A DNA stretch of 64,000 nucleotides from Nonlabens ulvanivorans (GTDB lineage: Bacteria; Bacteroidota; Bacteroidia; Flavobacteriales; Flavobacteriaceae), in assembly GCF_000732625.1 (NCBI RefSeq), contig NZ_JPJI01000023.1:186001-250000 (forward strand), written 5' to 3'. Position numbers and translations under genes: made by a program. Of the stretch, positions 1 through 64,000 are shown piece after piece. The notes beneath the pieces are model-generated. The model did no database searches. It was not told the DNA's origin and was given only the letters and a program-made list of their open reading frames with translations. Position 1 is the stretch's first letter. Each line of letters starts with the position of its first letter.

Positions 1-505
1 GAGAAACTACCTCTGGATTAGCCTCTACAATACGATCTATGTTGCGCTTATTACCTTGAAAATCTGGTATTAATGTTTCTAGAGTTGTTTCTGGATTCAT
101 GCGGCGTATCGCCGCCACAGTTTCTTTCCATATAATAGAACCCATGTCTTTTAAATCGTCACGATCTACACTGGTTACAACAGCGTGTTTAATACCCATT
201 AATTTAATAGATCGTGCAACTTTCTCTGGTTCTGCCCAATCAATATCATCTGGGCGACCTGTTTTAACACCACAAAATCCACATGATCTTGTACACGTGT
301 TACCTAATATCATAAAAGTGGCAGTTCCTTCAGTCCAGCATTCACCCATGTTAGGGCAACTACCCGAAGTACATATGGTATGTAAATCATATTTATCAAC
401 CAGACCACGTAATTCTTTATATTTCTTCCCTACAGGAAGCTTAACGCGTAACCATTTAGGTTTCCCTTTTGCAGGTGGCGCAATGGATTCTTTTACTGTA
501 TTCAT
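1..505 (-). CDS. lipA: Lipoyl synthase LipA (partial, C-terminus beyond window)
   Basis: Radical-SAM enzyme that inserts two sulfur atoms into protein-bound octanoyl groups, completing the lipoyl cofactor of pyruvate and 2-oxoglutarate dehydrogenases. My reading of the minus strand gives 168 codons before the window edge. The LipA-specific cysteine set for the auxiliary 4Fe-4S cluster is C45, C50 and C56 (CTSGSCPNMGEC). The radical-SAM CX3CX2C motif follows at C71, C75 and C78 (CTRSCGFC). The ATG lies at 503-505, just 4 nt after a TAAATTTG promoter box, so the message may be leaderless. No defect is seen; the gene is only cut by the window. The family call is certain. Confidence 0.96.
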   Translation of the reverse strand, partial: MNTVKESIAPPAKGKPKWLRVKLPVGKKYKELRGLVDKYDLHTICTSGSCPNMGECWTEGTATFMILGNTCTRSCGFCGVKTGRPDDIDWAEPEKVARSIKLMGIKHAVVTSVDRDDLKDMGSIIWKETVAAIRRMNPETTLETLIPDFQGNKRNIDRIVEANPEVVS

Positions 506-509
506 ACTA

Positions 510-517
510 CAAATTTA
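510..517 (-). promoter_or_regulatory. Putative -7 promoter box (TAAATTTG) of lipA
   Basis: On the minus strand the octamer TAAATTTG matches the Bacteroidota -7 consensus TAnnTTTG and ends 4 nt before the lipA ATG. No clear TTG -33 element is found at the usual distance, so this is a motif match only. Confidence 0.5.
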
Positions 518-570
518 GGTATAAAGCTTTTGTGAGAAGTATTGTAGTCGTTAAAAATCTGTCAAACTGA

Positions 571-1677
571 CTATTTCCAGCGTTTTGGTGGTTTTCCTGC
601 GTTGGTGAAGAAAAGTCCTAGTTGCGTAAAGACTAGAAGTATTTCTAAAAAGGGTATAAATGGTATAATATCGCTTTCACGAAAGCGAGATAAACCTTTC
701 CCTACAACTAACCAGACAATGGTGTATCTTAAAATCACTAATCCTAGGATATACAACCAATTGATCCCAAATATAAAGCCTACTATTGAAGCTATAAAGA
801 AGCCAATCTGAGAGAAAAAATAAAGTCCTAATAAGAATTTATGTTTGCCTTTATAATAAGAAGCAGTATTGATATGGCGGCGTTTTTGAGTCCACCATTT
901 AGTCCATGTGTTTTTAGGAGTGCTTACTGTAAATGCGTCGGGTTCGATAATTACTGAAGTATTATCCTTAGTAGCTGCTTGATTTACAAAAAGATCATCA
1001 TCACCACCTAGTACCTTCATATGATCTATGAAACCGCTGACGTCATAAAATTGCTTTGAGGTGTAAGCTAGATTGCGACCTACTCCCATATATGGATTCC
1101 CGTGCAATGCGTAACTCATATACTGTATGGCAGTTATGCCAGTTTCATATCTAATTAGAGCATTAAGAATTGAATACTTTTTTTTCTCATAACCACCGTA
1201 ACCTAATACAATACTTTTATGATTAGTAAAGCCGCTGGCCATAGCTTTTAACCAGTTATTACTTGCCGGTTTGCAATCTGCATCTATAAAGATTAGATTT
1301 TCATTAATGGCCTTTTTGATGCCTAGAGTAAGTGCGTATTTTTTATTTCCCCAAAAACTTTCGTTATTTACAACATCTACCTTTTTAACTCTGGCATCCA
1401 GATCTTGAAAATGCTCTATAACCTCTAATGTGTCATCAATAGAAGCATCATTGATTAATATGATTTCAAAGTTAGGATGAGTTTGCTGTAGTAGTAAGGG
1501 AACTAGTGTTTTGAGGTTCTCTTGTTCATTTTTTGAACATACAATGACAGATACTGCATCTTGCGATGTATTATTTAGAGATGATTTATAAAAACCAACT
1601 CGAGCCAAAAAAAAGTAATATATTATATTAACAAGCACAAATCCCGCCAGGACTATAAACGCTATGCCTATTTCCAT
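571..1677 (-). CDS. Membrane-bound family 2 glycosyltransferase
   Basis: A 368-residue inner-membrane GT2 enzyme, probably transferring a sugar from a nucleotide donor to a lipid or polymer; the substrate is unknown. One N-terminal membrane helix (about 4-26) precedes a GT-A domain (about 42-270) with the donor-binding D132-A-D134, the acceptor-site GGDDD at about 224-228 and a QKRRH motif at 264-268, which stands for the QxxRW motif of processive enzymes. Three further hydrophobic segments lie at about 281-305, 306-325 and 338-356. It sits 7 nt after the small Cys-rich membrane protein gene and is likely cotranscribed with it. Near the C-terminus, RFRESD (331-336) is encoded by a copy of the recurrent palindrome. 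Confidence 0.85.
   Translation of the reverse strand: MEIGIAFIVLAGFVLVNIIYYFFLARVGFYKSSLNNTSQDAVSVIVCSKNEQENLKTLVPLLLQQTHPNFEIILINDASIDDTLEVIEHFQDLDARVKKVDVVNNESFWGNKKYALTLGIKKAINENLIFIDADCKPASNNWLKAMASGFTNHKSIVLGYGGYEKKKYSILNALIRYETGITAIQYMSYALHGNPYMGVGRNLAYTSKQFYDVSGFIDHMKVLGGDDDLFVNQAATKDNTSVIIEPDAFTVSTPKNTWTKWWTQKRRHINTASYYKGKHKFLLGLYFFSQIGFFIASIVGFIFGINWLYILGLVILRYTIVWLVVGKGLSRFRESDIIPFIPFLEILLVFTQLGLFFTNAGKPPKRWK
672..687. repeat. Iterated palindrome copy 1 (one mismatch)
   Basis: CGCTTTCACGAAAGCG, one base off the consensus CGCTTTCGCGAAAGCG. It lies inside the glycosyltransferase gene, read on the minus strand as RFRESD. Confidence 0.8.
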
Positions 1678-1684
1678 CTTTTAA

Positions 1685-1888
1685 TTAAGATTCTAAAGAT
1701 GGGTTTTTACAATCTTGCTCTTCGGGTAATTTACCGCACATACCGCAAGCTTCACCATCCTTATTAAGAAAAGGGCTTTGACTAGCACAAGTTCCTGCAA
1801 ATTTCCCGTCTTTTTTTGCCCATATCTTGATAGCTATTCCCGCAACTGCAAGAGCTAATATACCTATAGTAATAAAGAGTAATTCCAT
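1685..1888 (-). CDS. Small membrane protein with four cysteines
   Basis: A 67-residue protein that I cannot assign a function. Residues 4-22 form one hydrophobic helix, followed by a short lysine-rich stretch and a soluble tail with C34, C48, C51 and C60. The CGMC pair (48-51) and the flanking cysteines could bind a metal or form disulfides, depending on which side of the membrane the tail faces. It is the first gene of a two-gene unit with the downstream glycosyltransferase (7-nt gap). The start codon at 1886-1888 is 4 nt after a TAAATTTG box, which supports both the start and expression. Confidence 0.7.
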   Translation of the reverse strand: MELLFITIGILALAVAGIAIKIWAKKDGKFAGTCASQSPFLNKDGEACGMCGKLPEEQDCKNPSLES

Positions 1889-1892
1889 AGTG

Positions 1893-1900
1893 CAAATTTA
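1893..1900 (-). promoter_or_regulatory. Putative -7 box (TAAATTTG) of the small Cys protein and glycosyltransferase operon
   Basis: Minus-strand TAAATTTG ends exactly 4 nt before the ATG at 1888. The same spacing occurs upstream of lipA, pyrE and rlmB, suggesting a leaderless transcript. No -33 TTG is obvious. Confidence 0.5.
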
Positions 1901-1921
1901 AGAATAATAAGTGATGTATTC

Positions 1922-2953
1922 TTAATTCTGAATTAAATTCACTTCAGTTTCAATAGTGATTCCATATCTGTTTTGAACCATCGATTGGATTTCTTTTGCA
2001 AGGGCAATTATTTCTTGTCCGCTAGCATTACCATGGTTTACTAGAACTAACGCTTGTTTATCATGTACACCAGCATCACCACGTCGTTGACCTTTAAAGC
2101 CACATTGATCTATAAGCCAGCCAGCAGGTACTTTTACTTGCTTTTCATTTACTGGGTAATGCGGTATTGATGGATGCATTCTTATGAGGTCTTCATAATA
2201 ACTTTTTTCAATAATAGGATTTTTGAAAAAACTACCGCTATTACCTATCACTTTTGGGTCAGGTAATTTGCTGCTCCTTATATTAATTACAGCTTGTGCA
2301 ACAGATTGTATGGATGGCTCTATTTGTAGGTTCTCTAATTCGTTTAGGATTGCACCATAACTAGTTTTGAGCTGGTAATCATTTGTTTTTGTGATATCTG
2401 TAAGCTTAAAAGTTACGGACGTTATTACATATTTGCCTAAAGCTTCATTCTTAAAGATGGATTCTCTGTAACCAAATTTACAATCTTCTAAATGGAGTGT
2501 TTTTACATCACCTGTTTTAATATTCATAACGGTGCATGAAACAAAAGTATCCTTTAACTCCACTCCATATGCACCTATATTTTGAATAGGAGAGGTGCCT
2601 ACATTACCAGGTATGAGAGCCATGTTCTCAATTCCAGCCCAATTATTTTCAATGCAAAAAATGACAAATTCATGCCAGTTTTCTCCTGCCATTGCTTGTA
2701 CAAACACATGTTCATTATCTTGTTTCAATAAATCTATTCCTTTAAGATTTACATGAACGACAGGTCTTTTAATATCATTAAGTAGTAACATATTACTACC
2801 GCCACCTAAAAGAAATACTTCCTCATTGTAATAATAAGCAAGCACTTCTCTAAGTTGCTGTATAGTAGATACAGATGTATATGCTTTTGCAAAAGCAGAT
2901 ATTCCAAAGGTGTTATGCTCTTTAAGAGAGAAGTGTGATCTTATCTCAATCAC
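1922..2953 (-). CDS. murB: UDP-N-acetylmuramate dehydrogenase MurB
   Basis: Cytoplasmic FAD enzyme that reduces UDP-GlcNAc-enolpyruvate to UDP-MurNAc with NADPH, the second committed step of peptidoglycan precursor synthesis. The 343-residue length and the YRESIF segment (161-166) mark the E. coli-like type I form. The FAD-binding LGGGSNMLL is at 49-57, IPGNVGTSPIQNIGAYG at 113-129, and the catalytic serine loop GNSGSFFKNP at 237-246 (proton-donor Ser240). The C-terminal ETEVNLI carries the conserved glutamate. Its start overlaps the end of the upstream aminotransferase gene by 4 nt, so the two are translationally coupled. Confidence 0.96.
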   Translation of the reverse strand: MIEIRSHFSLKEHNTFGISAFAKAYTSVSTIQQLREVLAYYYNEEVFLLGGGSNMLLLNDIKRPVVHVNLKGIDLLKQDNEHVFVQAMAGENWHEFVIFCIENNWAGIENMALIPGNVGTSPIQNIGAYGVELKDTFVSCTVMNIKTGDVKTLHLEDCKFGYRESIFKNEALGKYVITSVTFKLTDITKTNDYQLKTSYGAILNELENLQIEPSIQSVAQAVINIRSSKLPDPKVIGNSGSFFKNPIIEKSYYEDLIRMHPSIPHYPVNEKQVKVPAGWLIDQCGFKGQRRGDAGVHDKQALVLVNHGNASGQEIIALAKEIQSMVQNRYGITIETEVNLIQN

Positions 2954-4140
2954 GCGTTATATACTTTAAGAGCTTCTGCTAAGATTTGAACTGCTTTTAT
3001 TAAAGATTCTTTTTCAAGAACGTAAGCGATTCTGATTTGATTTTTACCTACACCAGGAGTGCTATAAAAACCAGCTGCTGGAGCTACCATTATAGTTTCA
3101 TTATCTAATTGAAAAGATTCTAGCATCCATTGGGCAAATGCATCAGTATCCTCTACAGGTAATTGAGCAACACAATAAAATGCGCCACCTGGATTTGCAA
3201 CTTCTACACCTGGTATGTTTTTAAGGCCTGCTATAAGGATATCTCTACGCTCAATATATTCTCCTATAACCTCGTTAAAGTAAGCTTGTGGAGTATCTAG
3301 AGCGGCTTCGGCAGCAATTTGAGCAAATGTTGGAGGACTTAATCTAGCTTGAGCAAATTTCATTGCCGTAGCCATGACTTCTTTGTTTTTAGAAACCATA
3401 CATCCTATACGAGCACCACACATACTATATCTTTTAGATACAGAATCAATCATTATGGCATGTTGTTCTAAACCTGGTATATTCATTACTGACAGGTGCT
3501 CACGACCATCATATGCAAACTCTCGATAGACTTCGTCAGCCACTAAGAATAAATCATGTTTTTTTACTAGCGCTGCTAGTTGATTCATCTCATCTTGGGT
3601 GTATAAGTAACCAGTTGGGTTACCAGGATTACAAATTAGAATTGCTTTAGTATTATCGGTAATAAGTTTTTCAAAATCACTTATAGAAGGTAATGCGAAA
3701 TTGTTTTCAATTTTAGTAGATATAGGTTTTACTGTAACACCACTTGCTGTTGCAAAACCATTATAGTTTGCATAAAAGGGTTCTGGTATGATTACCTCAT
3801 CTCCGTAATCGCATATGCTACCCATAGTGAACAACAGTGCTTCACTACCACCGGTAGATACAATCACGTCATCTATAGTTAATCCCATTTCTATTTTATT
3901 GTAATGAGCAACTAATTTTGTACGATACGACTCGTTTCCAGCACTATGACTATATGCTAGAATTTCCATGTCAGTGTCTTTTACCGCTTGTATAGCTTGA
4001 TTAGGTGTTTTTATATCTGGTTGACCTATGTTCAAAGGATAGATATGTATTCCTCTTTTTTTTGCTGCTTCTGCAAATGGAACTAGTTTTCTAACCGGTG
4101 AAGATGGCATTTTGGCACCTTTATGAGATATTGCTGGCAT
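2950..4140 (-). CDS. Class I/II PLP-dependent aminotransferase (aspartate aminotransferase-like)
   Basis: A 396-residue fold-type I PLP enzyme, most like bacterial aspartate or broad-range amino-acid aminotransferases; the exact amino donor cannot be read from sequence. Visible are the NPGNPTG loop (171-177), ADEVYREF with the PLP-ring aspartate D202, the Schiff-base lysine in SVSKRYSM (K236), GARIG (243-247) and a C-terminal arginine in QIRIAYVL that would bind the substrate carboxylate. Its last 4 nt overlap murB, so it heads a two-gene operon transcribed from a TACATTTG box about 19 nt upstream. Confidence 0.9.
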   Translation of the reverse strand: MPAISHKGAKMPSSPVRKLVPFAEAAKKRGIHIYPLNIGQPDIKTPNQAIQAVKDTDMEILAYSHSAGNESYRTKLVAHYNKIEMGLTIDDVIVSTGGSEALLFTMGSICDYGDEVIIPEPFYANYNGFATASGVTVKPISTKIENNFALPSISDFEKLITDNTKAILICNPGNPTGYLYTQDEMNQLAALVKKHDLFLVADEVYREFAYDGREHLSVMNIPGLEQHAIMIDSVSKRYSMCGARIGCMVSKNKEVMATAMKFAQARLSPPTFAQIAAEAALDTPQAYFNEVIGEYIERRDILIAGLKNIPGVEVANPGGAFYCVAQLPVEDTDAFAQWMLESFQLDNETIMVAPAAGFYSTPGVGKNQIRIAYVLEKESLIKAVQILAEALKVYNA

Positions 4141-4159
4141 GTATTTCTATTTTGTTTTG

Positions 4160-4167
4160 CAAATGTA
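4160..4167 (-). promoter_or_regulatory. Putative -7 box (TACATTTG) for the aminotransferase-murB operon
   Basis: Minus-strand TACATTTG matches TAnnTTTG, 19 nt before the ATG at 4140, in the short divergent region facing the retropepsin-like gene. No clear -33 TTG. Confidence 0.5.
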
Positions 4168-4220
4168 ATACGACTAAGGTCTATATAAAAACGATTATGA
4201 TTTCCTTATATTTATGTTTT

Positions 4221-5546
4221 ATGAAAAATTATTTGTTAGTTGTGCTTCTTGTGTTATTGGGCTCCAATACTCAAGCTCAAGAAACCTCGGGATTTATTCT
4301 AAATGATGATGTAAAAAAGGAAATTATACCTTTTGAACTTGCATCCAATTTAATCATATTAAAAGTAAATTTAAATGGAATTCCATTAAAGATGATGCTA
4401 GATACAGGCTCGTCTAAAAATTTAATATTTGATTTTAAGGATGTGGATTCACTAGCCCTTAAAAAAGGAGAGGTAATGAAATTGTCTGGATATGGTAATG
4501 ATAAATTGTTCGATGCCTATTACAGTCCGTCGAATATATTGGAGATATCAGAAAATCTTATAAATTATGATGCTGATATCTTAATAATGGATAATGATCT
4601 TTTTAATTTGAGATCAAAATTGGGAGTGGAAGTTAATGGTATACTAGGTCTGGATTTCTTTAAAAATAATTATGTAGAATTGAATTATGAAAAAGAAATT
4701 ATTATTGTTTATTCGAAAAAAGAAAATTTACCTAATCGGATTATAAAGAGAGATTCTTATCCTATACAAATTATTAAAGGGAAACCATATACCGAGGCTC
4801 GAGTGAAAATATCAAATCATTATCTTCCCGTTAACCTCTTAATAGATACAGGGAATAGTGAGGCATTATGGCTGTCTGATATAATGTTAGAAAGTTATGC
4901 GCCTAACGTTGCAAAATTTGAAGATTATCTAGGGTATTCCATGAGCGGAATGATCACAGGAGATAGAACAAAATCCCAGGAATTAATTGTTTTTAAGAAA
5001 AGATTTCATAAAATCACGACATCAATACCGCATTTCAATTCGGATTTAGATTATCAAACCAATAATAAGCCAACTACGATAGGCTCAATTGGTGGTGAAG
5101 TATTGAGAAGACTAAATATTGTATTCGACTATTCATCAATGAATGTTTTTATTAGTAAAAAAGAAAATTTTGATGAAGGGTTTTATTACAATATGGCTGG
5201 TATAGAGTTAATTGAAGGTGAGAAGGAACTATTTGTATATGATAATAAAGTGGATAATAAAGAGAGTCGAAGTATTGTAACTATTGAATCTTCTAAAATC
5301 GTAAACTATGTCTATTTGCCCAAAATACTGATAGATTACATCAGGCCCAATTCACCAGCAGATAATGCGGGACTTAAAGTAGGTGATGTAATTGATAAAG
5401 TAAATGGAATTAATAGAGAAGATTTAGGCCTTAACAATATCGCCTATCTTTTTTTTAAAGATCCCTATTCAAATATAAAAATAACCGTAAAAAGAGGAGA
5501 GTCAACTTTAAAATTTAAATTTAAATTAATTCCCCTAATAGAATGA
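4221..5546 (+). CDS. Secreted retropepsin-like aspartyl protease with C-terminal PDZ domain
   Basis: A 441-residue exported protein. I chose ATG 4221 because it begins a clean signal peptide (MKNYLLVVLL..., cleavage likely after TQAQ, residue 20); the longer frame upstream would bury it. Two D-T-G motifs, MMLDTGSS (D61) and NLLIDTGNS (D209), each lie in an aspartyl-protease-like domain followed by a hydrophobic GILGLDFF (140-147) or IGGEVLRRLNIVFDY (290-304) segment. The paired layout suggests an intrachain retropepsin-like dimer. A PDZ domain covers about 360-436 (RPNSPADNAGLKVGDVI). Probably periplasmic or surface-exposed; the substrate is unknown. Single-gene unit, divergent from the aminotransferase. 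Confidence 0.85.
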   Translation: MKNYLLVVLLVLLGSNTQAQETSGFILNDDVKKEIIPFELASNLIILKVNLNGIPLKMMLDTGSSKNLIFDFKDVDSLALKKGEVMKLSGYGNDKLFDAYYSPSNILEISENLINYDADILIMDNDLFNLRSKLGVEVNGILGLDFFKNNYVELNYEKEIIIVYSKKENLPNRIIKRDSYPIQIIKGKPYTEARVKISNHYLPVNLLIDTGNSEALWLSDIMLESYAPNVAKFEDYLGYSMSGMITGDRTKSQELIVFKKRFHKITTSIPHFNSDLDYQTNNKPTTIGSIGGEVLRRLNIVFDYSSMNVFISKKENFDEGFYYNMAGIELIEGEKELFVYDNKVDNKESRSIVTIESSKIVNYVYLPKILIDYIRPNSPADNAGLKVGDVIDKVNGINREDLGLNNIAYLFFKDPYSNIKITVKRGESTLKFKFKLIPLIE

Positions 5547-5548
5547 TT

Positions 5549-5980
5549 CTACATCTTCATTTTCTCTTCTTCGTCATTATTGTCTGTACTTGCAGGTAAT
5601 ACTTCACCAACTAAGTTTAAAGGGATAAGTTTTTCTTTTGTATTTGTATTTGCTGTAATAGTTTTAACGATTGGCCCTACTTTTTCAGTGTCATATTTTA
5701 CTTTAATTTCACCTTTCTCTCCAGGAGCTATAGGTTCTTCTGGTTGAGCTACGATATCACAATTACATGCTGAATAGATATTATAGATTTTTAAAGGGTG
5801 TTCACCAGTATTAGTAAAGGTAAAAGTGCGCACACCATTACTGCCTTTTTCTATTTTACCATAGTCTATTGTTGTTTCAACAAATTTTACTGTAGTTGTT
5901 TTGTCAAGAGTAGATTCATCTTGTGCATTTATGAATTGCCCAAAACCGATTGCTATTAATAAAAGGAAGATATTTTTCAT
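5549..5980 (-). CDS. Exported DUF1573 domain protein
   Basis: A 143-residue protein with a signal peptide (cleavage near residue 19, FINAQ) and one immunoglobulin-like DUF1573 domain (about 28-125), recognisable from VETTIDYGKIEKGSNGVRTF, FTNTGEHPL and the following IYSACNCD. Such small ASH/MSP-like domains are common exported proteins in Bacteroidota and their role is unknown. The tail is acidic (NNDEEEKMKM). It ends 2 nt from the end of the convergent protease gene, with no room for a separate terminator. Confidence 0.85.
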   Translation of the reverse strand: MKNIFLLLIAIGFGQFINAQDESTLDKTTTVKFVETTIDYGKIEKGSNGVRTFTFTNTGEHPLKIYNIYSACNCDIVAQPEEPIAPGEKGEIKVKYDTEKVGPIVKTITANTNTKEKLIPLNLVGEVLPASTDNNDEEEKMKM

Positions 5981-6062
5981 TTTCGTATTTCTTTATCGTG
6001 AATAAAAGTAATTATTACTACTTAAAGCCTCTGTTAATGATGTGTATAATTTAAGTAAATAG

Positions 6063-6070
6063 TACTTTTG
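6063..6070 (+). promoter_or_regulatory. Putative -7 box (TACTTTTG) of valS
   Basis: TACTTTTG matches TAnnTTTG and lies 29 nt before the valS ATG, leaving a short leader that contains an 11-codon reading frame (6074-6109). No clear -33 TTG. Confidence 0.5.
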
Positions 6071-6099
6071 TCGATGAAATTTCAAAAACTAAGCCAAAA

Positions 6100-8733
6100 A
6101 TGTCCTTAGCAGCAAAATATGATTCAAAAACCACAGAAGATAAGTGGTATCAGTACTGGATGGAGAATGATTTTTTTAAATCAGTTCCAGACGAGCGTGA
6201 AAGTTACACGATTGTCATTCCACCACCTAATGTTACAGGTGTACTGCACATGGGTCATATGCTTAATAATACAATTCAAGATGTTCTTATAAGAAGGGCA
6301 CGTTTAAAAGGTTACAATGCATGTTGGGTGCCCGGTACAGACCATGCATCGATAGCTACAGAGGCAAAAGTTGTTAAGAAACTTAAAGAGCAAGGCATTG
6401 ATAAAAATGACTTGAGTAGAGAAGAGTTTCTTGCACATGCTTGGGACTGGACAGATGAGTACGGTGGTATTATTCTGGAGCAACTTAAAAAATTAGGAGC
6501 CAGTTGTGATTGGTCTCGTACTAAATTTACGCTCGATGATGACATGTCAGCTTCTGTAATCAAGGTCTTTGTAGACTTATACAATAAGGGTATGATTTAT
6601 CGTGGTTTCCGTATGGTAAATTGGGATCCAGAGGCACAGACTACTCTTAGTGATGAAGAGGTGATTTATGAAGAACGTAATGGTCACTTATACCATTTAA
6701 AATATCAGATTAAAGGAAGCAATGATTTTATTTCAATTGCAACCACACGTCCCGAGACTATCCTAGGAGACACAGCAATCTGCGTACATCCAGATGATGA
6801 TCGATATACAGATCTAGTAGGTAAAACAGTTATCGTACCTATTGTAAATCGTGAGATTCCTGTAATCGCAGATGAATATGTCGATATGGAGTTTGGAACA
6901 GGAGCACTAAAGATTACTCCTGCACATGATGAAAACGATAAGAAGATAGGAGAGACGCATAAATTAGAAGTAATTGATATATTCAATGCAGACGCGACTT
7001 TAAATAGCTATGGATTGCATTATGCAGGTAAAGATCGATTTCTTGTGCGTAAAGAAATATCCAATGAGCTCGAGGAAAAAGGCTTCTTAATTAATAAAGA
7101 AAACCATGTTCATAAAGTAGGAACTAGTGAGCGCACTGGAGCTGTAATTGAGCCACGATTGAGTGATCAATGGTTTTTAAAAATGGAAGACCTTGCCCAG
7201 CCTGCAATTAAAGCAGTGCGTGAGGATATAGTAGAATTATTACCAGCAAAATTTAAGAGCACTTATTTTCACTGGATGGAAAATGTACGCGATTGGAATA
7301 TTTCACGTCAATTAATGTGGGGACAACGTATACCAGCTTATTTCTATGGAGATGGTAAGGAAGATTTTGTAGTTGCTACCTGTATTGAAGATGCGATTAC
7401 GCTTTCGCGAAAGCGAACTAATAATGACAACCTGCAAGCATCAGATTTACGTCAGGAAAATGATGTTCTCGATACATGGTTCTCTAGTTGGTTATGGCCT
7501 ATAAGTGTGTTTAATGGTGTGCTTGAGCCAGAAAACGAAGAAATCAATTACTATTATCCTACTAGAGATTTAGTGACAGGCCCAGATATTTTATTCTTTT
7601 GGGTTGCACGTATGATAGTTGCCGGATATGAATTAAGAGATGAGAAACCATTTGACAAAGTATATCTAACGGGATTAGTACGTGATAAACAACGTCGTAA
7701 AATGTCGAAATCTCTCGGTAATTCTCCAGATGCTCTAGGGTTAATAGAGAATTATGGAGCAGATGGTGTTAGAGTAGGACTTTTATTGAGTGCTGCTGCA
7801 GGAAATGATATTATGTTTGATGAAGACCTATGCCAGCAAGGTAAGGGCTTTGTAAATAAAATGTGGAATGCTTATCGATTAATTGATGGATGGGAAGTTG
7901 ATGAAACACTATCTCAACCAGCACATGCTCTACAAGGTTTAAACTGGTATAAATCGAGATTTGCTCAAGTCTTAAATGAGGTCGAGGACCACTATTCTAA
8001 ATATAGAATAAGCGATGTGCTCATGACGAGCTATAAGTTAATATATGATGACTTTTGTGGTTGGTTACTTGAAATTATAAAACCAGAATATCAAAAACCT
8101 ATAGATCCTAAAACACTTTTTGAGGTAATTGCACTTTTTGAAGATAATTTGAGGTTAATGCATCCATTTACTCCTTTTATTACTGAAGAGTTATGGCAAT
8201 CGATTGCCGCTAGAGATGTAAAAGATGCTTTGTGTATTAACACTTGGCCAGTTGCTGGTACGATAGATCAATCATTATTAAGTGATTTTGAACTGGTTCA
8301 AGATGTGATTTCTGGAATAAGAACTGTACGTAAGGAAAAGCAAATAAGCTTTAAGAATGAGATTACCTTGAACGCCATTAATAATGAGGAGTTGTCAGGT
8401 GAATATGACAGTCTTATTATGAAAATGGGTAACGTTTCTCAAATACATCTAGTTGAAGAACAAGTAAGTGGTGCAGCTAGTTATCGTGTGAAGTCTAATG
8501 AGTATTTCATACCGTTAGAAGGAAATATAGATGTCGCTGCAGAAATTGAAAAACTGTCTGGAGAGCTTAAGAGAGCTCAAGGGTTTTTAATTGGTGTTCA
8601 AAAAAAGCTAGGAAACGAAAGGTTTGTTAATAATGCTGCCGTTGAGATAGTTGATAAAGAAAAACAAAAAGAAGCTGATACACTTGCAAAAATTGAAACA
8701 ATAGAGGCTAGTATGAAAGCTTTGAAGGGATAG
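6100..8733 (+). CDS. valS: Valyl-tRNA synthetase
   Basis: Class Ia aminoacyl-tRNA synthetase charging tRNA-Val, with an editing domain that removes misactivated threonine; 877 residues, normal for the family. The ATP-binding HMGH (HIGH variant, 50-53) follows PPPNVTGVL, the CP1 editing domain holds the TTRPET motif, and KMSKS is at 534-538. A C-terminal coiled coil (last ~70 residues, rich in E/K/L) is the usual tRNA-binding arm. A palindrome copy at 7400-7415 is translated as TLSRKR within the catalytic domain region (434-439). Single-gene unit ending at a strong terminator. Confidence 0.98.
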   Translation: MSLAAKYDSKTTEDKWYQYWMENDFFKSVPDERESYTIVIPPPNVTGVLHMGHMLNNTIQDVLIRRARLKGYNACWVPGTDHASIATEAKVVKKLKEQGIDKNDLSREEFLAHAWDWTDEYGGIILEQLKKLGASCDWSRTKFTLDDDMSASVIKVFVDLYNKGMIYRGFRMVNWDPEAQTTLSDEEVIYEERNGHLYHLKYQIKGSNDFISIATTRPETILGDTAICVHPDDDRYTDLVGKTVIVPIVNREIPVIADEYVDMEFGTGALKITPAHDENDKKIGETHKLEVIDIFNADATLNSYGLHYAGKDRFLVRKEISNELEEKGFLINKENHVHKVGTSERTGAVIEPRLSDQWFLKMEDLAQPAIKAVREDIVELLPAKFKSTYFHWMENVRDWNISRQLMWGQRIPAYFYGDGKEDFVVATCIEDAITLSRKRTNNDNLQASDLRQENDVLDTWFSSWLWPISVFNGVLEPENEEINYYYPTRDLVTGPDILFFWVARMIVAGYELRDEKPFDKVYLTGLVRDKQRRKMSKSLGNSPDALGLIENYGADGVRVGLLLSAAAGNDIMFDEDLCQQGKGFVNKMWNAYRLIDGWEVDETLSQPAHALQGLNWYKSRFAQVLNEVEDHYSKYRISDVLMTSYKLIYDDFCGWLLEIIKPEYQKPIDPKTLFEVIALFEDNLRLMHPFTPFITEELWQSIAARDVKDALCINTWPVAGTIDQSLLSDFELVQDVISGIRTVRKEKQISFKNEITLNAINNEELSGEYDSLIMKMGNVSQIHLVEEQVSGAASYRVKSNEYFIPLEGNIDVAAEIEKLSGELKRAQGFLIGVQKKLGNERFVNNAAVEIVDKEKQKEADTLAKIETIEASMKALKG
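7400..7415. repeat. Iterated palindrome copy 2 (exact core)
   Basis: Exact CGCTTTCGCGAAAGCG inside valS, read in the frame giving L-S-R-K-R. Confidence 0.9.
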
Positions 8734-8762
8734 GTTAGGTTATCCTACTTTAATAATATTTG

Positions 8763-8796
8763 AAAACGACCTTTAATAAATAAAGGTCGTTTTTTA
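8763..8796 (+). terminator. Intrinsic terminator after valS
   Basis: A perfect 12-bp stem, AAAACGACCTTT / AAAGGTCGTTTT, closes a 7-nt loop and runs into a T-rich tract, 29 nt after the valS stop codon. Confidence 0.9.
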
Positions 8797-8817
8797 TATT
8801 TAGACTTTTAAGTAAAT

Positions 8818-8991
8818 ATGATACAACTCAAATTTCCGATAATATTAATTTCAGGTAAGGAGTCATTTATAGAGCATCCGTTGGTGATTTTAATATTTGC
8901 TGTGTTAATTCTTATCGGTCTGGTAAAAGGAACTATTTGGCTTATGAGATATCTTTTGAAGCCAATTGAAAAGAAAAATAAGGATGTCTAG
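8818..8991 (+). CDS. Small single-span membrane protein (57 aa)
   Basis: A short open frame, ATG 8818 to TAG 8991, lying after the valS terminator. The 57-residue product has a short N-terminal part, one strongly hydrophobic segment (about 22-36, LVILIFAVLILIGLV) and a basic tail (KPIEKKNKDV), as expected of a positive-inside membrane anchor. I recognise no family and no clear promoter. It ends 4 nt from the convergent ACBP gene. The alternative is chance coding in an intergenic gap, but the hydrophobic/basic layout and snug fit favour a real gene. Confidence 0.5.
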   Translation: MIQLKFPIILISGKESFIEHPLVILIFAVLILIGLVKGTIWLMRYLLKPIEKKNKDV

Positions 8992-8995
8992 AAGG

Positions 8996-9274
8996 TTACC
9001 ACGGTTTAGGATATAAATCCTCAATGATTTTTATGTATCTCTCTTTAGCTTCTTCTTTGGTGATTTGTTGAACTTGTATAATAGCATTCATTTTAAATGC
9101 GCTACGCAAATCATTAGTTTCAAAACTGCGATTATTAACATAAGGTTCATCAATAGCTCTTTTGTAATAAGCATACAAATGCAATTGAAGTTCAAGAGGA
9201 ACTAATGATTGTTCTTCTTGACTAGCTTTTTCAAACGCAGCTTGAAACTTTTTATTGAGTTCTTCCTTAGTCAT
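8996..9274 (-). CDS. Acyl-CoA-binding protein (ACBP family)
   Basis: A 92-residue cytoplasmic carrier that binds long-chain acyl-CoA esters in a four-helix bundle. The family core is visible: the helix-2 segment LHLYAYYKRAID (about 27-38, with the ligand-contacting Tyr and Lys), then LRSAFKMNAII, where W is usual in eukaryotic ACBPs but absent here, and EEAKERYIKIIEDLYP at the end. It is the last gene of the rsfS-ftsH-LUD-cdsA-psd operon and overlaps the end of psd by 1 nt. The context fits delivery of acyl-CoA or handling of lipid intermediates beside phospholipid synthesis. Confidence 0.85.
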   Translation of the reverse strand: MTKEELNKKFQAAFEKASQEEQSLVPLELQLHLYAYYKRAIDEPYVNNRSFETNDLRSAFKMNAIIQVQQITKEEAKERYIKIIEDLYPKPW

Positions 9275-9924
9275 TAAAATTGCGCTAACACGGTAATACC
9301 ACCTTTTACTTTTTGATTCAATTCTACATTTACAGGAGTATCTATCGGTAGATAAACGTCTACTCTTGAGCCAAATTTGATGAAGCCGCTTTCACTTCCT
9401 TGTGCAACTTCATTATTTTCAACAGCATAATTAACGATACGTTTTGCTAGAGCACCTGCTATTTGACGATGCATTACTTGTTTACCGTTCTTGTGATTAA
9501 CAACAACGGTTGTACGTTCATTTTCTTCACTAGCTTTAGGATGCCAGGCTACTAGATATTTTCCTGGATGATATTTACTATAACTCACTTTACCGCCTAT
9601 TGGATACCTTGTGACATGGACATTAATGGGTGACATGAAGACAGATATCATTAAACGTTCACCTTTAAAATATTCATTTTCTTGAACCTTTTCTATGACT
9701 ACAACTTTTCCATCTACAGGAGATACTATCGTCTTATCATCTAGTATTGTCGCTCTCTTTGGATTTCTAAAGAACTGTAAGATGATAATTAAAAAAACTA
9801 ATCCTAGGGCAATTAACGTGTAGGAAAGCCAGTTAGGCATATCGATTTGTGTTGCTATTGCGGTAAGCATACCAGCAACGGCTATTCCGATTAATATAGA
9901 AATGGTTCCTTCTTTATGAAACAT
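9274..9924 (-). CDS. psd: Phosphatidylserine decarboxylase, short type
   Basis: Converts phosphatidylserine to phosphatidylethanolamine at the inner membrane, using a pyruvoyl group made by self-cleavage. I start it at ATG 9924 (MFHKEG, 216 aa); a longer frame back to 10002 would run deep into cdsA. The chosen start overlaps cdsA by 11 nt. Two hydrophobic segments (about 7-25 and 33-52) are followed by VSPVDGKV (68-75), the histidine segment SPINVHVTRYP (98-108) and the cleavage site FGSR with G185-S186. Length and FGS rather than LGST mark the short archaeal-type subfamily. Confidence 0.93.
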   Translation of the reverse strand: MFHKEGTISILIGIAVAGMLTAIATQIDMPNWLSYTLIALGLVFLIIILQFFRNPKRATILDDKTIVSPVDGKVVVIEKVQENEYFKGERLMISVFMSPINVHVTRYPIGGKVSYSKYHPGKYLVAWHPKASEENERTTVVVNHKNGKQVMHRQIAGALAKRIVNYAVENNEVAQGSESGFIKFGSRVDVYLPIDTPVNVELNQKVKGGITVLAQF

Positions 9925-10738
9925 AGTTGAGTATTGTAAAAAATAAATAAGCAAATGGTGCTGCAAATATAATACTGTCCATCCTATCAAAGATACCTCC
10001 ATGGCCAGGCATTATACTTCCGCTATCTTTAACTGCAGCTTGTCTTTTGATCTTAGACTGAATTAAATCACCTATAGTCCCAAAGAAAGCTACGATGAAA
10101 GCTAGTACAATCCATTGCCATAAACCATAAACACCAACATAATAATGTAGAGCAACTCCGGCGAGAAGTGCCATTACTAATCCGCCTAAAAACCCTTCAA
10201 TAGTCTTTTTTGGAGAAATACGTTCTAATAATTTGTGTTTACCAAAGTTCTTTCCAGTGATGTAGGCAAAGCTATCATTAACCCATATGATGCTAAAAAT
10301 ACCTATCAGTAATTCAGGTTTGTATTCTTCTACAACATCTGGTATTAAAGCTAGAAATAAGCTACTGCCTATTAAATAAAGTAGCGCTATAATATGTTTT
10401 TTTGTGTTAAATAAGGGTATTCTATTTAATAAAACTAAATCCCTAATTAGATAAACGTTTACCAGTAGTGTTGCGCCTAATAAGCTATAGATTGCATAGT
10501 TGTAATAGGGTTGATAAATGGCAGGCCAATCATACCAGACTAGCAAAATATAGCTGATAGGTAGCATTGGATAAATCAATAACTGTTTTAACCGTATCAT
10601 TGGCATTAATTCGATCAGACAAATAAATGCAAAAATACAAAATAGCAGAATAAAAACATCCCTAGAATATAAGGCGCTTAAAACTACTAATGAAACATAC
10701 ATGATTCCTGAAACGGAACGTACTAATAATTCACGCAT
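9914..10738 (-). CDS. cdsA: Phosphatidate cytidylyltransferase CdsA
   Basis: Integral membrane enzyme forming CDP-diacylglycerol from phosphatidate and CTP, the branch point to phosphatidylserine (used by Psd just downstream) and phosphatidylglycerol. The 274 residues include about seven hydrophobic segments, WVNDSFAYITGKNFGKHK (152-169), SPKKTIEGFLGG (175-186) and the family signature SIMPGHGGIFDRMDSIIFAAP (241-261), whose aspartates bind metal. It starts 1 nt after the LUD gene and overlaps psd by 11 nt, so expression is coupled. Confidence 0.96.
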   Translation of the reverse strand: MRELLVRSVSGIMYVSLVVLSALYSRDVFILLFCIFAFICLIELMPMIRLKQLLIYPMLPISYILLVWYDWPAIYQPYYNYAIYSLLGATLLVNVYLIRDLVLLNRIPLFNTKKHIIALLYLIGSSLFLALIPDVVEEYKPELLIGIFSIIWVNDSFAYITGKNFGKHKLLERISPKKTIEGFLGGLVMALLAGVALHYYVGVYGLWQWIVLAFIVAFFGTIGDLIQSKIKRQAAVKDSGSIMPGHGGIFDRMDSIIFAAPFAYLFFTILNYVS

Positions 10739-10739
10739 C

Positions 10740-11357
10740 TTATAAATCTTCTAATAATATGAGGTAGACACGTTTGTTAGGGACACCATAGTTCATAAGA
10801 TCTTTTTTCTCTTGAACCTTAGGTTCTTCAAAGTTTTTAAGTGTTGTGATATTAGTGGGAATGTTGGATCCGCTGCGATGTTTTATACCTCTCAATCCTT
10901 CACCGATGGATTCAACAATCTGACTTGCTGTAGCCAGCACGATCATTGTCTCTGGAAAATCAACCGGTTTCTTTTCTTTTAATTGATTAGAAGAAAATAA
11001 AATTGCCCCATTATCCGAAATAATATACTCACAAGTGGTCAAGAAAAAACTACAATCTTCATGTAGATCAGAAAAACGTAGGTTGAATCCATTAAAACGA
11101 TTTCTTAAATTCAAATCAGTACAAAGTACATTAGTTTCAAAGAAATCGTGTTCTACAAGAACATCTTCAAAATTAGCTTGCACTTCAGACTCATCTAGAG
11201 AATAGAGAAACCTACCGCCTTGAGTAGTAAAATTATGTATAAACCTTTCATCCAATGGAAGTTTTTCCTCTGGCATGTATTTAGAGCGCCCAGCATCCTT
11301 GTTCTGAGAAGACTCAGAATCAGAAGATTTTTTGAAGAGTTTTTTAAAAATACTCAT
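10740..11357 (-). CDS. LUD domain protein (LutC/YkgG family)
   Basis: A 205-residue protein with an N-terminal charged, disordered region (about 1-35) and a LUD domain (about 55-205), the fold shared with LutC of lactate-utilisation complexes. Supporting segments are DLHEDCSFFLTTCEYIISDNGAI, which fits the nucleotide-like pocket of the fold, and the C-terminal NYGVPNKRVYLILLEDL. No LutA or LutB neighbour is present, so a role in lactate oxidation is not supported. In this lineage it sits between ftsH and cdsA; the function is unknown. Confidence 0.8.
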   Translation of the reverse strand: MSIFKKLFKKSSDSESSQNKDAGRSKYMPEEKLPLDERFIHNFTTQGGRFLYSLDESEVQANFEDVLVEHDFFETNVLCTDLNLRNRFNGFNLRFSDLHEDCSFFLTTCEYIISDNGAILFSSNQLKEKKPVDFPETMIVLATASQIVESIGEGLRGIKHRSGSNIPTNITTLKNFEEPKVQEKKDLMNYGVPNKRVYLILLEDL

Positions 11358-11421
11358 CTATGTTAGACGCGTTAATATTAGGGACTAGGTAAATATACTT
11401 ACTAATTACAGTAGTTACAAA

Positions 11422-13443
11422 CTATTCTTCTTCCTCCTTTGAATTAGATGTCGACGCAATTGTCCTTGTCGATGACTTTAAAGCAACTGCTTCCTCCTTA
11501 ATAAATGGTCGTTTTCCAAAAATGTTTTCTAAATCATCTTTAAAAATAACTTCCTTTTCAAGCAGTACTTCTGCTAGTTGAGTTAACTTATCCTTATTTT
11601 CTTCAAGAATTTGAATGGCTCTTTGATACTGAGCTTCAATGATTTTAGAGATCTCTTGATCAATTATGACAGCTGTTTCTTCACTATACGGTTTAGACAT
11701 GCTGTATTCTTGTTGACCACTAGAATCGTAATAGGTAATATTACCAACCTTTTCATTTAGACCATATATGGTCACCATAGCACGAGCTTGTTTAGTGACC
11801 TTTTCTAGATCGCTTAAAGCACCAGTAGATATATTATTAAAAATAACCTTCTCTGCAGCACGTCCACCCATTGTCGCACACATTTCATCCAGCATTTGTT
11901 CCGGACGTACAATCTGTCTTTCTTCTGGTAAATACCAAGCAGCACCTAGTGATTGACCACGCGGTACAATTGTAACTTTTATTAAAGGAGCAGCATGCTC
12001 AGTCATCCAACTTACCGTTGCGTGACCAGCTTCGTGATAGGCAATCGTCTTTTTCTCTGACGGTGTGATAAGTTTGTTCTTCTTTTCTAGTCCACCTACG
12101 ATACGGTCTACTGCGTCTAAAAAATCTTGTTTATCAACTGCTTTTTTACCTTTTCTTGCAGCTATAAGAGCAGCTTCATTACAAACATTTGCAATATCAG
12201 CACCAGAGAAACCAGGCGTTTGTTTTGCTAGGAATGAAGTGTCTAACTCATTATCAACCTTTTTAAGAGGTCTTAAGTGAACTTCAAAAATTTCTTCACG
12301 TTCATTCACGTCAGGTAGGTCAACATAGATCTGTCTGTCAAAACGACCAGCGCGCATTAATGCCTTATCTAAAATGTCTGCACGGTTAGTTGCTGCTAAT
12401 ACAATCACGTTGGTGTTAGTACCAAAACCATCCATTTCAGTAAGAAGTTGGTTAAGAGTATTTTCACGTTCGTCGTTAGATCCAGAGAAATTAGATTTCC
12501 CTCTTGCTCGTCCTATAGCGTCTATCTCATCAATAAATATGATTGAAGGAGATTTTTCTTTTGCTTGTTTAAATAAATCTCTAACACGACTAGCACCGAC
12601 ACCTACAAACATTTCTACAAAATCAGATCCACTTAATGAGAAGAAAGGAACCTTTGCCTCACCGGCAACCGCTTTTGCTAGCAATGTCTTACCAGTACCT
12701 GGAGAACCTATCAATAATGCGCCTTTAGGTATTTTACCACCTAATGAGGTGTATTTTTCTGGGTTTTTCAAAAAGTCAACAATTTCTTGTATTTCTTCTT
12801 TCGCACCTTCTAGACCAGCCACATCTTTAAAGGTAGTCTTTACATCAGTTTTCTGATCAAAGAGCTTAGCCTTAGATTTTCCAATATTAAAAATCTGGCC
12901 ACCGCCACCACCAGCGCCACCACCACTCATACGTCGCATGATGAAGATCCATACTCCTATTAAAAGAATAATAGGTAAGAAGCTCCATATAGCATTCATG
13001 AACGTGTTGTCTTGAGTTTTATATAAAACTTTTGTTTCTAGATTACTATTCTGAACGGCTTCTTCTAGCTGTGGCTGAAAAATTTCTAAATCACCAAATT
13101 CAAATTTATATTGAGGTACCTTACCTTGATTCATTGCGCTAGGCTTCAAAGCATCTTTATGCTTTGTCTCGTTACTTAGGGCTTCTTTGGTAAGAAATAC
13201 TTCTGCATACCTGCCATTCCATACGATAACTTCCTTTACATCTCCGTCTTCTAAATAAGAAAAGAATTCGGATTTGTTAGTTTCTTTTGGAGAGTTGACA
13301 GCGTCGCTTATCAATGAGTAAGCTAGAAATGCAAGTACTATAGGTACCGCAATCCACCATACACTAAATTTAGGTTTTCCGCCTCCTGGTAAAATAGGTT
13401 TGCTATTTCCAGGTTTTTGATTTGATTTATTTTGTTCAGACAT
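11422..13443 (-). CDS. ftsH: ATP-dependent zinc metalloprotease FtsH
   Basis: Membrane-anchored hexameric AAA+ protease that degrades misfolded membrane proteins and selected cytoplasmic regulators. The 673 residues show two membrane helices (about 27-45 and 151-170) enclosing a periplasmic domain, a glycine-rich linker, Walker A GSPGTGKT (246-253), Walker B IIFIDEIDA (301-309), the second region of homology ending RAGRFDR, and the zinc site HEAGH (470-474). The C-terminus is acidic. It lies 20 nt after rsfS in the same operon. Nothing is missing; the assignment is secure. Confidence 0.98.
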   Translation of the reverse strand: MSEQNKSNQKPGNSKPILPGGGKPKFSVWWIAVPIVLAFLAYSLISDAVNSPKETNKSEFFSYLEDGDVKEVIVWNGRYAEVFLTKEALSNETKHKDALKPSAMNQGKVPQYKFEFGDLEIFQPQLEEAVQNSNLETKVLYKTQDNTFMNAIWSFLPIILLIGVWIFIMRRMSGGGAGGGGGQIFNIGKSKAKLFDQKTDVKTTFKDVAGLEGAKEEIQEIVDFLKNPEKYTSLGGKIPKGALLIGSPGTGKTLLAKAVAGEAKVPFFSLSGSDFVEMFVGVGASRVRDLFKQAKEKSPSIIFIDEIDAIGRARGKSNFSGSNDERENTLNQLLTEMDGFGTNTNVIVLAATNRADILDKALMRAGRFDRQIYVDLPDVNEREEIFEVHLRPLKKVDNELDTSFLAKQTPGFSGADIANVCNEAALIAARKGKKAVDKQDFLDAVDRIVGGLEKKNKLITPSEKKTIAYHEAGHATVSWMTEHAAPLIKVTIVPRGQSLGAAWYLPEERQIVRPEQMLDEMCATMGGRAAEKVIFNNISTGALSDLEKVTKQARAMVTIYGLNEKVGNITYYDSSGQQEYSMSKPYSEETAVIIDQEISKIIEAQYQRAIQILEENKDKLTQLAEVLLEKEVIFKDDLENIFGKRPFIKEEAVALKSSTRTIASTSNSKEEEE

Positions 13444-13463
13444 TAGCTTGTATAATCTTGTTA

Positions 13464-13835
13464 TTAGTAAGTACTTTCTACCATTGTAGTTTTAGCATCT
13501 CCCCATAAACCTTCCAGGTCATAATATTCTCTTACATGTTTTTGAAAAACATGTACAACAACATCAACATAATCCATAAGTACCCATTCTGCCTGTGAAG
13601 AACCTTCAACATGCCATGGGTTTTCTTGCAATTCTTTACTTACTTTTCTTTGTATGGAGTTAACGATTGCGTTTACTTGAGTGTTAGAGTTACCATTACA
13701 GATTATAAAATAGCTTGTAACGGTATTTTCAATCTCTCTTAAATCCATGATTGTGATGTCATTACCTTTCACATCTTCTATTCCAGCAATCATTTGAGCG
13801 ATTAACGCATCAGTAGAAACTTTTTCTTTAGTCAT
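13464..13835 (-). CDS. rsfS: Ribosomal silencing factor RsfS
   Basis: A 123-residue protein that binds ribosomal protein L14 and blocks joining of 50S and 30S subunits under starvation. Typical are IMDLREIENTVTSYFIICNG near residues 24-45, QENPWHVEGSSQAEWVLMDY and VVVHVFQKHVREYYDLEGLW. ATG at 13833-13835 is preferred over a TTG one codon upstream. It is the first gene of a six-gene minus-strand operon, with a good TTG-N23-TAAATTTG promoter beginning 19 nt before the start. Confidence 0.94.
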   Translation of the reverse strand: MTKEKVSTDALIAQMIAGIEDVKGNDITIMDLREIENTVTSYFIICNGNSNTQVNAIVNSIQRKVSKELQENPWHVEGSSQAEWVLMDYVDVVVHVFQKHVREYYDLEGLWGDAKTTMVESTY

Positions 13836-13854
13836 CAAATATTTTTTGTTACGA

Positions 13855-13888
13855 CAAATTTATTCTTTTTTTACCAGCAGTTTTACAA
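13855..13888 (-). promoter_or_regulatory. Promoter of the rsfS-ftsH-cdsA-psd operon
   Basis: On the minus strand TTG (13886-13888) is followed after 23 nt by TAAATTTG (13855-13862), matching the Bacteroidota -33/-7 pair. The leader to the rsfS ATG is about 19 nt from the box. Confidence 0.65.
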
Positions 13889-13919
13889 AATAAAACTTAA
13901 TCTATAGATAAATAGTCAC

Positions 13920-14627
13920 TTGCAAATAGTCAAATTACATGCCACTACATCAACAAATGATGAATTAAAAGCACGCTTACGCGAAAGCGAAACACAGCAC
14001 CTAACTGCTATTTATAGTTTGTCACAGTCACAAGGTCGTGGTAATCGAGGTTCGGTATGGCAAACTGAAGATGGTAAAAATTTGACATTCAGCGTTTTAG
14101 TCTCAGATAATCTATCTGGGTTAACACCGTTTAAACTGAATCAAATCGTGTCTGTTGCTATGATTGAATGGCTTAAATCAGATTTAAATGTACAAGCCAA
14201 AATAAAATGGCCTAACGACATCCTGTCAGTTCAGATGAAGCTCGCCGGTATTCTAATTGAAAATACGTATCAAAAAGGTCAATGGATTCATTCTATTGTA
14301 GGTATTGGACTTAATGTAAATCAAGAAGAATTTGAAAATTTACCACGAGCAATATCTTTAAAAAATCTTACCGGTAAAAATTTTAAACTCGAAGAGCTTT
14401 TGTTACAGTTTCTTTTTCATTTAGACTACGCTCTTAACAATAGAACACAAACCATTGAAAAGTATCTTAAATTTTTATTTAAGTATCGTCAGGAAATGAA
14501 TTTTAGTATTAATAATCAGGATGTGGTCGCTACCGTACATGGAGTAACAGAAAACGGTGAATTGCTCCTTCAAAAAGATGGGCAAATCACCGCTTATGAT
14601 TTAAAACAAGTGCAATGGAATTATTAA
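13920..14627 (+). CDS. birA: Biotin--[acetyl-CoA-carboxylase] ligase (BirA, no HTH)
   Basis: Activates biotin as biotinyl-AMP and transfers it to the carrier lysine of acetyl-CoA carboxylase. The 235-residue protein lacks the N-terminal DNA-binding domain of E. coli BirA, so it is a plain ligase. Visible are ATTSTNDELKAR (8-19), the biotinyl-AMP loop GRGNRGSVW (about 39-47), KIKWPNDIL (about 99-107) and GIGLNVN. The start is TTG at 13920: an in-frame stop at 13905-13907 and the conserved STND so near the N-terminus leave no ATG choice. It converges on the SRPBCC gene with a 4-nt overlap. Confidence 0.93.
   Translation: MQIVKLHATTSTNDELKARLRESETQHLTAIYSLSQSQGRGNRGSVWQTEDGKNLTFSVLVSDNLSGLTPFKLNQIVSVAMIEWLKSDLNVQAKIKWPNDILSVQMKLAGILIENTYQKGQWIHSIVGIGLNVNQEEFENLPRAISLKNLTGKNFKLEELLLQFLFHLDYALNNRTQTIEKYLKFLFKYRQEMNFSINNQDVVATVHGVTENGELLLQKDGQITAYDLKQVQWNY
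13974..13989. repeat. Iterated palindrome copy 3 (one mismatch)
   Basis: CGCTTACGCGAAAGCG inside birA, read as R-L-R-E-S-E, a different frame from the copy in valS. Confidence 0.75.
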
Positions 14628-15010
14628 AGTTTCTCTAATCCGCTAGCAAGTTGTTCTAAGAATTTTTTAATAGGGCCTTTAATCATCATAGCCATCATAG
14701 CATTAAAATCACCATTAAAGATTAATTGCGCTTGAGAACCATTTGCAACCTGTTCTATGTCACAACTCAATGTAAATGCAAGTTTATCACTAGTGGAACC
14801 TAATGTGACATTTGTAAACGGTATGGATTCTTGAAGACTTAGTTTGATTTCTGGCATACCTTTAAGACCGAATAAAAATTTGTCATCTCCATGTGTTTCA
14901 AATTTTGTATCGTCTGGCATTAATTGCTTGTAATTTTCAACTTGGGTTAAAAATTCAAATAACTCTTGCGGTGTTTTTTGTGTTTGTACCGTACGGCTTT
15001 CTAAATTCAT
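14624..15010 (-). CDS. SRPBCC family protein (START/Bet v1-like fold)
   Basis: A 128-residue soluble protein resembling polyketide cyclase/START-like SRPBCC domains: an N-terminal strand (MNLESRTVQTQKTPQELFEF) followed by VENYKQLMPDD and a C-terminal helix that includes GPIKKFLEQLASGLEKL. Such folds hold a hydrophobic ligand, but the ligand cannot be named. It follows pyrE by 6 nt on the minus strand and is likely cotranscribed with it. Its last 4 nt overlap the end of the convergent birA gene. Confidence 0.75.
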   Translation of the reverse strand: MNLESRTVQTQKTPQELFEFLTQVENYKQLMPDDTKFETHGDDKFLFGLKGMPEIKLSLQESIPFTNVTLGSTSDKLAFTLSCDIEQVANGSQAQLIFNGDFNAMMAMMIKGPIKKFLEQLASGLEKL

Positions 15011-15016
15011 AATATT

Positions 15017-15661
15017 TTATTTACCTGTCCAGGCGCTAGGATCTTTTCTCCAGCTTTTTAATAATTCGATTTCTTGCTCAGAGAAGTGTCCTGTATTTTG
15101 AGCTTGTAGTATTAAGTGATTATAATCACTTAATGTATGTAAGTTCAAGTTATATTGTTCAAAATTTTCTTGTGCAAATTCAAAGCCGTACGAAAATAGT
15201 GCCAACATACCTTTTACATTTGCGCCGCCTTCTTTTAAGGCATTAACTGCATTAAGACTACTTTTACCAGTGCTTATTAAATCTTCAATGACGACTACAG
15301 ATTGACCTTCTTCTAGATGACCTTCAATTTGATTTTGACGACCGTGCTTCTTTGCCTCTGGCCTTACGTATATAAACGGAAGATTTAAATAGTCTGCGAC
15401 TAACATACCTATGCCTATAGCGCCTGTTGCTACACCTGCAATAACATCTGGCTTACCATATAATTCCTCAATTTGATTAGCGAGTTGTTCTCTTAAAAAA
15501 TTGCGAATCGTTGGGTATGAAAGTGTTACGCGGTTGTCACAATAAATTGGTGATCTCCAGCCGCTAGCCCAAGTAAAAGGTTCTTGTGGTTGCAATTTTA
15601 TTGCTTTAATTTGCAATAATAATTCAGCCGTTTTAATTGCGATATCCTTATTTATAACCAT
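15017..15661 (-). CDS. pyrE: Orotate phosphoribosyltransferase
   Basis: Fifth step of de novo pyrimidine synthesis: orotate plus PRPP gives orotidine monophosphate. The 214 residues contain WASGWRSPIYCDNR (31-44, orotate-contacting region), GVATGAIGIGMLVAD, the flexible-loop RPEAKKHGRQ (100-109) and the PRPP-binding VVVIEDLISTGKSS (122-135, acidic pair E126-D127). It is the first gene of a pyrE-SRPBCC unit. The ATG (15659-15661) overlaps the ATG of the divergent Nudix gene by 2 nt, and the pyrE promoter box lies inside that gene. Confidence 0.97.
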   Translation of the reverse strand: MVINKDIAIKTAELLLQIKAIKLQPQEPFTWASGWRSPIYCDNRVTLSYPTIRNFLREQLANQIEELYGKPDVIAGVATGAIGIGMLVADYLNLPFIYVRPEAKKHGRQNQIEGHLEEGQSVVVIEDLISTGKSSLNAVNALKEGGANVKGMLALFSYGFEFAQENFEQYNLNLHTLSDYNHLILQAQNTGHFSEQEIELLKSWRKDPSAWTGK

Positions 15662-16280
15662 GGCGCAAATGTATAAAGTTTTTGTGAAAGACGTCGCAAT
15701 TATCGTGACATCAAATAGGGATGAATATCCCGACTATGAAGTTTTTTCTCTTAAAGATGTTGACTTGCTCAAAATCATTAAGAAAATTGAAAAAGGCAAA
15801 CTCAAAAAAGTATTGCTATATTCAAAAAATGAAAAGAAGCTTTTAAAGAGACTTCATAAAAAGTTACCACTAGTCAAAGCTGGTGGTGGACTGGTTATGA
15901 ATAAAGAAAATAAGTTTCTATTCATTCACCGTAACGGTAAATGGGACCTTCCTAAAGGTAAGGCGAATCGATTTGAGGGAATGCGGAAAACTGCCAAAAG
16001 AGAAATAGAAGAAGAGACAGGTGCAAGAAAACTAAAAATGATTAAAAAATTAGGTCGCACCTACCATGTATTTAATAGGAAGTCTGCATTAAAACTTAAA
16101 CTTACCCATTGGTATCTTCTAGAAACTAATTATTCTGGTCCATTGGAGCCTCAAGCAGAGGAAGGTATTGATATAGCTACATGGCTAGATAAAAGTGAGG
16201 CAGAAAAAGCACTGGAATCTTCTTATAGTAATATAAAAGAATTATTTCCAGATCAAACTTTAAATTTTAAGAGGAGATAG
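15660..16280 (+). CDS. NUDIX hydrolase
   Basis: A 206-residue Mg-dependent pyrophosphohydrolase. The complete Nudix box (G-x5-E-x7-REIEEETGA) spans 100-122 after WDLPKGK, with all catalytic glutamates present. The N-terminal ~70 residues form a basic, lysine-rich region not typical of short MutT proteins. The substrate is unknown; the neighbouring pyrimidine gene pyrE is only suggestive. The start may be 15660 (overlapping pyrE head to head) or 15669 (MYKVFV). Its 3' end overlaps the convergent DUF3298 gene by 21 nt. Confidence 0.9.
   Translation: MAQMYKVFVKDVAIIVTSNRDEYPDYEVFSLKDVDLLKIIKKIEKGKLKKVLLYSKNEKKLLKRLHKKLPLVKAGGGLVMNKENKFLFIHRNGKWDLPKGKANRFEGMRKTAKREIEEETGARKLKMIKKLGRTYHVFNRKSALKLKLTHWYLLETNYSGPLEPQAEEGIDIATWLDKSEAEKALESSYSNIKELFPDQTLNFKRR
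15666..15699 (-). promoter_or_regulatory. Promoter of pyrE, inside the divergent Nudix gene
   Basis: On the minus strand TTG (15697-15699) is followed after 23 nt by TACATTTG (15666-15673), which ends 4 nt before the pyrE ATG. Both elements fall within the first codons of the Nudix frame. Confidence 0.65.
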
Positions 16281-17060
16281 GTCTAGGTAATATTCCATTT
16301 CTTTAGCTCTAATTTCTACTTTTACATCTGGATTTAAATAAGAAAAGGTTTTAGGTAGCTCTATATGTTTAGTTAACTGTAACATTAAAGAATCTACACC
16401 TAATTCTTTAATTCCAATTGTAGCGTTTTCAAATTCTGATTTCTCGAAATTAAATACTTTGTTTTCGACATAGTTTCTGAACTCTGCTTGATCATCAACT
16501 TTTACATCTAGTGCTAGATTGGCTACAGACTGTTGTAGATTAATGTCAAAAATAGTCCTCACATCATCTTCTTTTTGATCTTTTGTAAGGTCAGACGTTG
16601 TTATGATGATAAGTTCTGGCTTTTTAAATGAATTGATTAGTCTTTTTTGTAGCCCATTTCTAGTGTAAGTGATTTCATAGCTTATTAATGCGTCTGTTTG
16701 AGTGGTGTGTTCAATGTTAATATTAGTAATACCGCTCATATCGCCACTGCATATTTTTTGTTCACGATGAGACATAAAAATACTCCATATTTCTTCAAGG
16801 TCTGCATCTTTATTGTAGGTCACGTCTATAAAATCTTGAGTAATAAGATTTTTGATTTCTTTATTGAGTCTCTTTTTGGTTTCTGCGTCGCCTTCATAAA
16901 AAGGAATCTGAAAAACATAAGAGGTATTGTTACATTCAAAATCATCTACAAGACGAGTTGTTTTTACAGTTTCTTCTACATTTAAAGAGATAATTTCTTT
17001 GTCGTTTTTACAAGAAATAAATGCGCATGCTGCTATAAGAATAATAATATTTTTAATCAT
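16260..17060 (-). CDS. DUF3298/DUF4163-like lipoprotein
   Basis: A 266-residue exported lipoprotein: signal peptide with lipobox ending at FISC (Cys16-17 region), then an N-terminal DUF4163-like part (YVFQIPFYEGDAETKKRLN, about 48-66) and a C-terminal DUF3298-like part with NLALDVKVDDQAEF and KTFSYLNPDVKVEIRAKEMEYYL. The same two-domain layout occurs in RsiV-type proteins, where it binds lysozyme; here no sigma factor is adjacent, so that role is not claimed. Last gene of the ddl-coaD-M14 operon (8-nt overlap). Confidence 0.7.
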   Translation of the reverse strand: MIKNIIILIAACAFISCKNDKEIISLNVEETVKTTRLVDDFECNNTSYVFQIPFYEGDAETKKRLNKEIKNLITQDFIDVTYNKDADLEEIWSIFMSHREQKICSGDMSGITNINIEHTTQTDALISYEITYTRNGLQKRLINSFKKPELIIITTSDLTKDQKEDDVRTIFDINLQQSVANLALDVKVDDQAEFRNYVENKVFNFEKSEFENATIGIKELGVDSLMLQLTKHIELPKTFSYLNPDVKVEIRAKEMEYYLDLSPLKI

Positions 17061-18807
17061 TGTAATGTACTTTATAGATTGGATAAGTTAAATGGGCTTT
17101 TTCATAATTAGGTGATCTATCATGCAGCCATTTCAATTGTGCATAATTACTTTGAGCAAATTTATTATTTGACTTTTTAATGGAATCAAACTCCTTTTTA
17201 AGCTCTGGATTAGTTGAAAGTAATTCTTTTGCAGTGCTTTCAAATACGTAGGTCGAGAAGCCCTCTTTTTGCTGTAAAATAGTATCAAAAAAATTCCATT
17301 TAAAAAAGGAATCTTGACCTTGTGGTTCTAGGGTCTCTATGATATATCTTATTCCTGGTTGAGCAGTAGGGATGATGATATCGCTTTCGCGAAAGCGTAA
17401 TTCTATATCTTTACTGCTTACCACAACATTAGAGTGTGGATAATGACCTTCATATGCGCTACTAGATGTGTCGTAGTCTTCTATACGATACTGTGAAACG
17501 GTCATGGTGCTGTCTGCAGGGAAAACTTCCATCTGAATATTATTCATGCGCATTAATTCAATGATTTCCCACTGACCTTGTGGGATAACATAGAATTCTG
17601 GTACTTTTATTGAGTCTACAGCAATATAATGATTATAGTATGGTGTGTTTTTCTCAAAAGGCTGGTTGCGGTCATAGGTGAGGAGTTGCTGTCCAGTTAA
17701 TTCACTGACATTGCGCAACGCTTTATAACCTCTAAAAAGTAATGTGTCTGCTTTGGTCTTATCAACAACATGGTTGATAGCATAGAAACTAGCATTGTTA
17801 AATTCTTTAAAAGATGAAGCTCTAGCTGTTTTTATCGCTTCTATATTTTGAGAGCCTAGGGCAATCGTCTCTTCCATTATTGCTTGTGTTCCTAGAACTC
17901 TATCTTTATAAGGCTTAAGCATATGTGTTTCTATCATAAAGCCTAAGGTGTTCCATAGGGTAGTGTATCCAGTGCTATAACGAGGATGATCCATAAATTG
18001 AGAAAATCCATTTTCTGGTGATACACCATAAACATTTACATATGGAGTCATAGCATGATTACGTTTAAGCATGCGTTGCTCTAGTTCTTTTTGTAAGTCG
18101 CTGTAGAGGTAATTACCTGCTGCCTTACCTAATTTATTGTGTTGTGTAAATAGATGGGTTAAAGTGTATTGATAGTCTGCACCATTACTTACATGATTGT
18201 CTATAAATATATCTGGATTTACTTTATGATAGATTTGATAAAACGATTGAGCGTTACGACTGTCTGCTTTTATGAAATCTCTATTGAGGTCATAATTTCT
18301 GGCGTTACCTCTAAATCCATATGCTTCTGGTCCGTTTTGATTAGTCCTAGTATGGCTGTTGCGATTTAAAGAGCCACCTACATTATATATGGCAATCGCA
18401 GAAAATATAAGATTTTCTGGAGCATCTAGTTTACCAGTTGCTAAATCTCTCATTAACATCATGGTAGCGTCTATACCATCACTTTCACCTGGATGAATAC
18501 CATTATTAACAAGGATTTTAATTTTGTCTTCATTTACAGAGCTCCAGTTGATATTACTTTTTGAAAAACTAATGAGGTGCAATGGTAGACCACTGTCAGT
18601 GATTCCTATCTCTTCCATTTCTATGGTAGAATAGGTAGTAGCTAAGTTTTCATAAAATGAAATAACCTCTTGATAAGTGGCTGTTTGATTTCCATTACCT
18701 TTTTCAAATGGTGTTTGCCAGTCTTTTATCTCTTCGGCAATTTGTTTATCAGACTGCTGACACGATATGATTATGGTTATTAAGAATAGATAAGTAATTA
18801 GTCTCAT
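17053..18807 (-). CDS. M14 family zinc carboxypeptidase lipoprotein
   Basis: A 584-residue metallopeptidase with lipoprotein signal (lipobox IIISC, Cys16), so anchored in the periplasm or outer membrane. The M14 zinc pair HPGE is at H105/E108 in NNGIHPGESDGIDATM; the third ligand histidine is in FIDNHVSNGADYQYT; a catalytic glutamate lies in GFMIETHMLKPY. The C-terminal 250 residues are a less conserved region rich in aromatic residues. A peptide or peptidoglycan substrate is possible. Overlaps coaD by 4 nt. Contains a palindrome copy translated LRFRESD. Confidence 0.88.
   Translation of the reverse strand: MRLITYLFLITIIISCQQSDKQIAEEIKDWQTPFEKGNGNQTATYQEVISFYENLATTYSTIEMEEIGITDSGLPLHLISFSKSNINWSSVNEDKIKILVNNGIHPGESDGIDATMMLMRDLATGKLDAPENLIFSAIAIYNVGGSLNRNSHTRTNQNGPEAYGFRGNARNYDLNRDFIKADSRNAQSFYQIYHKVNPDIFIDNHVSNGADYQYTLTHLFTQHNKLGKAAGNYLYSDLQKELEQRMLKRNHAMTPYVNVYGVSPENGFSQFMDHPRYSTGYTTLWNTLGFMIETHMLKPYKDRVLGTQAIMEETIALGSQNIEAIKTARASSFKEFNNASFYAINHVVDKTKADTLLFRGYKALRNVSELTGQQLLTYDRNQPFEKNTPYYNHYIAVDSIKVPEFYVIPQGQWEIIELMRMNNIQMEVFPADSTMTVSQYRIEDYDTSSSAYEGHYPHSNVVVSSKDIELRFRESDIIIPTAQPGIRYIIETLEPQGQDSFFKWNFFDTILQQKEGFSTYVFESTAKELLSTNPELKKEFDSIKKSNNKFAQSNYAQLKWLHDRSPNYEKAHLTYPIYKVHYND
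17382..17397. repeat. Iterated palindrome copy 4 (exact core)
   Basis: Exact CGCTTTCGCGAAAGCG inside the M14 peptidase gene, read on the minus strand as RFRESD. Flanks (ATATC on the left) resemble those of copy 1. Confidence 0.9.
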
Positions 18808-19256
18808 AGCTTTACGGTATCTGGTACAAGACTAGTGTAATCTCCATTATTTCTGATTACATCTCTAACGATTGATGATGATATGTAAGATTTACCAGAG
18901 CTAGTCAATAGAAAAACGGTTTCTATTTCTGATAGTTTACGATTAGTATGTGCAATTGCCTTTTCAAATTCAAAATCACCTGGATTACGTAAACCGCGTA
19001 AAATAAAGCTAGCATCATTTTTTTTACAAAAATCAATAGTCAGTCCAGAGTAGGTCATAACTTTAATTTTTGGTTGATTGATAAATGCTTTTTCTATGAA
19101 TTTTTTACGTTGCTCTAGTGAGAACATATATTTTTTATCGGCATTAACACCTATGGCAATAATGATTTCATCAAATAAGCCCAAACCGCGCTCGATGATA
19201 TCATAGTGTCCTAGCGTTATTGGGTCAAAACTTCCTGGAAATACGGCTCTTTTCAT
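18804..19256 (-). CDS. coaD: Phosphopantetheine adenylyltransferase
   Basis: Penultimate step of coenzyme A synthesis: transfers AMP from ATP to 4'-phosphopantetheine. The 150-residue length is standard. The nucleotidyltransferase motif GSFDPITLGH (8-17) carries the TxGH ATP-binding histidine H17; RGLRNPGDFEFE and SGKSYISSSIVRDV follow at the usual places. It overlaps ddl by 4 nt upstream and the M14 peptidase by 4 nt downstream, so the operon is tightly coupled. Confidence 0.97.
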   Translation of the reverse strand: MKRAVFPGSFDPITLGHYDIIERGLGLFDEIIIAIGVNADKKYMFSLEQRKKFIEKAFINQPKIKVMTYSGLTIDFCKKNDASFILRGLRNPGDFEFEKAIAHTNRKLSEIETVFLLTSSGKSYISSSIVRDVIRNNGDYTSLVPDTVKL

Positions 19257-20233
19257 GAGTGATGTTTTATGGTGTTTTCTATTAGGTCTGTAAATACTTG
19301 TTGGAGCGTTTTATCTGTGGCTCTTATCTGTTGCGGAATAATACTTTCGGTACTCATTCCTGGATTGGTATTTATTTCTATAAAATGCGGTGTGCCATCG
19401 TGAAAAATAAAGTCTGCTCGAGCTATACCTTTACATTTTAGTACACTATAAATTCTTTTACTTTGTTCCTGTACAGCCAATGTAAGTTCTAGTGATATTC
19501 TGGCTGGTGTTATTTCTTGTGACTTACCTTGGTACTTTGCTTCATAATCAAAGAAGTCATTTTCACTTACTATTTCAGTAGGTGGTAACGCGATAACCTC
19601 GTCATCTATTTGATACACACCTACAGATACTTCTATGCCGTCTAAAAACGATTCTAATATGACTTCATTATCTACTGCAAAGGCCACTTCAAGTGCTTTT
19701 TCTAGCTCATTGGTTTTATATACTTTTGATACACCAAAGCTACTACCGCTGCGATTAGCTTTCACAAAGTATGGTAATCCTAATCTTTTTGAAATATCCA
19801 CCGCATTATAATCAGCTCCTTTATTGAGGTAAATGTGTTTGCCAGTATAAATTCCCCATGGCTTTAATACTGCTATACAGTCTCTTTTATTAAAGGTAAT
19901 CGCGCTTTGGTATGAGTCACAAGAAGTTTGTGGTATATGTAACAATTCAAGGTATGCTTGTATTTTACCATCTTCACCTGGTGTTCCATGTATGGTATTG
20001 TAAATACAGTCAAACGTGATGTGCTTGTCATTAACTGTAATACTGAAATCGTTTTTATCTACTATGCAGCGGTTCTTTTCTTTATCTACATAATACCACG
20101 CTTCTTCTAGAATAACGATGGAAAATACATTGTAAAGATCTCGGTCTAGGTGTTCTGTAATTACAGCGCCACTTTTCATAGAGATTTGCCATTCACTGGA
20201 ATAGCCGCCCATTAATACCGCAATGTTTTTCAT
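19253..20233 (-). CDS. ddl: D-alanine--D-alanine ligase
   Basis: ATP-grasp enzyme joining two D-alanines for the peptidoglycan stem peptide. 326 residues: LMGGYSSEWQISMKSG near the N-terminus (D-Ala binding), NTIHGTPGEDGKIQAYLE (about 85-102), the central ATP-binding KANRSGSSFGVSKV and the metal site HFIEINTNPGMST near the C-terminus with Glu and Asn ligands. Heads a four-gene minus-strand operon ddl-coaD-M14-DUF3298. The short divergent gap to the amidase gene shows no clear promoter for ddl. Confidence 0.97.
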   Translation of the reverse strand: MKNIAVLMGGYSSEWQISMKSGAVITEHLDRDLYNVFSIVILEEAWYYVDKEKNRCIVDKNDFSITVNDKHITFDCIYNTIHGTPGEDGKIQAYLELLHIPQTSCDSYQSAITFNKRDCIAVLKPWGIYTGKHIYLNKGADYNAVDISKRLGLPYFVKANRSGSSFGVSKVYKTNELEKALEVAFAVDNEVILESFLDGIEVSVGVYQIDDEVIALPPTEIVSENDFFDYEAKYQGKSQEITPARISLELTLAVQEQSKRIYSVLKCKGIARADFIFHDGTPHFIEINTNPGMSTESIIPQQIRATDKTLQQVFTDLIENTIKHHS

Positions 20234-20304
20234 AGAATAACTTTTCGTAAAAGCATGAACAACAAAGTTAAAAAAGAACTGGTTCTAAGTATGTTTTCAA
20301 TGAT

Positions 20305-20312
20305 TATATTTG
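20305..20312 (+). promoter_or_regulatory. Putative -7 box (TATATTTG) of the amidase-PASTA-RluD operon
   Basis: TATATTTG fits TAnnTTTG and lies 14 nt before ATG 20327. It falls inside the longer alternative reading frame and so supports the downstream start. Confidence 0.5.
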
Positions 20313-20326
20313 AACAAATATTTAAG

Positions 20327-20929
20327 ATGAAAAAATATCTTCTTTTTATACTGATAAGTGCTTTTAGTATAACGGTAAAAGCTAATTGTGAAGATTTAAA
20401 ACCTTTTACAGTCGTAATTGATCGTGGTCATGATGCTGTAGATAGAGGAGCCATAGTGGAAGATGAAAGTGAGTATGAGATTTTAGCTGCATTAGTAGCT
20501 GAAATTACTGGAGAATTAACAGGTGATTTAAATGTTATTTATCACAATCCAAGTGGAGAACATTTGACAATAGAAGAACGTGCCGATCAGATAAATGCAT
20601 TAAAGCCGGATTTAGTTATATCTATACATATGGGTTTTTCTGACAATGGACCTAGGCAGGCTGCTATTATACTAAACGATAAAAACTTGGAGTTTGAAAA
20701 AAGTAAAGAGCATGCTAGTTCTTTAATCACACATCTCACTAAAGACGCTTATTTTTCTACAATACGTACTGAAGTAAATGGTATGGCGTTATTAGAAAAG
20801 GTTAATTCAGCTGCTTTTATATTGGAAATAGGAAATATGAATGCAGCAAGAGATCGTTATTACTTACAAACAAACGGTTCTAAACGAGTTAGCATAAATT
20901 TTACTGCATTTTTAAACGATTTGAATTAA
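20327..20929 (+). CDS. N-acetylmuramoyl-L-alanine amidase (Amidase_3), exported
   Basis: A 200-residue protein with signal peptide (MKKYLLFILISAFSITVKA). I reject the longer frame from 20255 because ATG 20327 starts a proper signal peptide and follows a TATATTTG box. The Amidase_3 zinc and catalytic residues appear intact but in divergent settings: VIDRGHDAVDRGA (usual form DAGHGGxDxGA), SEYEILAALVAEI, SIHMGFSD, and the final glutamate in AAFILEIGNMN. It would cleave the MurNAc-L-Ala bond in the periplasm. It lies 4 nt before a PASTA protein, which binds peptidoglycan. Confidence 0.82.
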   Translation: MKKYLLFILISAFSITVKANCEDLKPFTVVIDRGHDAVDRGAIVEDESEYEILAALVAEITGELTGDLNVIYHNPSGEHLTIEERADQINALKPDLVISIHMGFSDNGPRQAAIILNDKNLEFEKSKEHASSLITHLTKDAYFSTIRTEVNGMALLEKVNSAAFILEIGNMNAARDRYYLQTNGSKRVSINFTAFLNDLN

Positions 20930-20933
20930 TTAC

Positions 20934-21539
20934 ATGAGTTTTATCAAATTTCTTTTTACAAAAACCTTCTTAAAGCATTTATTACTAGCCATCGTTTTAG
21001 TAGTGGCTTTATGCTTTGTTTACTTATTTTGGTTAAGTGCTTATACGAATCATGGTCAGAAAATTCAAGTTCCTAATCTTGCAAAATTGTCACTTGTTGA
21101 AGTGGATGAACAACTTGAAGAATTAGATCTAAGACGTAAGTTGATTGACAGTTCTAGTTATAATCCAGAATATCCACCGCGTAGTGTGATAGAACAAGAT
21201 CCTGCTGCAGGAAAATTTGTAAAGGAGAATAGACAGATTTATATAAAGTTAAACCCATCAGGTTATGGTGAGGTTAAAATTCCTAATCTCATTAATAGGA
21301 CTAGAAGACAAGCGGAACCTACCTTAAAAGCACTAGGTTTTAAAATAGGTAATATCTCATATAGACCGCACATCGCTACAGATATGGTGTTAGAATTACG
21401 ATATAAAGGTGACAAAATCGAGCCAGGAAAATCATTAATGAAGACATCTGTCATCGATCTTGTATTAGGAGATAAATCATTACTTAACAGAGAAGAGCCA
21501 GCGGCTCAAGATACAACAGAAGATGCCACAGGTAACTAA
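20934..21539 (+). CDS. Membrane-anchored PASTA domain protein
   Basis: A 201-residue protein with one N-terminal membrane helix (about 15-35) and at least two PASTA repeats on the outside: roughly 44-108 (VPNLAKLSLVEVDEQLEEL..., NREIYIKLNP-like end) and 112-178 (IPNLINRTRRQAEPTLKALG). PASTA domains bind peptidoglycan stem peptides and are usually attached to kinases or PBPs; here there is no enzymatic domain. Its 3' end overlaps the RluD gene by 17 nt, and an amidase gene precedes it by 4 nt, suggesting a wall-related role for the pair. Confidence 0.88.
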   Translation: MSFIKFLFTKTFLKHLLLAIVLVVALCFVYLFWLSAYTNHGQKIQVPNLAKLSLVEVDEQLEELDLRRKLIDSSSYNPEYPPRSVIEQDPAAGKFVKENRQIYIKLNPSGYGEVKIPNLINRTRRQAEPTLKALGFKIGNISYRPHIATDMVLELRYKGDKIEPGKSLMKTSVIDLVLGDKSLLNREEPAAQDTTEDATGN

Positions 21540-22572
21540 TACAGATGAGCTGGACGATGCTCACGATGATGATTTATACGAGCATCATCAGTTTACTGCA
21601 AGTGATGGACAAGAGCCATTACGAGTAGATAAATATTTAATGAATTTTATTGAAAATGCTACACGTAGTAAGATACAGCAAAGTATTAAAGACGGATCTG
21701 TAAGAGTAAATGATGTAGTTGTAAAATCTAATTATAAAGTTAAGGCTGGTGATCATATCCGTGTATTATTTAAGCATCCGCCTCATGAAAACTTATTAGT
21801 TGCAGAAGATATTCCTCTAGAAATTGTTTATGAAGACGATGCATTAGTTGTTGTTAATAAGCCTGCAGGTATGGTTGTGCATCCTGGTCATGGAAATTAT
21901 TCAGGAACACTTATAAATGCATTAATACACCATTTTGAGAATTTGCCTAATAATAGTAGTAATCGTCCAGGTTTAGTGCATCGTATTGATAAGGACACTA
22001 GTGGTTTGCTTGTAGTTGCAAAAACAGAACATGCCATGTCTTATTTAAGTGCTCAGTTTGCTGCAAAGACTAGTGAACGAGAATATGTTGCGATAGTATG
22101 GGGAGATTTTGATGAACAAAGTGGAACCGTGGAAGGCAATATAGGTAGACATCCTAAAAATAGATTGCAAAACTATGTGTGGTCTGGTGAAGAAGCTTAT
22201 AAAGGTAAACCTGCGGTAACACATTGGAGTGTCATCGAAGGATTAGGATATGTGACAATGATTTCATGTAAATTAGAAACAGGTAGAACACATCAAATAC
22301 GTGTTCATATGAAACATATAGGTCATACTTTATTTAATGATGAACGCTATGGCGGAGATAAGATTTTAAAAGGGACTAGCTTTACAAAGTATAAACAGTT
22401 TGTAGATAACTGTATGAAGGTATTACCGCGTCAGGCTCTGCATGCAAAAACATTAGGCTTTGAACATCCAGTAACCAAAAAGTGGATGAGTTTTAATTGT
22501 GACATACCAGATGACATGACGAACTGTATAGAGAAATGGCGCGTATATGCTGCTAACTCTAAGGATGCTTAA
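21523..22572 (+). CDS. rluD: RluD-type 23S rRNA pseudouridine synthase
   Basis: Isomerises uridines in helix 69 of 23S rRNA (inferred from the RluD subfamily; RluC-like specificity cannot be excluded). The 349-residue protein has an S4 RNA-binding domain (about 33-95, LRVDKYLMNFI...GSVRVNDVVVKSNYKV) and the catalytic motif HRIDKDTSGLLVV (153-165) with nucleophile D156, then QIRVHMKHIGHTLFND. An acidic N-terminal stretch of about 20 residues precedes S4. The start overlaps the PASTA gene by 17 nt; transcription ends at a 36-nt palindromic terminator. Confidence 0.9.
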   Translation: MPQVTNTDELDDAHDDDLYEHHQFTASDGQEPLRVDKYLMNFIENATRSKIQQSIKDGSVRVNDVVVKSNYKVKAGDHIRVLFKHPPHENLLVAEDIPLEIVYEDDALVVVNKPAGMVVHPGHGNYSGTLINALIHHFENLPNNSSNRPGLVHRIDKDTSGLLVVAKTEHAMSYLSAQFAAKTSEREYVAIVWGDFDEQSGTVEGNIGRHPKNRLQNYVWSGEEAYKGKPAVTHWSVIEGLGYVTMISCKLETGRTHQIRVHMKHIGHTLFNDERYGGDKILKGTSFTKYKQFVDNCMKVLPRQALHAKTLGFEHPVTKKWMSFNCDIPDDMTNCIEKWRVYAANSKDA

Positions 22573-22575
22573 AAG

Positions 22576-22617
22576 AAAGTCCAAATGATATAATTATATC
22601 ATTTGGACTTTTTTATT
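22576..22617 (+). terminator. Intrinsic terminator after the RluD gene (36-nt perfect palindrome)
   Basis: AAAGTCCAAATGATATAA and its exact reverse complement form a perfect 36-nt palindrome (22576-22611) followed by T-rich sequence; it begins 3 nt after the stop codon. Confidence 0.9.
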
Positions 22618-22687
22618 AGATAAGGATTATCAATTATTGTATTGAAAAGTTAACTAGCCTTTATGTGATAAAAGAAATTTCTACTCT

Positions 22688-22695
22688 TATTTTTG
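22688..22695 (+). promoter_or_regulatory. Putative -7 box (TATTTTTG) of yaaA-radC operon
   Basis: TATTTTTG matches TAnnTTTG 19 nt before the yaaA ATG. No clear -33 TTG. Confidence 0.45.
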
Positions 22696-22714
22696 AGTCT
22701 TAAATTTAAGCGCC

Positions 22715-23476
22715 ATGAAAATTTTACTATCGCCAGCAAAAACCCTTGATTATAAAACAGAATTACCAATAGATAATTATACGCAGCCTATTTTTATAAA
22801 AGAGGCCTTGAAACTAAATAAGGTTTTAAGGAATATATCTAAAAATGAACTAGGTAAATTAATGCATATTTCAGAATCGCTAGCAGATTTAAATTATAAC
22901 CGTAATCAAGAATTTGATAAAGAATTTACTACTGATAATAGCAGACCTGCCGTGTATGCTTTTGCAGGTGATGTTTATACTGGGTTAGATGCTTATACTT
23001 TAAAGGTTAATCGTATAGATGATATGCAATCTATGGTGCGCATATTATCGGGATTATATGGATATCTAAGACCGCTCGATTTGCTGCAGCCATATCGACT
23101 GGAGATGGGAACTAAACTTCCTGTAGAAAATGATAGAAACCTTTACGCTTTCTGGAAAGATATAGTGACTCCATCTCTTAATAAGGAAATTCAACAGGAT
23201 GAAGTTGTTGTAAATCTTGCGAGTAATGAATATTTTAAAGTAATTGATAAAAAATCTTTAAATGGCCAGTTAATAAGTCCAGTGTTCAAAGATTATAAAA
23301 ATGGTAAACTTAAAGTGATCTCCTTTTTTGCAAAAAAAGCTCGTGGTTCCATGGCACGTTTCCTTATTGAGACTCAATCCAGTAGTTTACAAGATGTTTT
23401 GTCTTTTCAGAAAGATGATTACCGTTATTCTGAAAAAGATACTGTAAATGAAAATGAACCAGTATTTATAAGGTAA
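22715..23476 (+). CDS. yaaA: YaaA family peroxide-stress protein (DUF328)
   Basis: A 253-residue cytoplasmic protein. E. coli YaaA limits free intracellular iron during peroxide stress and binds DNA. Family hallmarks: [13 protein letters not shown] at the start, [15 protein letters not shown] (about 75-90), [23 protein letters not shown] and the C-terminal [15 protein letters not shown]. First gene of a plus-strand operon with radC (17 nt downstream), a DUF7033-like gene and a phosphatase. Confidence 0.95.
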
Positions 23477-23492
23477 GCGCTATATTTATAGC

Positions 23493-24191
23493 ATGACTCA
23501 AGAATCAACATCGTTTTCTATAAAGGACTGGTCAGAAAACGACAGGCCACGTGAAAAATTATCTCTTAACGGTAGTTCTGCATTGTCAGATGCAGAACTT
23601 ATAGCTATTCTTATAGGTAGTGGTAATAGGGAAATGAGTGCTGTTGAATTAAGCAGGTTAATACTTAATCATGCCGGTAACTCTTTAGACAAATTAGGAA
23701 AAATGAGTATTAAAGAGTTAATGAAATTTAAAGGGATAGGAGAGGCAAAGGCGATAACAATTGCTGCTGCTATGGAATTAGGCAAGCGTCGCGCTAGTGA
23801 ATTGCCTGCGACTAGGCCTGTGATTACATGCAGTGACGATGCCTTTAAAGTGTTATTACCCATTATAGGTGATTTGCCACATGAAGAATTTTGGATAGTA
23901 TATCTCAACAACAGCCATAAAGTTTTAGCAAAACATCAAATAAGTAAAGGTGGTTTTACCGGTACAATGGTAGACACACGTATCGTTTTTCAAAAAGCAG
24001 TTGAAGAAGCAGCCGTAGCTATGATCCTAGCACACAATCATCCTAGTGGTAAATTGATGCCTAGTGCAGATGATAAAAGGTTAACCCAAAAGTTAATAGA
24101 AGCAGGTAAACTTATGGACGTTAAAGTGCTGGATCACCTCATAATAACGAGCGATAACTTTTACAGTTTTGCAGATCATAATCTAATGTAA
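23493..24191 (+). CDS. radC: RadC family JAB/MPN-domain protein
   Basis: A 232-residue protein with a helix-hairpin-helix region (FKGIGEAKA, 79-87) and a JAMM metalloprotease-like domain whose zinc motif H181-x-H183...S185...D193 is intact (AHNHPSGKLMPSADD). RadC was named for DNA repair, but its activity is unproven. Its stop overlaps the next gene's start as TAATG, so translation is coupled. Confidence 0.93.
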   Translation: MTQESTSFSIKDWSENDRPREKLSLNGSSALSDAELIAILIGSGNREMSAVELSRLILNHAGNSLDKLGKMSIKELMKFKGIGEAKAITIAAAMELGKRRASELPATRPVITCSDDAFKVLLPIIGDLPHEEFWIVYLNNSHKVLAKHQISKGGFTGTMVDTRIVFQKAVEEAAVAMILAHNHPSGKLMPSADDKRLTQKLIEAGKLMDVKVLDHLIITSDNFYSFADHNLM

Positions 24192-25504
24192 TGGTATTAA
24201 TCTTTATTAATAAATTATCACCTCGTAAACAATATATATTTAAGCACATCTTTAAAAGATTATTAGAGATTCCATTTGAATTCACCTCTGATCTCAGTGA
24301 ATTTATTGCATATGAAGGTCCTAAATTATCTTATGGTAAAAAATCTCTAGGAGATGAATTTTTTATATGGTCTTACGGTCTCTTAAATGAAGTAGGTATT
24401 GATGATCATGAGATTGAAGTGCATCAATGGGAAGAATTACCTATTTTTTTTAAAGCTCCAGACCGTAGTGATTTACCATTTGATATTTTTTCTGCTAGTT
24501 TTTATTTGCTAACGAGATATGAAGAATATTTACCTCAAGTAAAAGATGATTTAGGTCGTTTTACTGCCTCTGCAAGTATAGCTGCACAACACCATTTCTT
24601 AGATATACCATTATTAGATTTGTGGATTATAAAATTAGGTGAAGAACTGGAAAAGCGATTTGATATTACGCTTCCGCGTAAGCGTGATACACAAATTATT
24701 ACCGCCATTGAAACAGCTAGTATATTTCAATATAAAAATAGGGCAATTGTGCCTGTTTTCCATTCTCTTTATGAAAGTCTAAGTAAACTGCAAGTACGAA
24801 AGTTTCTTAGACAAATAGGAGTTCATTTAAGGCTTGTTAAGGACCCATATAATGTATATGATATAGTCCTTAGGATTTATAGAGAAAGCATTGCACAACT
24901 ACCTAAAAATTTAAAATACAGTAGACGTATTTTGTATTTATTTCACTTAGGTGATTATAATTATATTGATAATGGTGTGTCATATCGATCTAAAACCTAT
25001 CAAGAGCTTATCAAGCATATTGCTGACTATGTAGAAATAGGTTTGAGATTTTCATTTGCAAACGGAGAGGATAAAATTGCAAAAGAGGCTGAACGTTATG
25101 AAAGTATCACTAACAGACCGCTTTCTAAAACAATGACTGCATTTTCCAAAATTTCCATGCCTGGACATTATAAGCAGTTGGTAGATATGGATACTATCGA
25201 AGATTATAGTATGGGTTATACTAATATACCTGGCTATAGAGCTAGTACAAGTCACTCGTTTTATTTTTATGACCTAGATTATGAGGTTCAAACACCATTA
25301 CGTGTATACCCGTATGCCATACATTATAGGAGTATAGAACATTTCATGCTTAATGGACAACAAGCAATTATAGATAAACTATTAAGATATGCAGATGTTG
25401 CAACTGGTAATTTTATAATCATCTTTGACAATGATCAATTTGACTTGAAAAAACGATCACATATTTATACAATTATTAAAAAACTATTAGCATATCATGT
25501 TTAA
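24191..25504 (+). CDS. DUF7033-like / polysaccharide deacetylase-related protein
   Basis: A 437-residue protein resembling flavobacterial proteins annotated as polysaccharide deacetylase family. The N-terminal ~120 residues (YIFKHIFKRLLEIPFEF, LPIFFKAPDRSDLPFDIFSASFYLLTRYEEY) fit the DUF7033 type; the rest has GLRFSFANG, DIEDYSMGYTNIPGYRAS and LRVYPYAIHYR, like a divergent NodB-type domain. I do not see the canonical NodB TFDDG zinc motif, so deacetylase activity is uncertain. Contains a degenerate palindrome copy (TLPRKR). Overlaps radC by 1 nt and the phosphatase gene by 8 nt. Confidence 0.6.
   Translation: MVLIFINKLSPRKQYIFKHIFKRLLEIPFEFTSDLSEFIAYEGPKLSYGKKSLGDEFFIWSYGLLNEVGIDDHEIEVHQWEELPIFFKAPDRSDLPFDIFSASFYLLTRYEEYLPQVKDDLGRFTASASIAAQHHFLDIPLLDLWIIKLGEELEKRFDITLPRKRDTQIITAIETASIFQYKNRAIVPVFHSLYESLSKLQVRKFLRQIGVHLRLVKDPYNVYDIVLRIYRESIAQLPKNLKYSRRILYLFHLGDYNYIDNGVSYRSKTYQELIKHIADYVEIGLRFSFANGEDKIAKEAERYESITNRPLSKTMTAFSKISMPGHYKQLVDMDTIEDYSMGYTNIPGYRASTSHSFYFYDLDYEVQTPLRVYPYAIHYRSIEHFMLNGQQAIIDKLLRYADVATGNFIIIFDNDQFDLKKRSHIYTIIKKLLAYHV
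24669..24684. repeat. Iterated palindrome copy 5 (degenerate, two mismatches)
   Basis: CGCTTCCGCGTAAGCG inside the DUF7033-like gene, read as T-L-P-R-K-R, the same frame as in valS. Confidence 0.55.
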
Positions 25505-26189
25505 AAATATAAAGCACATCTTTTTTGATCTCGACCATACATTATGGGATTTTGATTTAAATAGTAAGTTAGCATACCAACAGATTTTTCAAGAGCATGA
25601 TGTTAAGCTTGATTTAGATGCGTTCATAAAAGTTTATGAACCTCTAAATTTAGATTTTTGGAGAAAATTTAGAGAAAATTTGATAACTAAAGAAGAGTTA
25701 CGTTATCAGCGATTAAAAACTGCTTTTGATGCTTGTAATTATCCCTTAGAGGATAAGCAAATTGATCTTTTTGCAGATTTATATATTCAATACTTACCTA
25801 ATAATAATCACCTTTTTCCAGGTTGTATAGATCTTTTAAATAGTCTTAAAGGTAAATTTGAAATGCATTTGATAACTAATGGATTTAACGGTGTTCAGCA
25901 AAATAAGATTGATAAAGCAGGATTAAATGATTATTTCAATATTGTGTTAACGGCAGAGGCTGCTGGATACAAAAAACCAGCTCCTCAAATATTTCATCAG
26001 GCGATAGAAATGGCAGGAGCAAGCATTGAGAACAGTCTCATGATAGGAGATAGTTATGCAGCAGATATTTTAGGTGCACAACAGGTTGGTATCAAGACTA
26101 TATGGTTTCATACAACAAATCAACCAATTCCAAAAAATGAAATTGTCGTTCATGATTTATTGTCAATTCAGCCTTTACTAGGCTTGTAA
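25497..26189 (+). CDS. YjjG family noncanonical pyrimidine nucleotidase (HAD superfamily)
   Basis: A 230-residue HAD phosphatase with the nucleophile motif FFDLDHTLWDFD (D11), the second motif LITNGFNG (about 125-132), the conserved lysine in AGYKKPAP (about 162-169) and the acidic motif MIGDSYAADILGA (about 183-195). YjjG-type enzymes dephosphorylate non-standard pyrimidine nucleotides (house-cleaning). It overlaps the previous gene by 8 nt and the convergent rarA by 22 nt at its 3' end. Confidence 0.88.
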   Translation: MFKNIKHIFFDLDHTLWDFDLNSKLAYQQIFQEHDVKLDLDAFIKVYEPLNLDFWRKFRENLITKEELRYQRLKTAFDACNYPLEDKQIDLFADLYIQYLPNNNHLFPGCIDLLNSLKGKFEMHLITNGFNGVQQNKIDKAGLNDYFNIVLTAEAAGYKKPAPQIFHQAIEMAGASIENSLMIGDSYAADILGAQQVGIKTIWFHTTNQPIPKNEIVVHDLLSIQPLLGL

Positions 26190-27463
26190 TCATAATGATC
26201 TTTCCAGCGTTTTTGTAAAAATTCTCTTTGAGCCTGTTCTCTAGGATTACTACCAGGTTCAAAAATTTTCATTCCACTTATTTCAGTAGGTAAGAAGTCG
26301 AATTGTGCAAAATTACCTGGATGATCATGAGCGTATTTATATTCTTGACCATATCCTAGTTCTTTCATTAACTTAGTCGGCGCATTTCTTAGTCCTAATG
26401 GAACAGGTAGGTCGCCTGTTTGCTTTACAATTTGTTGTGCTTGTCCTATTGCTAGATAAGAAGCGTTGCTTTTTATTGATGTCGCAAGGTAAATAGCACA
26501 CTGGCTTAAAATGATTCTAGATTCAGGATATCCTATGGTTGAAACTGCTTGAAAAGTATTATTAGCCATGATTAAAGCAGTCGGGTTTGCATTTCCTATA
26601 TCTTCACTAGCGAGGATAAGCATACGACGAGCTATAAATTTTAAATCTTCACCACCTTCAATCATTCTAGCTAGCCAATAAACTGATGCGTTAGGGTCAC
26701 TACCTCTTATGGATTTTATAAAAGCACTAATAATATCATAATGTTGTTCACCAGTCTTATCGTATCGCGCCGGATTAGATTGTACTTGTCCAAATACTAA
26801 TTCATTATTAATTACAATAGGTCCAGATGGTTGACTATTAATTACTAACTCAAAAATATTGAGAAGCTTTCTCGCATCGCCACCACTGATGCGGAGTAAT
26901 GCCTCCGTTTCTTTAATGGTAATTTCTTTTTTACTTAATAATTCATCTACCTTCAAGGCTCTGTGCAATAATTGCTCGAGGTCCGCTTTCGCGAAAGCGT
27001 CTAATACGTAAACCTGACATCTGGATAATAAGGCAGGTATAACTTCAAAACTCGGGTTCTCAGTTGTTGCGCCTATTAGTGTGACCCAACCTTTCTCTAC
27101 AGCTGCCAGTAAAGAATCTTGTTGTGACTTGCTAAAACGATGGATCTCATCTATAAAGAGTATTGGATTTTTTGCGGTAAATAAGCCGCCTGCGCTTTTA
27201 GCTTTATCAATTACCTCTCTGACATCCTTTACACCGCTATTTATAGCGCTGAGAGTGTAAAACGGTCTTTTGCTTTCTTGTGCGATTATGTTAGCCAGTG
27301 TTGTTTTACCTGTTCCTGGTGGTCCCCATAAAATCAATGAAGGTATAGTACCGTTAATAATATGTTGTCTCAAAGTACCTTTTTTCCCTATAAGATGACT
27401 TTGGCTTAAATAATCATCTAGGTTCTGAGGTCTTATACGTTCGGCAAGAGGTGAGTTATGCAT
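26168..27463 (-). CDS. rarA: Replication-associated recombination protein RarA (MgsA)
   Basis: AAA+ ATPase acting at stalled replication forks with SSB. The 431 residues contain Walker A GPPGTGKT (about 46-53), Walker B ILFIDEIHRF, sensor segment GATTENPSFEV and the C-terminal MgsA region (SDPNASVYWLARMIEGGEDLKFIARRM). A palindrome copy encodes AFAKA in the ATPase domain (DAFAKAD), the only such use of that frame in the window. The gene overlaps the convergent phosphatase gene by 22 nt. A TATCTTCG sequence lies 4 nt upstream of the ATG. Confidence 0.96.
   Translation of the reverse strand: MHNSPLAERIRPQNLDDYLSQSHLIGKKGTLRQHIINGTIPSLILWGPPGTGKTTLANIIAQESKRPFYTLSAINSGVKDVREVIDKAKSAGGLFTAKNPILFIDEIHRFSKSQQDSLLAAVEKGWVTLIGATTENPSFEVIPALLSRCQVYVLDAFAKADLEQLLHRALKVDELLSKKEITIKETEALLRISGGDARKLLNIFELVINSQPSGPIVINNELVFGQVQSNPARYDKTGEQHYDIISAFIKSIRGSDPNASVYWLARMIEGGEDLKFIARRMLILASEDIGNANPTALIMANNTFQAVSTIGYPESRIILSQCAIYLATSIKSNASYLAIGQAQQIVKQTGDLPVPLGLRNAPTKLMKELGYGQEYKYAHDHPGNFAQFDFLPTEISGMKIFEPGSNPREQAQREFLQKRWKDHYDYKPSKG
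26984..26999. repeat. Iterated palindrome copy 6 (exact core)
   Basis: Exact CGCTTTCGCGAAAGCG inside rarA, read on the minus strand as A-F-A-K-A, a third frame. Confidence 0.9.
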
Positions 27464-27577
27464 ATTACGAAGATAGGTATAGCTATATTTATTTATTATA
27501 ATTTAAATCCTAAAACTATAATGTCATGACACTTTTTCCACATTCGTATTTGGTCATGTTCTTGATATCCTTTTATA

Positions 27578-28252
27578 GTGAAAGATTATCAATATTTTAA
27601 GTTTGACATTTATACGGTATTGCCGGCATTAGTATTCACCATTGCAATATGGTTCATCTATACTATTGAAGTTAAATACAATTTCAACTTTACAGATTTA
27701 GGTATAAGACCTGGCAAATTGAGTGGATTAAAAGGTGTTGTTTTTAGTCCATTTATTCATGCAGATCTTGGGCATTTATGGAGTAATACTATACCGTCAT
27801 TGGTCTTGATTACAGGACTATGCTATTTTTACAGAAATATAAGTTTGAAGGTTTTATTGTTAGGCTTATTCTTCAGTGGTATTATGACATGGGTAATCGG
27901 TAGGCCATCATATCACATTGGTGCGAGTAGTTTGATTTATTTATTAGCCAGCTTTTTGTTTTTTAAAGGAGTATTCACAAAGCATTATAGAATGCTTGCT
28001 TTAAGTTTTGTAGTTGCTTTTTTTTATGGTAGCATGGTATGGTATGTTTTACCATTAAAAACAGGCATTTCTTGGGAAGGTCATTTAAGCGGTGGAGTAG
28101 TAGGTTTACTACTTGCCATTATTACTAAAAATAAGTTGCCTGAAAAAAAGAAATATCAATGGGAAACCGCAGATTTTAATGCCGGCGACGATCCTTTCAT
28201 GCGTCAATTTGATGAGGATGGTAATTTTTTTGAATTAGAAGAGGAAGAATAG
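27578..28252 (+). CDS. Rhomboid family intramembrane serine protease
   Basis: A 224-residue membrane protease with six hydrophobic segments in the first 180 residues. HADLGHLWSN (61-70) is the conserved loop-1 motif, the catalytic serine is S117 in HIGASSLIY (113-121; usual GxSG, here GASS) and the partner histidine is H169 in GHLSGG. The start is GTG 27578, immediately after an in-frame TAG (27575-27577); the first in-frame ATG is far downstream. The C-terminal tail is acidic. It is divergent from rarA and convergent on rlmB. Confidence 0.87.
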   Translation: MKDYQYFKFDIYTVLPALVFTIAIWFIYTIEVKYNFNFTDLGIRPGKLSGLKGVVFSPFIHADLGHLWSNTIPSLVLITGLCYFYRNISLKVLLLGLFFSGIMTWVIGRPSYHIGASSLIYLLASFLFFKGVFTKHYRMLALSFVVAFFYGSMVWYVLPLKTGISWEGHLSGGVVGLLLAIITKNKLPEKKKYQWETADFNAGDDPFMRQFDEDGNFFELEEEE

Positions 28253-28260
28253 GAGTTACC

Positions 28261-28995
28261 TTATCCTTGCTGTCTTACAATTTCATATAGTATAGCTCCG
28301 CAGGCAACAGATACATTGAGTGATGCAATATCACCTTTCATAGGTAGTTTGATTGGTTCATCAATTACCTTTAATGTTGAAGGGTTAATACCACGGTCTT
28401 CACTTCCCATAACTAGTGCTATTGAATGGTTAAGATCGACATCATAGATTACTTTAGCTGATTTTTCAGTCGCACCTATCGTTGTTATTCCATATGCCTT
28501 CATTAGGAATACCGCATCCTTTATATGTGCTACTTTACAAATAGGAATATTAAAAACAGCTCCAGCACTTGTTTTAATTGTTGCTGGATTAATCGGAGCA
28601 GAGCCGCTTTCTCCTATAATAATAGCACTAACACCAGTACATTCAGCGGTTCTAATAATAGCACCAAAATTACGTACATCCGTTACACCATCTAGTAATA
28701 GGTATATTTCTTTGGATTCAACATTACGTTTTTCTAGTATATCTTCTAATGATGCAAAATCCACCGGAGAAATAGAGGCTACAGCACCTTGATGATTTCC
28801 ATAGCTGGATATTTTATCTAGTTTTTCTACAGGTACAAATGAATTAGTGATTTTATGCTTGTTAACAAGTGTTTTAAGTTGTCCCATTAAAACACCTTCA
28901 GCTTCACGTAATAAATAGATTTTACCTAAGTTTTGTCCACTTTCGATGGCTTCTATAATCGCTCTTAAACCGTAAATGTATGTAGTCTTTTCCAT
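28261..28995 (-). CDS. rlmB: TrmH/SpoU family 23S rRNA methyltransferase (RlmB-like)
   Basis: SPOUT-fold enzyme making 2'-O-methylguanosine in 23S rRNA. I start it at ATG 28995 (MEKTTYIYG, 244 aa) because a TACATTTG promoter box ends only 4 nt upstream; the longer frame to 29028 would lie across the promoter and terminator. N-terminal RNA-binding domain (about 1-78), then the catalytic knot with LLDGVTDVRNFGAIIRTAE, ALVMGSEDRGINP and KLPMKGDIASLNVSVACG. Exact target nucleotide is inferred from the family. Confidence 0.92.
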   Translation of the reverse strand: MEKTTYIYGLRAIIEAIESGQNLGKIYLLREAEGVLMGQLKTLVNKHKITNSFVPVEKLDKISSYGNHQGAVASISPVDFASLEDILEKRNVESKEIYLLLDGVTDVRNFGAIIRTAECTGVSAIIIGESGSAPINPATIKTSAGAVFNIPICKVAHIKDAVFLMKAYGITTIGATEKSAKVIYDVDLNHSIALVMGSEDRGINPSTLKVIDEPIKLPMKGDIASLNVSVACGAILYEIVRQQG

Positions 28996-28999
28996 GTTG

Positions 29000-29028
29000 C
29001 AAATGTATGTAAATAAAAAACGCCCCAA
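29000..29028 (-). promoter_or_regulatory. Promoter of rlmB, overlapping the upstream terminator
   Basis: Minus-strand TTG (29026-29028) is followed after 18 nt by TACATTTG (29000-29007), which ends 4 nt before the rlmB ATG. The -33 element lies within the terminator hairpin of the Sus operon. Confidence 0.65.
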
Positions 29029-29047
29029 CCAATGGTTGAGGCGTTTT
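29014..29047 (-). terminator. Intrinsic terminator of the Sus operon
   Basis: On the minus strand AAAACGCCTCAACC pairs with GGTTGGGGCGTTTT (one mismatch, 3-nt loop) and is followed by a T-run, 20 nt after the stop codon of the last gene. Confidence 0.88.
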
Positions 29048-29066
29048 GATTGATATAAATCTTAGA

Positions 29067-29903
29067 CTAGATTTTGGTCATAAGAATTGAAACATTAGTT
29101 CTTGCTCCACAGTCATCAGCATCATCATCAACTAAGTTCATAGTAAAGGAAGCATCATTTAATGGATCATATGCCCCATTTCCAAATGCAGCATCTGCAG
29201 TACTTAATTCAATGTTTGCTGGAGTAGCAGCACATCCAATACCTGAGTCTTGAGTTGCAGTCCAAACTACCTCATTACAAGATAAACCAAATTCCCAAGT
29301 TACGGCACTAAAAGAACCTAAGTCTGGTGCATACGGTGCAGGGAAAGTTCTTGAAGTTCCTCCTGAATTTGATAGAGTTACAACAGTACCAAAACCAAAT
29401 GTAGGAACACCAAATCCATTAAAAACTAGATGTGTCATTTGATAATCTCCCGTGAAGAAAGCTGGATCAACTGGACATACTTGAAAAACACTTATAGTAG
29501 CATTAGGTCCTGTTGTAAAACCACTACCTGGTGTCAATCCAATTACTAAAGTCAACGCGCTTGTATCTACACCAGCAATGTCAGTTCCGTCAATAGTTAG
29601 TATACCAGAGTATTCATTTGCAGGAATTGTTACTGTTGCAGGAACTGAATAAGATCCCGCTAAGGCTGTAGTGTCATCTACAATCACTTCTACACCGACA
29701 GTTCTATCAGTTGAAGATAAACTAGATGAGTTTACTGGAACGTCAAGACTACCAGTTGCGTCAATTACAATTTCTAGGTTGTAACTAGGAGAGCTAAAAG
29801 ATATTAATGGATTGTTGTTTCCATTATAAATTAACGGATCTGCTTCACAGGAAACCATTAAAATAGCTAGTGCTACCCCTAAATATTTAAATATATTTTT
29901 CAT
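29067..29903 (-). CDS. Sus-operon accessory surface lipoprotein
   Basis: A 278-residue lipoprotein (signal with lipobox ending MVSC, Cys19) with two beta-rich regions. Residues about 30-130 look Calx-beta or DUF1735-like (VNSSSLSSTDRTVGVEVIVDD, SVPATVTIPANEYSG). It is the third gene after SusC and SusD, the position of SusE/F-type proteins that bind the nutrient at the cell surface. No defined family is assigned and the ligand is unknown. It ends just before the operon terminator. Confidence 0.68.
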   Translation of the reverse strand: MKNIFKYLGVALAILMVSCEADPLIYNGNNNPLISFSSPSYNLEIVIDATGSLDVPVNSSSLSSTDRTVGVEVIVDDTTALAGSYSVPATVTIPANEYSGILTIDGTDIAGVDTSALTLVIGLTPGSGFTTGPNATISVFQVCPVDPAFFTGDYQMTHLVFNGFGVPTFGFGTVVTLSNSGGTSRTFPAPYAPDLGSFSAVTWEFGLSCNEVVWTATQDSGIGCAATPANIELSTADAAFGNGAYDPLNDASFTMNLVDDDADDCGARTNVSILMTKI

Positions 29904-29921
29904 TTTATGAGATGTTAAAAA

Positions 29922-31427
29922 TTAAAAATTAGGATTTTGTTGGATACCAGGATTTCCTTGGAATTCAGCCGCCGGAATAGGTAAGTATTGAGTTCTTACA
30001 TCTGAGAATCCAAGATCACATTCTGGTGTTGGATATAATGAACAATCAGTTTCATTACGATCATAACCTTGATTCGCTAATGCACCCAATCTTTTAACAT
30101 CAGCAAATCTATGTCCTTCAGCAAATAATTCGATTTTACGTTCATTTAAGATATCTGCCCATGCAGCCTGAGCACTTGCGTATACAGGTGCTGCTTGTTG
30201 ATTCGTATACCTTGCATCACGTACTGTTTTTATTTGAGCAGCAGCTCCTGGTAAATCACCATTAACTACAGCTGCTTCAGCAAGTATGAAATGCATTTCA
30301 ACAGTTCTGAAAACTTTTTGATCATTCGTTAAACCACCAGTTAATCCAGGTAAAGCTGGATCTCCAGGATACTTGTCTACTACGATACGATCGTTTTGTT
30401 GTGGATTAGGGTCGTTAGGATAATCAGCTACGATGGTAGATGATGGATCAATCCAAATGTTTCTTCTAATATCACCAAAGTTTGTAGAATTATCTTCTAA
30501 CGTCTGATATAAGTTTCTACTTACTTCATATAAAGGAGACCCAGTTGCATCACTTAAGTTTGTGTTCCAGATTTGTCCCATACTGCTACCAACAGCTAAA
30601 GTATTGTCAAATTTGAAAATCACTTCATTAGCTTCAGCTGCACCAGCTACATCTTGCCATATCGTTCTGAAGTCAGCCTCACTCGCTGTTGTTGGTAATG
30701 TGAAATTACCTAATACTGCGTTTGCATAAGTAGTAGCTGTTCCGTAGTCACCTACATAAGCATTAACTCTTGCTCTTAAAGCTCTAACAAAATCTACAGA
30801 TACAAAAATTGGGCTATATCCAGTTCCCGCAGTTGTAAGAAGGTTTTCAGCTTCTTGTAAGTCGTTGTTAATAAAATCAACAACATCTTGTACACTGCTA
30901 CGAGGTAGTCTAGTCTCTACACTTGGTACAAAGTCGATTAGAATTACTCCTAATGAATTAGGGTCATTTAAATCTTCAGCGAAGTGTGTTAGTAATTTAC
31001 TGTATGCATATGCTCTTAAAGCATAGTTTTCACCTAATGCTTCATTGTATAAAGCCACATCTGCAGGTTCAGTAGGAGTAACTAAGGCAGCTCCTTCAAA
31101 CAGAATGTTTGCTCTTAAAATTGCAGCATAGTTATTTGCCCAAATTGCGTTAGCAAAACCGTTGTTTACATTAATCTGTAATCTGTGAGTATCACTTCCA
31201 TTGTTACCAGCAGAACCTAAACTACATTCATCCGTAACCTGAGTTGCAAATTGTATTTCAGATGTAGAGTTAACAGCTCCGTAAACTCCATATACAGCTG
31301 TTTTAACGTCTTGTGCATTTTGAAACGCTGCATCAAAACCAAATTCACTTGGCTGCACTATGTCTGTTGCGTCTTCACAACTGTATAATGCAAATACAGC
31401 TGCTATTATAATTATTATTTTTTTCAT
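29922..31427 (-). CDS. SusD/RagB family nutrient-binding lipoprotein
   Basis: A 501-residue surface lipoprotein that forms the lid of the SusCD transporter and captures the nutrient. Signal peptide with lipobox LYSC (about Cys16), N-terminal TPR-like helices (ALRAYAYSKLLTHFA, VDFVRALRARVNAYVGD) and the conserved C-terminal AEGHRFADVKRLGAL followed by YLPIPAAEFQGNPGIQQNP. It follows SusC by 11 nt. The sugar or peptide substrate cannot be read from sequence and no hydrolase genes adjoin. Confidence 0.93.
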   Translation of the reverse strand: MKKIIIIIAAVFALYSCEDATDIVQPSEFGFDAAFQNAQDVKTAVYGVYGAVNSTSEIQFATQVTDECSLGSAGNNGSDTHRLQINVNNGFANAIWANNYAAILRANILFEGAALVTPTEPADVALYNEALGENYALRAYAYSKLLTHFAEDLNDPNSLGVILIDFVPSVETRLPRSSVQDVVDFINNDLQEAENLLTTAGTGYSPIFVSVDFVRALRARVNAYVGDYGTATTYANAVLGNFTLPTTASEADFRTIWQDVAGAAEANEVIFKFDNTLAVGSSMGQIWNTNLSDATGSPLYEVSRNLYQTLEDNSTNFGDIRRNIWIDPSSTIVADYPNDPNPQQNDRIVVDKYPGDPALPGLTGGLTNDQKVFRTVEMHFILAEAAVVNGDLPGAAAQIKTVRDARYTNQQAAPVYASAQAAWADILNERKIELFAEGHRFADVKRLGALANQGYDRNETDCSLYPTPECDLGFSDVRTQYLPIPAAEFQGNPGIQQNPNF

Positions 31428-31438
31428 TGCTTTTTATT

Positions 31439-34400
31439 TTAGAAGTTAAGATCTAATCCAACACTAATTGTTCTTGGAGTAGGGTATCTATTATATTCTG
31501 ATAGTCTTTGACTTTCTGGATCACTACCTAACCATTCACTCCACGTGATTAAATTTTCAGCATTCACATAAATTCTTCCTGAAGATAAGAATGTTTTGTC
31601 CAATAATTTTTGGTCTAAGTTGTAACCTAATTGTACAAATCTCAATCTTAAGAAATCTGAATCTTTTAAGAATCTGTCAGATGTTACACCTGGATCAGAG
31701 TTAGTAGCGTCTAAAGAAGGGATATCTGTAATTCTGTTAGTTGGAGTCCAAGCTCTTTCTAAATCTGCAGATAAGTTGTAAAGACCTAAACTAGTGATGT
31801 CATAGTAATCTTGTTGATTAAAATCAAAACGCGATAATCCTGTCATGAAGTTAAATTGAGTTTCAAAGAAGAAATTCTTGTAATCTAAATTGATACCAAA
31901 ACCTCCCTGAAAATCTGGAGCACTATCTGTACCTGTAAGTCTTCTGTCAGCTAGAGTAGGTGCTTCTGTTGGGTTACCGTTAATGTCTTCAAATAATAAG
32001 TTACCGTTTGCAGGATTAACTCCTAAATAAGGTACTACAAAGAATTCATTGATTTGCTCACCAACTTGAATAACATTAGTTCCATTATCTTGTAATCCAT
32101 CAGGTAAATCAACAAAAAGAACTTTATTTCTGTTATAATTTACGTTAGCATATACATTAACACCTAATTGATCTTTGTTATTTGCTCTTAATACATCATA
32201 TGAGATCCCTAGTTCAACACCACGGTTTTGAATATCACCTAAGTTAGCGTTTTGTGAACTAACACCATTTACAAGAGATACAAAACGACTAAAGAATAAA
32301 TCTTCAGTTTTCTTGTCATAAACCTCTAACGTTCCTCTTAATCTACTATCTAACATTGCAAATTCGATACCTACGTTTGCTTGCTTAATAGTTTCCCATC
32401 TCAAATCAGTGTTACCTAATTGAGTTCTAACAAATGTTTGGTTATCTGCATAAGAGATACCAGTTCCAAATAACGTTCTTGTATTATTTAAAGCACCATA
32501 ATAAGTACTTGAGATACGGTCGTTACCAGTTGTTCCATATGAAGCTCTTAATTTTAAAGAGTTAATGAAAGTAGCGTTTTCCATGAACTTCTCTTTATGT
32601 AAGTTCCATCTACCTGCTACAGACCAGAATGTACCCCATGCATTATCTTCCGTAAAACGAGAAGATGCATCTCTCCTTAATGTTCCAGTAAAACCAAATC
32701 TTTCGTCATAATCGTAATCTACTTCACCAAAGTAAGAGAATAAACCAGTACTAGCTTTAGCTGAACCTACAGTTGGTACAAATTCGTCATTATCAAGGTT
32801 GTCAGATATGAACGCTCCACCATCATTACCAGGCGAGAAAGTTCTAGGGTCTAAACCAGTTTGAGAGAAGTTGAAACTCTTAAAATGTGCTTTTACATAT
32901 TCTAAATAGATGTTTGCTAAGAAACTGTGTTTCTTTTCTCTATCGGTTTCTCCTTTACCAAATTTCGTTGCATAACCTAAGTTAATGTTTGAATTGAAAC
33001 GGAAATCTCTGAAGTAAGATTCATTTTGGAAACCTTCAACTTCATCCGGTCCTATAAAGCTAGCTCTTACTCTTGCTAGTCCAGATCTTGGATCAGCATA
33101 ACGTAATCCAACTTCACTAGTGTAATCAACACCAATTCTGTAACGAGCAGTAAGCTTGTCCGTAATCTTGTAAGATGCATCACCACCTAAGATAAGTTTG
33201 ATTTCATCTTCACGGTTACCATTCATTCTTACGTTATCTAACGTTACGTATGGAGCATATATTGCCTGTAAAGAGTTAACCCAGTTTTCTAATTCTACAT
33301 CAATGTTGTTAGGGTCGAAATAAGGTAGACCATTGTTAGCATTGAAAATAGAATTAAAGTAAATCGCGTTGTTTCTAGTTTCTGGCTCAGTTTGAGAATT
33401 GTTCTTAGAGAAACCTAATGCAGCAGTTGTGCTGAAGTTAAATTTACCATTATCCGATTTTCCAGAAATGTTAGTTCTTAAATTCATACGTTGTAAATCA
33501 CTGGCAAGTAAAGATCCTTCTTGTTTCGTGTAATTTAGCGATGTAAATTGAGTTAGATTTTCACCACCTGAACGTAATGATAAGTTATGTTGTTGTGAAA
33601 CCCCAGTTCTAAAGAAAGTATCTCTCCAATCTGTGTTTACATCAAATGCATCAATTTCTGCTTGTGTAAGTGTAGCTCCACGACCAGTACCTCTTCTGTT
33701 CTCTAAAGATAAATAGCCTTGCGCATCATACAAGTTGTAATCAGTGTCAATAAGTTCAGTAAACGCAGTTTGTGCTGAGTAATTAACTGTTAAAGGTGAG
33801 TTATATTTACCACCTCTTGTTGTAATAACTATTACACCATTTGCACCACGGTTACCGTAAATTGCAGTTGCCGCAGCATCTTTAAGAACAGTAGTAGTCT
33901 CAATATCATTTGGGTTAAATGTTCTAAAGGCATCCTCATCAACTGGCACACCATCAACCACTATCAATGGTTCTGTATTACCATTTATAGAACTAATACC
34001 CCTTAATTGGATTAAAGAGTTAGCACCTGGTTGACCAGTGTTTGTTTGAACCGTAAGTCCTGGTATTTGACCTTGTAACCTCTGAATTACTGATGCGTTA
34101 GGTCTGTCAACTATATCATCACTAGTTATAGTTGTTGCAGCTACGTTACTTTTTGCAACTGATGCAGTCCTATAAGCTTGTACAACGACAGCATCTAGAG
34201 CCTCTTCCATTACAATGTTTATCGCACTGCGGTCTCCTACAGGTACTTCCTGAGGTGTGTACCCAGCAAAGGAGTATACTAATACATCAGTTGCAACAGC
34301 ACTAATTGAATAGTTACCATCAAAATCTGTTGTGGTAGCATTGCTACTGCCTTTTACGAGCACGGTTGCTCCTAAAACAGGTTCTCCTGATGCATCAGTA

Positions 34401-34486
34401 ACCTTACCGGTCACTGTTTGTGCAATAGCAAATTGCACAACTAACGCTAAGAACAGCGTTAAAATTCCATTTAATTTTGTTTTCAT
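31439..34486 (-). CDS. SusC/RagA family TonB-dependent outer-membrane receptor
   Basis: A 1015-residue TonB-dependent pore. I start at ATG 34486 (MKTKLNGILTLF) since it opens a signal peptide cleaved near residue 22; the upstream ATG at 34516 adds only charged residues. Carboxypeptidase-D-like domain (24-95), TonB box region (EALDAVVVQAYRT, 95-107), plug domain (about 112-230, ending AIYGNRGANGVIVITT) and the 22-strand barrel ending in SVGLDLNF. First gene of the operon with SusD and a small lipoprotein; substrate unknown. Confidence 0.96.
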   Translation of the reverse strand: MKTKLNGILTLFLALVVQFAIAQTVTGKVTDASGEPVLGATVLVKGSSNATTTDFDGNYSISAVATDVLVYSFAGYTPQEVPVGDRSAINIVMEEALDAVVVQAYRTASVAKSNVAATTITSDDIVDRPNASVIQRLQGQIPGLTVQTNTGQPGANSLIQLRGISSINGNTEPLIVVDGVPVDEDAFRTFNPNDIETTTVLKDAAATAIYGNRGANGVIVITTRGGKYNSPLTVNYSAQTAFTELIDTDYNLYDAQGYLSLENRRGTGRGATLTQAEIDAFDVNTDWRDTFFRTGVSQQHNLSLRSGGENLTQFTSLNYTKQEGSLLASDLQRMNLRTNISGKSDNGKFNFSTTAALGFSKNNSQTEPETRNNAIYFNSIFNANNGLPYFDPNNIDVELENWVNSLQAIYAPYVTLDNVRMNGNREDEIKLILGGDASYKITDKLTARYRIGVDYTSEVGLRYADPRSGLARVRASFIGPDEVEGFQNESYFRDFRFNSNINLGYATKFGKGETDREKKHSFLANIYLEYVKAHFKSFNFSQTGLDPRTFSPGNDGGAFISDNLDNDEFVPTVGSAKASTGLFSYFGEVDYDYDERFGFTGTLRRDASSRFTEDNAWGTFWSVAGRWNLHKEKFMENATFINSLKLRASYGTTGNDRISSTYYGALNNTRTLFGTGISYADNQTFVRTQLGNTDLRWETIKQANVGIEFAMLDSRLRGTLEVYDKKTEDLFFSRFVSLVNGVSSQNANLGDIQNRGVELGISYDVLRANNKDQLGVNVYANVNYNRNKVLFVDLPDGLQDNGTNVIQVGEQINEFFVVPYLGVNPANGNLLFEDINGNPTEAPTLADRRLTGTDSAPDFQGGFGINLDYKNFFFETQFNFMTGLSRFDFNQQDYYDITSLGLYNLSADLERAWTPTNRITDIPSLDATNSDPGVTSDRFLKDSDFLRLRFVQLGYNLDQKLLDKTFLSSGRIYVNAENLITWSEWLGSDPESQRLSEYNRYPTPRTISVGLDLNF

Positions 34487-34602
34487 TTTTGATTTATTTG
34501 AATTAGCCAAAGCCAAAAGTCACAAATAATAGTTAATAAAACAACTTTTATCCTATCAAATTATGCAATTATTTAAGTGATAGTTAACATTTAGGTAACA
34601 TT

Positions 34603-36267
34603 CTAAAATATTATTTGCATGTTTAAATGTGCTACTGTGCTGGAAAAGTCCATGTTAGCTCCAGAGAAAGTGCCATTCGCGATACTTAATTTTAAAATTC
34701 CTGACTGTGTTAAAATTGCGGCACCAAATCCAATTCCATATATATATTGCGTTTTATTGGTAGTGTATTCTTCGAAAATAGCGTAATCCAAGATGCTGTG
34801 TAGATAAATTCCGCTACTTATTCTGTGTCTGTACTCTGTGTTCAGTGAGAGAAAAGAAGAAGTATCTATACTGTTTTGATTAAATCCTCTTATGCTATTA
34901 GAGCCACCGACTTGAAAGAGTTCGTTAAATAAGATATTACTGCTTCCTAGAAATTTAATGTGATTTTCTAGATGAATACTTTGCTTTTTATTTAGGTATA
35001 AGTTTTTGTGAATAGTTGAAGTGATAAGTGTTTGTCTATTTGTTTTAGACTCTATTGTTCGATTACCGATACTAATCTGAATTTCTGTTAAGATATCGCT
35101 CAAAAAAATATCCTCTTTAGCAGGTTTTTGATGGTTTAAGTTTAAAACGAGATTGTCACTTTTGCTATTGTTGTTTGTGATGTTGATTTCTTGTACTGTC
35201 GAGTTCTTTTTATTATAAGATAATCCGATATTCATTTGTGGCGTTAATGCATAAAAAAGCCCTGTAGTGATCGTTGTGTTTTGGTAGGTGCTATCTCTTC
35301 TAAGTAAATTTAGCCCAGCAGTTATCCCTAAATTTGATTTTAGTATATATGGGAACTCCGTGTTAATATCTAATCTGGTTTGGTCATCATTATCACCTCT
35401 GTATAGAATTGTTAATTTTTCACCGTTGTTTAGGTTATTGTATAATGTTAAATCTATATACCCATTGAGTTCTAATTTACCGTTATCAGAATTATTAAAC
35501 CCTATTAATCCATCTGCTGAATTACTGTTTTTTTTCTTTAAATAAATATATACGAACGTTGAATCTTTTTTGAAAAGTATTTCAGGTTCTTTGACTATTG
35601 TGGTAAAAGGTATCTGCTTAAATGCTGACTTAACTTTAACAATATTGCTTTGATTGAATACTAGATTCTGATTTGTAATTTTACTTATGTATTTCTCAGG
35701 GAATTGATCATAACCCTTAATTATTATTTTATCTATTTTTCTTTTTTTATTAATTGATAGATTTATATTAAGGGAGATAGTGTCTTCTCCTTTTGTTTCA
35801 AATTCATTTGCCTGAATCTTTAGAAATGAGAATCCATTATTAGAAATAAAACGATGTAGTTCTTTTAGTTTCTCTTCGACTTCTTCAAAGTTGTAAAAAT
35901 TTTTACCACGCTTTCGCGAAAGCATTACCTCAACTAAACTATCTATTTCTTTGTTTAAAGGATTTGCGATAATTTCGATTGTCTTAACTCTTTTATTGAG
36001 TTCTATTTTTTGTTGGTACTTAAATTCATCTGTTTTTTGAAGAGGCTGGGATAGTAGGTTTACATAGCCTTTTTGATTAAGTTGGTTGATTAAGCTGTCG
36101 TTATATTTTTTTAAGGCTTTAAAATTTGGGAAAGATTTATTTTTGGAAATGCTGTCTAAGATTGTTTGTTCGCTGGTTTGGCTTGCCTTGTATTCCAATA
36201 GCAATGTTTGTGCAGTGCTATTACAGAAAGATAGTAGATAAATAATAAGGACGATTTTCTTATTCAA
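34603..36267 (-). CDS. BamA/TamA-like outer-membrane protein
   Basis: A 554-residue exported protein: signal peptide (first 19 residues), a POTRA-like N-terminal half (about 75-240, VKTIEIIANPLNKEI, IDKIIIKGYDQFPEKYI) and a C-terminal barrel of about 300 residues ending in phenylalanine, as outer-membrane barrels do. The strand-like RGFNQNSIDTSSFLSLNTEYRHR matches the conserved RGF loop of the Omp85 family. The start codon is TTG (36265-36267): no in-frame ATG is available and a stop lies upstream at 36310-36312. It is a single gene divergent from the str operon. Much shorter than BamA. Contains a palindrome copy (MLSRKRG). Confidence 0.75.
   Translation of the reverse strand: MNKKIVLIIYLLSFCNSTAQTLLLEYKASQTSEQTILDSISKNKSFPNFKALKKYNDSLINQLNQKGYVNLLSQPLQKTDEFKYQQKIELNKRVKTIEIIANPLNKEIDSLVEVMLSRKRGKNFYNFEEVEEKLKELHRFISNNGFSFLKIQANEFETKGEDTISLNINLSINKKRKIDKIIIKGYDQFPEKYISKITNQNLVFNQSNIVKVKSAFKQIPFTTIVKEPEILFKKDSTFVYIYLKKKNSNSADGLIGFNNSDNGKLELNGYIDLTLYNNLNNGEKLTILYRGDNDDQTRLDINTEFPYILKSNLGITAGLNLLRRDSTYQNTTITTGLFYALTPQMNIGLSYNKKNSTVQEINITNNNSKSDNLVLNLNHQKPAKEDIFLSDILTEIQISIGNRTIESKTNRQTLITSTIHKNLYLNKKQSIHLENHIKFLGSSNILFNELFQVGGSNSIRGFNQNSIDTSSFLSLNTEYRHRISSGIYLHSILDYAIFEEYTTNKTQYIYGIGFGAAILTQSGILKLSIANGTFSGANMDFSSTVAHLNMQIIF
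35909..35924. repeat. Iterated palindrome copy 7 (one terminal mismatch)
   Basis: CGCTTTCGCGAAAGCA inside the BamA-like gene, read on the minus strand as L-S-R-K-R, the valS frame. Confidence 0.8.
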
Positions 36268-36368
36268 AAAAACAGGTTTTATAGATAACGATATGGTAAA
36301 ATAACGTCTTTAAATGTGAGTTTCTTGTCTGTTAGGAAAAAGATATTGTAAAAACTTGAAACTGAGGT

Positions 36369-36398
36369 TTGAATAACTCAATTTTATTTATACCTTTG
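36369..36398 (+). promoter_or_regulatory. Promoter of the str-S10-spc-alpha supercluster
   Basis: TTG (36369-36371), 19 nt, then TACCTTTG (36391-36398): the best Bacteroidota-type promoter in the window, 42 nt before rpsL. A short hairpin CCCTA/TAGGG (36403-36415) would lie at the very 5' end of the transcript. Confidence 0.85.
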
Positions 36399-36440
36399 CC
36401 GACCCTAAAATAGGGGATTAATTTATTAGCGTAAAACAAT

Positions 36441-36815
36441 ATGCCAACGATTTCACAATTAGTACGTAAAGGAAGAGCCAAAATAACCAAGAAGAGTAAA
36501 TCGGCTGCTTTAGATTCTTGTCCTCAACGTCGTGGAGTATGTACTCGTGTTTACACAACTACACCTAAGAAGCCTAACTCAGCAATGAGAAAGGTGGCAA
36601 GGGTTAGACTTACCAATGGTAAGGAAGTGAATGCTTACATCCCAGGAGAAGGACACAATCTACAAGAGCACTCGATAGTATTGGTTAGAGGTGGAAGGGT
36701 AAAAGATTTGCCAGGAGTTAGATATCATATAGTGCGCGGTGCACTGGACACAGCGGGTGTTGCAGGCCGTACACAACGTAGATCTAAGTATGGTGCAAAA
36801 CGCCCTAAGAAGTAA
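36441..36815 (+). CDS. rpsL: 30S ribosomal protein S12
   Basis: Decoding-centre protein of the small subunit; 124 residues, standard length. The streptomycin-determining loop [17 protein letters not shown] (about 41-57) and [15 protein letters not shown] (about 85-99) are conserved, with K at the classical resistance site, so no streptomycin-resistance substitution is apparent at that lysine. First gene of the ribosomal supercluster, behind a strong promoter. Confidence 0.99.
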
Positions 36816-36879
36816 AATTTTTTAAGTTAACAAGCTATACTCAGTTTGTGAGCTTTAATTAACAACTCAAAGAGAAGAA

Positions 36880-37356
36880 ATGAGAAAAAGACAGGCCAAG
36901 AAACGTCCTATCCTTCCGGATCCACGTTTTAAAGACCAGCTAGTGACCCGTTTTGTGAACATGATGATGTTACACGGAAAGAAGTCAACAGCTTTTAAAC
37001 TTTTTTATGATGCTATTGACATTGTAGAAGAGAAAAAACAAGACGACGAGAAAACCGCGCTTGAATTATGGAAAGATGCATTATCAAATGTAATGCCTCA
37101 TGTTGAAGTACGTAGTCGCCGTGTTGGTGGAGCTACTTTTCAAATTCCAATGCAGATTCGTCCAGACAGAAAGATATCTACTGCTATGAAGTGGTTGATA
37201 GGTTATTCACGTAAGCGTAATGAGAAAAGTTTTTCTCAAAAATTAGCTTCTGAAATCCTAGCTGCTTCAAAAGAAGAAGGTGCTGCTGTTAAAAAGAAGA
37301 CAGATACTCACAAGATGGCCGAGGCAAACAAGGCATTCTCTCACTTTAGATTCTAA
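36880..37356 (+). CDS. rpsG: 30S ribosomal protein S7
   Basis: Nucleates assembly of the 30S head and contacts the E site. 158 residues; [19 protein letters not shown] begins the family signature, and [16 protein letters not shown] (about 79-94) is the rRNA-contacting loop. In E. coli S7 represses the str operon; a like role here is only possible. 64 nt after rpsL and 6 nt before fusA. Confidence 0.99.
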
Positions 37357-37362
37357 GAAATA

Positions 37363-39504
37363 ATGGCTAGAGATTTAAAATACACAAGAAATATAGGTAT
37401 TGCTGCTCATATTGATGCAGGAAAAACTACTACTACGGAACGTATTCTTTATTACACTGGAGTTTCTCACAAAATCGGTGAGGTTCATGATGGTGCTGCG
37501 ACTATGGACTGGATGGAGCAGGAGCAAGAGCGTGGTATTACTATCACATCTGCTGCTACTACTTGTACTTGGAAGTTTCCTTTAGAAAATGCAAAGCCGC
37601 TACCAGAAACTAAAGATTATCATTTTAATATTATAGACACTCCTGGTCACGTTGATTTTACTGTAGAAGTAAATAGGTCTTTACGTGTTCTTGATGGTTT
37701 AGTATTCTTATTTAGTGCTGTTGATGGTGTAGAGCCTCAATCAGAAACTAATTGGAGACTTGCTGATAATTATAAAGTTCCACGTATTGGTTTCGTGAAT
37801 AAAATGGATCGTCAAGGTTCTAATTTTCTTGCTGTATGTCAGCAAGTAAAGGATATGTTGAAGTCAAACGCTGTGCCGATTGTTTTAAATATTGGAGATG
37901 AAGCGGATTTTAAAGGTATCGTAGATTTAGTTAAAAACCGTGCTATTGTATGGCATGATAATACTCAAGGGTCAACATTTGATGTGATTGATATCCCTGA
38001 GGATATGAAGGCAGAGGCTAAGAAATATCGTGCACTTCTTATTGAAGAGGTTGCTGCTTACGATGAGAATTTATTAGAGAAATTCATGGAAGATGAGGAC
38101 TCTATTACTGAGGATGAAGTGCATGCTGCTCTTCGTGCTGCTGTGATGGATATGTCTATCATCCCTATGATTTGTGGTTCTGCATTCAAAAATAAAGGTG
38201 TTCAGTTTTTATTAGATGCTGTTTGTCGTTATTTACCTTCTCCTACGGATAAAGAAGGTATCAAAGGAATCAATCCAGATACTGAAAAAGAAGAATTACG
38301 TAAACCTGATGTAAAAGAGCCATTTGCTGCATTAGCATTTAAGATTGCTACTGATCCTTTTGTTGGTCGTTTAGCTTTCTTCCGTGCATATTCTGGTCGT
38401 TTAGATGCTGGATCTTATATCTTGAATAATCGTTCAGGTAAAAAAGAGCGTATCTCTCGTATTTATCAGATGCACTCTAATAAACAGAACGCTATTGACT
38501 TTATTGAGGCAGGTGATATCGGTGCCGCAGTAGGTTTTAAAGATATTAAAACTGGTGATACAATGTCGGATGAGAAGCATCCTATTGTTTTGGAATCTAT
38601 GGACTTCCCTGATCCGGTAATTGGTATTGCGGTTGAGCCTAAAACTAAGGCAGATGTTGATAAGATGGGTATGGCGTTAGCTAAACTAGCGGAGGAAGAT
38701 CCAACATTCCAAGTGAGAACTGATGAGGCTTCTGGCCAAACAATTATTTCTGGGATGGGTGAGTTGCACTTAGATATCATCGTTGATCGTATGCGTCGCG
38801 AGTTTAAGGTTGAGCTTAATCAAGGAGCGCCACAAGTTGAATATAAGGAAGCTATTACAAGAGCTGCAGATCACAGAGAGACTTATAAGAAGCAATCTGG
38901 TGGACGTGGTAAATTTGGTGATATTGTTTTTACTATCGAGCCTGCTGAAGAAAATGAAGAAGGTAAAGTAGAAGAAGGGTTACAATTTATTAATAAGATT
39001 AAAGGTGGTAACGTTCCTAAGGAATTTATCCCTGCTATTGAGAAAGGTTTCCGTGAAGCTATGAAGGCAGGACCTCTTGCAGGTTTTGAGATGGATAGTA
39101 TGCGTGTTACTCTTACGGATGGTTCTTTCCACCCAGTAGATTCTGATGCTCTTTCCTTTGAATTAGCTGCTAGAATGGGTTATAAAGCCTCTGCAAAATC
39201 TGCTGGAGCTGTTATACTTGAGCCTATTATGAAACTTGAAGTTATTACTCCTGAAGAAAATATGGGTGATATTGTAGGTGACTTAAACCGTCGTCGTGGA
39301 CAGGTTAATGATATGGGTGATCGTGCAGGTGCAAAGGTTGTGAAGGCTGAAGTGCCGTTATCTGAAATGTTTGGTTATGTAACTACATTACGTACTCTTT
39401 CATCAGGTCGTGCAACATCAACAATGGAATTTTCACACTATGCTGAAACTCCTTCTAACATTAGTGAAGAAGTAATCGCAGCAGCTAAAGGTGCAACAAA
39501 CTAA
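37363..39504 (+). CDS. fusA: Translation elongation factor G
   Basis: GTPase driving translocation and, with RRF, ribosome recycling. The 713 residues carry the G1 loop [12 protein letters not shown] (about 15-26), the switch regions with [12 protein letters not shown]3 DTPGHVDF, and G4 NKMD, followed by domains II-V. Within the str operon after rpsG, as in most bacteria. Standard length; nothing unusual seen. Confidence 0.99.
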
Positions 39505-39514
39505 TTTTCAAAAG

Positions 39515-39820
39515 ATGAGTCAAAAAATCAGAATAAAGTTAAAGTCTTACGATTACATGCTGGTAGATAAGTCTGCTGAAAAAATCGTTAAAACAGTAAA
39601 GAGTACAGGTGCTGTGGTAACTGGTCCAATTCCATTACCAACTCACAAGAAAATCTTTACAGTATTAAGGTCTCCTCACGTTAATAAAAAATCACGTGAA
39701 CAATTCCAATTAAGCTCTTACAAGAGGTTGTTAGATATTTATAGTTCATCTAGCAAAACTATTGATGCCTTAATGAAGTTGGAGTTACCAAGTGGTGTTG
39801 AAGTTGAGATTAAAGTATAA
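39515..39820 (+). CDS. rpsJ: 30S ribosomal protein S10
   Basis: Small-subunit head protein, also NusE in antitermination. I use ATG 39515 ([14 protein letters not shown], 101 aa), the family-normal start, rather than an upstream ATG 39491 overlapping fusA. Motifs [28 protein letters not shown] are conserved (about 38-65). In this cluster it is separated from rplC by a 75-nt gap containing the longest palindrome copy. Confidence 0.98.
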
Positions 39821-39832
39821 TAAAAAAGTTTT

Positions 39833-39866
39833 ATTAAATCACGCTTTCGCGAAAGCGTGATTTAAT
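39833..39866. repeat. Iterated palindrome copy 8, extended to 34 nt
   Basis: The 18-nt ACGCTTTCGCGAAAGCGT (39841-39858) is extended by ATTAAATC on the left and its complement GATTTAAT on the right, making a perfect 34-nt palindrome in the rpsJ-rplC gap. No T-run follows on the plus strand. Confidence 0.92.
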
Positions 39867-39895
39867 GAATAACATTAATATAATAAATAATAATT

Positions 39896-40513
39896 ATGTC
39901 TGGGTTAATAGGAAGAAAAATCGGAATGACTAGCATTTATGATGAGAATGGTAAGAATGTGCCATGTACGATCATAGAGGCAGGTCCTTGCGTTGTTACC
40001 CAAGTCAGAACTGAAGAAGTGGACGGCTATGCTGCCCTTCAACTTGGTTTCGATGACAAATCAGACAAAAACGCATCTAAAGCGGCTCAAGGTCACTTTA
40101 AGAAAGCGGGAACTGGTGTCAAGAGAAAAGTTGTAGAATTTCAAGGTTTTGATGAGGTTTACAAATTAGGAGATGCAATCTCTGTTGATATATTCACTGA
40201 AGGTGAGTTTATAGATGTATCAGGAACATCGAAGGGTAAAGGTTTCCAAGGTGTTGTAAAACGCCATGGATTTGCTGGAGTTGGTCAAGCCACTCATGGT
40301 CAGCATAACCGTTTACGTGCACCAGGATCTATTGGTGCGGCGTCTTATCCTGCTCGTGTATTTAAAGGAATGCGCATGGCTGGACAGATGGGTAATACAA
40401 AAGTTAAAGTTGAAAATTTAAGAGTTCTTAAAGTAGTTCCGGAAAAAAATCTTTTAGTGGTTAAAGGATGTGTACCTGGACATAAGAATGCTTATGTAAT
40501 CTTACAGAAGTAA
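39896..40513 (+). CDS. rplC: 50S ribosomal protein L3
   Basis: Early-assembly large-subunit protein near the peptidyl transferase centre; 205 residues. The conserved [14 protein letters not shown] and [12 protein letters not shown] segments and the loop with [17 protein letters not shown]-like sequence are present. Its stop overlaps rplD as TAATG. It follows the 34-nt palindrome, so it may be the first gene of a separately adjusted S10 section. Confidence 0.98.
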
Positions 40514-41142
40514 TGAAGGTATCAGTTATAGACATTAAAGGAAAAGAAACTGGACGTCAGGTTGAATTATCTGATAGCATTTTCGCAATTGAGCCTAATG
40601 ATCACGCGATTTATTTAGATGTTAAGCAATATCTAGCAAATCAGCGTCAAGGAACTCACAAGGCTAAGCAACGTGCTGAAATTACTGGTAGTACCCGTAA
40701 GATTAAGAAGCAAAAAGGAACTGGTACAGCAAGAGCTGGATCTATAAAGTCAGGTGTTTTTAGAGGTGGTGGACGTATGTTCGGTCCTGTTCCTAGAGAT
40801 TATTCTTTTAAATTAAATAAAGGTCAGAAGCGATTAGCTCGTAAATCTGTTTTGAGTCAGAAGATGGCTGAAGGTAATTTACATATCGTTGAAGACTTTA
40901 ATTTTGAGGCTCCAAAAACTAAGAATTTTATAGATGTTTTGAAGTCTTTAGGATTAGATAATAAAAAATCTCTTTTTGTGTTGGGTGGTTCAAATAATAA
41001 TGTATATTTGTCTTCTCGAAATTTCAAGGGTTCTGAAGTGGTAACTAACTCAGAATTAAACACTTACAAAATTTTACATGCTAATAGTGTTGTAGTGTTG
41101 GAGAGCTCATTAGAAGGAATCGAGGAAACTTTAAGCAAATAG
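40513..41142 (+). CDS. rplD: 50S ribosomal protein L4
   Basis: Large-subunit protein lining the exit tunnel; 209 residues. The tunnel-loop region has [20 protein letters not shown] and [20 protein letters not shown] (about 55-115). E. coli L4 represses its own S10 operon; no leader equivalent is evident here. The start shares its base A with the rplC stop (TAATG), implying coupled translation. Confidence 0.98.
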
Positions 41143-41145
41143 GCT

Positions 41146-41436
41146 ATGAATATCTTAATAAAACCAATCATTACAGAAAAAGCTACTAGTGATAGTGAGT
41201 TATTGAATCGTTATGGGTTTGAGGTTATGCCTAACGCTAATAAGATTCAAATTAAAAATGCGGTTGAGGCTACATATGGTGTTACTGTTACTAAGGTAAG
41301 AACTATGAATGTACGTGTTGAGCGTAAAACAAAGTTTACAAAATCAGGGATGCAAATTGGTAAAACTAAAGCTAGTAAAAAAGCTTTTGTACAATTGCAA
41401 GATGGAGATACCATCGACCTTTATAGTAATATATAA
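41146..41436 (+). CDS. rplW: 50S ribosomal protein L23
   Basis: Exit-site protein docking trigger factor and SRP; 96 residues. The family start IKPIITEKAT and the extended loop VRVERKTKFTKSGMQIGKTKA are recognisable. It lies 3 nt after rplD. Confidence 0.98.
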   Translation: MNILIKPIITEKATSDSELLNRYGFEVMPNANKIQIKNAVEATYGVTVTKVRTMNVRVERKTKFTKSGMQIGKTKASKKAFVQLQDGDTIDLYSNI

Positions 41437-41452
41437 ATAATACAGACAAAAG

Positions 41453-42277
41453 ATGTCAGTTAGAAAATTAAAACCTGTTACTCCTGGACAGCGATTTAGA
41501 GTTGTTAATGGCTATGATGCCATAACGACTGATAAGCCGGAAAAGAGTTTACTCGCTCCGAAAAAACGTTCAGGTGGTCGTAATGCTAGTGGTCGTATGA
41601 CTATGCGTTACAAAGGTGGTGGTCATAAGAGGCGCTACCGTATTATAGACTTTAAAAGAGATAAGCAAGGAGTGCCTGCTACAATCGCGTCTATAGAGTA
41701 TGATCCGAATAGGACTGCTTTTATTGCTTTAGTGAATTATCAAGATGGAGAAAAGCGTTATGTTATAGCTCAGAATGGTTTGCAAGTTGGTCAGAATATA
41801 GTTTCTGGTGACTCTGTGTCTCCTGAGGTTGGTAATGCTATGAAATTATCGAGTATTCCTTTAGGTAGTATTATTAGTTGTATCGAGTTGCATCCTGGTC
41901 AGGGAGCTGTTATTGCTCGTAGTGCTGGTTCATTTGCTCAGTTAATGGCAAGGGATGGTAAGTATGCAACTGTTAAAATGCCTTCTGGTGAGACAAGATT
42001 AGTTTTGCAAGAGTGTTTAGCTACAATTGGGGCTGTTTCAAATAGCGATCATCAATTAGTGGTTAGTGGTAAGGCTGGTAGATCACGATGGTTAGGTAGA
42101 AGGCCTCGAACACGTCCTGTTGTTATGAATCCTGTCGATCACCCTATGGGTGGTGGTGAAGGTAAGTCTTCAGGTGGTCATCCACGTTCTCGTAACGGTA
42201 TACCTGCTAAGGGTTATCGTACTCGTGACAAGAATAAAGCTAGTACTCAATATATTTTAGAACGTAGAAAGAAATAA
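41453..42277 (+). CDS. rplB: 50S ribosomal protein L2
   Basis: Conserved protein needed for peptidyl transferase activity and subunit joining; 274 residues. Basic loops [17 protein letters not shown] (about 57-73) and the C-terminal [20 protein letters not shown], containing the functionally key histidine, are intact. Confidence 0.99.
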
Positions 42278-42279
42278 TT

Positions 42280-42558
42280 ATGGCTCGTTCATTAAAAAAA
42301 GGACCTTATGTATTCCATAAGTTGGAAACTAAGGTGGCTCAAAATGTTGAGTCCGGAAAAAAGACTGTTATTAAAACTTGGTCTCGTGCATCAATGATTA
42401 CTCCTGATTTTGTCGGGCAAACTATTGGTGTTCATAATGGGAAGCAATTTATTCCTGTTTATGTAACAGAGAATATGGTTGGTCACAAGTTAGGTGAATT
42501 CTCTCCAACAAGATCTTTTAGAGGTCATGCAGGAGCTAAGAACAAAGGAAAAAAGTAA
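42280..42558 (+). CDS. rpsS: 30S ribosomal protein S19
   Basis: Head protein that contacts S13 and 16S rRNA; 92 residues. [11 protein letters not shown] and [19 protein letters not shown] match the family throughout. It is 2 nt after rplB. Confidence 0.99.
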
Positions 42559-42566
42559 TCTAAGCT

Positions 42567-42977
42567 ATGGGAGTTCGTAAAAAACAAATGGCTGAAAGGC
42601 TTAAGGAAGAGAGAAAGAGCGTCGCATTTGCTAAGCTTAACAACTGTCCTACTAGTCCTCGTAAAATGAGGTTAGTGGCAGACATTATCAGAGGTAAAAA
42701 GGTTGAGGATTCTTTAAATATTTTAAAGTTTTCATCTAAAGAAGCTGCTCGTAGACTTGATAAATTAGTTTTGTCTGCTATAGCTAATTGGCAAGCGAAG
42801 AATGAAGATTCTGATGTTGCTGAAGCTGGTCTTTTTATTAAAGAGATAAGAGTTGATGGTGGGTCTATGTTGAAAAGGTTGCGTCCAGCGCCTCAAGGTA
42901 GAGCACATAGAATAAGAAAAAGATCGAATCACGTTACTGTTGTGTTAGGTCAAACTAATAATACAGAGGTTAACTAA
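42567..42977 (+). CDS. rplV: 50S ribosomal protein L22
   Basis: Exit-tunnel protein; 136 residues. The conserved [15 protein letters not shown] (about 30-44) and the beta-hairpin [21 protein letters not shown] (the tunnel tip, about 98-118) are present. The basic N-terminal extension of about 25 residues is normal for Bacteroidota. Confidence 0.98.
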
Positions 42978-42985
42978 AAAAGGAT

Positions 42986-43708
42986 ATGGGACAAAAAACT
43001 AATCCGATAGGAAATCGTTTAGGTATCATCAGAGGATGGGAATCTAACTGGTACGGTGGTAATGATTATGGTGACAAGCTTGCAGAGGATGATAAAATAC
43101 GTAAGTATATTCATGCTCGTTTATCTAAAGCTAGTGTTTCAAGAGTTATTATAGAGCGTACTTTGAAACTTGTAACTGTAACAATAACTACTGCTAGACC
43201 TGGTATTATTATAGGTAAAGGTGGTCAAGAAGTGGATCGTCTTAAGGAAGAGCTTAAGAAGATTACTGGTAAAGATGTGCAGATTAATATTCACGAAATT
43301 AAACGTCCTGAACTTGATGCTTTTTTGGTAGGAGCAAGTGTAGCTCGCCAAATTGAGAATAGAATTTCATATAGACGTGCAATAAAGATGGCTATCGCTG
43401 CTGCAATGCGCATGAATGCTGAAGGTATTAAAATACAAATCTCTGGTAGGTTGAATGGTGCTGAAATGGCTCGTTCTGAATCTTACAAAGATGGTAGAAT
43501 TCCTTTATCTACATTCCGTGCTGATATAGACTATGCTTTAGTTGAGGCTCATACGACTTATGGTCGCTTAGGTGTTAAGGTGTGGATCATGAAAGGTGAG
43601 GTTTATGGAAAGCGTGAGTTATCTCCGTTAGTAGGTTTATCGAAGAAACAAAGTAAATCAGATGGCGGCTCTGGGAACAGAGGTGGAAATCGTCGTCGCA
43701 GAAAATAA
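42986..43708 (+). CDS. rpsC: 30S ribosomal protein S3
   Basis: Entry-channel helicase protein of the 30S subunit; 240 residues with a type-II KH domain ([32 protein letters not shown], described in pieces: GIIIGKGG at about 71-78) and a glycine/arginine-rich tail ([14 protein letters not shown]). Standard for the family. Confidence 0.99.
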
Positions 43709-43717
43709 TAGCTAGAG

Positions 43718-44140
43718 ATGTTACAACCTAGAAAGACAAAGTTTAGAAAACAGCAGAAGGGTCGCATGAAGGGTAATTCCGGACGCGGTAATCAGCTAGC
43801 GTATGGTACGTTTGGTATCAAATCATTAGATTCAGAATTTATTAATTCTCGTCAAATTGAGGCTGCGCGTATTGCTGCGACTCGCTACATGAAGAGAGAG
43901 GGTTCTTTATGGATCAAAATATTTCCGGATAAGCCTATAACTAAGAAGCCTTTAGAGGTTCGTATGGGTAAAGGAAAAGGTGCGGTAGAATATTGGGCTG
44001 CTGTAGTTAAGCCAGGTAGAATTTTATTTGAAATTTCAGGTGTTCCACTTGAAACAGCAAAGGAGGCTCTAAGGTTAGCGGCGCAAAAGTTACCAGTTAA
44101 AACAAAATTTATAGTCGCTCGCGATTTTCAAGAACAATAA
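43718..44140 (+). CDS. rplP: 50S ribosomal protein L16
   Basis: Large-subunit protein positioning tRNA at the A and P sites; 140 residues. [19 protein letters not shown] at the start and [19 protein letters not shown] (about 80-98) are family signatures. Located 9 nt after rpsC. Confidence 0.99.
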
Positions 44141-44146
44141 GTAGTT

Positions 44147-44329
44147 ATGAAACAATCAGAGGTAAAAGGTTATTCTGCTGCTGAACTTAGTGATAAGTTA
44201 GCAGAATCACAGAAGGTTTATGCAGATCTTACGAGAACGCATATAGTGTCCCCACTAGATAATCCTTCTCAAATTAAGGATTTGCGTAGAACTATCGCTC
44301 GACTTAAAACGGCTATAAATAATCAGTAG
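44147..44329 (+). CDS. rpmC: 50S ribosomal protein L29
   Basis: Small helical-hairpin protein at the exit site; 60 residues. The conserved second helix is IKDLRRTIARLKTAI (about 43-57). Between rplP and rpsQ, as usual. Confidence 0.97.
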   Translation: MKQSEVKGYSAAELSDKLAESQKVYADLTRTHIVSPLDNPSQIKDLRRTIARLKTAINNQ

Positions 44330-44338
44330 ACGAACATT

Positions 44339-44596
44339 ATGGAAACTAGAAATTTAAGAAAAGAACGTATTGGTGTTGTAAGAAGTAACAAGATGGATAA
44401 AAGTATCGTTGTTGCGGAAGTTAAGAAGAGAAAACACCCTATGTATGGAAAGTTCGTTTTAAAGACTAAGAAATACGTTGCTCATGATGAAAAAAATGAG
44501 TGTAATGAAGGTGATACGGTACGTATCATGGAGACTCGACCTCTTAGTAAATCTAAGAATTGGAGATTAGTAGAAATTATAGAAAGAGCTAAGTAA
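44339..44596 (+). CDS. rpsQ: 30S ribosomal protein S17
   Basis: OB-fold 16S rRNA-binding protein; 85 residues. [18 protein letters not shown] near the start and [19 protein letters not shown] (about 56-74) are diagnostic. The last base of its stop codon overlaps the rplN start (TAATG). Confidence 0.98.
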
Positions 44597-44964
44597 TGTT
44601 ACAACAGGAATCAAGACTTAAGGTGGCTGATAATACGGGAGCAAAAGAAGTGCTTTGTATTAGGGTGTTAGGTGGTACTAAAAGAAGGTATGCGTCAGTA
44701 GGAGATAAAATTGTTGTTTCTGTTAAAGAAGCTACACCTAATGGTAATATCAAAAAGGGTGCTGTTTCTACCGCAGTAGTAGTAAGAACTAAAAAAGAGG
44801 TGCGTCGACCAGATGGATCTTATATACGATTTGACGATAATGCTTGTGTGTTATTGAATCCTAACTCGGAAATGAGAGGTACTCGTGTATTTGGGCCGGT
44901 TGCGAGAGAATTGCGTGATAAGCAATTTATGAAAATAGTTTCATTAGCTCCAGAAGTATTATAA
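44596..44964 (+). CDS. rplN: 50S ribosomal protein L14
   Basis: Intersubunit bridge protein and the binding site of RsfS, whose gene is also in this window; 122 residues. [31 protein letters not shown] and [10 protein letters not shown] match the family end to end. Coupled to rpsQ by TAATG. Confidence 0.99.
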
Positions 44965-44973
44965 TTTACAATC

Positions 44974-45285
44974 ATGGTAAAGGTAAAAATTAAAACAGGA
45001 GATAAAGTACGTGTACTTGCTGGAGAACATAAAGGTTCTGAAGGTGTTATTACTCGTATTTTTAAAGACAAAAATAAAGCCATCGTGGAAGGTGTGAATA
45101 TGGTCTCAAAGCATGAGAAGCCAAGCGCTACCAATCCACAGGGTGGGATTAAAGAAATTGAAGCTCCAATGCAGATTTCTAATTTGTCATTGATTGACAA
45201 TAATGGTAAGACAACTCGTGTTGGTTATCGTATGGAAGGTGATAAGAAGGTTCGATTTGCTAAAACAACAAACGATTTAATTTAG
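44974..45285 (+). CDS. rplX: 50S ribosomal protein L24
   Basis: Assembly initiator of the 50S subunit; 103 residues with a KOW motif ([20 protein letters not shown], about 5-24). In the standard position between rplN and rplE. Confidence 0.98.
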
Positions 45286-45287
45286 TC

Positions 45288-45839
45288 ATGGCATATATTC
45301 CTAGACTCAAGACAGAATATAAGGAGCGTGTTGCTGCTTCTTTAAAAGAGGAATTCGGTTACAATAATGTAATGGAGATTCCTAAGTTGCAAAAGATAGT
45401 ATTAAGCCGTGGTGTTGGTGCTGCAGTTGCCGATAAAAAATTGATTGATTATGCTCTTGATGAGTTGACAACAATTACTGGTCAAAAAGCTGTTGCTACG
45501 CTTTCTAAGAAAGATGTTGCTTCCTTTAAGTTACGTAAAGGTATGCCTATAGGTGTTAAGGTGACGTTGAGGGGTGAGCGTATGTACGAATTTCTAGATC
45601 GTTTAGTTACGGTTGCATTACCGCGTGTTAGAGATTTTCAAGGTATCAAAGCTAGTGGTTTTGATGGTAGAGGAAATTATAATTTAGGAATTACTGAGCA
45701 AATCATCTTTCCAGAAATAAATATAGATAAGGTTAATAAAATCTCTGGTATGGATATTACATTCGTTACTAGTGCGCAAACTGATAAAGAGGCAAAGTCT
45801 CTTCTTGGTGAGCTTGGTTTACCTTTCAAAAAGGATTAA
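45288..45839 (+). CDS. rplE: 50S ribosomal protein L5
   Basis: Central protuberance protein that binds 5S rRNA; 183 residues. [15 protein letters not shown] and the conserved [12 protein letters not shown] and [18 protein letters not shown] segments are clear. Two nt after rplX. Confidence 0.99.
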
Positions 45840-45843
45840 TACA

Positions 45844-46113
45844 ATGGCAAAAGAATCAATGAAAGCGCGTGAGCGCAAACGTGAGGCACTAATTGCAAAG
45901 TACGCTGACAAGCGCAAAGCTTTAAAGGAGGCTGGAGATTATGAAGCTCTTCAGAAGTTACCTAAAAATGCTTCTCCTGTAAGACAACACAATAGATGTA
46001 AGCTTACTGGTAGGCCAAAAGGTTATATGAGACAGTTCGGTATTTCCCGTGTTCTTTTTAGAGAGATGGCAAATCAAGGTTTAATCCCAGGAGTTAAAAA
46101 AGCTAGTTGGTAA
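45844..46113 (+). CDS. rpsN: 30S ribosomal protein S14, zinc-independent form
   Basis: Head protein near the A site. I use ATG 45844 ([14 protein letters not shown], 89 aa), 4 nt after rplE; the longer frame from 45772 overlaps rplE. Only a single cysteine ([17 protein letters not shown]) is present, so this is the zinc-free type, not the short CxxC...CxxC form. The C-terminal [11 protein letters not shown] is canonical. Confidence 0.97.
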
Positions 46114-46132
46114 TTAGCTTAAATATAGCATT

Positions 46133-46531
46133 ATGAATACAGATCCAATCGCAGATTATTTAACTAGAATCAGAAACGCAGTACGTGCTAATCACCGTGT
46201 TGTTGATGTTCCTGCTTCTAAGTTAAAAAAGGAAATTACTAAGATTTTATTTGATCAAGGTTATATTCTAAGTTATAAGTTTGAAGAGCATTCAGCTCAG
46301 GATAACATTAAGATAGCTTTGAAATATGATAGAGAAACTAAGGAGTCAGTTATAAAGGATATCCAAAGGTTAAGTAAGCCTGGTTTACGTAAATATGCTG
46401 GTGCAGGTGAGTTACCTAGAATTCTTAATGGCTTAGGTGTTGCCATTGTTTCAACTAGTAAAGGTGTAATGACAGATAAACAAGCCCGTACAGAGAATGT
46501 AGGTGGTGAGGTTCTTTGTTACGTATATTAA
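46133..46531 (+). CDS. rpsH: 30S ribosomal protein S8
   Basis: Platform assembly protein; 132 residues. TDPIADYLTRIRNAVRA opens the family profile, and the C-terminal GIAIVSTSKGVMTDKQAR-like segment with GGEVLCYVY closes it. S8 represses the spc operon in E. coli by binding mRNA; that site is not visible to me here. Confidence 0.98.
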   Translation: MNTDPIADYLTRIRNAVRANHRVVDVPASKLKKEITKILFDQGYILSYKFEEHSAQDNIKIALKYDRETKESVIKDIQRLSKPGLRKYAGAGELPRILNGLGVAIVSTSKGVMTDKQARTENVGGEVLCYVY

Positions 46532-46541
46532 AAAATTAGAT

Positions 46542-47084
46542 ATGTCTAGAATAGGAAATAATCCCGTAGCAATTCCAGCTGGTGTTACCGTAAAGGTTGA
46601 CAACGGAGTTATAAATGTAGAAGGTAAGTTAGGTAAGCTTACTCAGGTTTACTCGGATGTTGCCATTAAGGTAGAAGGAGATGAAGTTTTAGTAACTCGT
46701 CCTTCTGATTCCAAAGATCATAAGGCTAAGCATGGATTATATAGGTCTTTAGTTTTTAATATGATTGCTGGTGTTTCTGAAGGTTGGTCTAAAGAGCTTG
46801 AACTCGTCGGTGTTGGTTATAGAGCATCTAATCAAGGACAGGTCTTGGATCTAGCTTTAGGTTATTCACACAATATTGTGTTGGATATAGCTAAGGAAGT
46901 AACGGTAGAAACAATTTCTGAGAAAGGTAAGAACCCGAAGATTAAATTATCTTCTTTTGACAAGCAGTTAGTTGGTCAAGTAGCGGCAAAAATAAGATCT
47001 TTCAGAAAACCTGAGCCTTATAAAGGAAAAGGTGTTAAATTTGTGGGGGAACAATTAAGAAGAAAAGCTGGTAAATCAGCATAA
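46542..47084 (+). CDS. rplF: 50S ribosomal protein L6
   Basis: Large-subunit protein near the factor-binding site; 180 residues from ATG 46542 ([12 protein letters not shown]), chosen because the upstream frame overlaps rpsH. Segments [22 protein letters not shown] (two-part duplication) and [11 protein letters not shown] are typical. Confidence 0.98.
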
Positions 47085-47098
47085 TAGATAAGTATATT

Positions 47099-47446
47099 AT
47101 GGCATTTTCAAAGTCTGAAAGAAGAAATAAAATCCGCAGAAGAATTCGTAAGAATATTTCGGGAACAGCTGAACGTCCTCGTTTATCGGTGTACCGTAGT
47201 AATAAAGAGATTTACGCTCAAGTTATCAATGACGTAGATGGAGTAACTATAGCGTCAGCTTCATCAAGAGATTTAAAGTCTAATGGCGAAAAAATTTCTA
47301 TAGCAAATGAGGTTGGAAAGGCTGTAGCTGAGAAGGCTAAAGCTGCTGGTGTTGAAACGGTATCGTTTGATCGTGGAGGTTATCTTTATCACGGTCGCGT
47401 ATTGTCTTTGGCTAATGGGGCTAGAGAAGCTGGTCTTAAATTTTAA
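47099..47446 (+). CDS. rplR: 50S ribosomal protein L18
   Basis: 5S rRNA-binding protein; 115 residues. [18 protein letters not shown] (about 25-42) and the C-terminal [20 protein letters not shown] are family signatures. Located 14 nt after rplF. Confidence 0.98.
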
Positions 47447-47463
47447 TTACAAACATTACAGTA

Positions 47464-47988
47464 ATGTACCAAAAATATAAAAACGTAGAATTAGTAAAAC
47501 CTAGTGGGCTTGATCTTAAAGATCGTTTAGTGGGTGTTCAACGTGTTACTAAGGTAACAAAAGGTGGACGTGCTTTTGGATTTTCAGCGATTGTCGTTGT
47601 TGGTGATGAAAGTGGAGTAGTAGGTCATGGTTTAGGTAAGTCTAAAGAGGTTTCTGAGGCTATTTCTAAGGCTGTTGAGGATGCTAAGAAAAACTTGGTT
47701 AGAATTCCTCTAGTTAAAGGTTCAATACCACATGAGCAAAAGGGTAAATTTGGTGGAGCAAGAGTTTTATTAATTCCTGCTGCAACAGGTACTGGAGTAA
47801 TTGCCGGTGGTGCTATTCGTGCAGTTCTTGAGGCTGTGGGTGTACATGATGTTCTTTCTAAGAATCAAGGTTCTTCAAATCCTCACAATGTTGTAAAAGC
47901 TACCTTCGATGCTCTGTTGCAATTGCGTAATGCTCATACAGTGGCGAAACAAAGAGGTGTTTCTTTAGATAAAGTATTTAACGGTTAA
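47464..47988 (+). CDS. rpsE: 30S ribosomal protein S5
   Basis: Small-subunit accuracy protein; 174 residues. The double-stranded RNA-binding part is [20 protein letters not shown] (about 22-41), and the C-terminal half carries [20 protein letters not shown]. No spectinomycin-site deletion is apparent. Confidence 0.98.
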
Positions 47989-47998
47989 TCATACGATA

Positions 47999-48178
47999 AT
48001 GGCAAAGTTAAAAATAAAAAAAGTGCGTAGCGCAATTAAAAGACCGTTAAGACAAAAACGTACTCTGGAAGCGTTGGGTTTACGTAAAATGAATCAGGTT
48101 GTAGAGCATGATGATACTCCTGTTATTCAGGGAATGATTGCTAAAGTTGAACATTTAGTCTCTGTTGAGAAGGCTTAA
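47999..48178 (+). CDS. rpmD: 50S ribosomal protein L30
   Basis: A 59-residue frame (ATG 47999, TAA 48178) between rpsE and rplO. MAKLKIKKVRSAIKRP, RQKRTLEALGLRKMN and the C-terminal MIAKVEHLVSVEKA match L30. It is the expected gene at this place in the spc cluster; spacing is 10 nt from rpsE and 11 nt to rplO. Confidence 0.97.
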   Translation: MAKLKIKKVRSAIKRPLRQKRTLEALGLRKMNQVVEHDDTPVIQGMIAKVEHLVSVEKA

Positions 48179-48189
48179 AAAGAAAATAA

Positions 48190-48642
48190 ATGAGTTTAAA
48201 TAATCTTAAACCTGCTGCAGGTTCAGTTAAAAAATCTGCCAAGATCATTGGTCGTGGTCAGGGTTCTGGTAAAGGTGGTACAGCTACACGTGGTCACAAA
48301 GGGGCTAAATCTCGTTCTGGTTATTCTAAGAAAATCGGTTTTGAGGGTGGTCAGATGCCTTTACAAAGACGTGTTCCTAAGTTTGGTTTTACAAATATCA
48401 ATCGTAAAGAGTATGCAGGTGTCAATATAGATGTTTTGCAAGCTTATGTAGATGAAGGACGTTTGAGTGATGTAATTACTATTGAGAATTTAATAGAGGA
48501 GCGTCTTGTCGATAAAAATGATTTAGTTAAGATATTAGGTCGTGGTGAATTGAAAGCTACTATTAACATAAGTGCTCATAAGTTTACTGCAACTGCAAAG
48601 GCTGCCATTGAAAAAGCTGGTGGTCAAGCACAAACCTTATAA
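48190..48642 (+). CDS. rplO: 50S ribosomal protein L15
   Basis: Late-assembly 50S protein; 150 residues. The glycine-rich basic N-terminal region ([18 protein letters not shown], about 22-39) and [18 protein letters not shown] (about 49-66) are diagnostic. It lies immediately before secY. Confidence 0.98.
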
Positions 48643-48651
48643 TCTTAATCG

Positions 48652-49989
48652 ATGAAATTTATAGAAACATTAAAAAATATTTGGAAAATTGATGAACTGA
48701 AAGATCGTATTATTATGACTTTCAGTTTGCTTCTTGTTTACCGTTTTGGTGCACAAGTAGTTCTTCCAGGAATAGATTCAAGTAAACTAGCTAGTTTCTC
48801 TGAAAATTTCGAGGGTGGTGGTATTGGTTTCGTCCTTAACGCTTTTACCGGTGGTGCTTTTTCAAATGCGTCAGTGTTTGCTTTAGGTATAATGCCGTAT
48901 ATATCGGCTAGTATTGTTGTGCAGCTTATGGGGATTGCGATTCCTTATTTACAGAAGCTACAAAAAGAAGGTGCTAGTGGTCAAAAGAAGATTAATCAAA
49001 TTACTAGATGGTTAACTATTGGTATTTGTTTAATTCAGGCTCCAAGTTATCTTTTAAGTCTTGGTACCTTAGGTGTTCCTAGTGATGCCTATTTGATGCC
49101 TGATAATATGAATCTTTTTCTTGTTAGTAGTACTATTATTCTTGTTACTGGTTGTGTTTTTGCGATGTGGTTAGGAGAAAAAATTACTGACAAGGGTATT
49201 GGAAATGGTATATCGCTGTTGATTATGGTTGGTATTATAGCTACATTACCTCAGGCGTTCGTACAAGAATTTGCTGCTAGAGTCACGGGTACTGGTGGTG
49301 TCATGTTAGTTTTGGTTGAGTTATTAGTTTGGTTTGTTGTAATTTTGCTATGTATTATGCTTGTAATGGCTGTTCGTAAGATTCCTGTACAATACGCAAG
49401 ACGAGCTGCATCAGGCGGTTATGAAAAAAATGAACAAGGATCTAGGCAGTTTATTCCTTTAAAGTTAAATGCATCTGGTGTAATGCCTATTATATTCGCT
49501 CAAGCAATTATGTTTGTTCCAGCAGCTTTAGGTCAGCTAGATACTTCTTGGGCTACAACAGTTCAAACTGCTTTCGGTGATATTTTTGGTTTTTGGTATA
49601 ATTTAGTTTTTGCATTATTAATTATAATATTTACTTATTTTTACACCGCAATAACTGTCCCTACTAATAAGATGGCCGATGATTTAAAAAGAAACGGTGG
49701 TTTTATTGCGGGAATTAGACCTGGAACAGAAACTGCGGATTATTTAGATAAAATTATGTCGCAAATTACTTTGCCTGGATCCATTTTCCTTGCTTTAGTA
49801 GCGATATTTCCAGCTTTTGTTTCTCTTATGGGAGTAACACAGCAATGGGCATTGTTTTATGGAGGTACATCATTATTAATTATGGTAGGAGTAGCGATAG
49901 ATACTATGCAACAAATAAATTCATACTTGTTAAATCGTCATTATGATGGCTTAATTAAAACAGGTAAAAATAGAAAAGCAGTAGCGTAA
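48652..49989 (+). CDS. secY: Protein translocase subunit SecY
   Basis: Central channel of the Sec translocase; 445 residues with about ten membrane helices. Recognisable are [24 protein letters not shown] (helix 2), [11 protein letters not shown] and the cytoplasmic [11 protein letters not shown], plus the C-terminal [14 protein letters not shown]. Its stop overlaps infA as TAATG, so infA translation is coupled. Confidence 0.98.
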
Positions 49990-50204
49990 TGGCAAAACAG
50001 TCGGCAATAGAACAAGACGGTTCCATTATAGAGGCATTGTCTAACGCAATGTTTAGGGTAGAATTAGAAAACGGGCACGTAGTAACGGCACACATATCTG
50101 GAAAGATGCGTATGCATTATATTAAGTTGCTTCCAGGAGATAAAGTAAAATTAGAAATGAGTCCTTACGATTTAACGAAAGCAAGGATCACTTATAGGTA
50201 CTAA
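49989..50204 (+). CDS. infA: Translation initiation factor IF-1
   Basis: OB-fold factor occupying the A site during initiation; 71 residues. [37 protein letters not shown] and [21 protein letters not shown] are the classic segments. Between secY and rpmJ, as in most Bacteroidota. Confidence 0.99.
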
Positions 50205-50205
50205 T

Positions 50206-50322
50206 ATGAAAGTAAGAGCATCGATTAAAAAGAGAAGTGCTGATTGTAAAATTGTACGCCGTAAAGGTCGTCTTTATGTAATCAACAAAAAGAATCCAAA
50301 ATTTAAACAAAGACAAGGTTAA
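50206..50322 (+). CDS. rpmJ: 50S ribosomal protein L36, zinc-free form
   Basis: A 38-residue frame (ATG 50206) 1 nt after infA and 3 nt before rps[11 protein letters not shown] and [23 protein letters not shown] identify L36. Of the usual zinc ligands (three Cys and one His) only C14 remains (SADCK); the other positions hold S, N and F, so it cannot bind zinc in the usual way. Confidence 0.97.
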
Positions 50323-50325
50323 GCT

Positions 50326-50700
50326 ATGGCTAGAATTGCAGGGGTAGATATACCTAAAAATAAACGTGGAGAAGTCTCATTGACTTACATATACGGTATC
50401 GGACGTAATCGTGCAAAACAAGTTCTTATCGATACGGGTGTTGGCTTAGATAAAAAGGTGACAGATTGGAATGATGATGAAATTGGTAAGATTCGTGCAG
50501 CCATAGGTGAATTCACTATAGAAGGTGAATTAAGATCTGAGACACAGCTTAATATTAAGCGTCTAATGGATATTGGTTGCTATCGTGGTATTCGCCACAG
50601 ATCTGGGCTTCCACTTAGAGGTCAAAGAACTAAGAACAACTCACGTACTCGTAAAGGTAAACGTAAGACTGTTGCTAACAAGAAAAAGGCAACTAAATAA
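50326..50700 (+). CDS. rpsM: 30S ribosomal protein S13
   Basis: Head protein contacting tRNAs and 16S rRNA; 124 residues. [27 protein letters not shown]-type N-terminus and the C-terminal [23 protein letters not shown] (helix plus basic tail) are conserved. First gene of the alpha-type section. Confidence 0.98.
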
Positions 50701-50711
50701 TAAGTATTGAT

Positions 50712-51101
50712 ATGGCAAAGTCTAAAACAGTATCAAAAAAGCGTAAAGTAATTGTTGAATCAGTTGGTGAAGTTCATATTTCATCTTCTTTCAATAACAT
50801 ATTGGTTTCTTTGACAAATAAAAAAGGAGAAGTTATTTCATGGTCATCTGCAGGTAAGATGGGTTTCCGTGGTTCTAAGAAAAACACTCCTTATGCAGCT
50901 CAATTGGCTGCTGAAGATGCATCCAAAGTTGCACATGAAGCTGGTCTTCGTAAGGTAAAGGCTTACGTTAAAGGTCCAGGTAATGGTCGTGAAAGTGCTA
51001 TTCGTAGTATTCACAATTCAGGTATAGAAGTAACTGAAATTATTGACGTTACTCCATTACCACACAATGGTTGTCGTCCACCTAAACGTCGTAGAGTTTA
51101 A
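50712..51101 (+). CDS. rpsK: 30S ribosomal protein S11
   Basis: Platform protein near the mRNA exit; 129 residues. [20 protein letters not shown] and the C-terminal [18 protein letters not shown] are diagnostic. An 84-nt gap follows before rpsD, unusually long for this cluster. Confidence 0.98.
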
Positions 51102-51185
51102 TTAATTATTAATAACGAGTGGTTATGTGGCTGTCGAAGGATATTGACCTGAATTCACAGTACATCATTCAATAAATTTTGTAAA
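51102..51185 (+). other. Long rpsK-rpsD gap, possible regulatory leader
   Basis: Among the spc/alpha genes most gaps are under 20 nt; this is 84 nt. It contains a 16-codon frame (51125-51175, [16 protein letters not shown]) and mixed sequence less A/T-rich than the other gaps. An S4-binding control site or small leader is possible; no known motif is recognised. Confidence 0.35.
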
Positions 51186-51791
51186 ATGGCAAGATATAGA
51201 GGTCCTAAGGCAAAAATTGCACGTCGATTCAGAGAACCAATTTTTGGCCCTAGTAAAGCTTTGGAGAAGAAAAATTATCCTCCAGGTATGCACGGTAACG
51301 CAAGACGCCGTGGAAAAGAATCAGAGTATGCGGTTCAGCTTAAAGAAAAACAGAAAGCTAAGTATACTTATGGAGTGCTAGAGAAGCAATTCCGTTTAAT
51401 GTTTGAAAAGGCTGTTCGTAGTACTGGTATTACTGGTGAGGTATTACTTCAGTTATGTGAGTCACGTTTAGATAATGTGGTTTACAGAATGGGTGTTGCA
51501 AAAACTCGTCGTGGAGCACGTCAGTTAGTTTCACACAGACATATTACTGTTAATGGAGAGTTAGTTAATATTCCTTCTTATCAATTGAAGCCTGGTGATA
51601 TTGTCGCTGTTCGTGAAAAATCAAAATCTTTAAGTGCTATTGATCAGTCCTTATCCAGTAATGAACATGTTTACGATTTTATTACATTCAATAAATCAAG
51701 CATGTCTGGAACTTTCGTTAGTGTACCTGAAAGAATGCAAATTCCTGAAAACATTAAAGAACAGTTGATTGTTGAATTGTACTCTAAATAA
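51186..51791 (+). CDS. rpsD: 30S ribosomal protein S4
   Basis: Assembly initiator of the 30S body and S4-type RNA-binding domain protein; 201 residues. [20 protein letters not shown] is the start and [31 protein letters not shown] (S4 domain, about 92-122) the core. In E. coli S4 represses the alpha operon. Preceded by the long gap noted separately. Confidence 0.99.
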
Positions 51792-51814
51792 TAATTAATC
51801 CACAAAGTAATCTT

Positions 51815-52807
51815 ATGGCAATATTAAATTTCCAAAAGCCGGATAAAGTAATCATGATTGATTCTACTGATTTTGAAGGTAAATTCGAATTCAGACCTTT
51901 AGAGCCAGGATATGGTCTTACTGTGGGAAATGCTCTTCGTAGAGTATTACTTTCATCACTTGAAGGGTTTGCTATTACTTCTATACGTATAGAAGGTGTG
52001 GATCACGAATTCTCAACAATCGAAGGAGTAGTTGAAGATGTTACTGAAATCATTTTAAATTTCAAGCAGATTAGATTCAGACGTCAGATTGATGAAGTTG
52101 ATAGTGAGGTTGTAAATGTTTCTTTCTCAGGAAAGGATACTTTTACCGCTGGAGATATGCAGAAGTATATTTCAGGTTTTCAGGTTTTGAATCCTGAAAT
52201 GGTTATCTGTAATACAGAATCATCTGTTAGTCTTAATTTAGAATTAACTATTGAGAAGGGTAGAGGATATGTTCCAGCTGAAGAGAATAAGAATCCTAAC
52301 GCAGCTATTGGTACAATAGCTATTGATTCTATCTTTACTCCTATAAAGAATGTAAAATATAGTATTGAAAACTATCGTGTAGAACAAAAAACTGATTATG
52401 AAAAACTAGTTTTTGAAATATCTACTGATGGTAGTATACACCCAAAGCAGGCTTTAACTGAGGCTGCTAAAACACTTATCCATCACTTCATGTTGTTCTC
52501 TGATGAGAGAATCACTCTTGAAGCTGATGAGATTGCACAAACAGAGACTTATGATGAAGAAAGCCTTCACATGAGACAATTGCTTAAGACTAAACTTGTA
52601 GATATGGAACTTTCTGTACGTGCATTAAATTGTCTTAAAGCTGCTGAAGTTGAAACACTAGGTGATTTAGTTTCTTACAATAAGAATGATTTGATGAAAT
52701 TCAGAAACTTCGGTAAGAAATCTTTAACTGAGCTTGAAGAACTTGTGAACGTTAAAGGACTTAACTTCGGTATGGATTTATCAAAATATAAACTTGACCG
52801 TGACTAG
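51815..52807 (+). CDS. rpoA: RNA polymerase alpha subunit
   Basis: Dimerises to scaffold the RNA polymerase core; its C-terminal domain contacts UP elements and activators. 330 residues: the assembly motif [21 protein letters not shown] (two parts; about 27-47), and alpha-CTD at about 250-315 ([39 protein letters not shown]). Confidence 0.99.
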
Positions 52808-52835
52808 TTTAGGCTAGTTAAAGAAACAAAATAAG

Positions 52836-53309
52836 ATGAGACACGGAAAGAAATTTAATCATTTAGGTAGAAAGACAGCACACCGTAAGGCAATGCTGGC
52901 AAATATGGCTTGTTCATTAATTGAACACAAGCGTATTAATACTACTGTAGCAAAGGCTAAAGCTGTAAAGCAGTTTGTAGAGCCGTTAATTACTAAATCT
53001 AAAGAAGATACAACTCATAATCGTCGTTTAGTATTTGCTAAGCTTAGAAGTAAAGAAGCTGTAACTGAGTTATTCAGAGACGTTTCTTCTAAGGTAGCTG
53101 ATCGTCCAGGTGGATATACTCGTATTATTAAGTTGGGTAATCGTTTAGGAGATAATGCTGATATGGCAATGATTGAGCTTGTAGATTTTAATGAAATTTA
53201 CAGCCCTAACGAAGGTAAGAAGAAAAATACTAGACGTAGTCGTCGTAGTAAATCTTCTACTGCTGCTCCAGTTGAAACTTCAACAGACAATACTAATGAA
53301 GAAGAGTAA
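52836..53309 (+). CDS. rplQ: 50S ribosomal protein L17 with C-terminal extension
   Basis: Large-subunit protein near the exit site. The first ~115 residues match L17 ([48 protein letters not shown]). The product is 157 residues, about 30 longer than E. coli L17, ending in a basic then acidic low-complexity tail ([14 protein letters not shown], ...DNTNEEE). Last gene of the supercluster, followed by a strong terminator. Confidence 0.98.
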
Positions 53310-53331
53310 TATCTTTGATAATATGTAGATA

Positions 53332-53367
53332 AAAGGATCAATGCTTTCGCATTGGTCCTTTTTTTTT
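53332..53367 (+). terminator. Intrinsic terminator after rplQ
   Basis: A 13-bp stem (AAAGGATCAATGC with GCATTGGTCCTTT, one G-T wobble), TTTC loop, and a run of T's; 22 nt after the rplQ stop. Ends the ribosomal cluster. Confidence 0.9.
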
Positions 53368-53379
53368 AAATTATTTTTG
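53352..53379 (+). promoter_or_regulatory. Promoter of carA-eno, inside the rplQ terminator
   Basis: TTG (53352-53354), 17 nt, TATTTTTG (53372-53379), then 16 nt to the carA ATG. The -33 element lies in the right arm of the terminator stem. Confidence 0.65.
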
Positions 53380-53395
53380 AAAAACAATTTTTATT

Positions 53396-55791
<2,396 letters not shown>

Positions 55792-55811
55792 TTATCGACT
55801 GAATACTAGTA

Positions 55812-55827
55812 CGCTTTCGCGAAAGCA
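55812..55827. repeat. Iterated palindrome copy 9 (one terminal mismatch)
   Basis: CGCTTTCGCGAAAGCA in the gap after eno, immediately before the terminator. Confidence 0.8.
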
Positions 55828-55835
55828 AATATTTT

Positions 55836-55866
55836 AAAGCCACTTGTTATAAGTGGCTTTTTTTGT
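55836..55866 (+). terminator. Intrinsic terminator after eno
   Basis: AAAGCCACTT/AAGTGGCTTT, 10-bp perfect stem with a 5-nt loop and a T-run, 44 nt after the stop codon. Confidence 0.9.
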
Positions 55867-55971
55867 ATCGATGAAATGCAATAAAAACACTTTAAAATTC
55901 ATTTTTATCGTCTAAATGTTGTTTTTATCGTTTTAGTGTCGCATACTTGTGCTTCCCAAAAACGATTAAAC

Positions 55972-58900
55972 ATGAAAAAAATAGTACTTATTCTTGTATT
56001 TCTTTCTGTATCATTGTCTTATAGTCAAGGCGTGATATGGGAAAACTTTTCTAAAGACGGATTACCGTCTTTAACAGATGCTCAAAGACCGATAAAACCT
56101 GCTAGTTATGATTTATACCATATCAATCCAGATGTGTTAGTTCAAAAATTGGAAGGCGCTGTAGATCGATTTTCAGGTGGCGCTTCAATCGCGGTAGATT
56201 TTCCGATAGGTAATGACCAATTCGAAACATTTAATGTATATGATGCTGGAGCGATGGAATCACAGTTAATGACTGATTTTCCTGATATCCATTCTTACTA
56301 CGGTTACTCTAGTACATCATTAAATAAAATATATTTTACGATAACGCCTCAAGGATTTAGAGGTGTAATTACAGGAGAAAGTATTCTATATATGGATCCT
56401 TTTTCTAAAGTGACGCCTGATGATATCATGGTGTACAACCGTCGTGACTTAGTGCGAACGGATTTAAGTTTTGAATGTCATACTGATGAATTAGTTAATA
56501 ATGCTAATATGCCAGAAATAAGTGAATTTCAAACTAAAGCATTTAGAGATAGAGCCTTTAGGACGTATGAAATCGCTATTGCAGCAACATCAGAATATAC
56601 GTCTTATCATGATGATGGTAATGCGGCTAATGGAGATGCTAGGGCAGATGCTCTTGCGGCTATTATAGTAACTCTAGCACGTGTCAACAGTGTTTATGAG
56701 CAAGAAATGTCGATTAGATTTACACTAGTTGCAAATAATGATAGGTTGATTTATTTCAATGATCAAAATAATCAAGGTTTTGCAGATCCTTATGATAATT
56801 ATAGTGGTTCTCAGATGTTAGGGACAAACACTAGTAACATCAATAATAGGATCGGGACTGCTAGTTATGACATAGGTCATGTTTTTTCTACTGGTGGTGG
56901 TGGAATTGCTGGCCAAAGTCCTTGTGCAAGTACTAAAGGTAGAGGAGTTACAGGAATTGTAACACCAGAATTTGATCCATTTGATATCGATTATGTATGT
57001 CATGAAATAGGCCATCAATTTAGTGCTGAACATACTTTCTATAATGGTTGTTTTGGTGGTTCACCATCATCATCACCATATGAAACAGGTAGTGCTAGCA
57101 CAATCATGGGGTATGCTGGGATTTGCGCTCCTAATGTTCAAGAGAACAGTGACGCATACTTCCATGCTATTAGTTTGCAGCAAATGCATAATAATATCGC
57201 AAGTGACACTTGTGATGATCAAATTAATTTAGGATCAAATAATCCTACAGCACCAAACGCAGTAACGCTCGCAGATAAATTTTTACCTGTTTCAACTCCA
57301 TTTAAATTAACTGCTGTTTCTTCTCAAGCACCAGATAATGGTGAGATTTACACTTATAATTGGGAACAATTAGATACAGGTGGAGATGCGGCTACAGGTT
57401 CTCCGCAGCCGCCATTATCAACAAATACTACTGGTCCTATGTTTAGGTCTAAATTTGGTACTGCAGATCCTACTAGATATTTCCCAAACCTTGAAGAGGT
57501 ATTAAATGGTGTAGATGATCAATGGGAAACTATCTCTTCTGTAGGTAGGGATATGACGTTTATAGTGACAATTAGAGATAATAATCCTTTTGGTGGTCAG
57601 ACAAGTCAAAGTACTGTAGCTGTGAAGCCTCGTGATATTCAAGGAATAGGAGCATTTGTGGTAAATACTCCAGTCCTTACCGATATATGGTATGAGGGAG
57701 AAAATCAAACTGTTACTTGGGACGTTTCAGGTACTAATAGAGTAGAGCTAGCGACTGAGGTTAATATCCTATTATCACTTGACGGAGGATACACTTATCC
57801 ATTTACACTTGCTTCAGCTGTTCCTAATGTTGGGTCTAGTACAGTAAATATCCCAGTTGGCGCAAAAACAGAGAATGCTAGAATAATGGTAGAAGCTGTA
57901 GATAATTATTTTTATAATGTTAATAATGGAAACTTCCAGATTAAAGAAGGTACATTTGAATTATCAGCTCCATCGGTTGATATCTCTACATGTCAGCCTT
58001 CTGACGCAAGTTTTAGTTTTAACTATAATGCAGCACCTGGATTTAATGAAGTAGTGACATTTAGTGCTTTACAATTACCATCTGGACTTACAGCGACTTT
58101 TAATCCTTCTTCTGCATCAAGCTCTACAGCGGTAAATGTAGTAGTAACAGGAACAGATCAAGTAGACGCAGATTTATACAACTTTAGAGTAGTTGCGACT
58201 GCAAACTCTGCTACCATTGATGAAGAGTTTAACTTAAAAGTATTTGATAATGGTGTAGGCGAGGTTGTAATCCTATCTCCATTAAATGGTGCTGGTAATC
58301 AGGTCGCAAATCCTATATTAGAATGGCAAGACTTACCTAGTGCTTCAAGCTATTTAGTAGAGGTTTCATCAACGTCTGATTTCTCTTCAATTATAGAAAG
58401 TTCAACAGTTATTAATGAGACATCATTACAGACTACATCACTTAATCCTTCTCAAATATATTATTGGAGGATAACACCTTCAAATGGTTGTGCTACCGGA
58501 TCAATAGCATCAATAGCTGCATTCCAGACAGCTCAAGATGTCTGTAATGTCTATGATAATGAATACTTTGAAAACAATGATAATATCTGGGAGACAGATG
58601 TTAACGCAGTAAGTGCACGTGTAAATGTTCCCGACGATATTGAGATTACTAATTTAAGCTTTTACATGCGTGCAGATCATAATGATACTGGACATATCAA
58701 AATGCAGTTAAGCTCACCGTCAGGCCGTTTTTCAGAGGTATATAATAGAGAATGTGCTGCCGGTAGAGATTTTGATTTGATTGTTAGTGATCAAGGAACT
58801 GCAGCTTTTGCTTGTAATCCTGGTTATACAGGTGCTTTAACCGGGAATTTAAGACCTGGACAGGCTTTTTCAAGATTTAACGGGCTAAGTGCTCAAGGAG

Positions 58901-61203
58901 AATGGGTTTTGTTGGCAACAGATAGAACTTCTGGTACAGGTGGTACTTTTAATGAATTCAGTGTTACTGTTTGTGGAAGACTACAATATGTAAATGATAT
59001 CGATAATAATAGAAACAATCTATTAACTACGGCATATGGAGCAACTTCAATAATCGATCAGACTCTACTTAGAACTCAACAAACAGGTACGACTAACGCA
59101 AATATGGTTTACGTTGTTACGCGATTACCTAAACAAGGTGGTCTAGAATTAAGTAGTGTTGCTCTTAATTTAGGAGATACTTTTACACAATCAGATCTTA
59201 ATAATGATAGAATTGTCTATAATCACGATTCAACTGAAATGATGCTTACAGATAGCTTTGACTTTACTGTGTTAGGTAATGCTAATACATTAATGAATGC
59301 TCAAACGTTTAATATAGCTATTGAAGAGCCTACTTTAATTTATGATAATGGATGGACACCTTTTGCTCCTAACGCAGATACCGGTTCTCTAAACGCACAA
59401 GTAATAAATGGATTAGCTATTATTGGTACGGATTCTCAAATTAATAATTTTCAAGTTATAGGGAATGCAAATAGTTTATTCCTTAATAATAGCCTCACTG
59501 TCTTAGGTGATTTTTCAACTGATGGATATATAGGTGCAACTGATGGGCAGCTTATTTTTTCAGGTTCTGGTGCACAGTCTATATCAGGTGATGGAATTAT
59601 CGACATAGGTCAAGTAACGATGACAGGTTCAAATACAATATCAATAACTGCAGTAATGAATATACATGATGTATTTACGCCTGCTAGTACTACTATAAAT
59701 ACTAACGGAAACATAGTTTTCCGTAGTGATGTCAATAGAACTGCTCAATTAGATGATGCCAGTAGTGCTACTATTAATGGAGTTGTACAGGTAGAGCGAT
59801 ATATTCCTGCAAAAAGAGCATTTAGGTTAGTAGCTTCTTCAGTGAATTCAACTAATTCAATTTATGAAAACTGGCAAGAAAATGGATCAGCGATAGCTGG
59901 ATTAGGTACACATATAACAGGATCACTTACTGGTGCAAACGGATTTGATCTAACAGCATCAGGTAATCCATCTATGTTTACTTATGATGCCGTAAATTCT
60001 GTTTGGGCATCTCAACCCAACACAGATGTAGATAAGTTACAAGTAGGTACTGCATATCGTTTAATGGTAAGAGGAGATAGGACGGTTGATATTACTCAAA
60101 ATGCTCCTGCAGCTACCAATACAACACTAAGAGCAAAAGGTAATTTGCATTTAGGTGACTTTAATAGTTCACTAGCTACCAGTAATGGAGATTTTATAAT
60201 GATAGCAAATCCATACCAAGCAAATGTTGACTTTAAAACTGTTCTTAATGATGTATCAACTTCTGGTGTTAATGTGAATTTTGCATACTATTGGGATCCT
60301 AATTTAAACACAAGAGGAGCATACGCTACTATTGACATGAGTACTCTTAACGGTGATCCTATACCTTTTGCTAGTAATGCAAATAAGTATTTACAACCTG
60401 GACAGTCTATTTTTATTCAAGCGACTGGTGCAGCAAATATTACTTTTAAAGAATCTCATAAAAAAGTGAGTGAAGATTTAAATAATATTTTCAATCAGCC
60501 ACAAAACAATTCAAGTGTTCTTATAAGTCTGGTGAATCGCAGTACCCAAACTATTGTTGACCAAACTGTAAGAAGAATAAATAGTGCAAATAATCCTCAA
60601 ATAGATCAAAGCGATGCTGTAAAGTTTTATAATCAAGATGAAACTCTTGCGATAGTCAACAATGGAAATCTATTGAGTATTGATAAAAATATAATGCCAG
60701 TTGTAGGAGATCATATGACCTTACTAACTGATCGATTTAGGGCAACTCAGTACACCATGCAAGTGTTAATCGACGGATTAGTAGGAGTAAAACCAGTACT
60801 AATAGATCACTACACCACAAACCGTAAAGATCTTGTAGAAGGTGCTAACTCTATTGATTTTGATGTTTTGCCAGGTGATGCAGCAAGTAATGATATCAAC
60901 AGATTTGAAATCGTTTTTGAAAATGTTACATTAAGTAGTAATGATATAAATCTACAGGCTGACCTTAGATTATTTCCTAATCCAGTTAGTAGCGGTCAGT
61001 TTACTATTCAAAGCGATTTATTAAATGGTAAAGAAGTTCAGGTAAGTTTATATAATACACTTGGGCAATTGATACACGATCAAGAGGCTACATTTAATAA
61101 CAGCCTTACCATTAAACCTCAATCAATTTTAAGTAGTGGAATGTATTTAGTTAAAGTCTCAACTTTAGATGAGAGCGCTACTCTGCAAATCATTGTAAAA
61201 TAA
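55972..61203 (+). CDS. T9SS-secreted reprolysin-like metalloprotease, multidomain
   Basis: A 1743-residue exported protease. ATG 55972 is chosen because it opens a signal peptide (MKKIVLILVFLSVSLSYSQ). An N-terminal propeptide-like region precedes a zinc protease domain with HEIGHQFSAEH (HExxHxxxxxH) and the Met-turn STIMGYAGI. A fibronectin-type segment (PILEWQDLPSASSYLVEVS), a P/proprotein convertase-like domain (FYMRADHNDTGHIKMQLSS...), a cadherin-like region and a long repeat-poor beta region follow. The C-terminus is a T9SS type A sorting domain (LRLFPNPVSSGQF...GMYLVKVST). Attached to the surface or released; substrate unknown. Confidence 0.9.
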   Translation: MKKIVLILVFLSVSLSYSQGVIWENFSKDGLPSLTDAQRPIKPASYDLYHINPDVLVQKLEGAVDRFSGGASIAVDFPIGNDQFETFNVYDAGAMESQLMTDFPDIHSYYGYSSTSLNKIYFTITPQGFRGVITGESILYMDPFSKVTPDDIMVYNRRDLVRTDLSFECHTDELVNNANMPEISEFQTKAFRDRAFRTYEIAIAATSEYTSYHDDGNAANGDARADALAAIIVTLARVNSVYEQEMSIRFTLVANNDRLIYFNDQNNQGFADPYDNYSGSQMLGTNTSNINNRIGTASYDIGHVFSTGGGGIAGQSPCASTKGRGVTGIVTPEFDPFDIDYVCHEIGHQFSAEHTFYNGCFGGSPSSSPYETGSASTIMGYAGICAPNVQENSDAYFHAISLQQMHNNIASDTCDDQINLGSNNPTAPNAVTLADKFLPVSTPFKLTAVSSQAPDNGEIYTYNWEQLDTGGDAATGSPQPPLSTNTTGPMFRSKFGTADPTRYFPNLEEVLNGVDDQWETISSVGRDMTFIVTIRDNNPFGGQTSQSTVAVKPRDIQGIGAFVVNTPVLTDIWYEGENQTVTWDVSGTNRVELATEVNILLSLDGGYTYPFTLASAVPNVGSSTVNIPVGAKTENARIMVEAVDNYFYNVNNGNFQIKEGTFELSAPSVDISTCQPSDASFSFNYNAAPGFNEVVTFSALQLPSGLTATFNPSSASSSTAVNVVVTGTDQVDADLYNFRVVATANSATIDEEFNLKVFDNGVGEVVILSPLNGAGNQVANPILEWQDLPSASSYLVEVSSTSDFSSIIESSTVINETSLQTTSLNPSQIYYWRITPSNGCATGSIASIAAFQTAQDVCNVYDNEYFENNDNIWETDVNAVSARVNVPDDIEITNLSFYMRADHNDTGHIKMQLSSPSGRFSEVYNRECAAGRDFDLIVSDQGTAAFACNPGYTGALTGNLRPGQAFSRFNGLSAQGEWVLLATDRTSGTGGTFNEFSVTVCGRLQYVNDIDNNRNNLLTTAYGATSIIDQTLLRTQQTGTTNANMVYVVTRLPKQGGLELSSVALNLGDTFTQSDLNNDRIVYNHDSTEMMLTDSFDFTVLGNANTLMNAQTFNIAIEEPTLIYDNGWTPFAPNADTGSLNAQVINGLAIIGTDSQINNFQVIGNANSLFLNNSLTVLGDFSTDGYIGATDGQLIFSGSGAQSISGDGIIDIGQVTMTGSNTISITAVMNIHDVFTPASTTINTNGNIVFRSDVNRTAQLDDASSATINGVVQVERYIPAKRAFRLVASSVNSTNSIYENWQENGSAIAGLGTHITGSLTGANGFDLTASGNPSMFTYDAVNSVWASQPNTDVDKLQVGTAYRLMVRGDRTVDITQNAPAATNTTLRAKGNLHLGDFNSSLATSNGDFIMIANPYQANVDFKTVLNDVSTSGVNVNFAYYWDPNLNTRGAYATIDMSTLNGDPIPFASNANKYLQPGQSIFIQATGAANITFKESHKKVSEDLNNIFNQPQNNSSVLISLVNRSTQTIVDQTVRRINSANNPQIDQSDAVKFYNQDETLAIVNNGNLLSIDKNIMPVVGDHMTLLTDRFRATQYTMQVLIDGLVGVKPVLIDHYTTNRKDLVEGANSIDFDVLPGDAASNDINRFEIVFENVTLSSNDINLQADLRLFPNPVSSGQFTIQSDLLNGKEVQVSLYNTLGQLIHDQEATFNNSLTIKPQSILSSGMYLVKVSTLDESATLQIIVK

Positions 61204-61239
61204 TGTTTGAATAAGTTTTTGGGAACTATCAGACAGTTG

Positions 61240-61270
61240 AAACGGCGATCATTATTGGTCGTCGTTTTGT
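61240..61270 (+). terminator. Probable intrinsic terminator after the metalloprotease gene
   Basis: AAACGGCGA pairs with TCGTCGTTT (one G-T wobble) across a 10-nt loop and is followed by TTTTGTTTTG; weaker T-run than the other terminators. Confidence 0.7.
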
Positions 61271-61285
61271 TTTGTGATTGTAATT

Positions 61286-61303
61286 ACGCTTTCGCGAAAG
61301 CGT
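61286..61303. repeat. Iterated palindrome copy 10 (exact, 18 nt)
   Basis: Exact ACGCTTTCGCGAAAGCGT in the gap between the metalloprotease and gltA genes, 16 nt after the terminator. Confidence 0.9.
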
Positions 61304-61440
61304 ATTGAAATCATCCCACTAACAAATAAATATCTGCCGAATCATAGTTAATTGTCGAAATCGATATAGAAAAGTAAAATATTTTCTTAAATCTGTTAAA
61401 TATCTAGTCTCGATTAACGACAACTTAACGGTCTATGTAT

Positions 61441-61448
61441 TATTTTTG
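61441..61448 (+). promoter_or_regulatory. Putative -7 box (TATTTTTG) of gltA
   Basis: TATTTTTG matches TAnnTTTG, 25 nt before the gltA ATG. No clear -33 TTG. Confidence 0.45.
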
Positions 61449-61473
61449 AAGGAGTTAAATCCAAAATATAATA

Positions 61474-62760
61474 ATGTCAGAAAAAGCTATCTTAGAAATT
61501 GATGGGAATAAATATGAATTCCCAATAATCACTGGAACAGAAAATGAAAAAGCCATAGATATTAAGGCTTTAAGAGGTGCAACAGGTGGTATTACCACAA
61601 TAGATCCGGGATATAAGAATACAGGAAGTTGTGAGAGTGCTATTACTTTTCTTAATGGAGAAGAAGGTATTCTTAGATACCGTGGGTATTCCATTGAAGA
61701 ACTAGCTGATAAAGCAGATTTCTTAGAAGTAGCATATCTATTGATTTTTGGACAATTGCCTACACAAGAGCAATTAGATAAATTTCATACAGACATAAAG
61801 GCAAATTCTCATGTTGATGAGGACGTAAAGAAAATTCTAGATGGTTTTCCTAAGTCTGCTCATCCTATGGGTGTGCTTTCTTCACTTACAAGTGCGTTAA
61901 TAGCATTTAACCCTACATCTGTGAATGTAGATAGTGAAGAAGATATGTATAATGCGATTGTTAAGATTATGGGTAAATTCCCTGTTCTTGTGGCATGGGC
62001 ATTAAGAAAACGTACTGGACAACCGCTTGATTATGGCGATGATAGTTTGGGTTATGTAGATAACATTCTTAAAATGATGTTTAAGAAACCTAATTCTGAG
62101 TATGTTGTTGATCCTATCGTTTCTCAAGCGTTAGATAAATTATTAATCCTTCATGCAGACCATGAGCAAAACTGTTCTACAAGTACAGTGCGTATCGTTG
62201 GTTCTTCACATGCAGGACTTTTTGCAAGTTTAAGTGCTGGAATTAACGCCTTATGGGGTCCACTTCATGGAGGAGCAAATCAGGCAGTCCTTGAGATGCT
62301 AGAAGGAATTAAAGAAGATGGTGGTGATACTAAAAAGTACATGGCCAAAGCAAAAGATAAAAATGATCCATTCCGTTTAATGGGATTCGGACACAGAGTA
62401 TATAAGAATTTTGATCCGCGAGCAAAAATTATAAAAGTTGCTGCAGATGAGGTTCTTAATTCATTAGGTGTAGATGACCCTATATTAGATATCGCAAAAG
62501 GTCTAGAAAAAGAAGCTCTAGAGGATCCTTACTTTGTAGATCGTAAGCTGTACCCTAACGTTGACTTCTATTCTGGGATTATCTATCGTGCTATGGGTAT
62601 TCCTGTAGAAATGTTTACAGTGATGTTTGCATTAGGTCGCTTACCAGGTTGGATTGCGCAATGGAAAGAAATGCGTGAAAATAAAGAGCCTATCGGTCGT
62701 CCACGTCAGGTGTATACGGGTGAGAACTCTAGATCATTTAAAGAAGTATCTGAAAGATAA
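61474..62760 (+). CDS. gltA: Citrate synthase
   Basis: Condenses acetyl-CoA and oxaloacetate at the entry of the TCA cycle; 428 residues, the hexameric bacterial type with an N-terminal beta domain (about 1-60). Active-site segments LHADHEQNCSTSTVR, GPLHGGANQAV and GFGHRVYKNFDPRAK are conserved, with the catalytic Asp in the C-terminal DFYSGI. Single-gene unit between a promoter box and a terminator. Confidence 0.99.
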   Translation: MSEKAILEIDGNKYEFPIITGTENEKAIDIKALRGATGGITTIDPGYKNTGSCESAITFLNGEEGILRYRGYSIEELADKADFLEVAYLLIFGQLPTQEQLDKFHTDIKANSHVDEDVKKILDGFPKSAHPMGVLSSLTSALIAFNPTSVNVDSEEDMYNAIVKIMGKFPVLVAWALRKRTGQPLDYGDDSLGYVDNILKMMFKKPNSEYVVDPIVSQALDKLLILHADHEQNCSTSTVRIVGSSHAGLFASLSAGINALWGPLHGGANQAVLEMLEGIKEDGGDTKKYMAKAKDKNDPFRLMGFGHRVYKNFDPRAKIIKVAADEVLNSLGVDDPILDIAKGLEKEALEDPYFVDRKLYPNVDFYSGIIYRAMGIPVEMFTVMFALGRLPGWIAQWKEMRENKEPIGRPRQVYTGENSRSFKEVSER

Positions 62761-62782
62761 TATCTTAAATCATAATATTTAT

Positions 62783-62816
62783 AAACTCTCTAGCGCGTTG
62801 TGTTAGGGAGTTTTTT
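62783..62816 (+). terminator. Intrinsic terminator after gltA
   Basis: AAACTCTCTA pairs with TAGGGAGTTT (one G-T wobble) over an 11-nt loop, followed by a T-run; 22 nt after the stop codon. Confidence 0.82.
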
Positions 62817-62889
62817 ATTGGATAATAAAGTTGATAAACTCATTGTCGATCTTGTAAAAAAGTGGTTGTTATATTATTAAATTCGCAAT

Positions 62890-63810
62890 ATGAATAAATT
62901 AAATCTTAATGTAATTGATGAGACGTCACGATTGCGTGCCGTTATACTAGGAACAGCTGCAAGCAACGGTCCTGTGCCTGCATTAGAGGATGCTTATGAC
63001 CCTAAATCACGCGAGCACATCCTAGCAGGAACCTATCCTACAAATGAAGACATGGTGATCGAGATGGAAGCGGTAAATGCCGTTTTTCAAAAGTATGATG
63101 TTAAAGTCTATAGACCAACACACATTGAGGATTGTAACCAGATATTTACAAGAGATATAGGCTTTGTAATAAATGATGTTTTTGTTAAGGCAAATATATT
63201 ACCAGACCGTGAGGAAGAAATAGAAGCAATACAGTATATCATTGATCAAATAAATCCTGATAAGGTTATTAGACCACCAGAAGAAGTACATATTGAAGGT
63301 GGTGATGTCATGCTGCATGGTGAATATATCTTTGTAGGGACTTATCGTGGTGAGGACTATGCAGATTATATCATTGCGCGCACCAACGTTGAAGCTATAG
63401 ACTGGTTGAAAAAAACCTTTCCTAATAAAAAAGTCGTTTCCTTCAATTTGAGAAAAGACAACCTAGACCCTTATAACAACGCATTACATTTGGATTGCTG
63501 TTTCCAGCCGGTAGGTAACGGAAAATGCATTATTCATAAGAATGGTTTTTTACAAGAAGAAGAATATCAATATTTAGTCGATTTTTTTGGTAAAGAAAAC
63601 TGTTTTGAGATTACACAAGAAGAAATGTATTACATGAATTCTAATATTTTTTCTATAGCACCAGATGTCGTTATTTCTGAAAAGAATTTTACACGATTAA
63701 ACACATGGTTGCGCAGTCATGGAATAACTGTAGAAGAAGTTCCATATGCCGAAATTTCTAAACAAGAAGGCTTGTTAAGATGTTCTACTTTACCACTAAT
63801 AAGAGATTAA
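62890..63810 (+). CDS. Amidinotransferase/arginine deiminase family protein (DDAH-like)
   Basis: A 306-residue guanidine-modifying-fold enzyme likely acting on an arginine-type guanidino compound; substrate not determined. Active-site pieces: TRDIGF (acidic, about 88-93), EGGDVMLHGEY (about 138-148), the histidine in NALHLDCCF and the catalytic cysteine near the C-terminus (GLLRCSTLPL). Its stop overlaps the start of ctlX as TAATG, so the two are translationally coupled and probably act in one arginine/citrulline pathway. Confidence 0.85.
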   Translation: MNKLNLNVIDETSRLRAVILGTAASNGPVPALEDAYDPKSREHILAGTYPTNEDMVIEMEAVNAVFQKYDVKVYRPTHIEDCNQIFTRDIGFVINDVFVKANILPDREEEIEAIQYIIDQINPDKVIRPPEEVHIEGGDVMLHGEYIFVGTYRGEDYADYIIARTNVEAIDWLKKTFPNKKVVSFNLRKDNLDPYNNALHLDCCFQPVGNGKCIIHKNGFLQEEEYQYLVDFFGKENCFEITQEEMYYMNSNIFSIAPDVVISEKNFTRLNTWLRSHGITVEEVPYAEISKQEGLLRCSTLPLIRD

Positions 63811-64000
63811 TGAAACAAATTACAGATACGGTTTTTATGGTAAGACCGGTACAGTTCCGTTTAAATGAGCAAACAGCTGTAAATAATTATTACCAAGATC
63901 AAGAGGCGCACCAAAGTATTAAAAATGATATTGCAAATAACCAGGCTCAAGGAGAGTTTGATGCTTTTACAACTGCGTTAAGAAACAAAGGGATCCATGT
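63810..64000 (+). CDS. ctlX: Citrulline utilization hydrolase CtlX (partial, N-terminal part)
   Basis: Only the first 63 codons lie in the window. DTVFMVRPVQFRLNEQTAVNNYYQ and GEFDAFTTALRNKGIHV match the N-terminal region of CtlX-type amidinohydrolases of Bacteroidota, which hydrolyse citrulline. ATG 63810 shares its A with the preceding stop codon. The catalytic residues lie beyond the window, so activity cannot be judged. Confidence 0.8.
   Translation, partial: MKQITDTVFMVRPVQFRLNEQTAVNNYYQDQEAHQSIKNDIANNQAQGEFDAFTTALRNKGIH

Follow-up and report, generated by a model that had tools for sequence, protein, structure and literature searches.

An 18-nt palindrome occurs ten times in a 64,000-nt stretch of the Nonlabens ulvanivorans genome (hereafter the window), within genes as well as between them, which raises the question of what keeps one sequence at all these places. 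A search with the 18-mer at up to three mismatches recovered ten matches in the window (Table 1) and none in 100 dinucleotide shuffles of it. These were the same ten copies reported in the initial annotation, whose starts lay one base too high for eight of them. The 14-base cores of seven sites were exact, two had one mismatch and one had two. As had been claimed, seven copies fell in genes according to the ORF calls, and their peptides showed that all three frames were used; the other three were intergenic. Most of the gene names first proposed for the site-bearing ORFs were backed by Pfam (GT2, valyl-tRNA synthetase, biotin ligase, DUF7033 and RarA/MgsA), the BamA-like name was marginal, with an Omp85 match barely over the cut-off (24.1 vs 24 bits), and the M14 name was left without a Pfam match at E ≤ 0.001. 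The nearest named relatives of this 584-aa protein were from Nonlabens ulvanivorans (88%) and Flavobacteria bacterium BBFL7 (85%). A weaker palindrome at 2883, GCTTTTGCAAAAGC, is possibly a decayed or half-formed site.

Table 1. Palindrome copies and related features in the 64-kb window. Names marked † were given from the sequence only.
Feature	Position	14-base core	Context	Peptide
Motif copy	671..688	673-686, 1 mismatch	GT2 glycosyltransferase gene, ORF 571-1677	RFRESD
Weak variant GCTTTTGCAAAAGC	2883..2896	2 mismatches, still palindromic	murB-like gene†	AFAKA
Motif copy	7399..7416	exact	valS, ORF 6100-8733	TLSRKR
Motif copy	13973..13990	from 13975, 1 mismatch	biotin-ligase gene, ORF 13920-14627	RLRESE
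Motif copy	17381..17398	exact	gene of 584-aa protein (M14-like in the initial annotation), ORF 17053-18807	RFRESD
Motif copy	24668..24685	from 24670, 2 mismatches	DUF7033 gene, ORF 24191-25504	TLPRKR
Motif copy	26983..27000	exact	rarA/mgsA, ORF 26168-27463	AFAKAD
Motif copy	35908..35925	exact	Omp85-like gene, ORF 34603-36267	LSRKRG
Motif copy	39841..39858	exact 18-mer	intergenic, fusA-like ORF† 37363-39504 / ORF at 39896	
Longest site-free stretch (≤2 mismatches)	39859..55810		starts at a ribosomal-protein-like gene run†	
Motif copy	55811..55828	exact	intergenic, enolase-like gene† end 55791 / ORF at 55936	
Motif copy	61286..61303	exact 18-mer	intergenic, ORF end 61203 / citrate-synthase-like ORF† at 61474	

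The motif has a nearly invariant core of 14 bases, GCTTTCGCGAAAGC, within an extended consensus of 24 bases, ATTACGCTTTCGCGAAAGCGTAAT, whose preferences are symmetric. The whole genome to which the window belongs as C23:186001-250000 (G000, 3.21 Mb) contained 566 exact cores and no copy of the reversed control pattern, confirming the suspicion that the palindrome is iterated genome-wide. In a 464-kb sample of this genome, made up of the window and further stretches, 85 cores were exact, 14 had one mismatch and 5 had two, where four order-3 Markov simulations gave averages of 0, 0 and 0.5; counts were far from expectation and copies were not confined to paralogous genes. The core accounted for 85 of the 148 perfect 14-base palindromes in the sample, any other being present at most twice, and for 85 of the 91 sequences of the form GCTTTnnnnAAAGC, with one compensated palindrome seen. 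No core arms at other spacers (0-6) were found in the sample, and only 12 of the 182 9-base half-sites lay outside full sites. This scarcity of spacer, loop and half-site variants indicates that the functional unit is the full double-stranded dyad, and an RNA or single-strand hairpin was rejected given that loop, stem or spacer variants were almost absent.

Copies were evenly spread, one of the features for which the initial annotation had looked ahead. The 94 gaps in the G000 sample had a mean of 4615 bp and a coefficient of variation (CV) of 0.50, none was shorter than 1 kb (about 18 expected at random), and none of 20,000 simulated site sets was as even. Bins of 5 kb held 0, 1 or 2 sites in 15, 56 and 21 of 92 cases, with a dispersion of 0.37 (0.48 in genome G010). 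Successive gaps were uncorrelated, indicating local repulsion and not a lattice. Gaps were also measured in G010 (CV 0.58, 3/60 gaps under 1 kb), in Dokdonia pacifica (CV 0.62, 0/48) and in Dokdonia sinensis, both for exact sites (CV 0.73, 2/49) and for sites at up to one mismatch over 160 kb (CV 0.56, 3/45); in G226 the CV was 0.79 on 13 gaps. Genome G004 was indistinguishable from random by its CV (0.92 among the sites listed) because of a few very long gaps, and 5 of its 93 gaps were under 1 kb, against 18 expected among the same sites. Bins of low GC content were poorer in sites in G000, and the trend in G010 was not significant. The skew towards origin or terminus that had been envisaged was not observed: 20 evenly placed samples of the single-contig G010 chromosome contained 1-6 sites each, with no trend. 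Site density was thus shown to be about one per 4-5 kb, with close pairs avoided.

By mechanical ORF calls, under which 89% of bases were coding, 56 of 99 sites in the G000 sample and 54 of 80 in G010 lay in genes. The 110 genic sites among these 179 used all three phases (67, 22 and 21), and the remaining 69 were intergenic, so that by the ratio of the sampled counts site density was about six times higher between genes than within them. Intergenic density per kb was 0.88 in divergent, 0.87 in tandem and 0.62 in convergent spacers, and a promoter or terminator role for the bulk of the sites was rejected for want of a gene-orientation preference. Seven sampled copies encode AFAKA with Q as the next residue, and four of them (L123 site 851, L275, L277 and L290) were located, by eye, at apparent signal-peptide ends, so secretion signals may have accommodated the motif here.

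Orthologous positions were compared in nine named Nonlabens loci and 20 further stretches, with some genomes represented in both sets. Either the site was kept or unrelated bases of equal length were present, as at the rarA/mgsA position, which aligned gap-free in relatives lacking the site; the exceptions were gaps at one intergenic site in L013, over two bases in L011 and over one base in L262, and alignment failed for three L009 sites and one L010 site. Sites therefore arise mostly by point substitution and not by insertion. The conservation at orthologous places anticipated in the initial annotation was found: in an intactness test on three exact-core window sites (mostly two of them), 20 of 28 site positions were fully identical at about 70% identity, against 1.6% of 20,680 control 14-mers; the figures were 5/5 vs 7.5% of 3577 controls at 76-85% identity, and 1/1 vs 14% of 1383 controls above 85%. 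The exact core in valS was present at the equal position in all six other aligned Nonlabens loci and in Dokdonia sinensis. Where five-codon blocks encoded identical peptides, all nucleotides were kept in 37 of 38 blocks at about 70% identity (183/5477 controls), in 8 of 9 at the middle distance (84/1507) and in 2 of 2 at the nearest (49/472), the blocks being overlapping and hence not independent. The motif is held by selection or drive acting on the DNA rather than on the proteins, which upholds the earlier view of the DNA as the selected entity, with drive added as a second possibility.

The places themselves differed between genera. In the gene of the 584-aa protein a site at alignment column 492 (up to one mismatch) was found in 11 of 12 Nonlabens rows, whereas all eight Dokdonia loci lacked it and had a site of their own at column 345. 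Among 17 Dokdonia sites with an aligned Nonlabens partner only one shared its place, and in the reverse comparison 7 of 21 Nonlabens sites did so, all of them in valS, in rows that repeat the same genes. With few places shared, number and spacing recur more than places.

Exact copies numbered 288-857 in all 22 other Nonlabens genomes examined, and the same search found none in one family member of another genus or in 15 genomes of the order that belong to other families. With one mismatch allowed, 486-1058 sites were present in the eight named Dokdonia genomes checked (8/8), 23-57 in three of Leeuwenhoekiella, 3 in one Kordia and 5 in one Ulvibacter-like genome, with 0 or 1 matches to the reversed control in this set. 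Among 299 genomes of the family, 61 had at least one copy; three of these were Nonlabens, including the window's own, 56 had 1-19 copies, G226 (genus g205) had 408, and G242 had 857, at positions that, among those listed, coincided with the Dokdonia sinensis genome. An exact site was present in 9/9 named Nonlabens, 8/8 Dokdonia and 0/63 other named loci of a set of 84, and in a search of 149 genomes from the class the one that contains the window was alone in being dense, ten others having 1-4 copies. High copy number was thus limited to three genera among those sampled. Leeuwenhoekiella parthenopeia (G334), a relative of the dense Dokdonia, carried 25 exact copies over 16 contigs (57 at up to one mismatch), which could be relics of a lost system or transfers. 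A protein tree, computed without two long-branch rows (L083 and L036), grouped Dokdonia with G226 and Leeuwenhoekiella and separated this clade from Nonlabens; a single clade of the dense genera was not rejected (p-AU 0.159), so the motif may have arisen once or twice. No comparable motif of other genera appeared among the best-ranked 10- and 12-mers of their loci, in small samples.

Sites may be scarce in new or constrained DNA, to judge from the few regions looked at. In G004, no site at up to one mismatch was present in a 15.6-kb stretch that encodes an integrase and a relaxase, another site-poor region of this genome carried large RHS-type genes, and a G004 stretch with an ORF layout like that of the 16-kb gap in the window had a single one-mismatch site. 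A 30-kb stretch of Nonlabens phage P12024S had none at up to two mismatches. Very large ORFs of about 1800 and 1550 aa form two parallel sets, some 23 kb apart, in L305/L306 of G004, and the one such ORF tested contained an RHS repeat. A gene run at L304:3247-10718 includes an SbcC/SMC-like ATPase of 1133 aa, the only member of the run tested, and we take this run to resemble a Wadjet-type defence operon.

Taken as a whole, the motif points to a system that reads the whole chromosome, most likely for recognition of own-kind DNA or for chromosome organisation, and the sequence-specific binding protein or HIP-type element offered at the outset was the right class of explanation. Our preferred reading, tentative at a probability of about 0.45, is that the palindrome is a lineage-specific, uptake-type sequence for the recognition of self-DNA, read on double-stranded DNA and accumulated by molecular drive. 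A putative receptor at the cell surface or in the periplasm, part of a natural-transformation system, would favour few-kb fragments with one copy or more, and recombination of such fragments would spread copies through the population wherever protein constraint permits, until nearly each fragment-length of chromosome had one copy. Under this one-copy saturation the mean gap would approximate the fragment length, predicting fragments of about 4-5 kb, and Nonlabens and Dokdonia would share one common dialect. A birth-death model with saturating uptake gave mean gaps of 0.93-1.28 times the fragment length and a CV of 0.33-0.38, with no more than 2.2% of gaps shorter than 1 kb; the spacing data fit the uptake model in kind, in a toy simulation whose CV is lower than that observed.

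Much of the pattern resembles the uptake sequences of Neisseriaceae (DUS) and Pasteurellaceae (USS), which, in the available sections of PMC1939737 and PMC7811141, are lineage-specific, have hundreds to thousands of copies in genic and intergenic positions and a point-mutation origin, are scarce in newly acquired or constrained DNA and, for USS, are claimed to be evenly spaced. Abundance and a relatively even spread are expected from biased uptake, according to the portion of PMC7811141 available. Within the Flavobacteriaceae, the accessible part of PMC7965970 describes Riemerella columbina, whose own DNA competes better than foreign DNA and for which only A/T-rich k-mers emerged as candidates, their function being left open by its authors. 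The motif differs from DUS and USS in several ways: it is perfectly palindromic over 14 nearly invariant bases (24 extended), it occurs in Bacteroidota, its density is one per 4-5 kb (about 1 kb for DUS/USS) with few close pairs, and its uptake bias is a prediction. Against uptake, known uptake sequences are not palindromes in the text available of PMC1939737, and a perfect dyad suits a dimeric intracellular protein. Haemophilus is less even, with 230 pairs within 100 bp (PMC7811141, in part), and evenness also varies among the genomes studied here, as G004 shows. PMC1939737, in the part available, cites Karlin's claim of even spacing and argues that uptake sequences are less even than a role in compaction needs, an argument by which the more even motif described here counts towards a nucleoid protein. 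A ComEC domain was found in all 12 genomes tested, equally in site-poor genera, and so did not discriminate. No report of competence in Nonlabens or Dokdonia was found in a literature search, and no partner protein or receptor was found among the families searched (ParB_N, ComEC and PF01555).

A serious possibility, to which we give somewhat less credence, is a whole-chromosome ruler, in which a dimeric nucleoid-associated protein would read the 24-bp palindrome about every 4-5 kb, bridging or marking the chromosome, with selection keeping the spacing and not the places. The perfect dyad, for which spacer, loop and half-site variants are nearly lacking, the extended symmetric AT-rich flanks, the strong repulsion between sites, their uniformity round the G010 chromosome and the lineage-specific places at similar spacing are all in its favour, and such a protein would also explain dyad and repulsion. 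Stretches of 13-20 kb that have one site at most are nevertheless tolerated, and no extra protein of the ParB/Noc type was seen: ParB_N had one match in 14 of 16 genomes and two in G019 (dense) and G066 (sparse), and such a protein was rejected given that no added member was common to the dense genera. Palindromic protein-binding sites, often genic, are known from matS/MatP, SBS/SlmA, NBS/Noc and parS/ParB. The matS, SBS, NBS and parS sites number in the tens at most and lie in particular zones of the chromosome, unlike the hundreds of copies described here, which are uniform in G010 and come with no added ParB member in dense genera. A macrodomain or nucleoid-occlusion site was set aside on the same grounds, there being no zone bias in the 20 G010 samples and no dedicated ParB/Noc-type protein among the ParB_N matches of the 16 genomes. 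A characterised nucleoid protein whose strict motif recurs in hundreds of uniform genic copies is not known to us.

An element like HIP1 of cyanobacteria, linked with a DNA methyltransferase and with repair or recombination, is an unlikely source of the pattern. HIP1, whose selection and periodicity were reportedly addressed by a study in 2018, has the sequence GCGATCGC, to which the longer motif of the Flavobacteriaceae, with a unit of at least 14 bp, is unrelated. The likeness lies in a highly iterated, genome-wide, lineage-specific palindrome of unsettled function (PMC4390886, in the sections available). The special role that had been suggested for the inner TCGCGA found no support: 85 of its 108 occurrences in 464 kb were within exact cores, and about 20 were left outside them, against 29.8 expected. 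The N6_N4_Mtase family PF01555, the only methyltransferase family searched, was present in 5/9 dense and 1/5 sparse genomes, and was not found in four dense ones, including the window's own; methylation of the inner hexamer is disfavoured by this lack of enrichment and of a PF01555 member common to dense genomes. Considerably less probable still is a Chi-like hot spot that protects or promotes the exchange of host DNA in recombination or repair. The density of Chi in E. coli is similar to that of the motif, and sites were absent from one phage stretch and one mobile element, but polarity defines Chi and a perfect palindrome has none, and avoidance of close pairs is not predicted. Least probable of all is an ordinary regulatory or structural sequence (operator, terminator, RNA hairpin or mobile palindromic repeat). 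The intergenic share of the sites is in keeping with it; their majority in genes in three frames, the like density in divergent, tandem and convergent spacers, the near absence of compensated palindromes and the mostly gap-free substitution contradict it for the bulk, and side roles could exist at single sites. REP/BIME elements are dispersed palindromes that are longer, mostly intergenic and spread by copying, unlike the single, frequently genic motif, and a REP-type mobile repeat was rejected, with substitution mostly gap-free and with sites often in genes. The motif is thus disfavoured as a regulatory or hairpin sequence, an insertion repeat, a site for an extra ParB/Noc protein or a macrodomain site.

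The 12-mers of the motif were in none of 5.39 million published texts searched, subscription papers being mostly outside this set, and nothing on the motif was found among the papers listed for Nonlabens and Dokdonia on palindromes, repeats and competence; the accessible part of the Dokdonia donghaensis genome note contains no word starting with 'methyl' or 'motif'. As an uptake signal it would, as far as our literature search goes, have no precedent in Bacteroidota and no earlier palindromic counterpart, and competence and the size of fragments could be predicted from it in marine bacteria; as an organising site it would represent a new kind of chromosome architecture. In either case the motif is a ready bait for the protein that reads it.

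Copies were also found outside the dense genera and in viral collections. At least 120 stretches of a viral collection carried the motif, nearly all with one site; L176, L145, L159 and L199 had two or three copies each, and are perhaps, as a guess, proviral edges of Nonlabens or Dokdonia hosts. Pairs of copies exactly 933 bp apart occurred in four genomes of other genera, and in several site-poor genera two copies at this distance lay in a 409-aa channel-like gene (L085:8360-9589, L088, L089, L093, L325-L328, L330 and L332). Judged by sequence, many genes under the few-copy clusters of 20 stretches were metal-efflux-, outer-membrane-channel-, repressor- or P-type-ATPase-like, and others were not. 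The channel protein was 97-99% identical among site-poor G137, Nonlabens G019 and Dokdonia G343/G337, and a parS-type reading of these clusters was rejected in favour of horizontal transfer on account of this identity across genera. At the DNA level the channel gene was 85-93% identical to that of G019, and the transfer therefore need not be recent. The motif seems to tag DNA that has moved between the dense genera and others.
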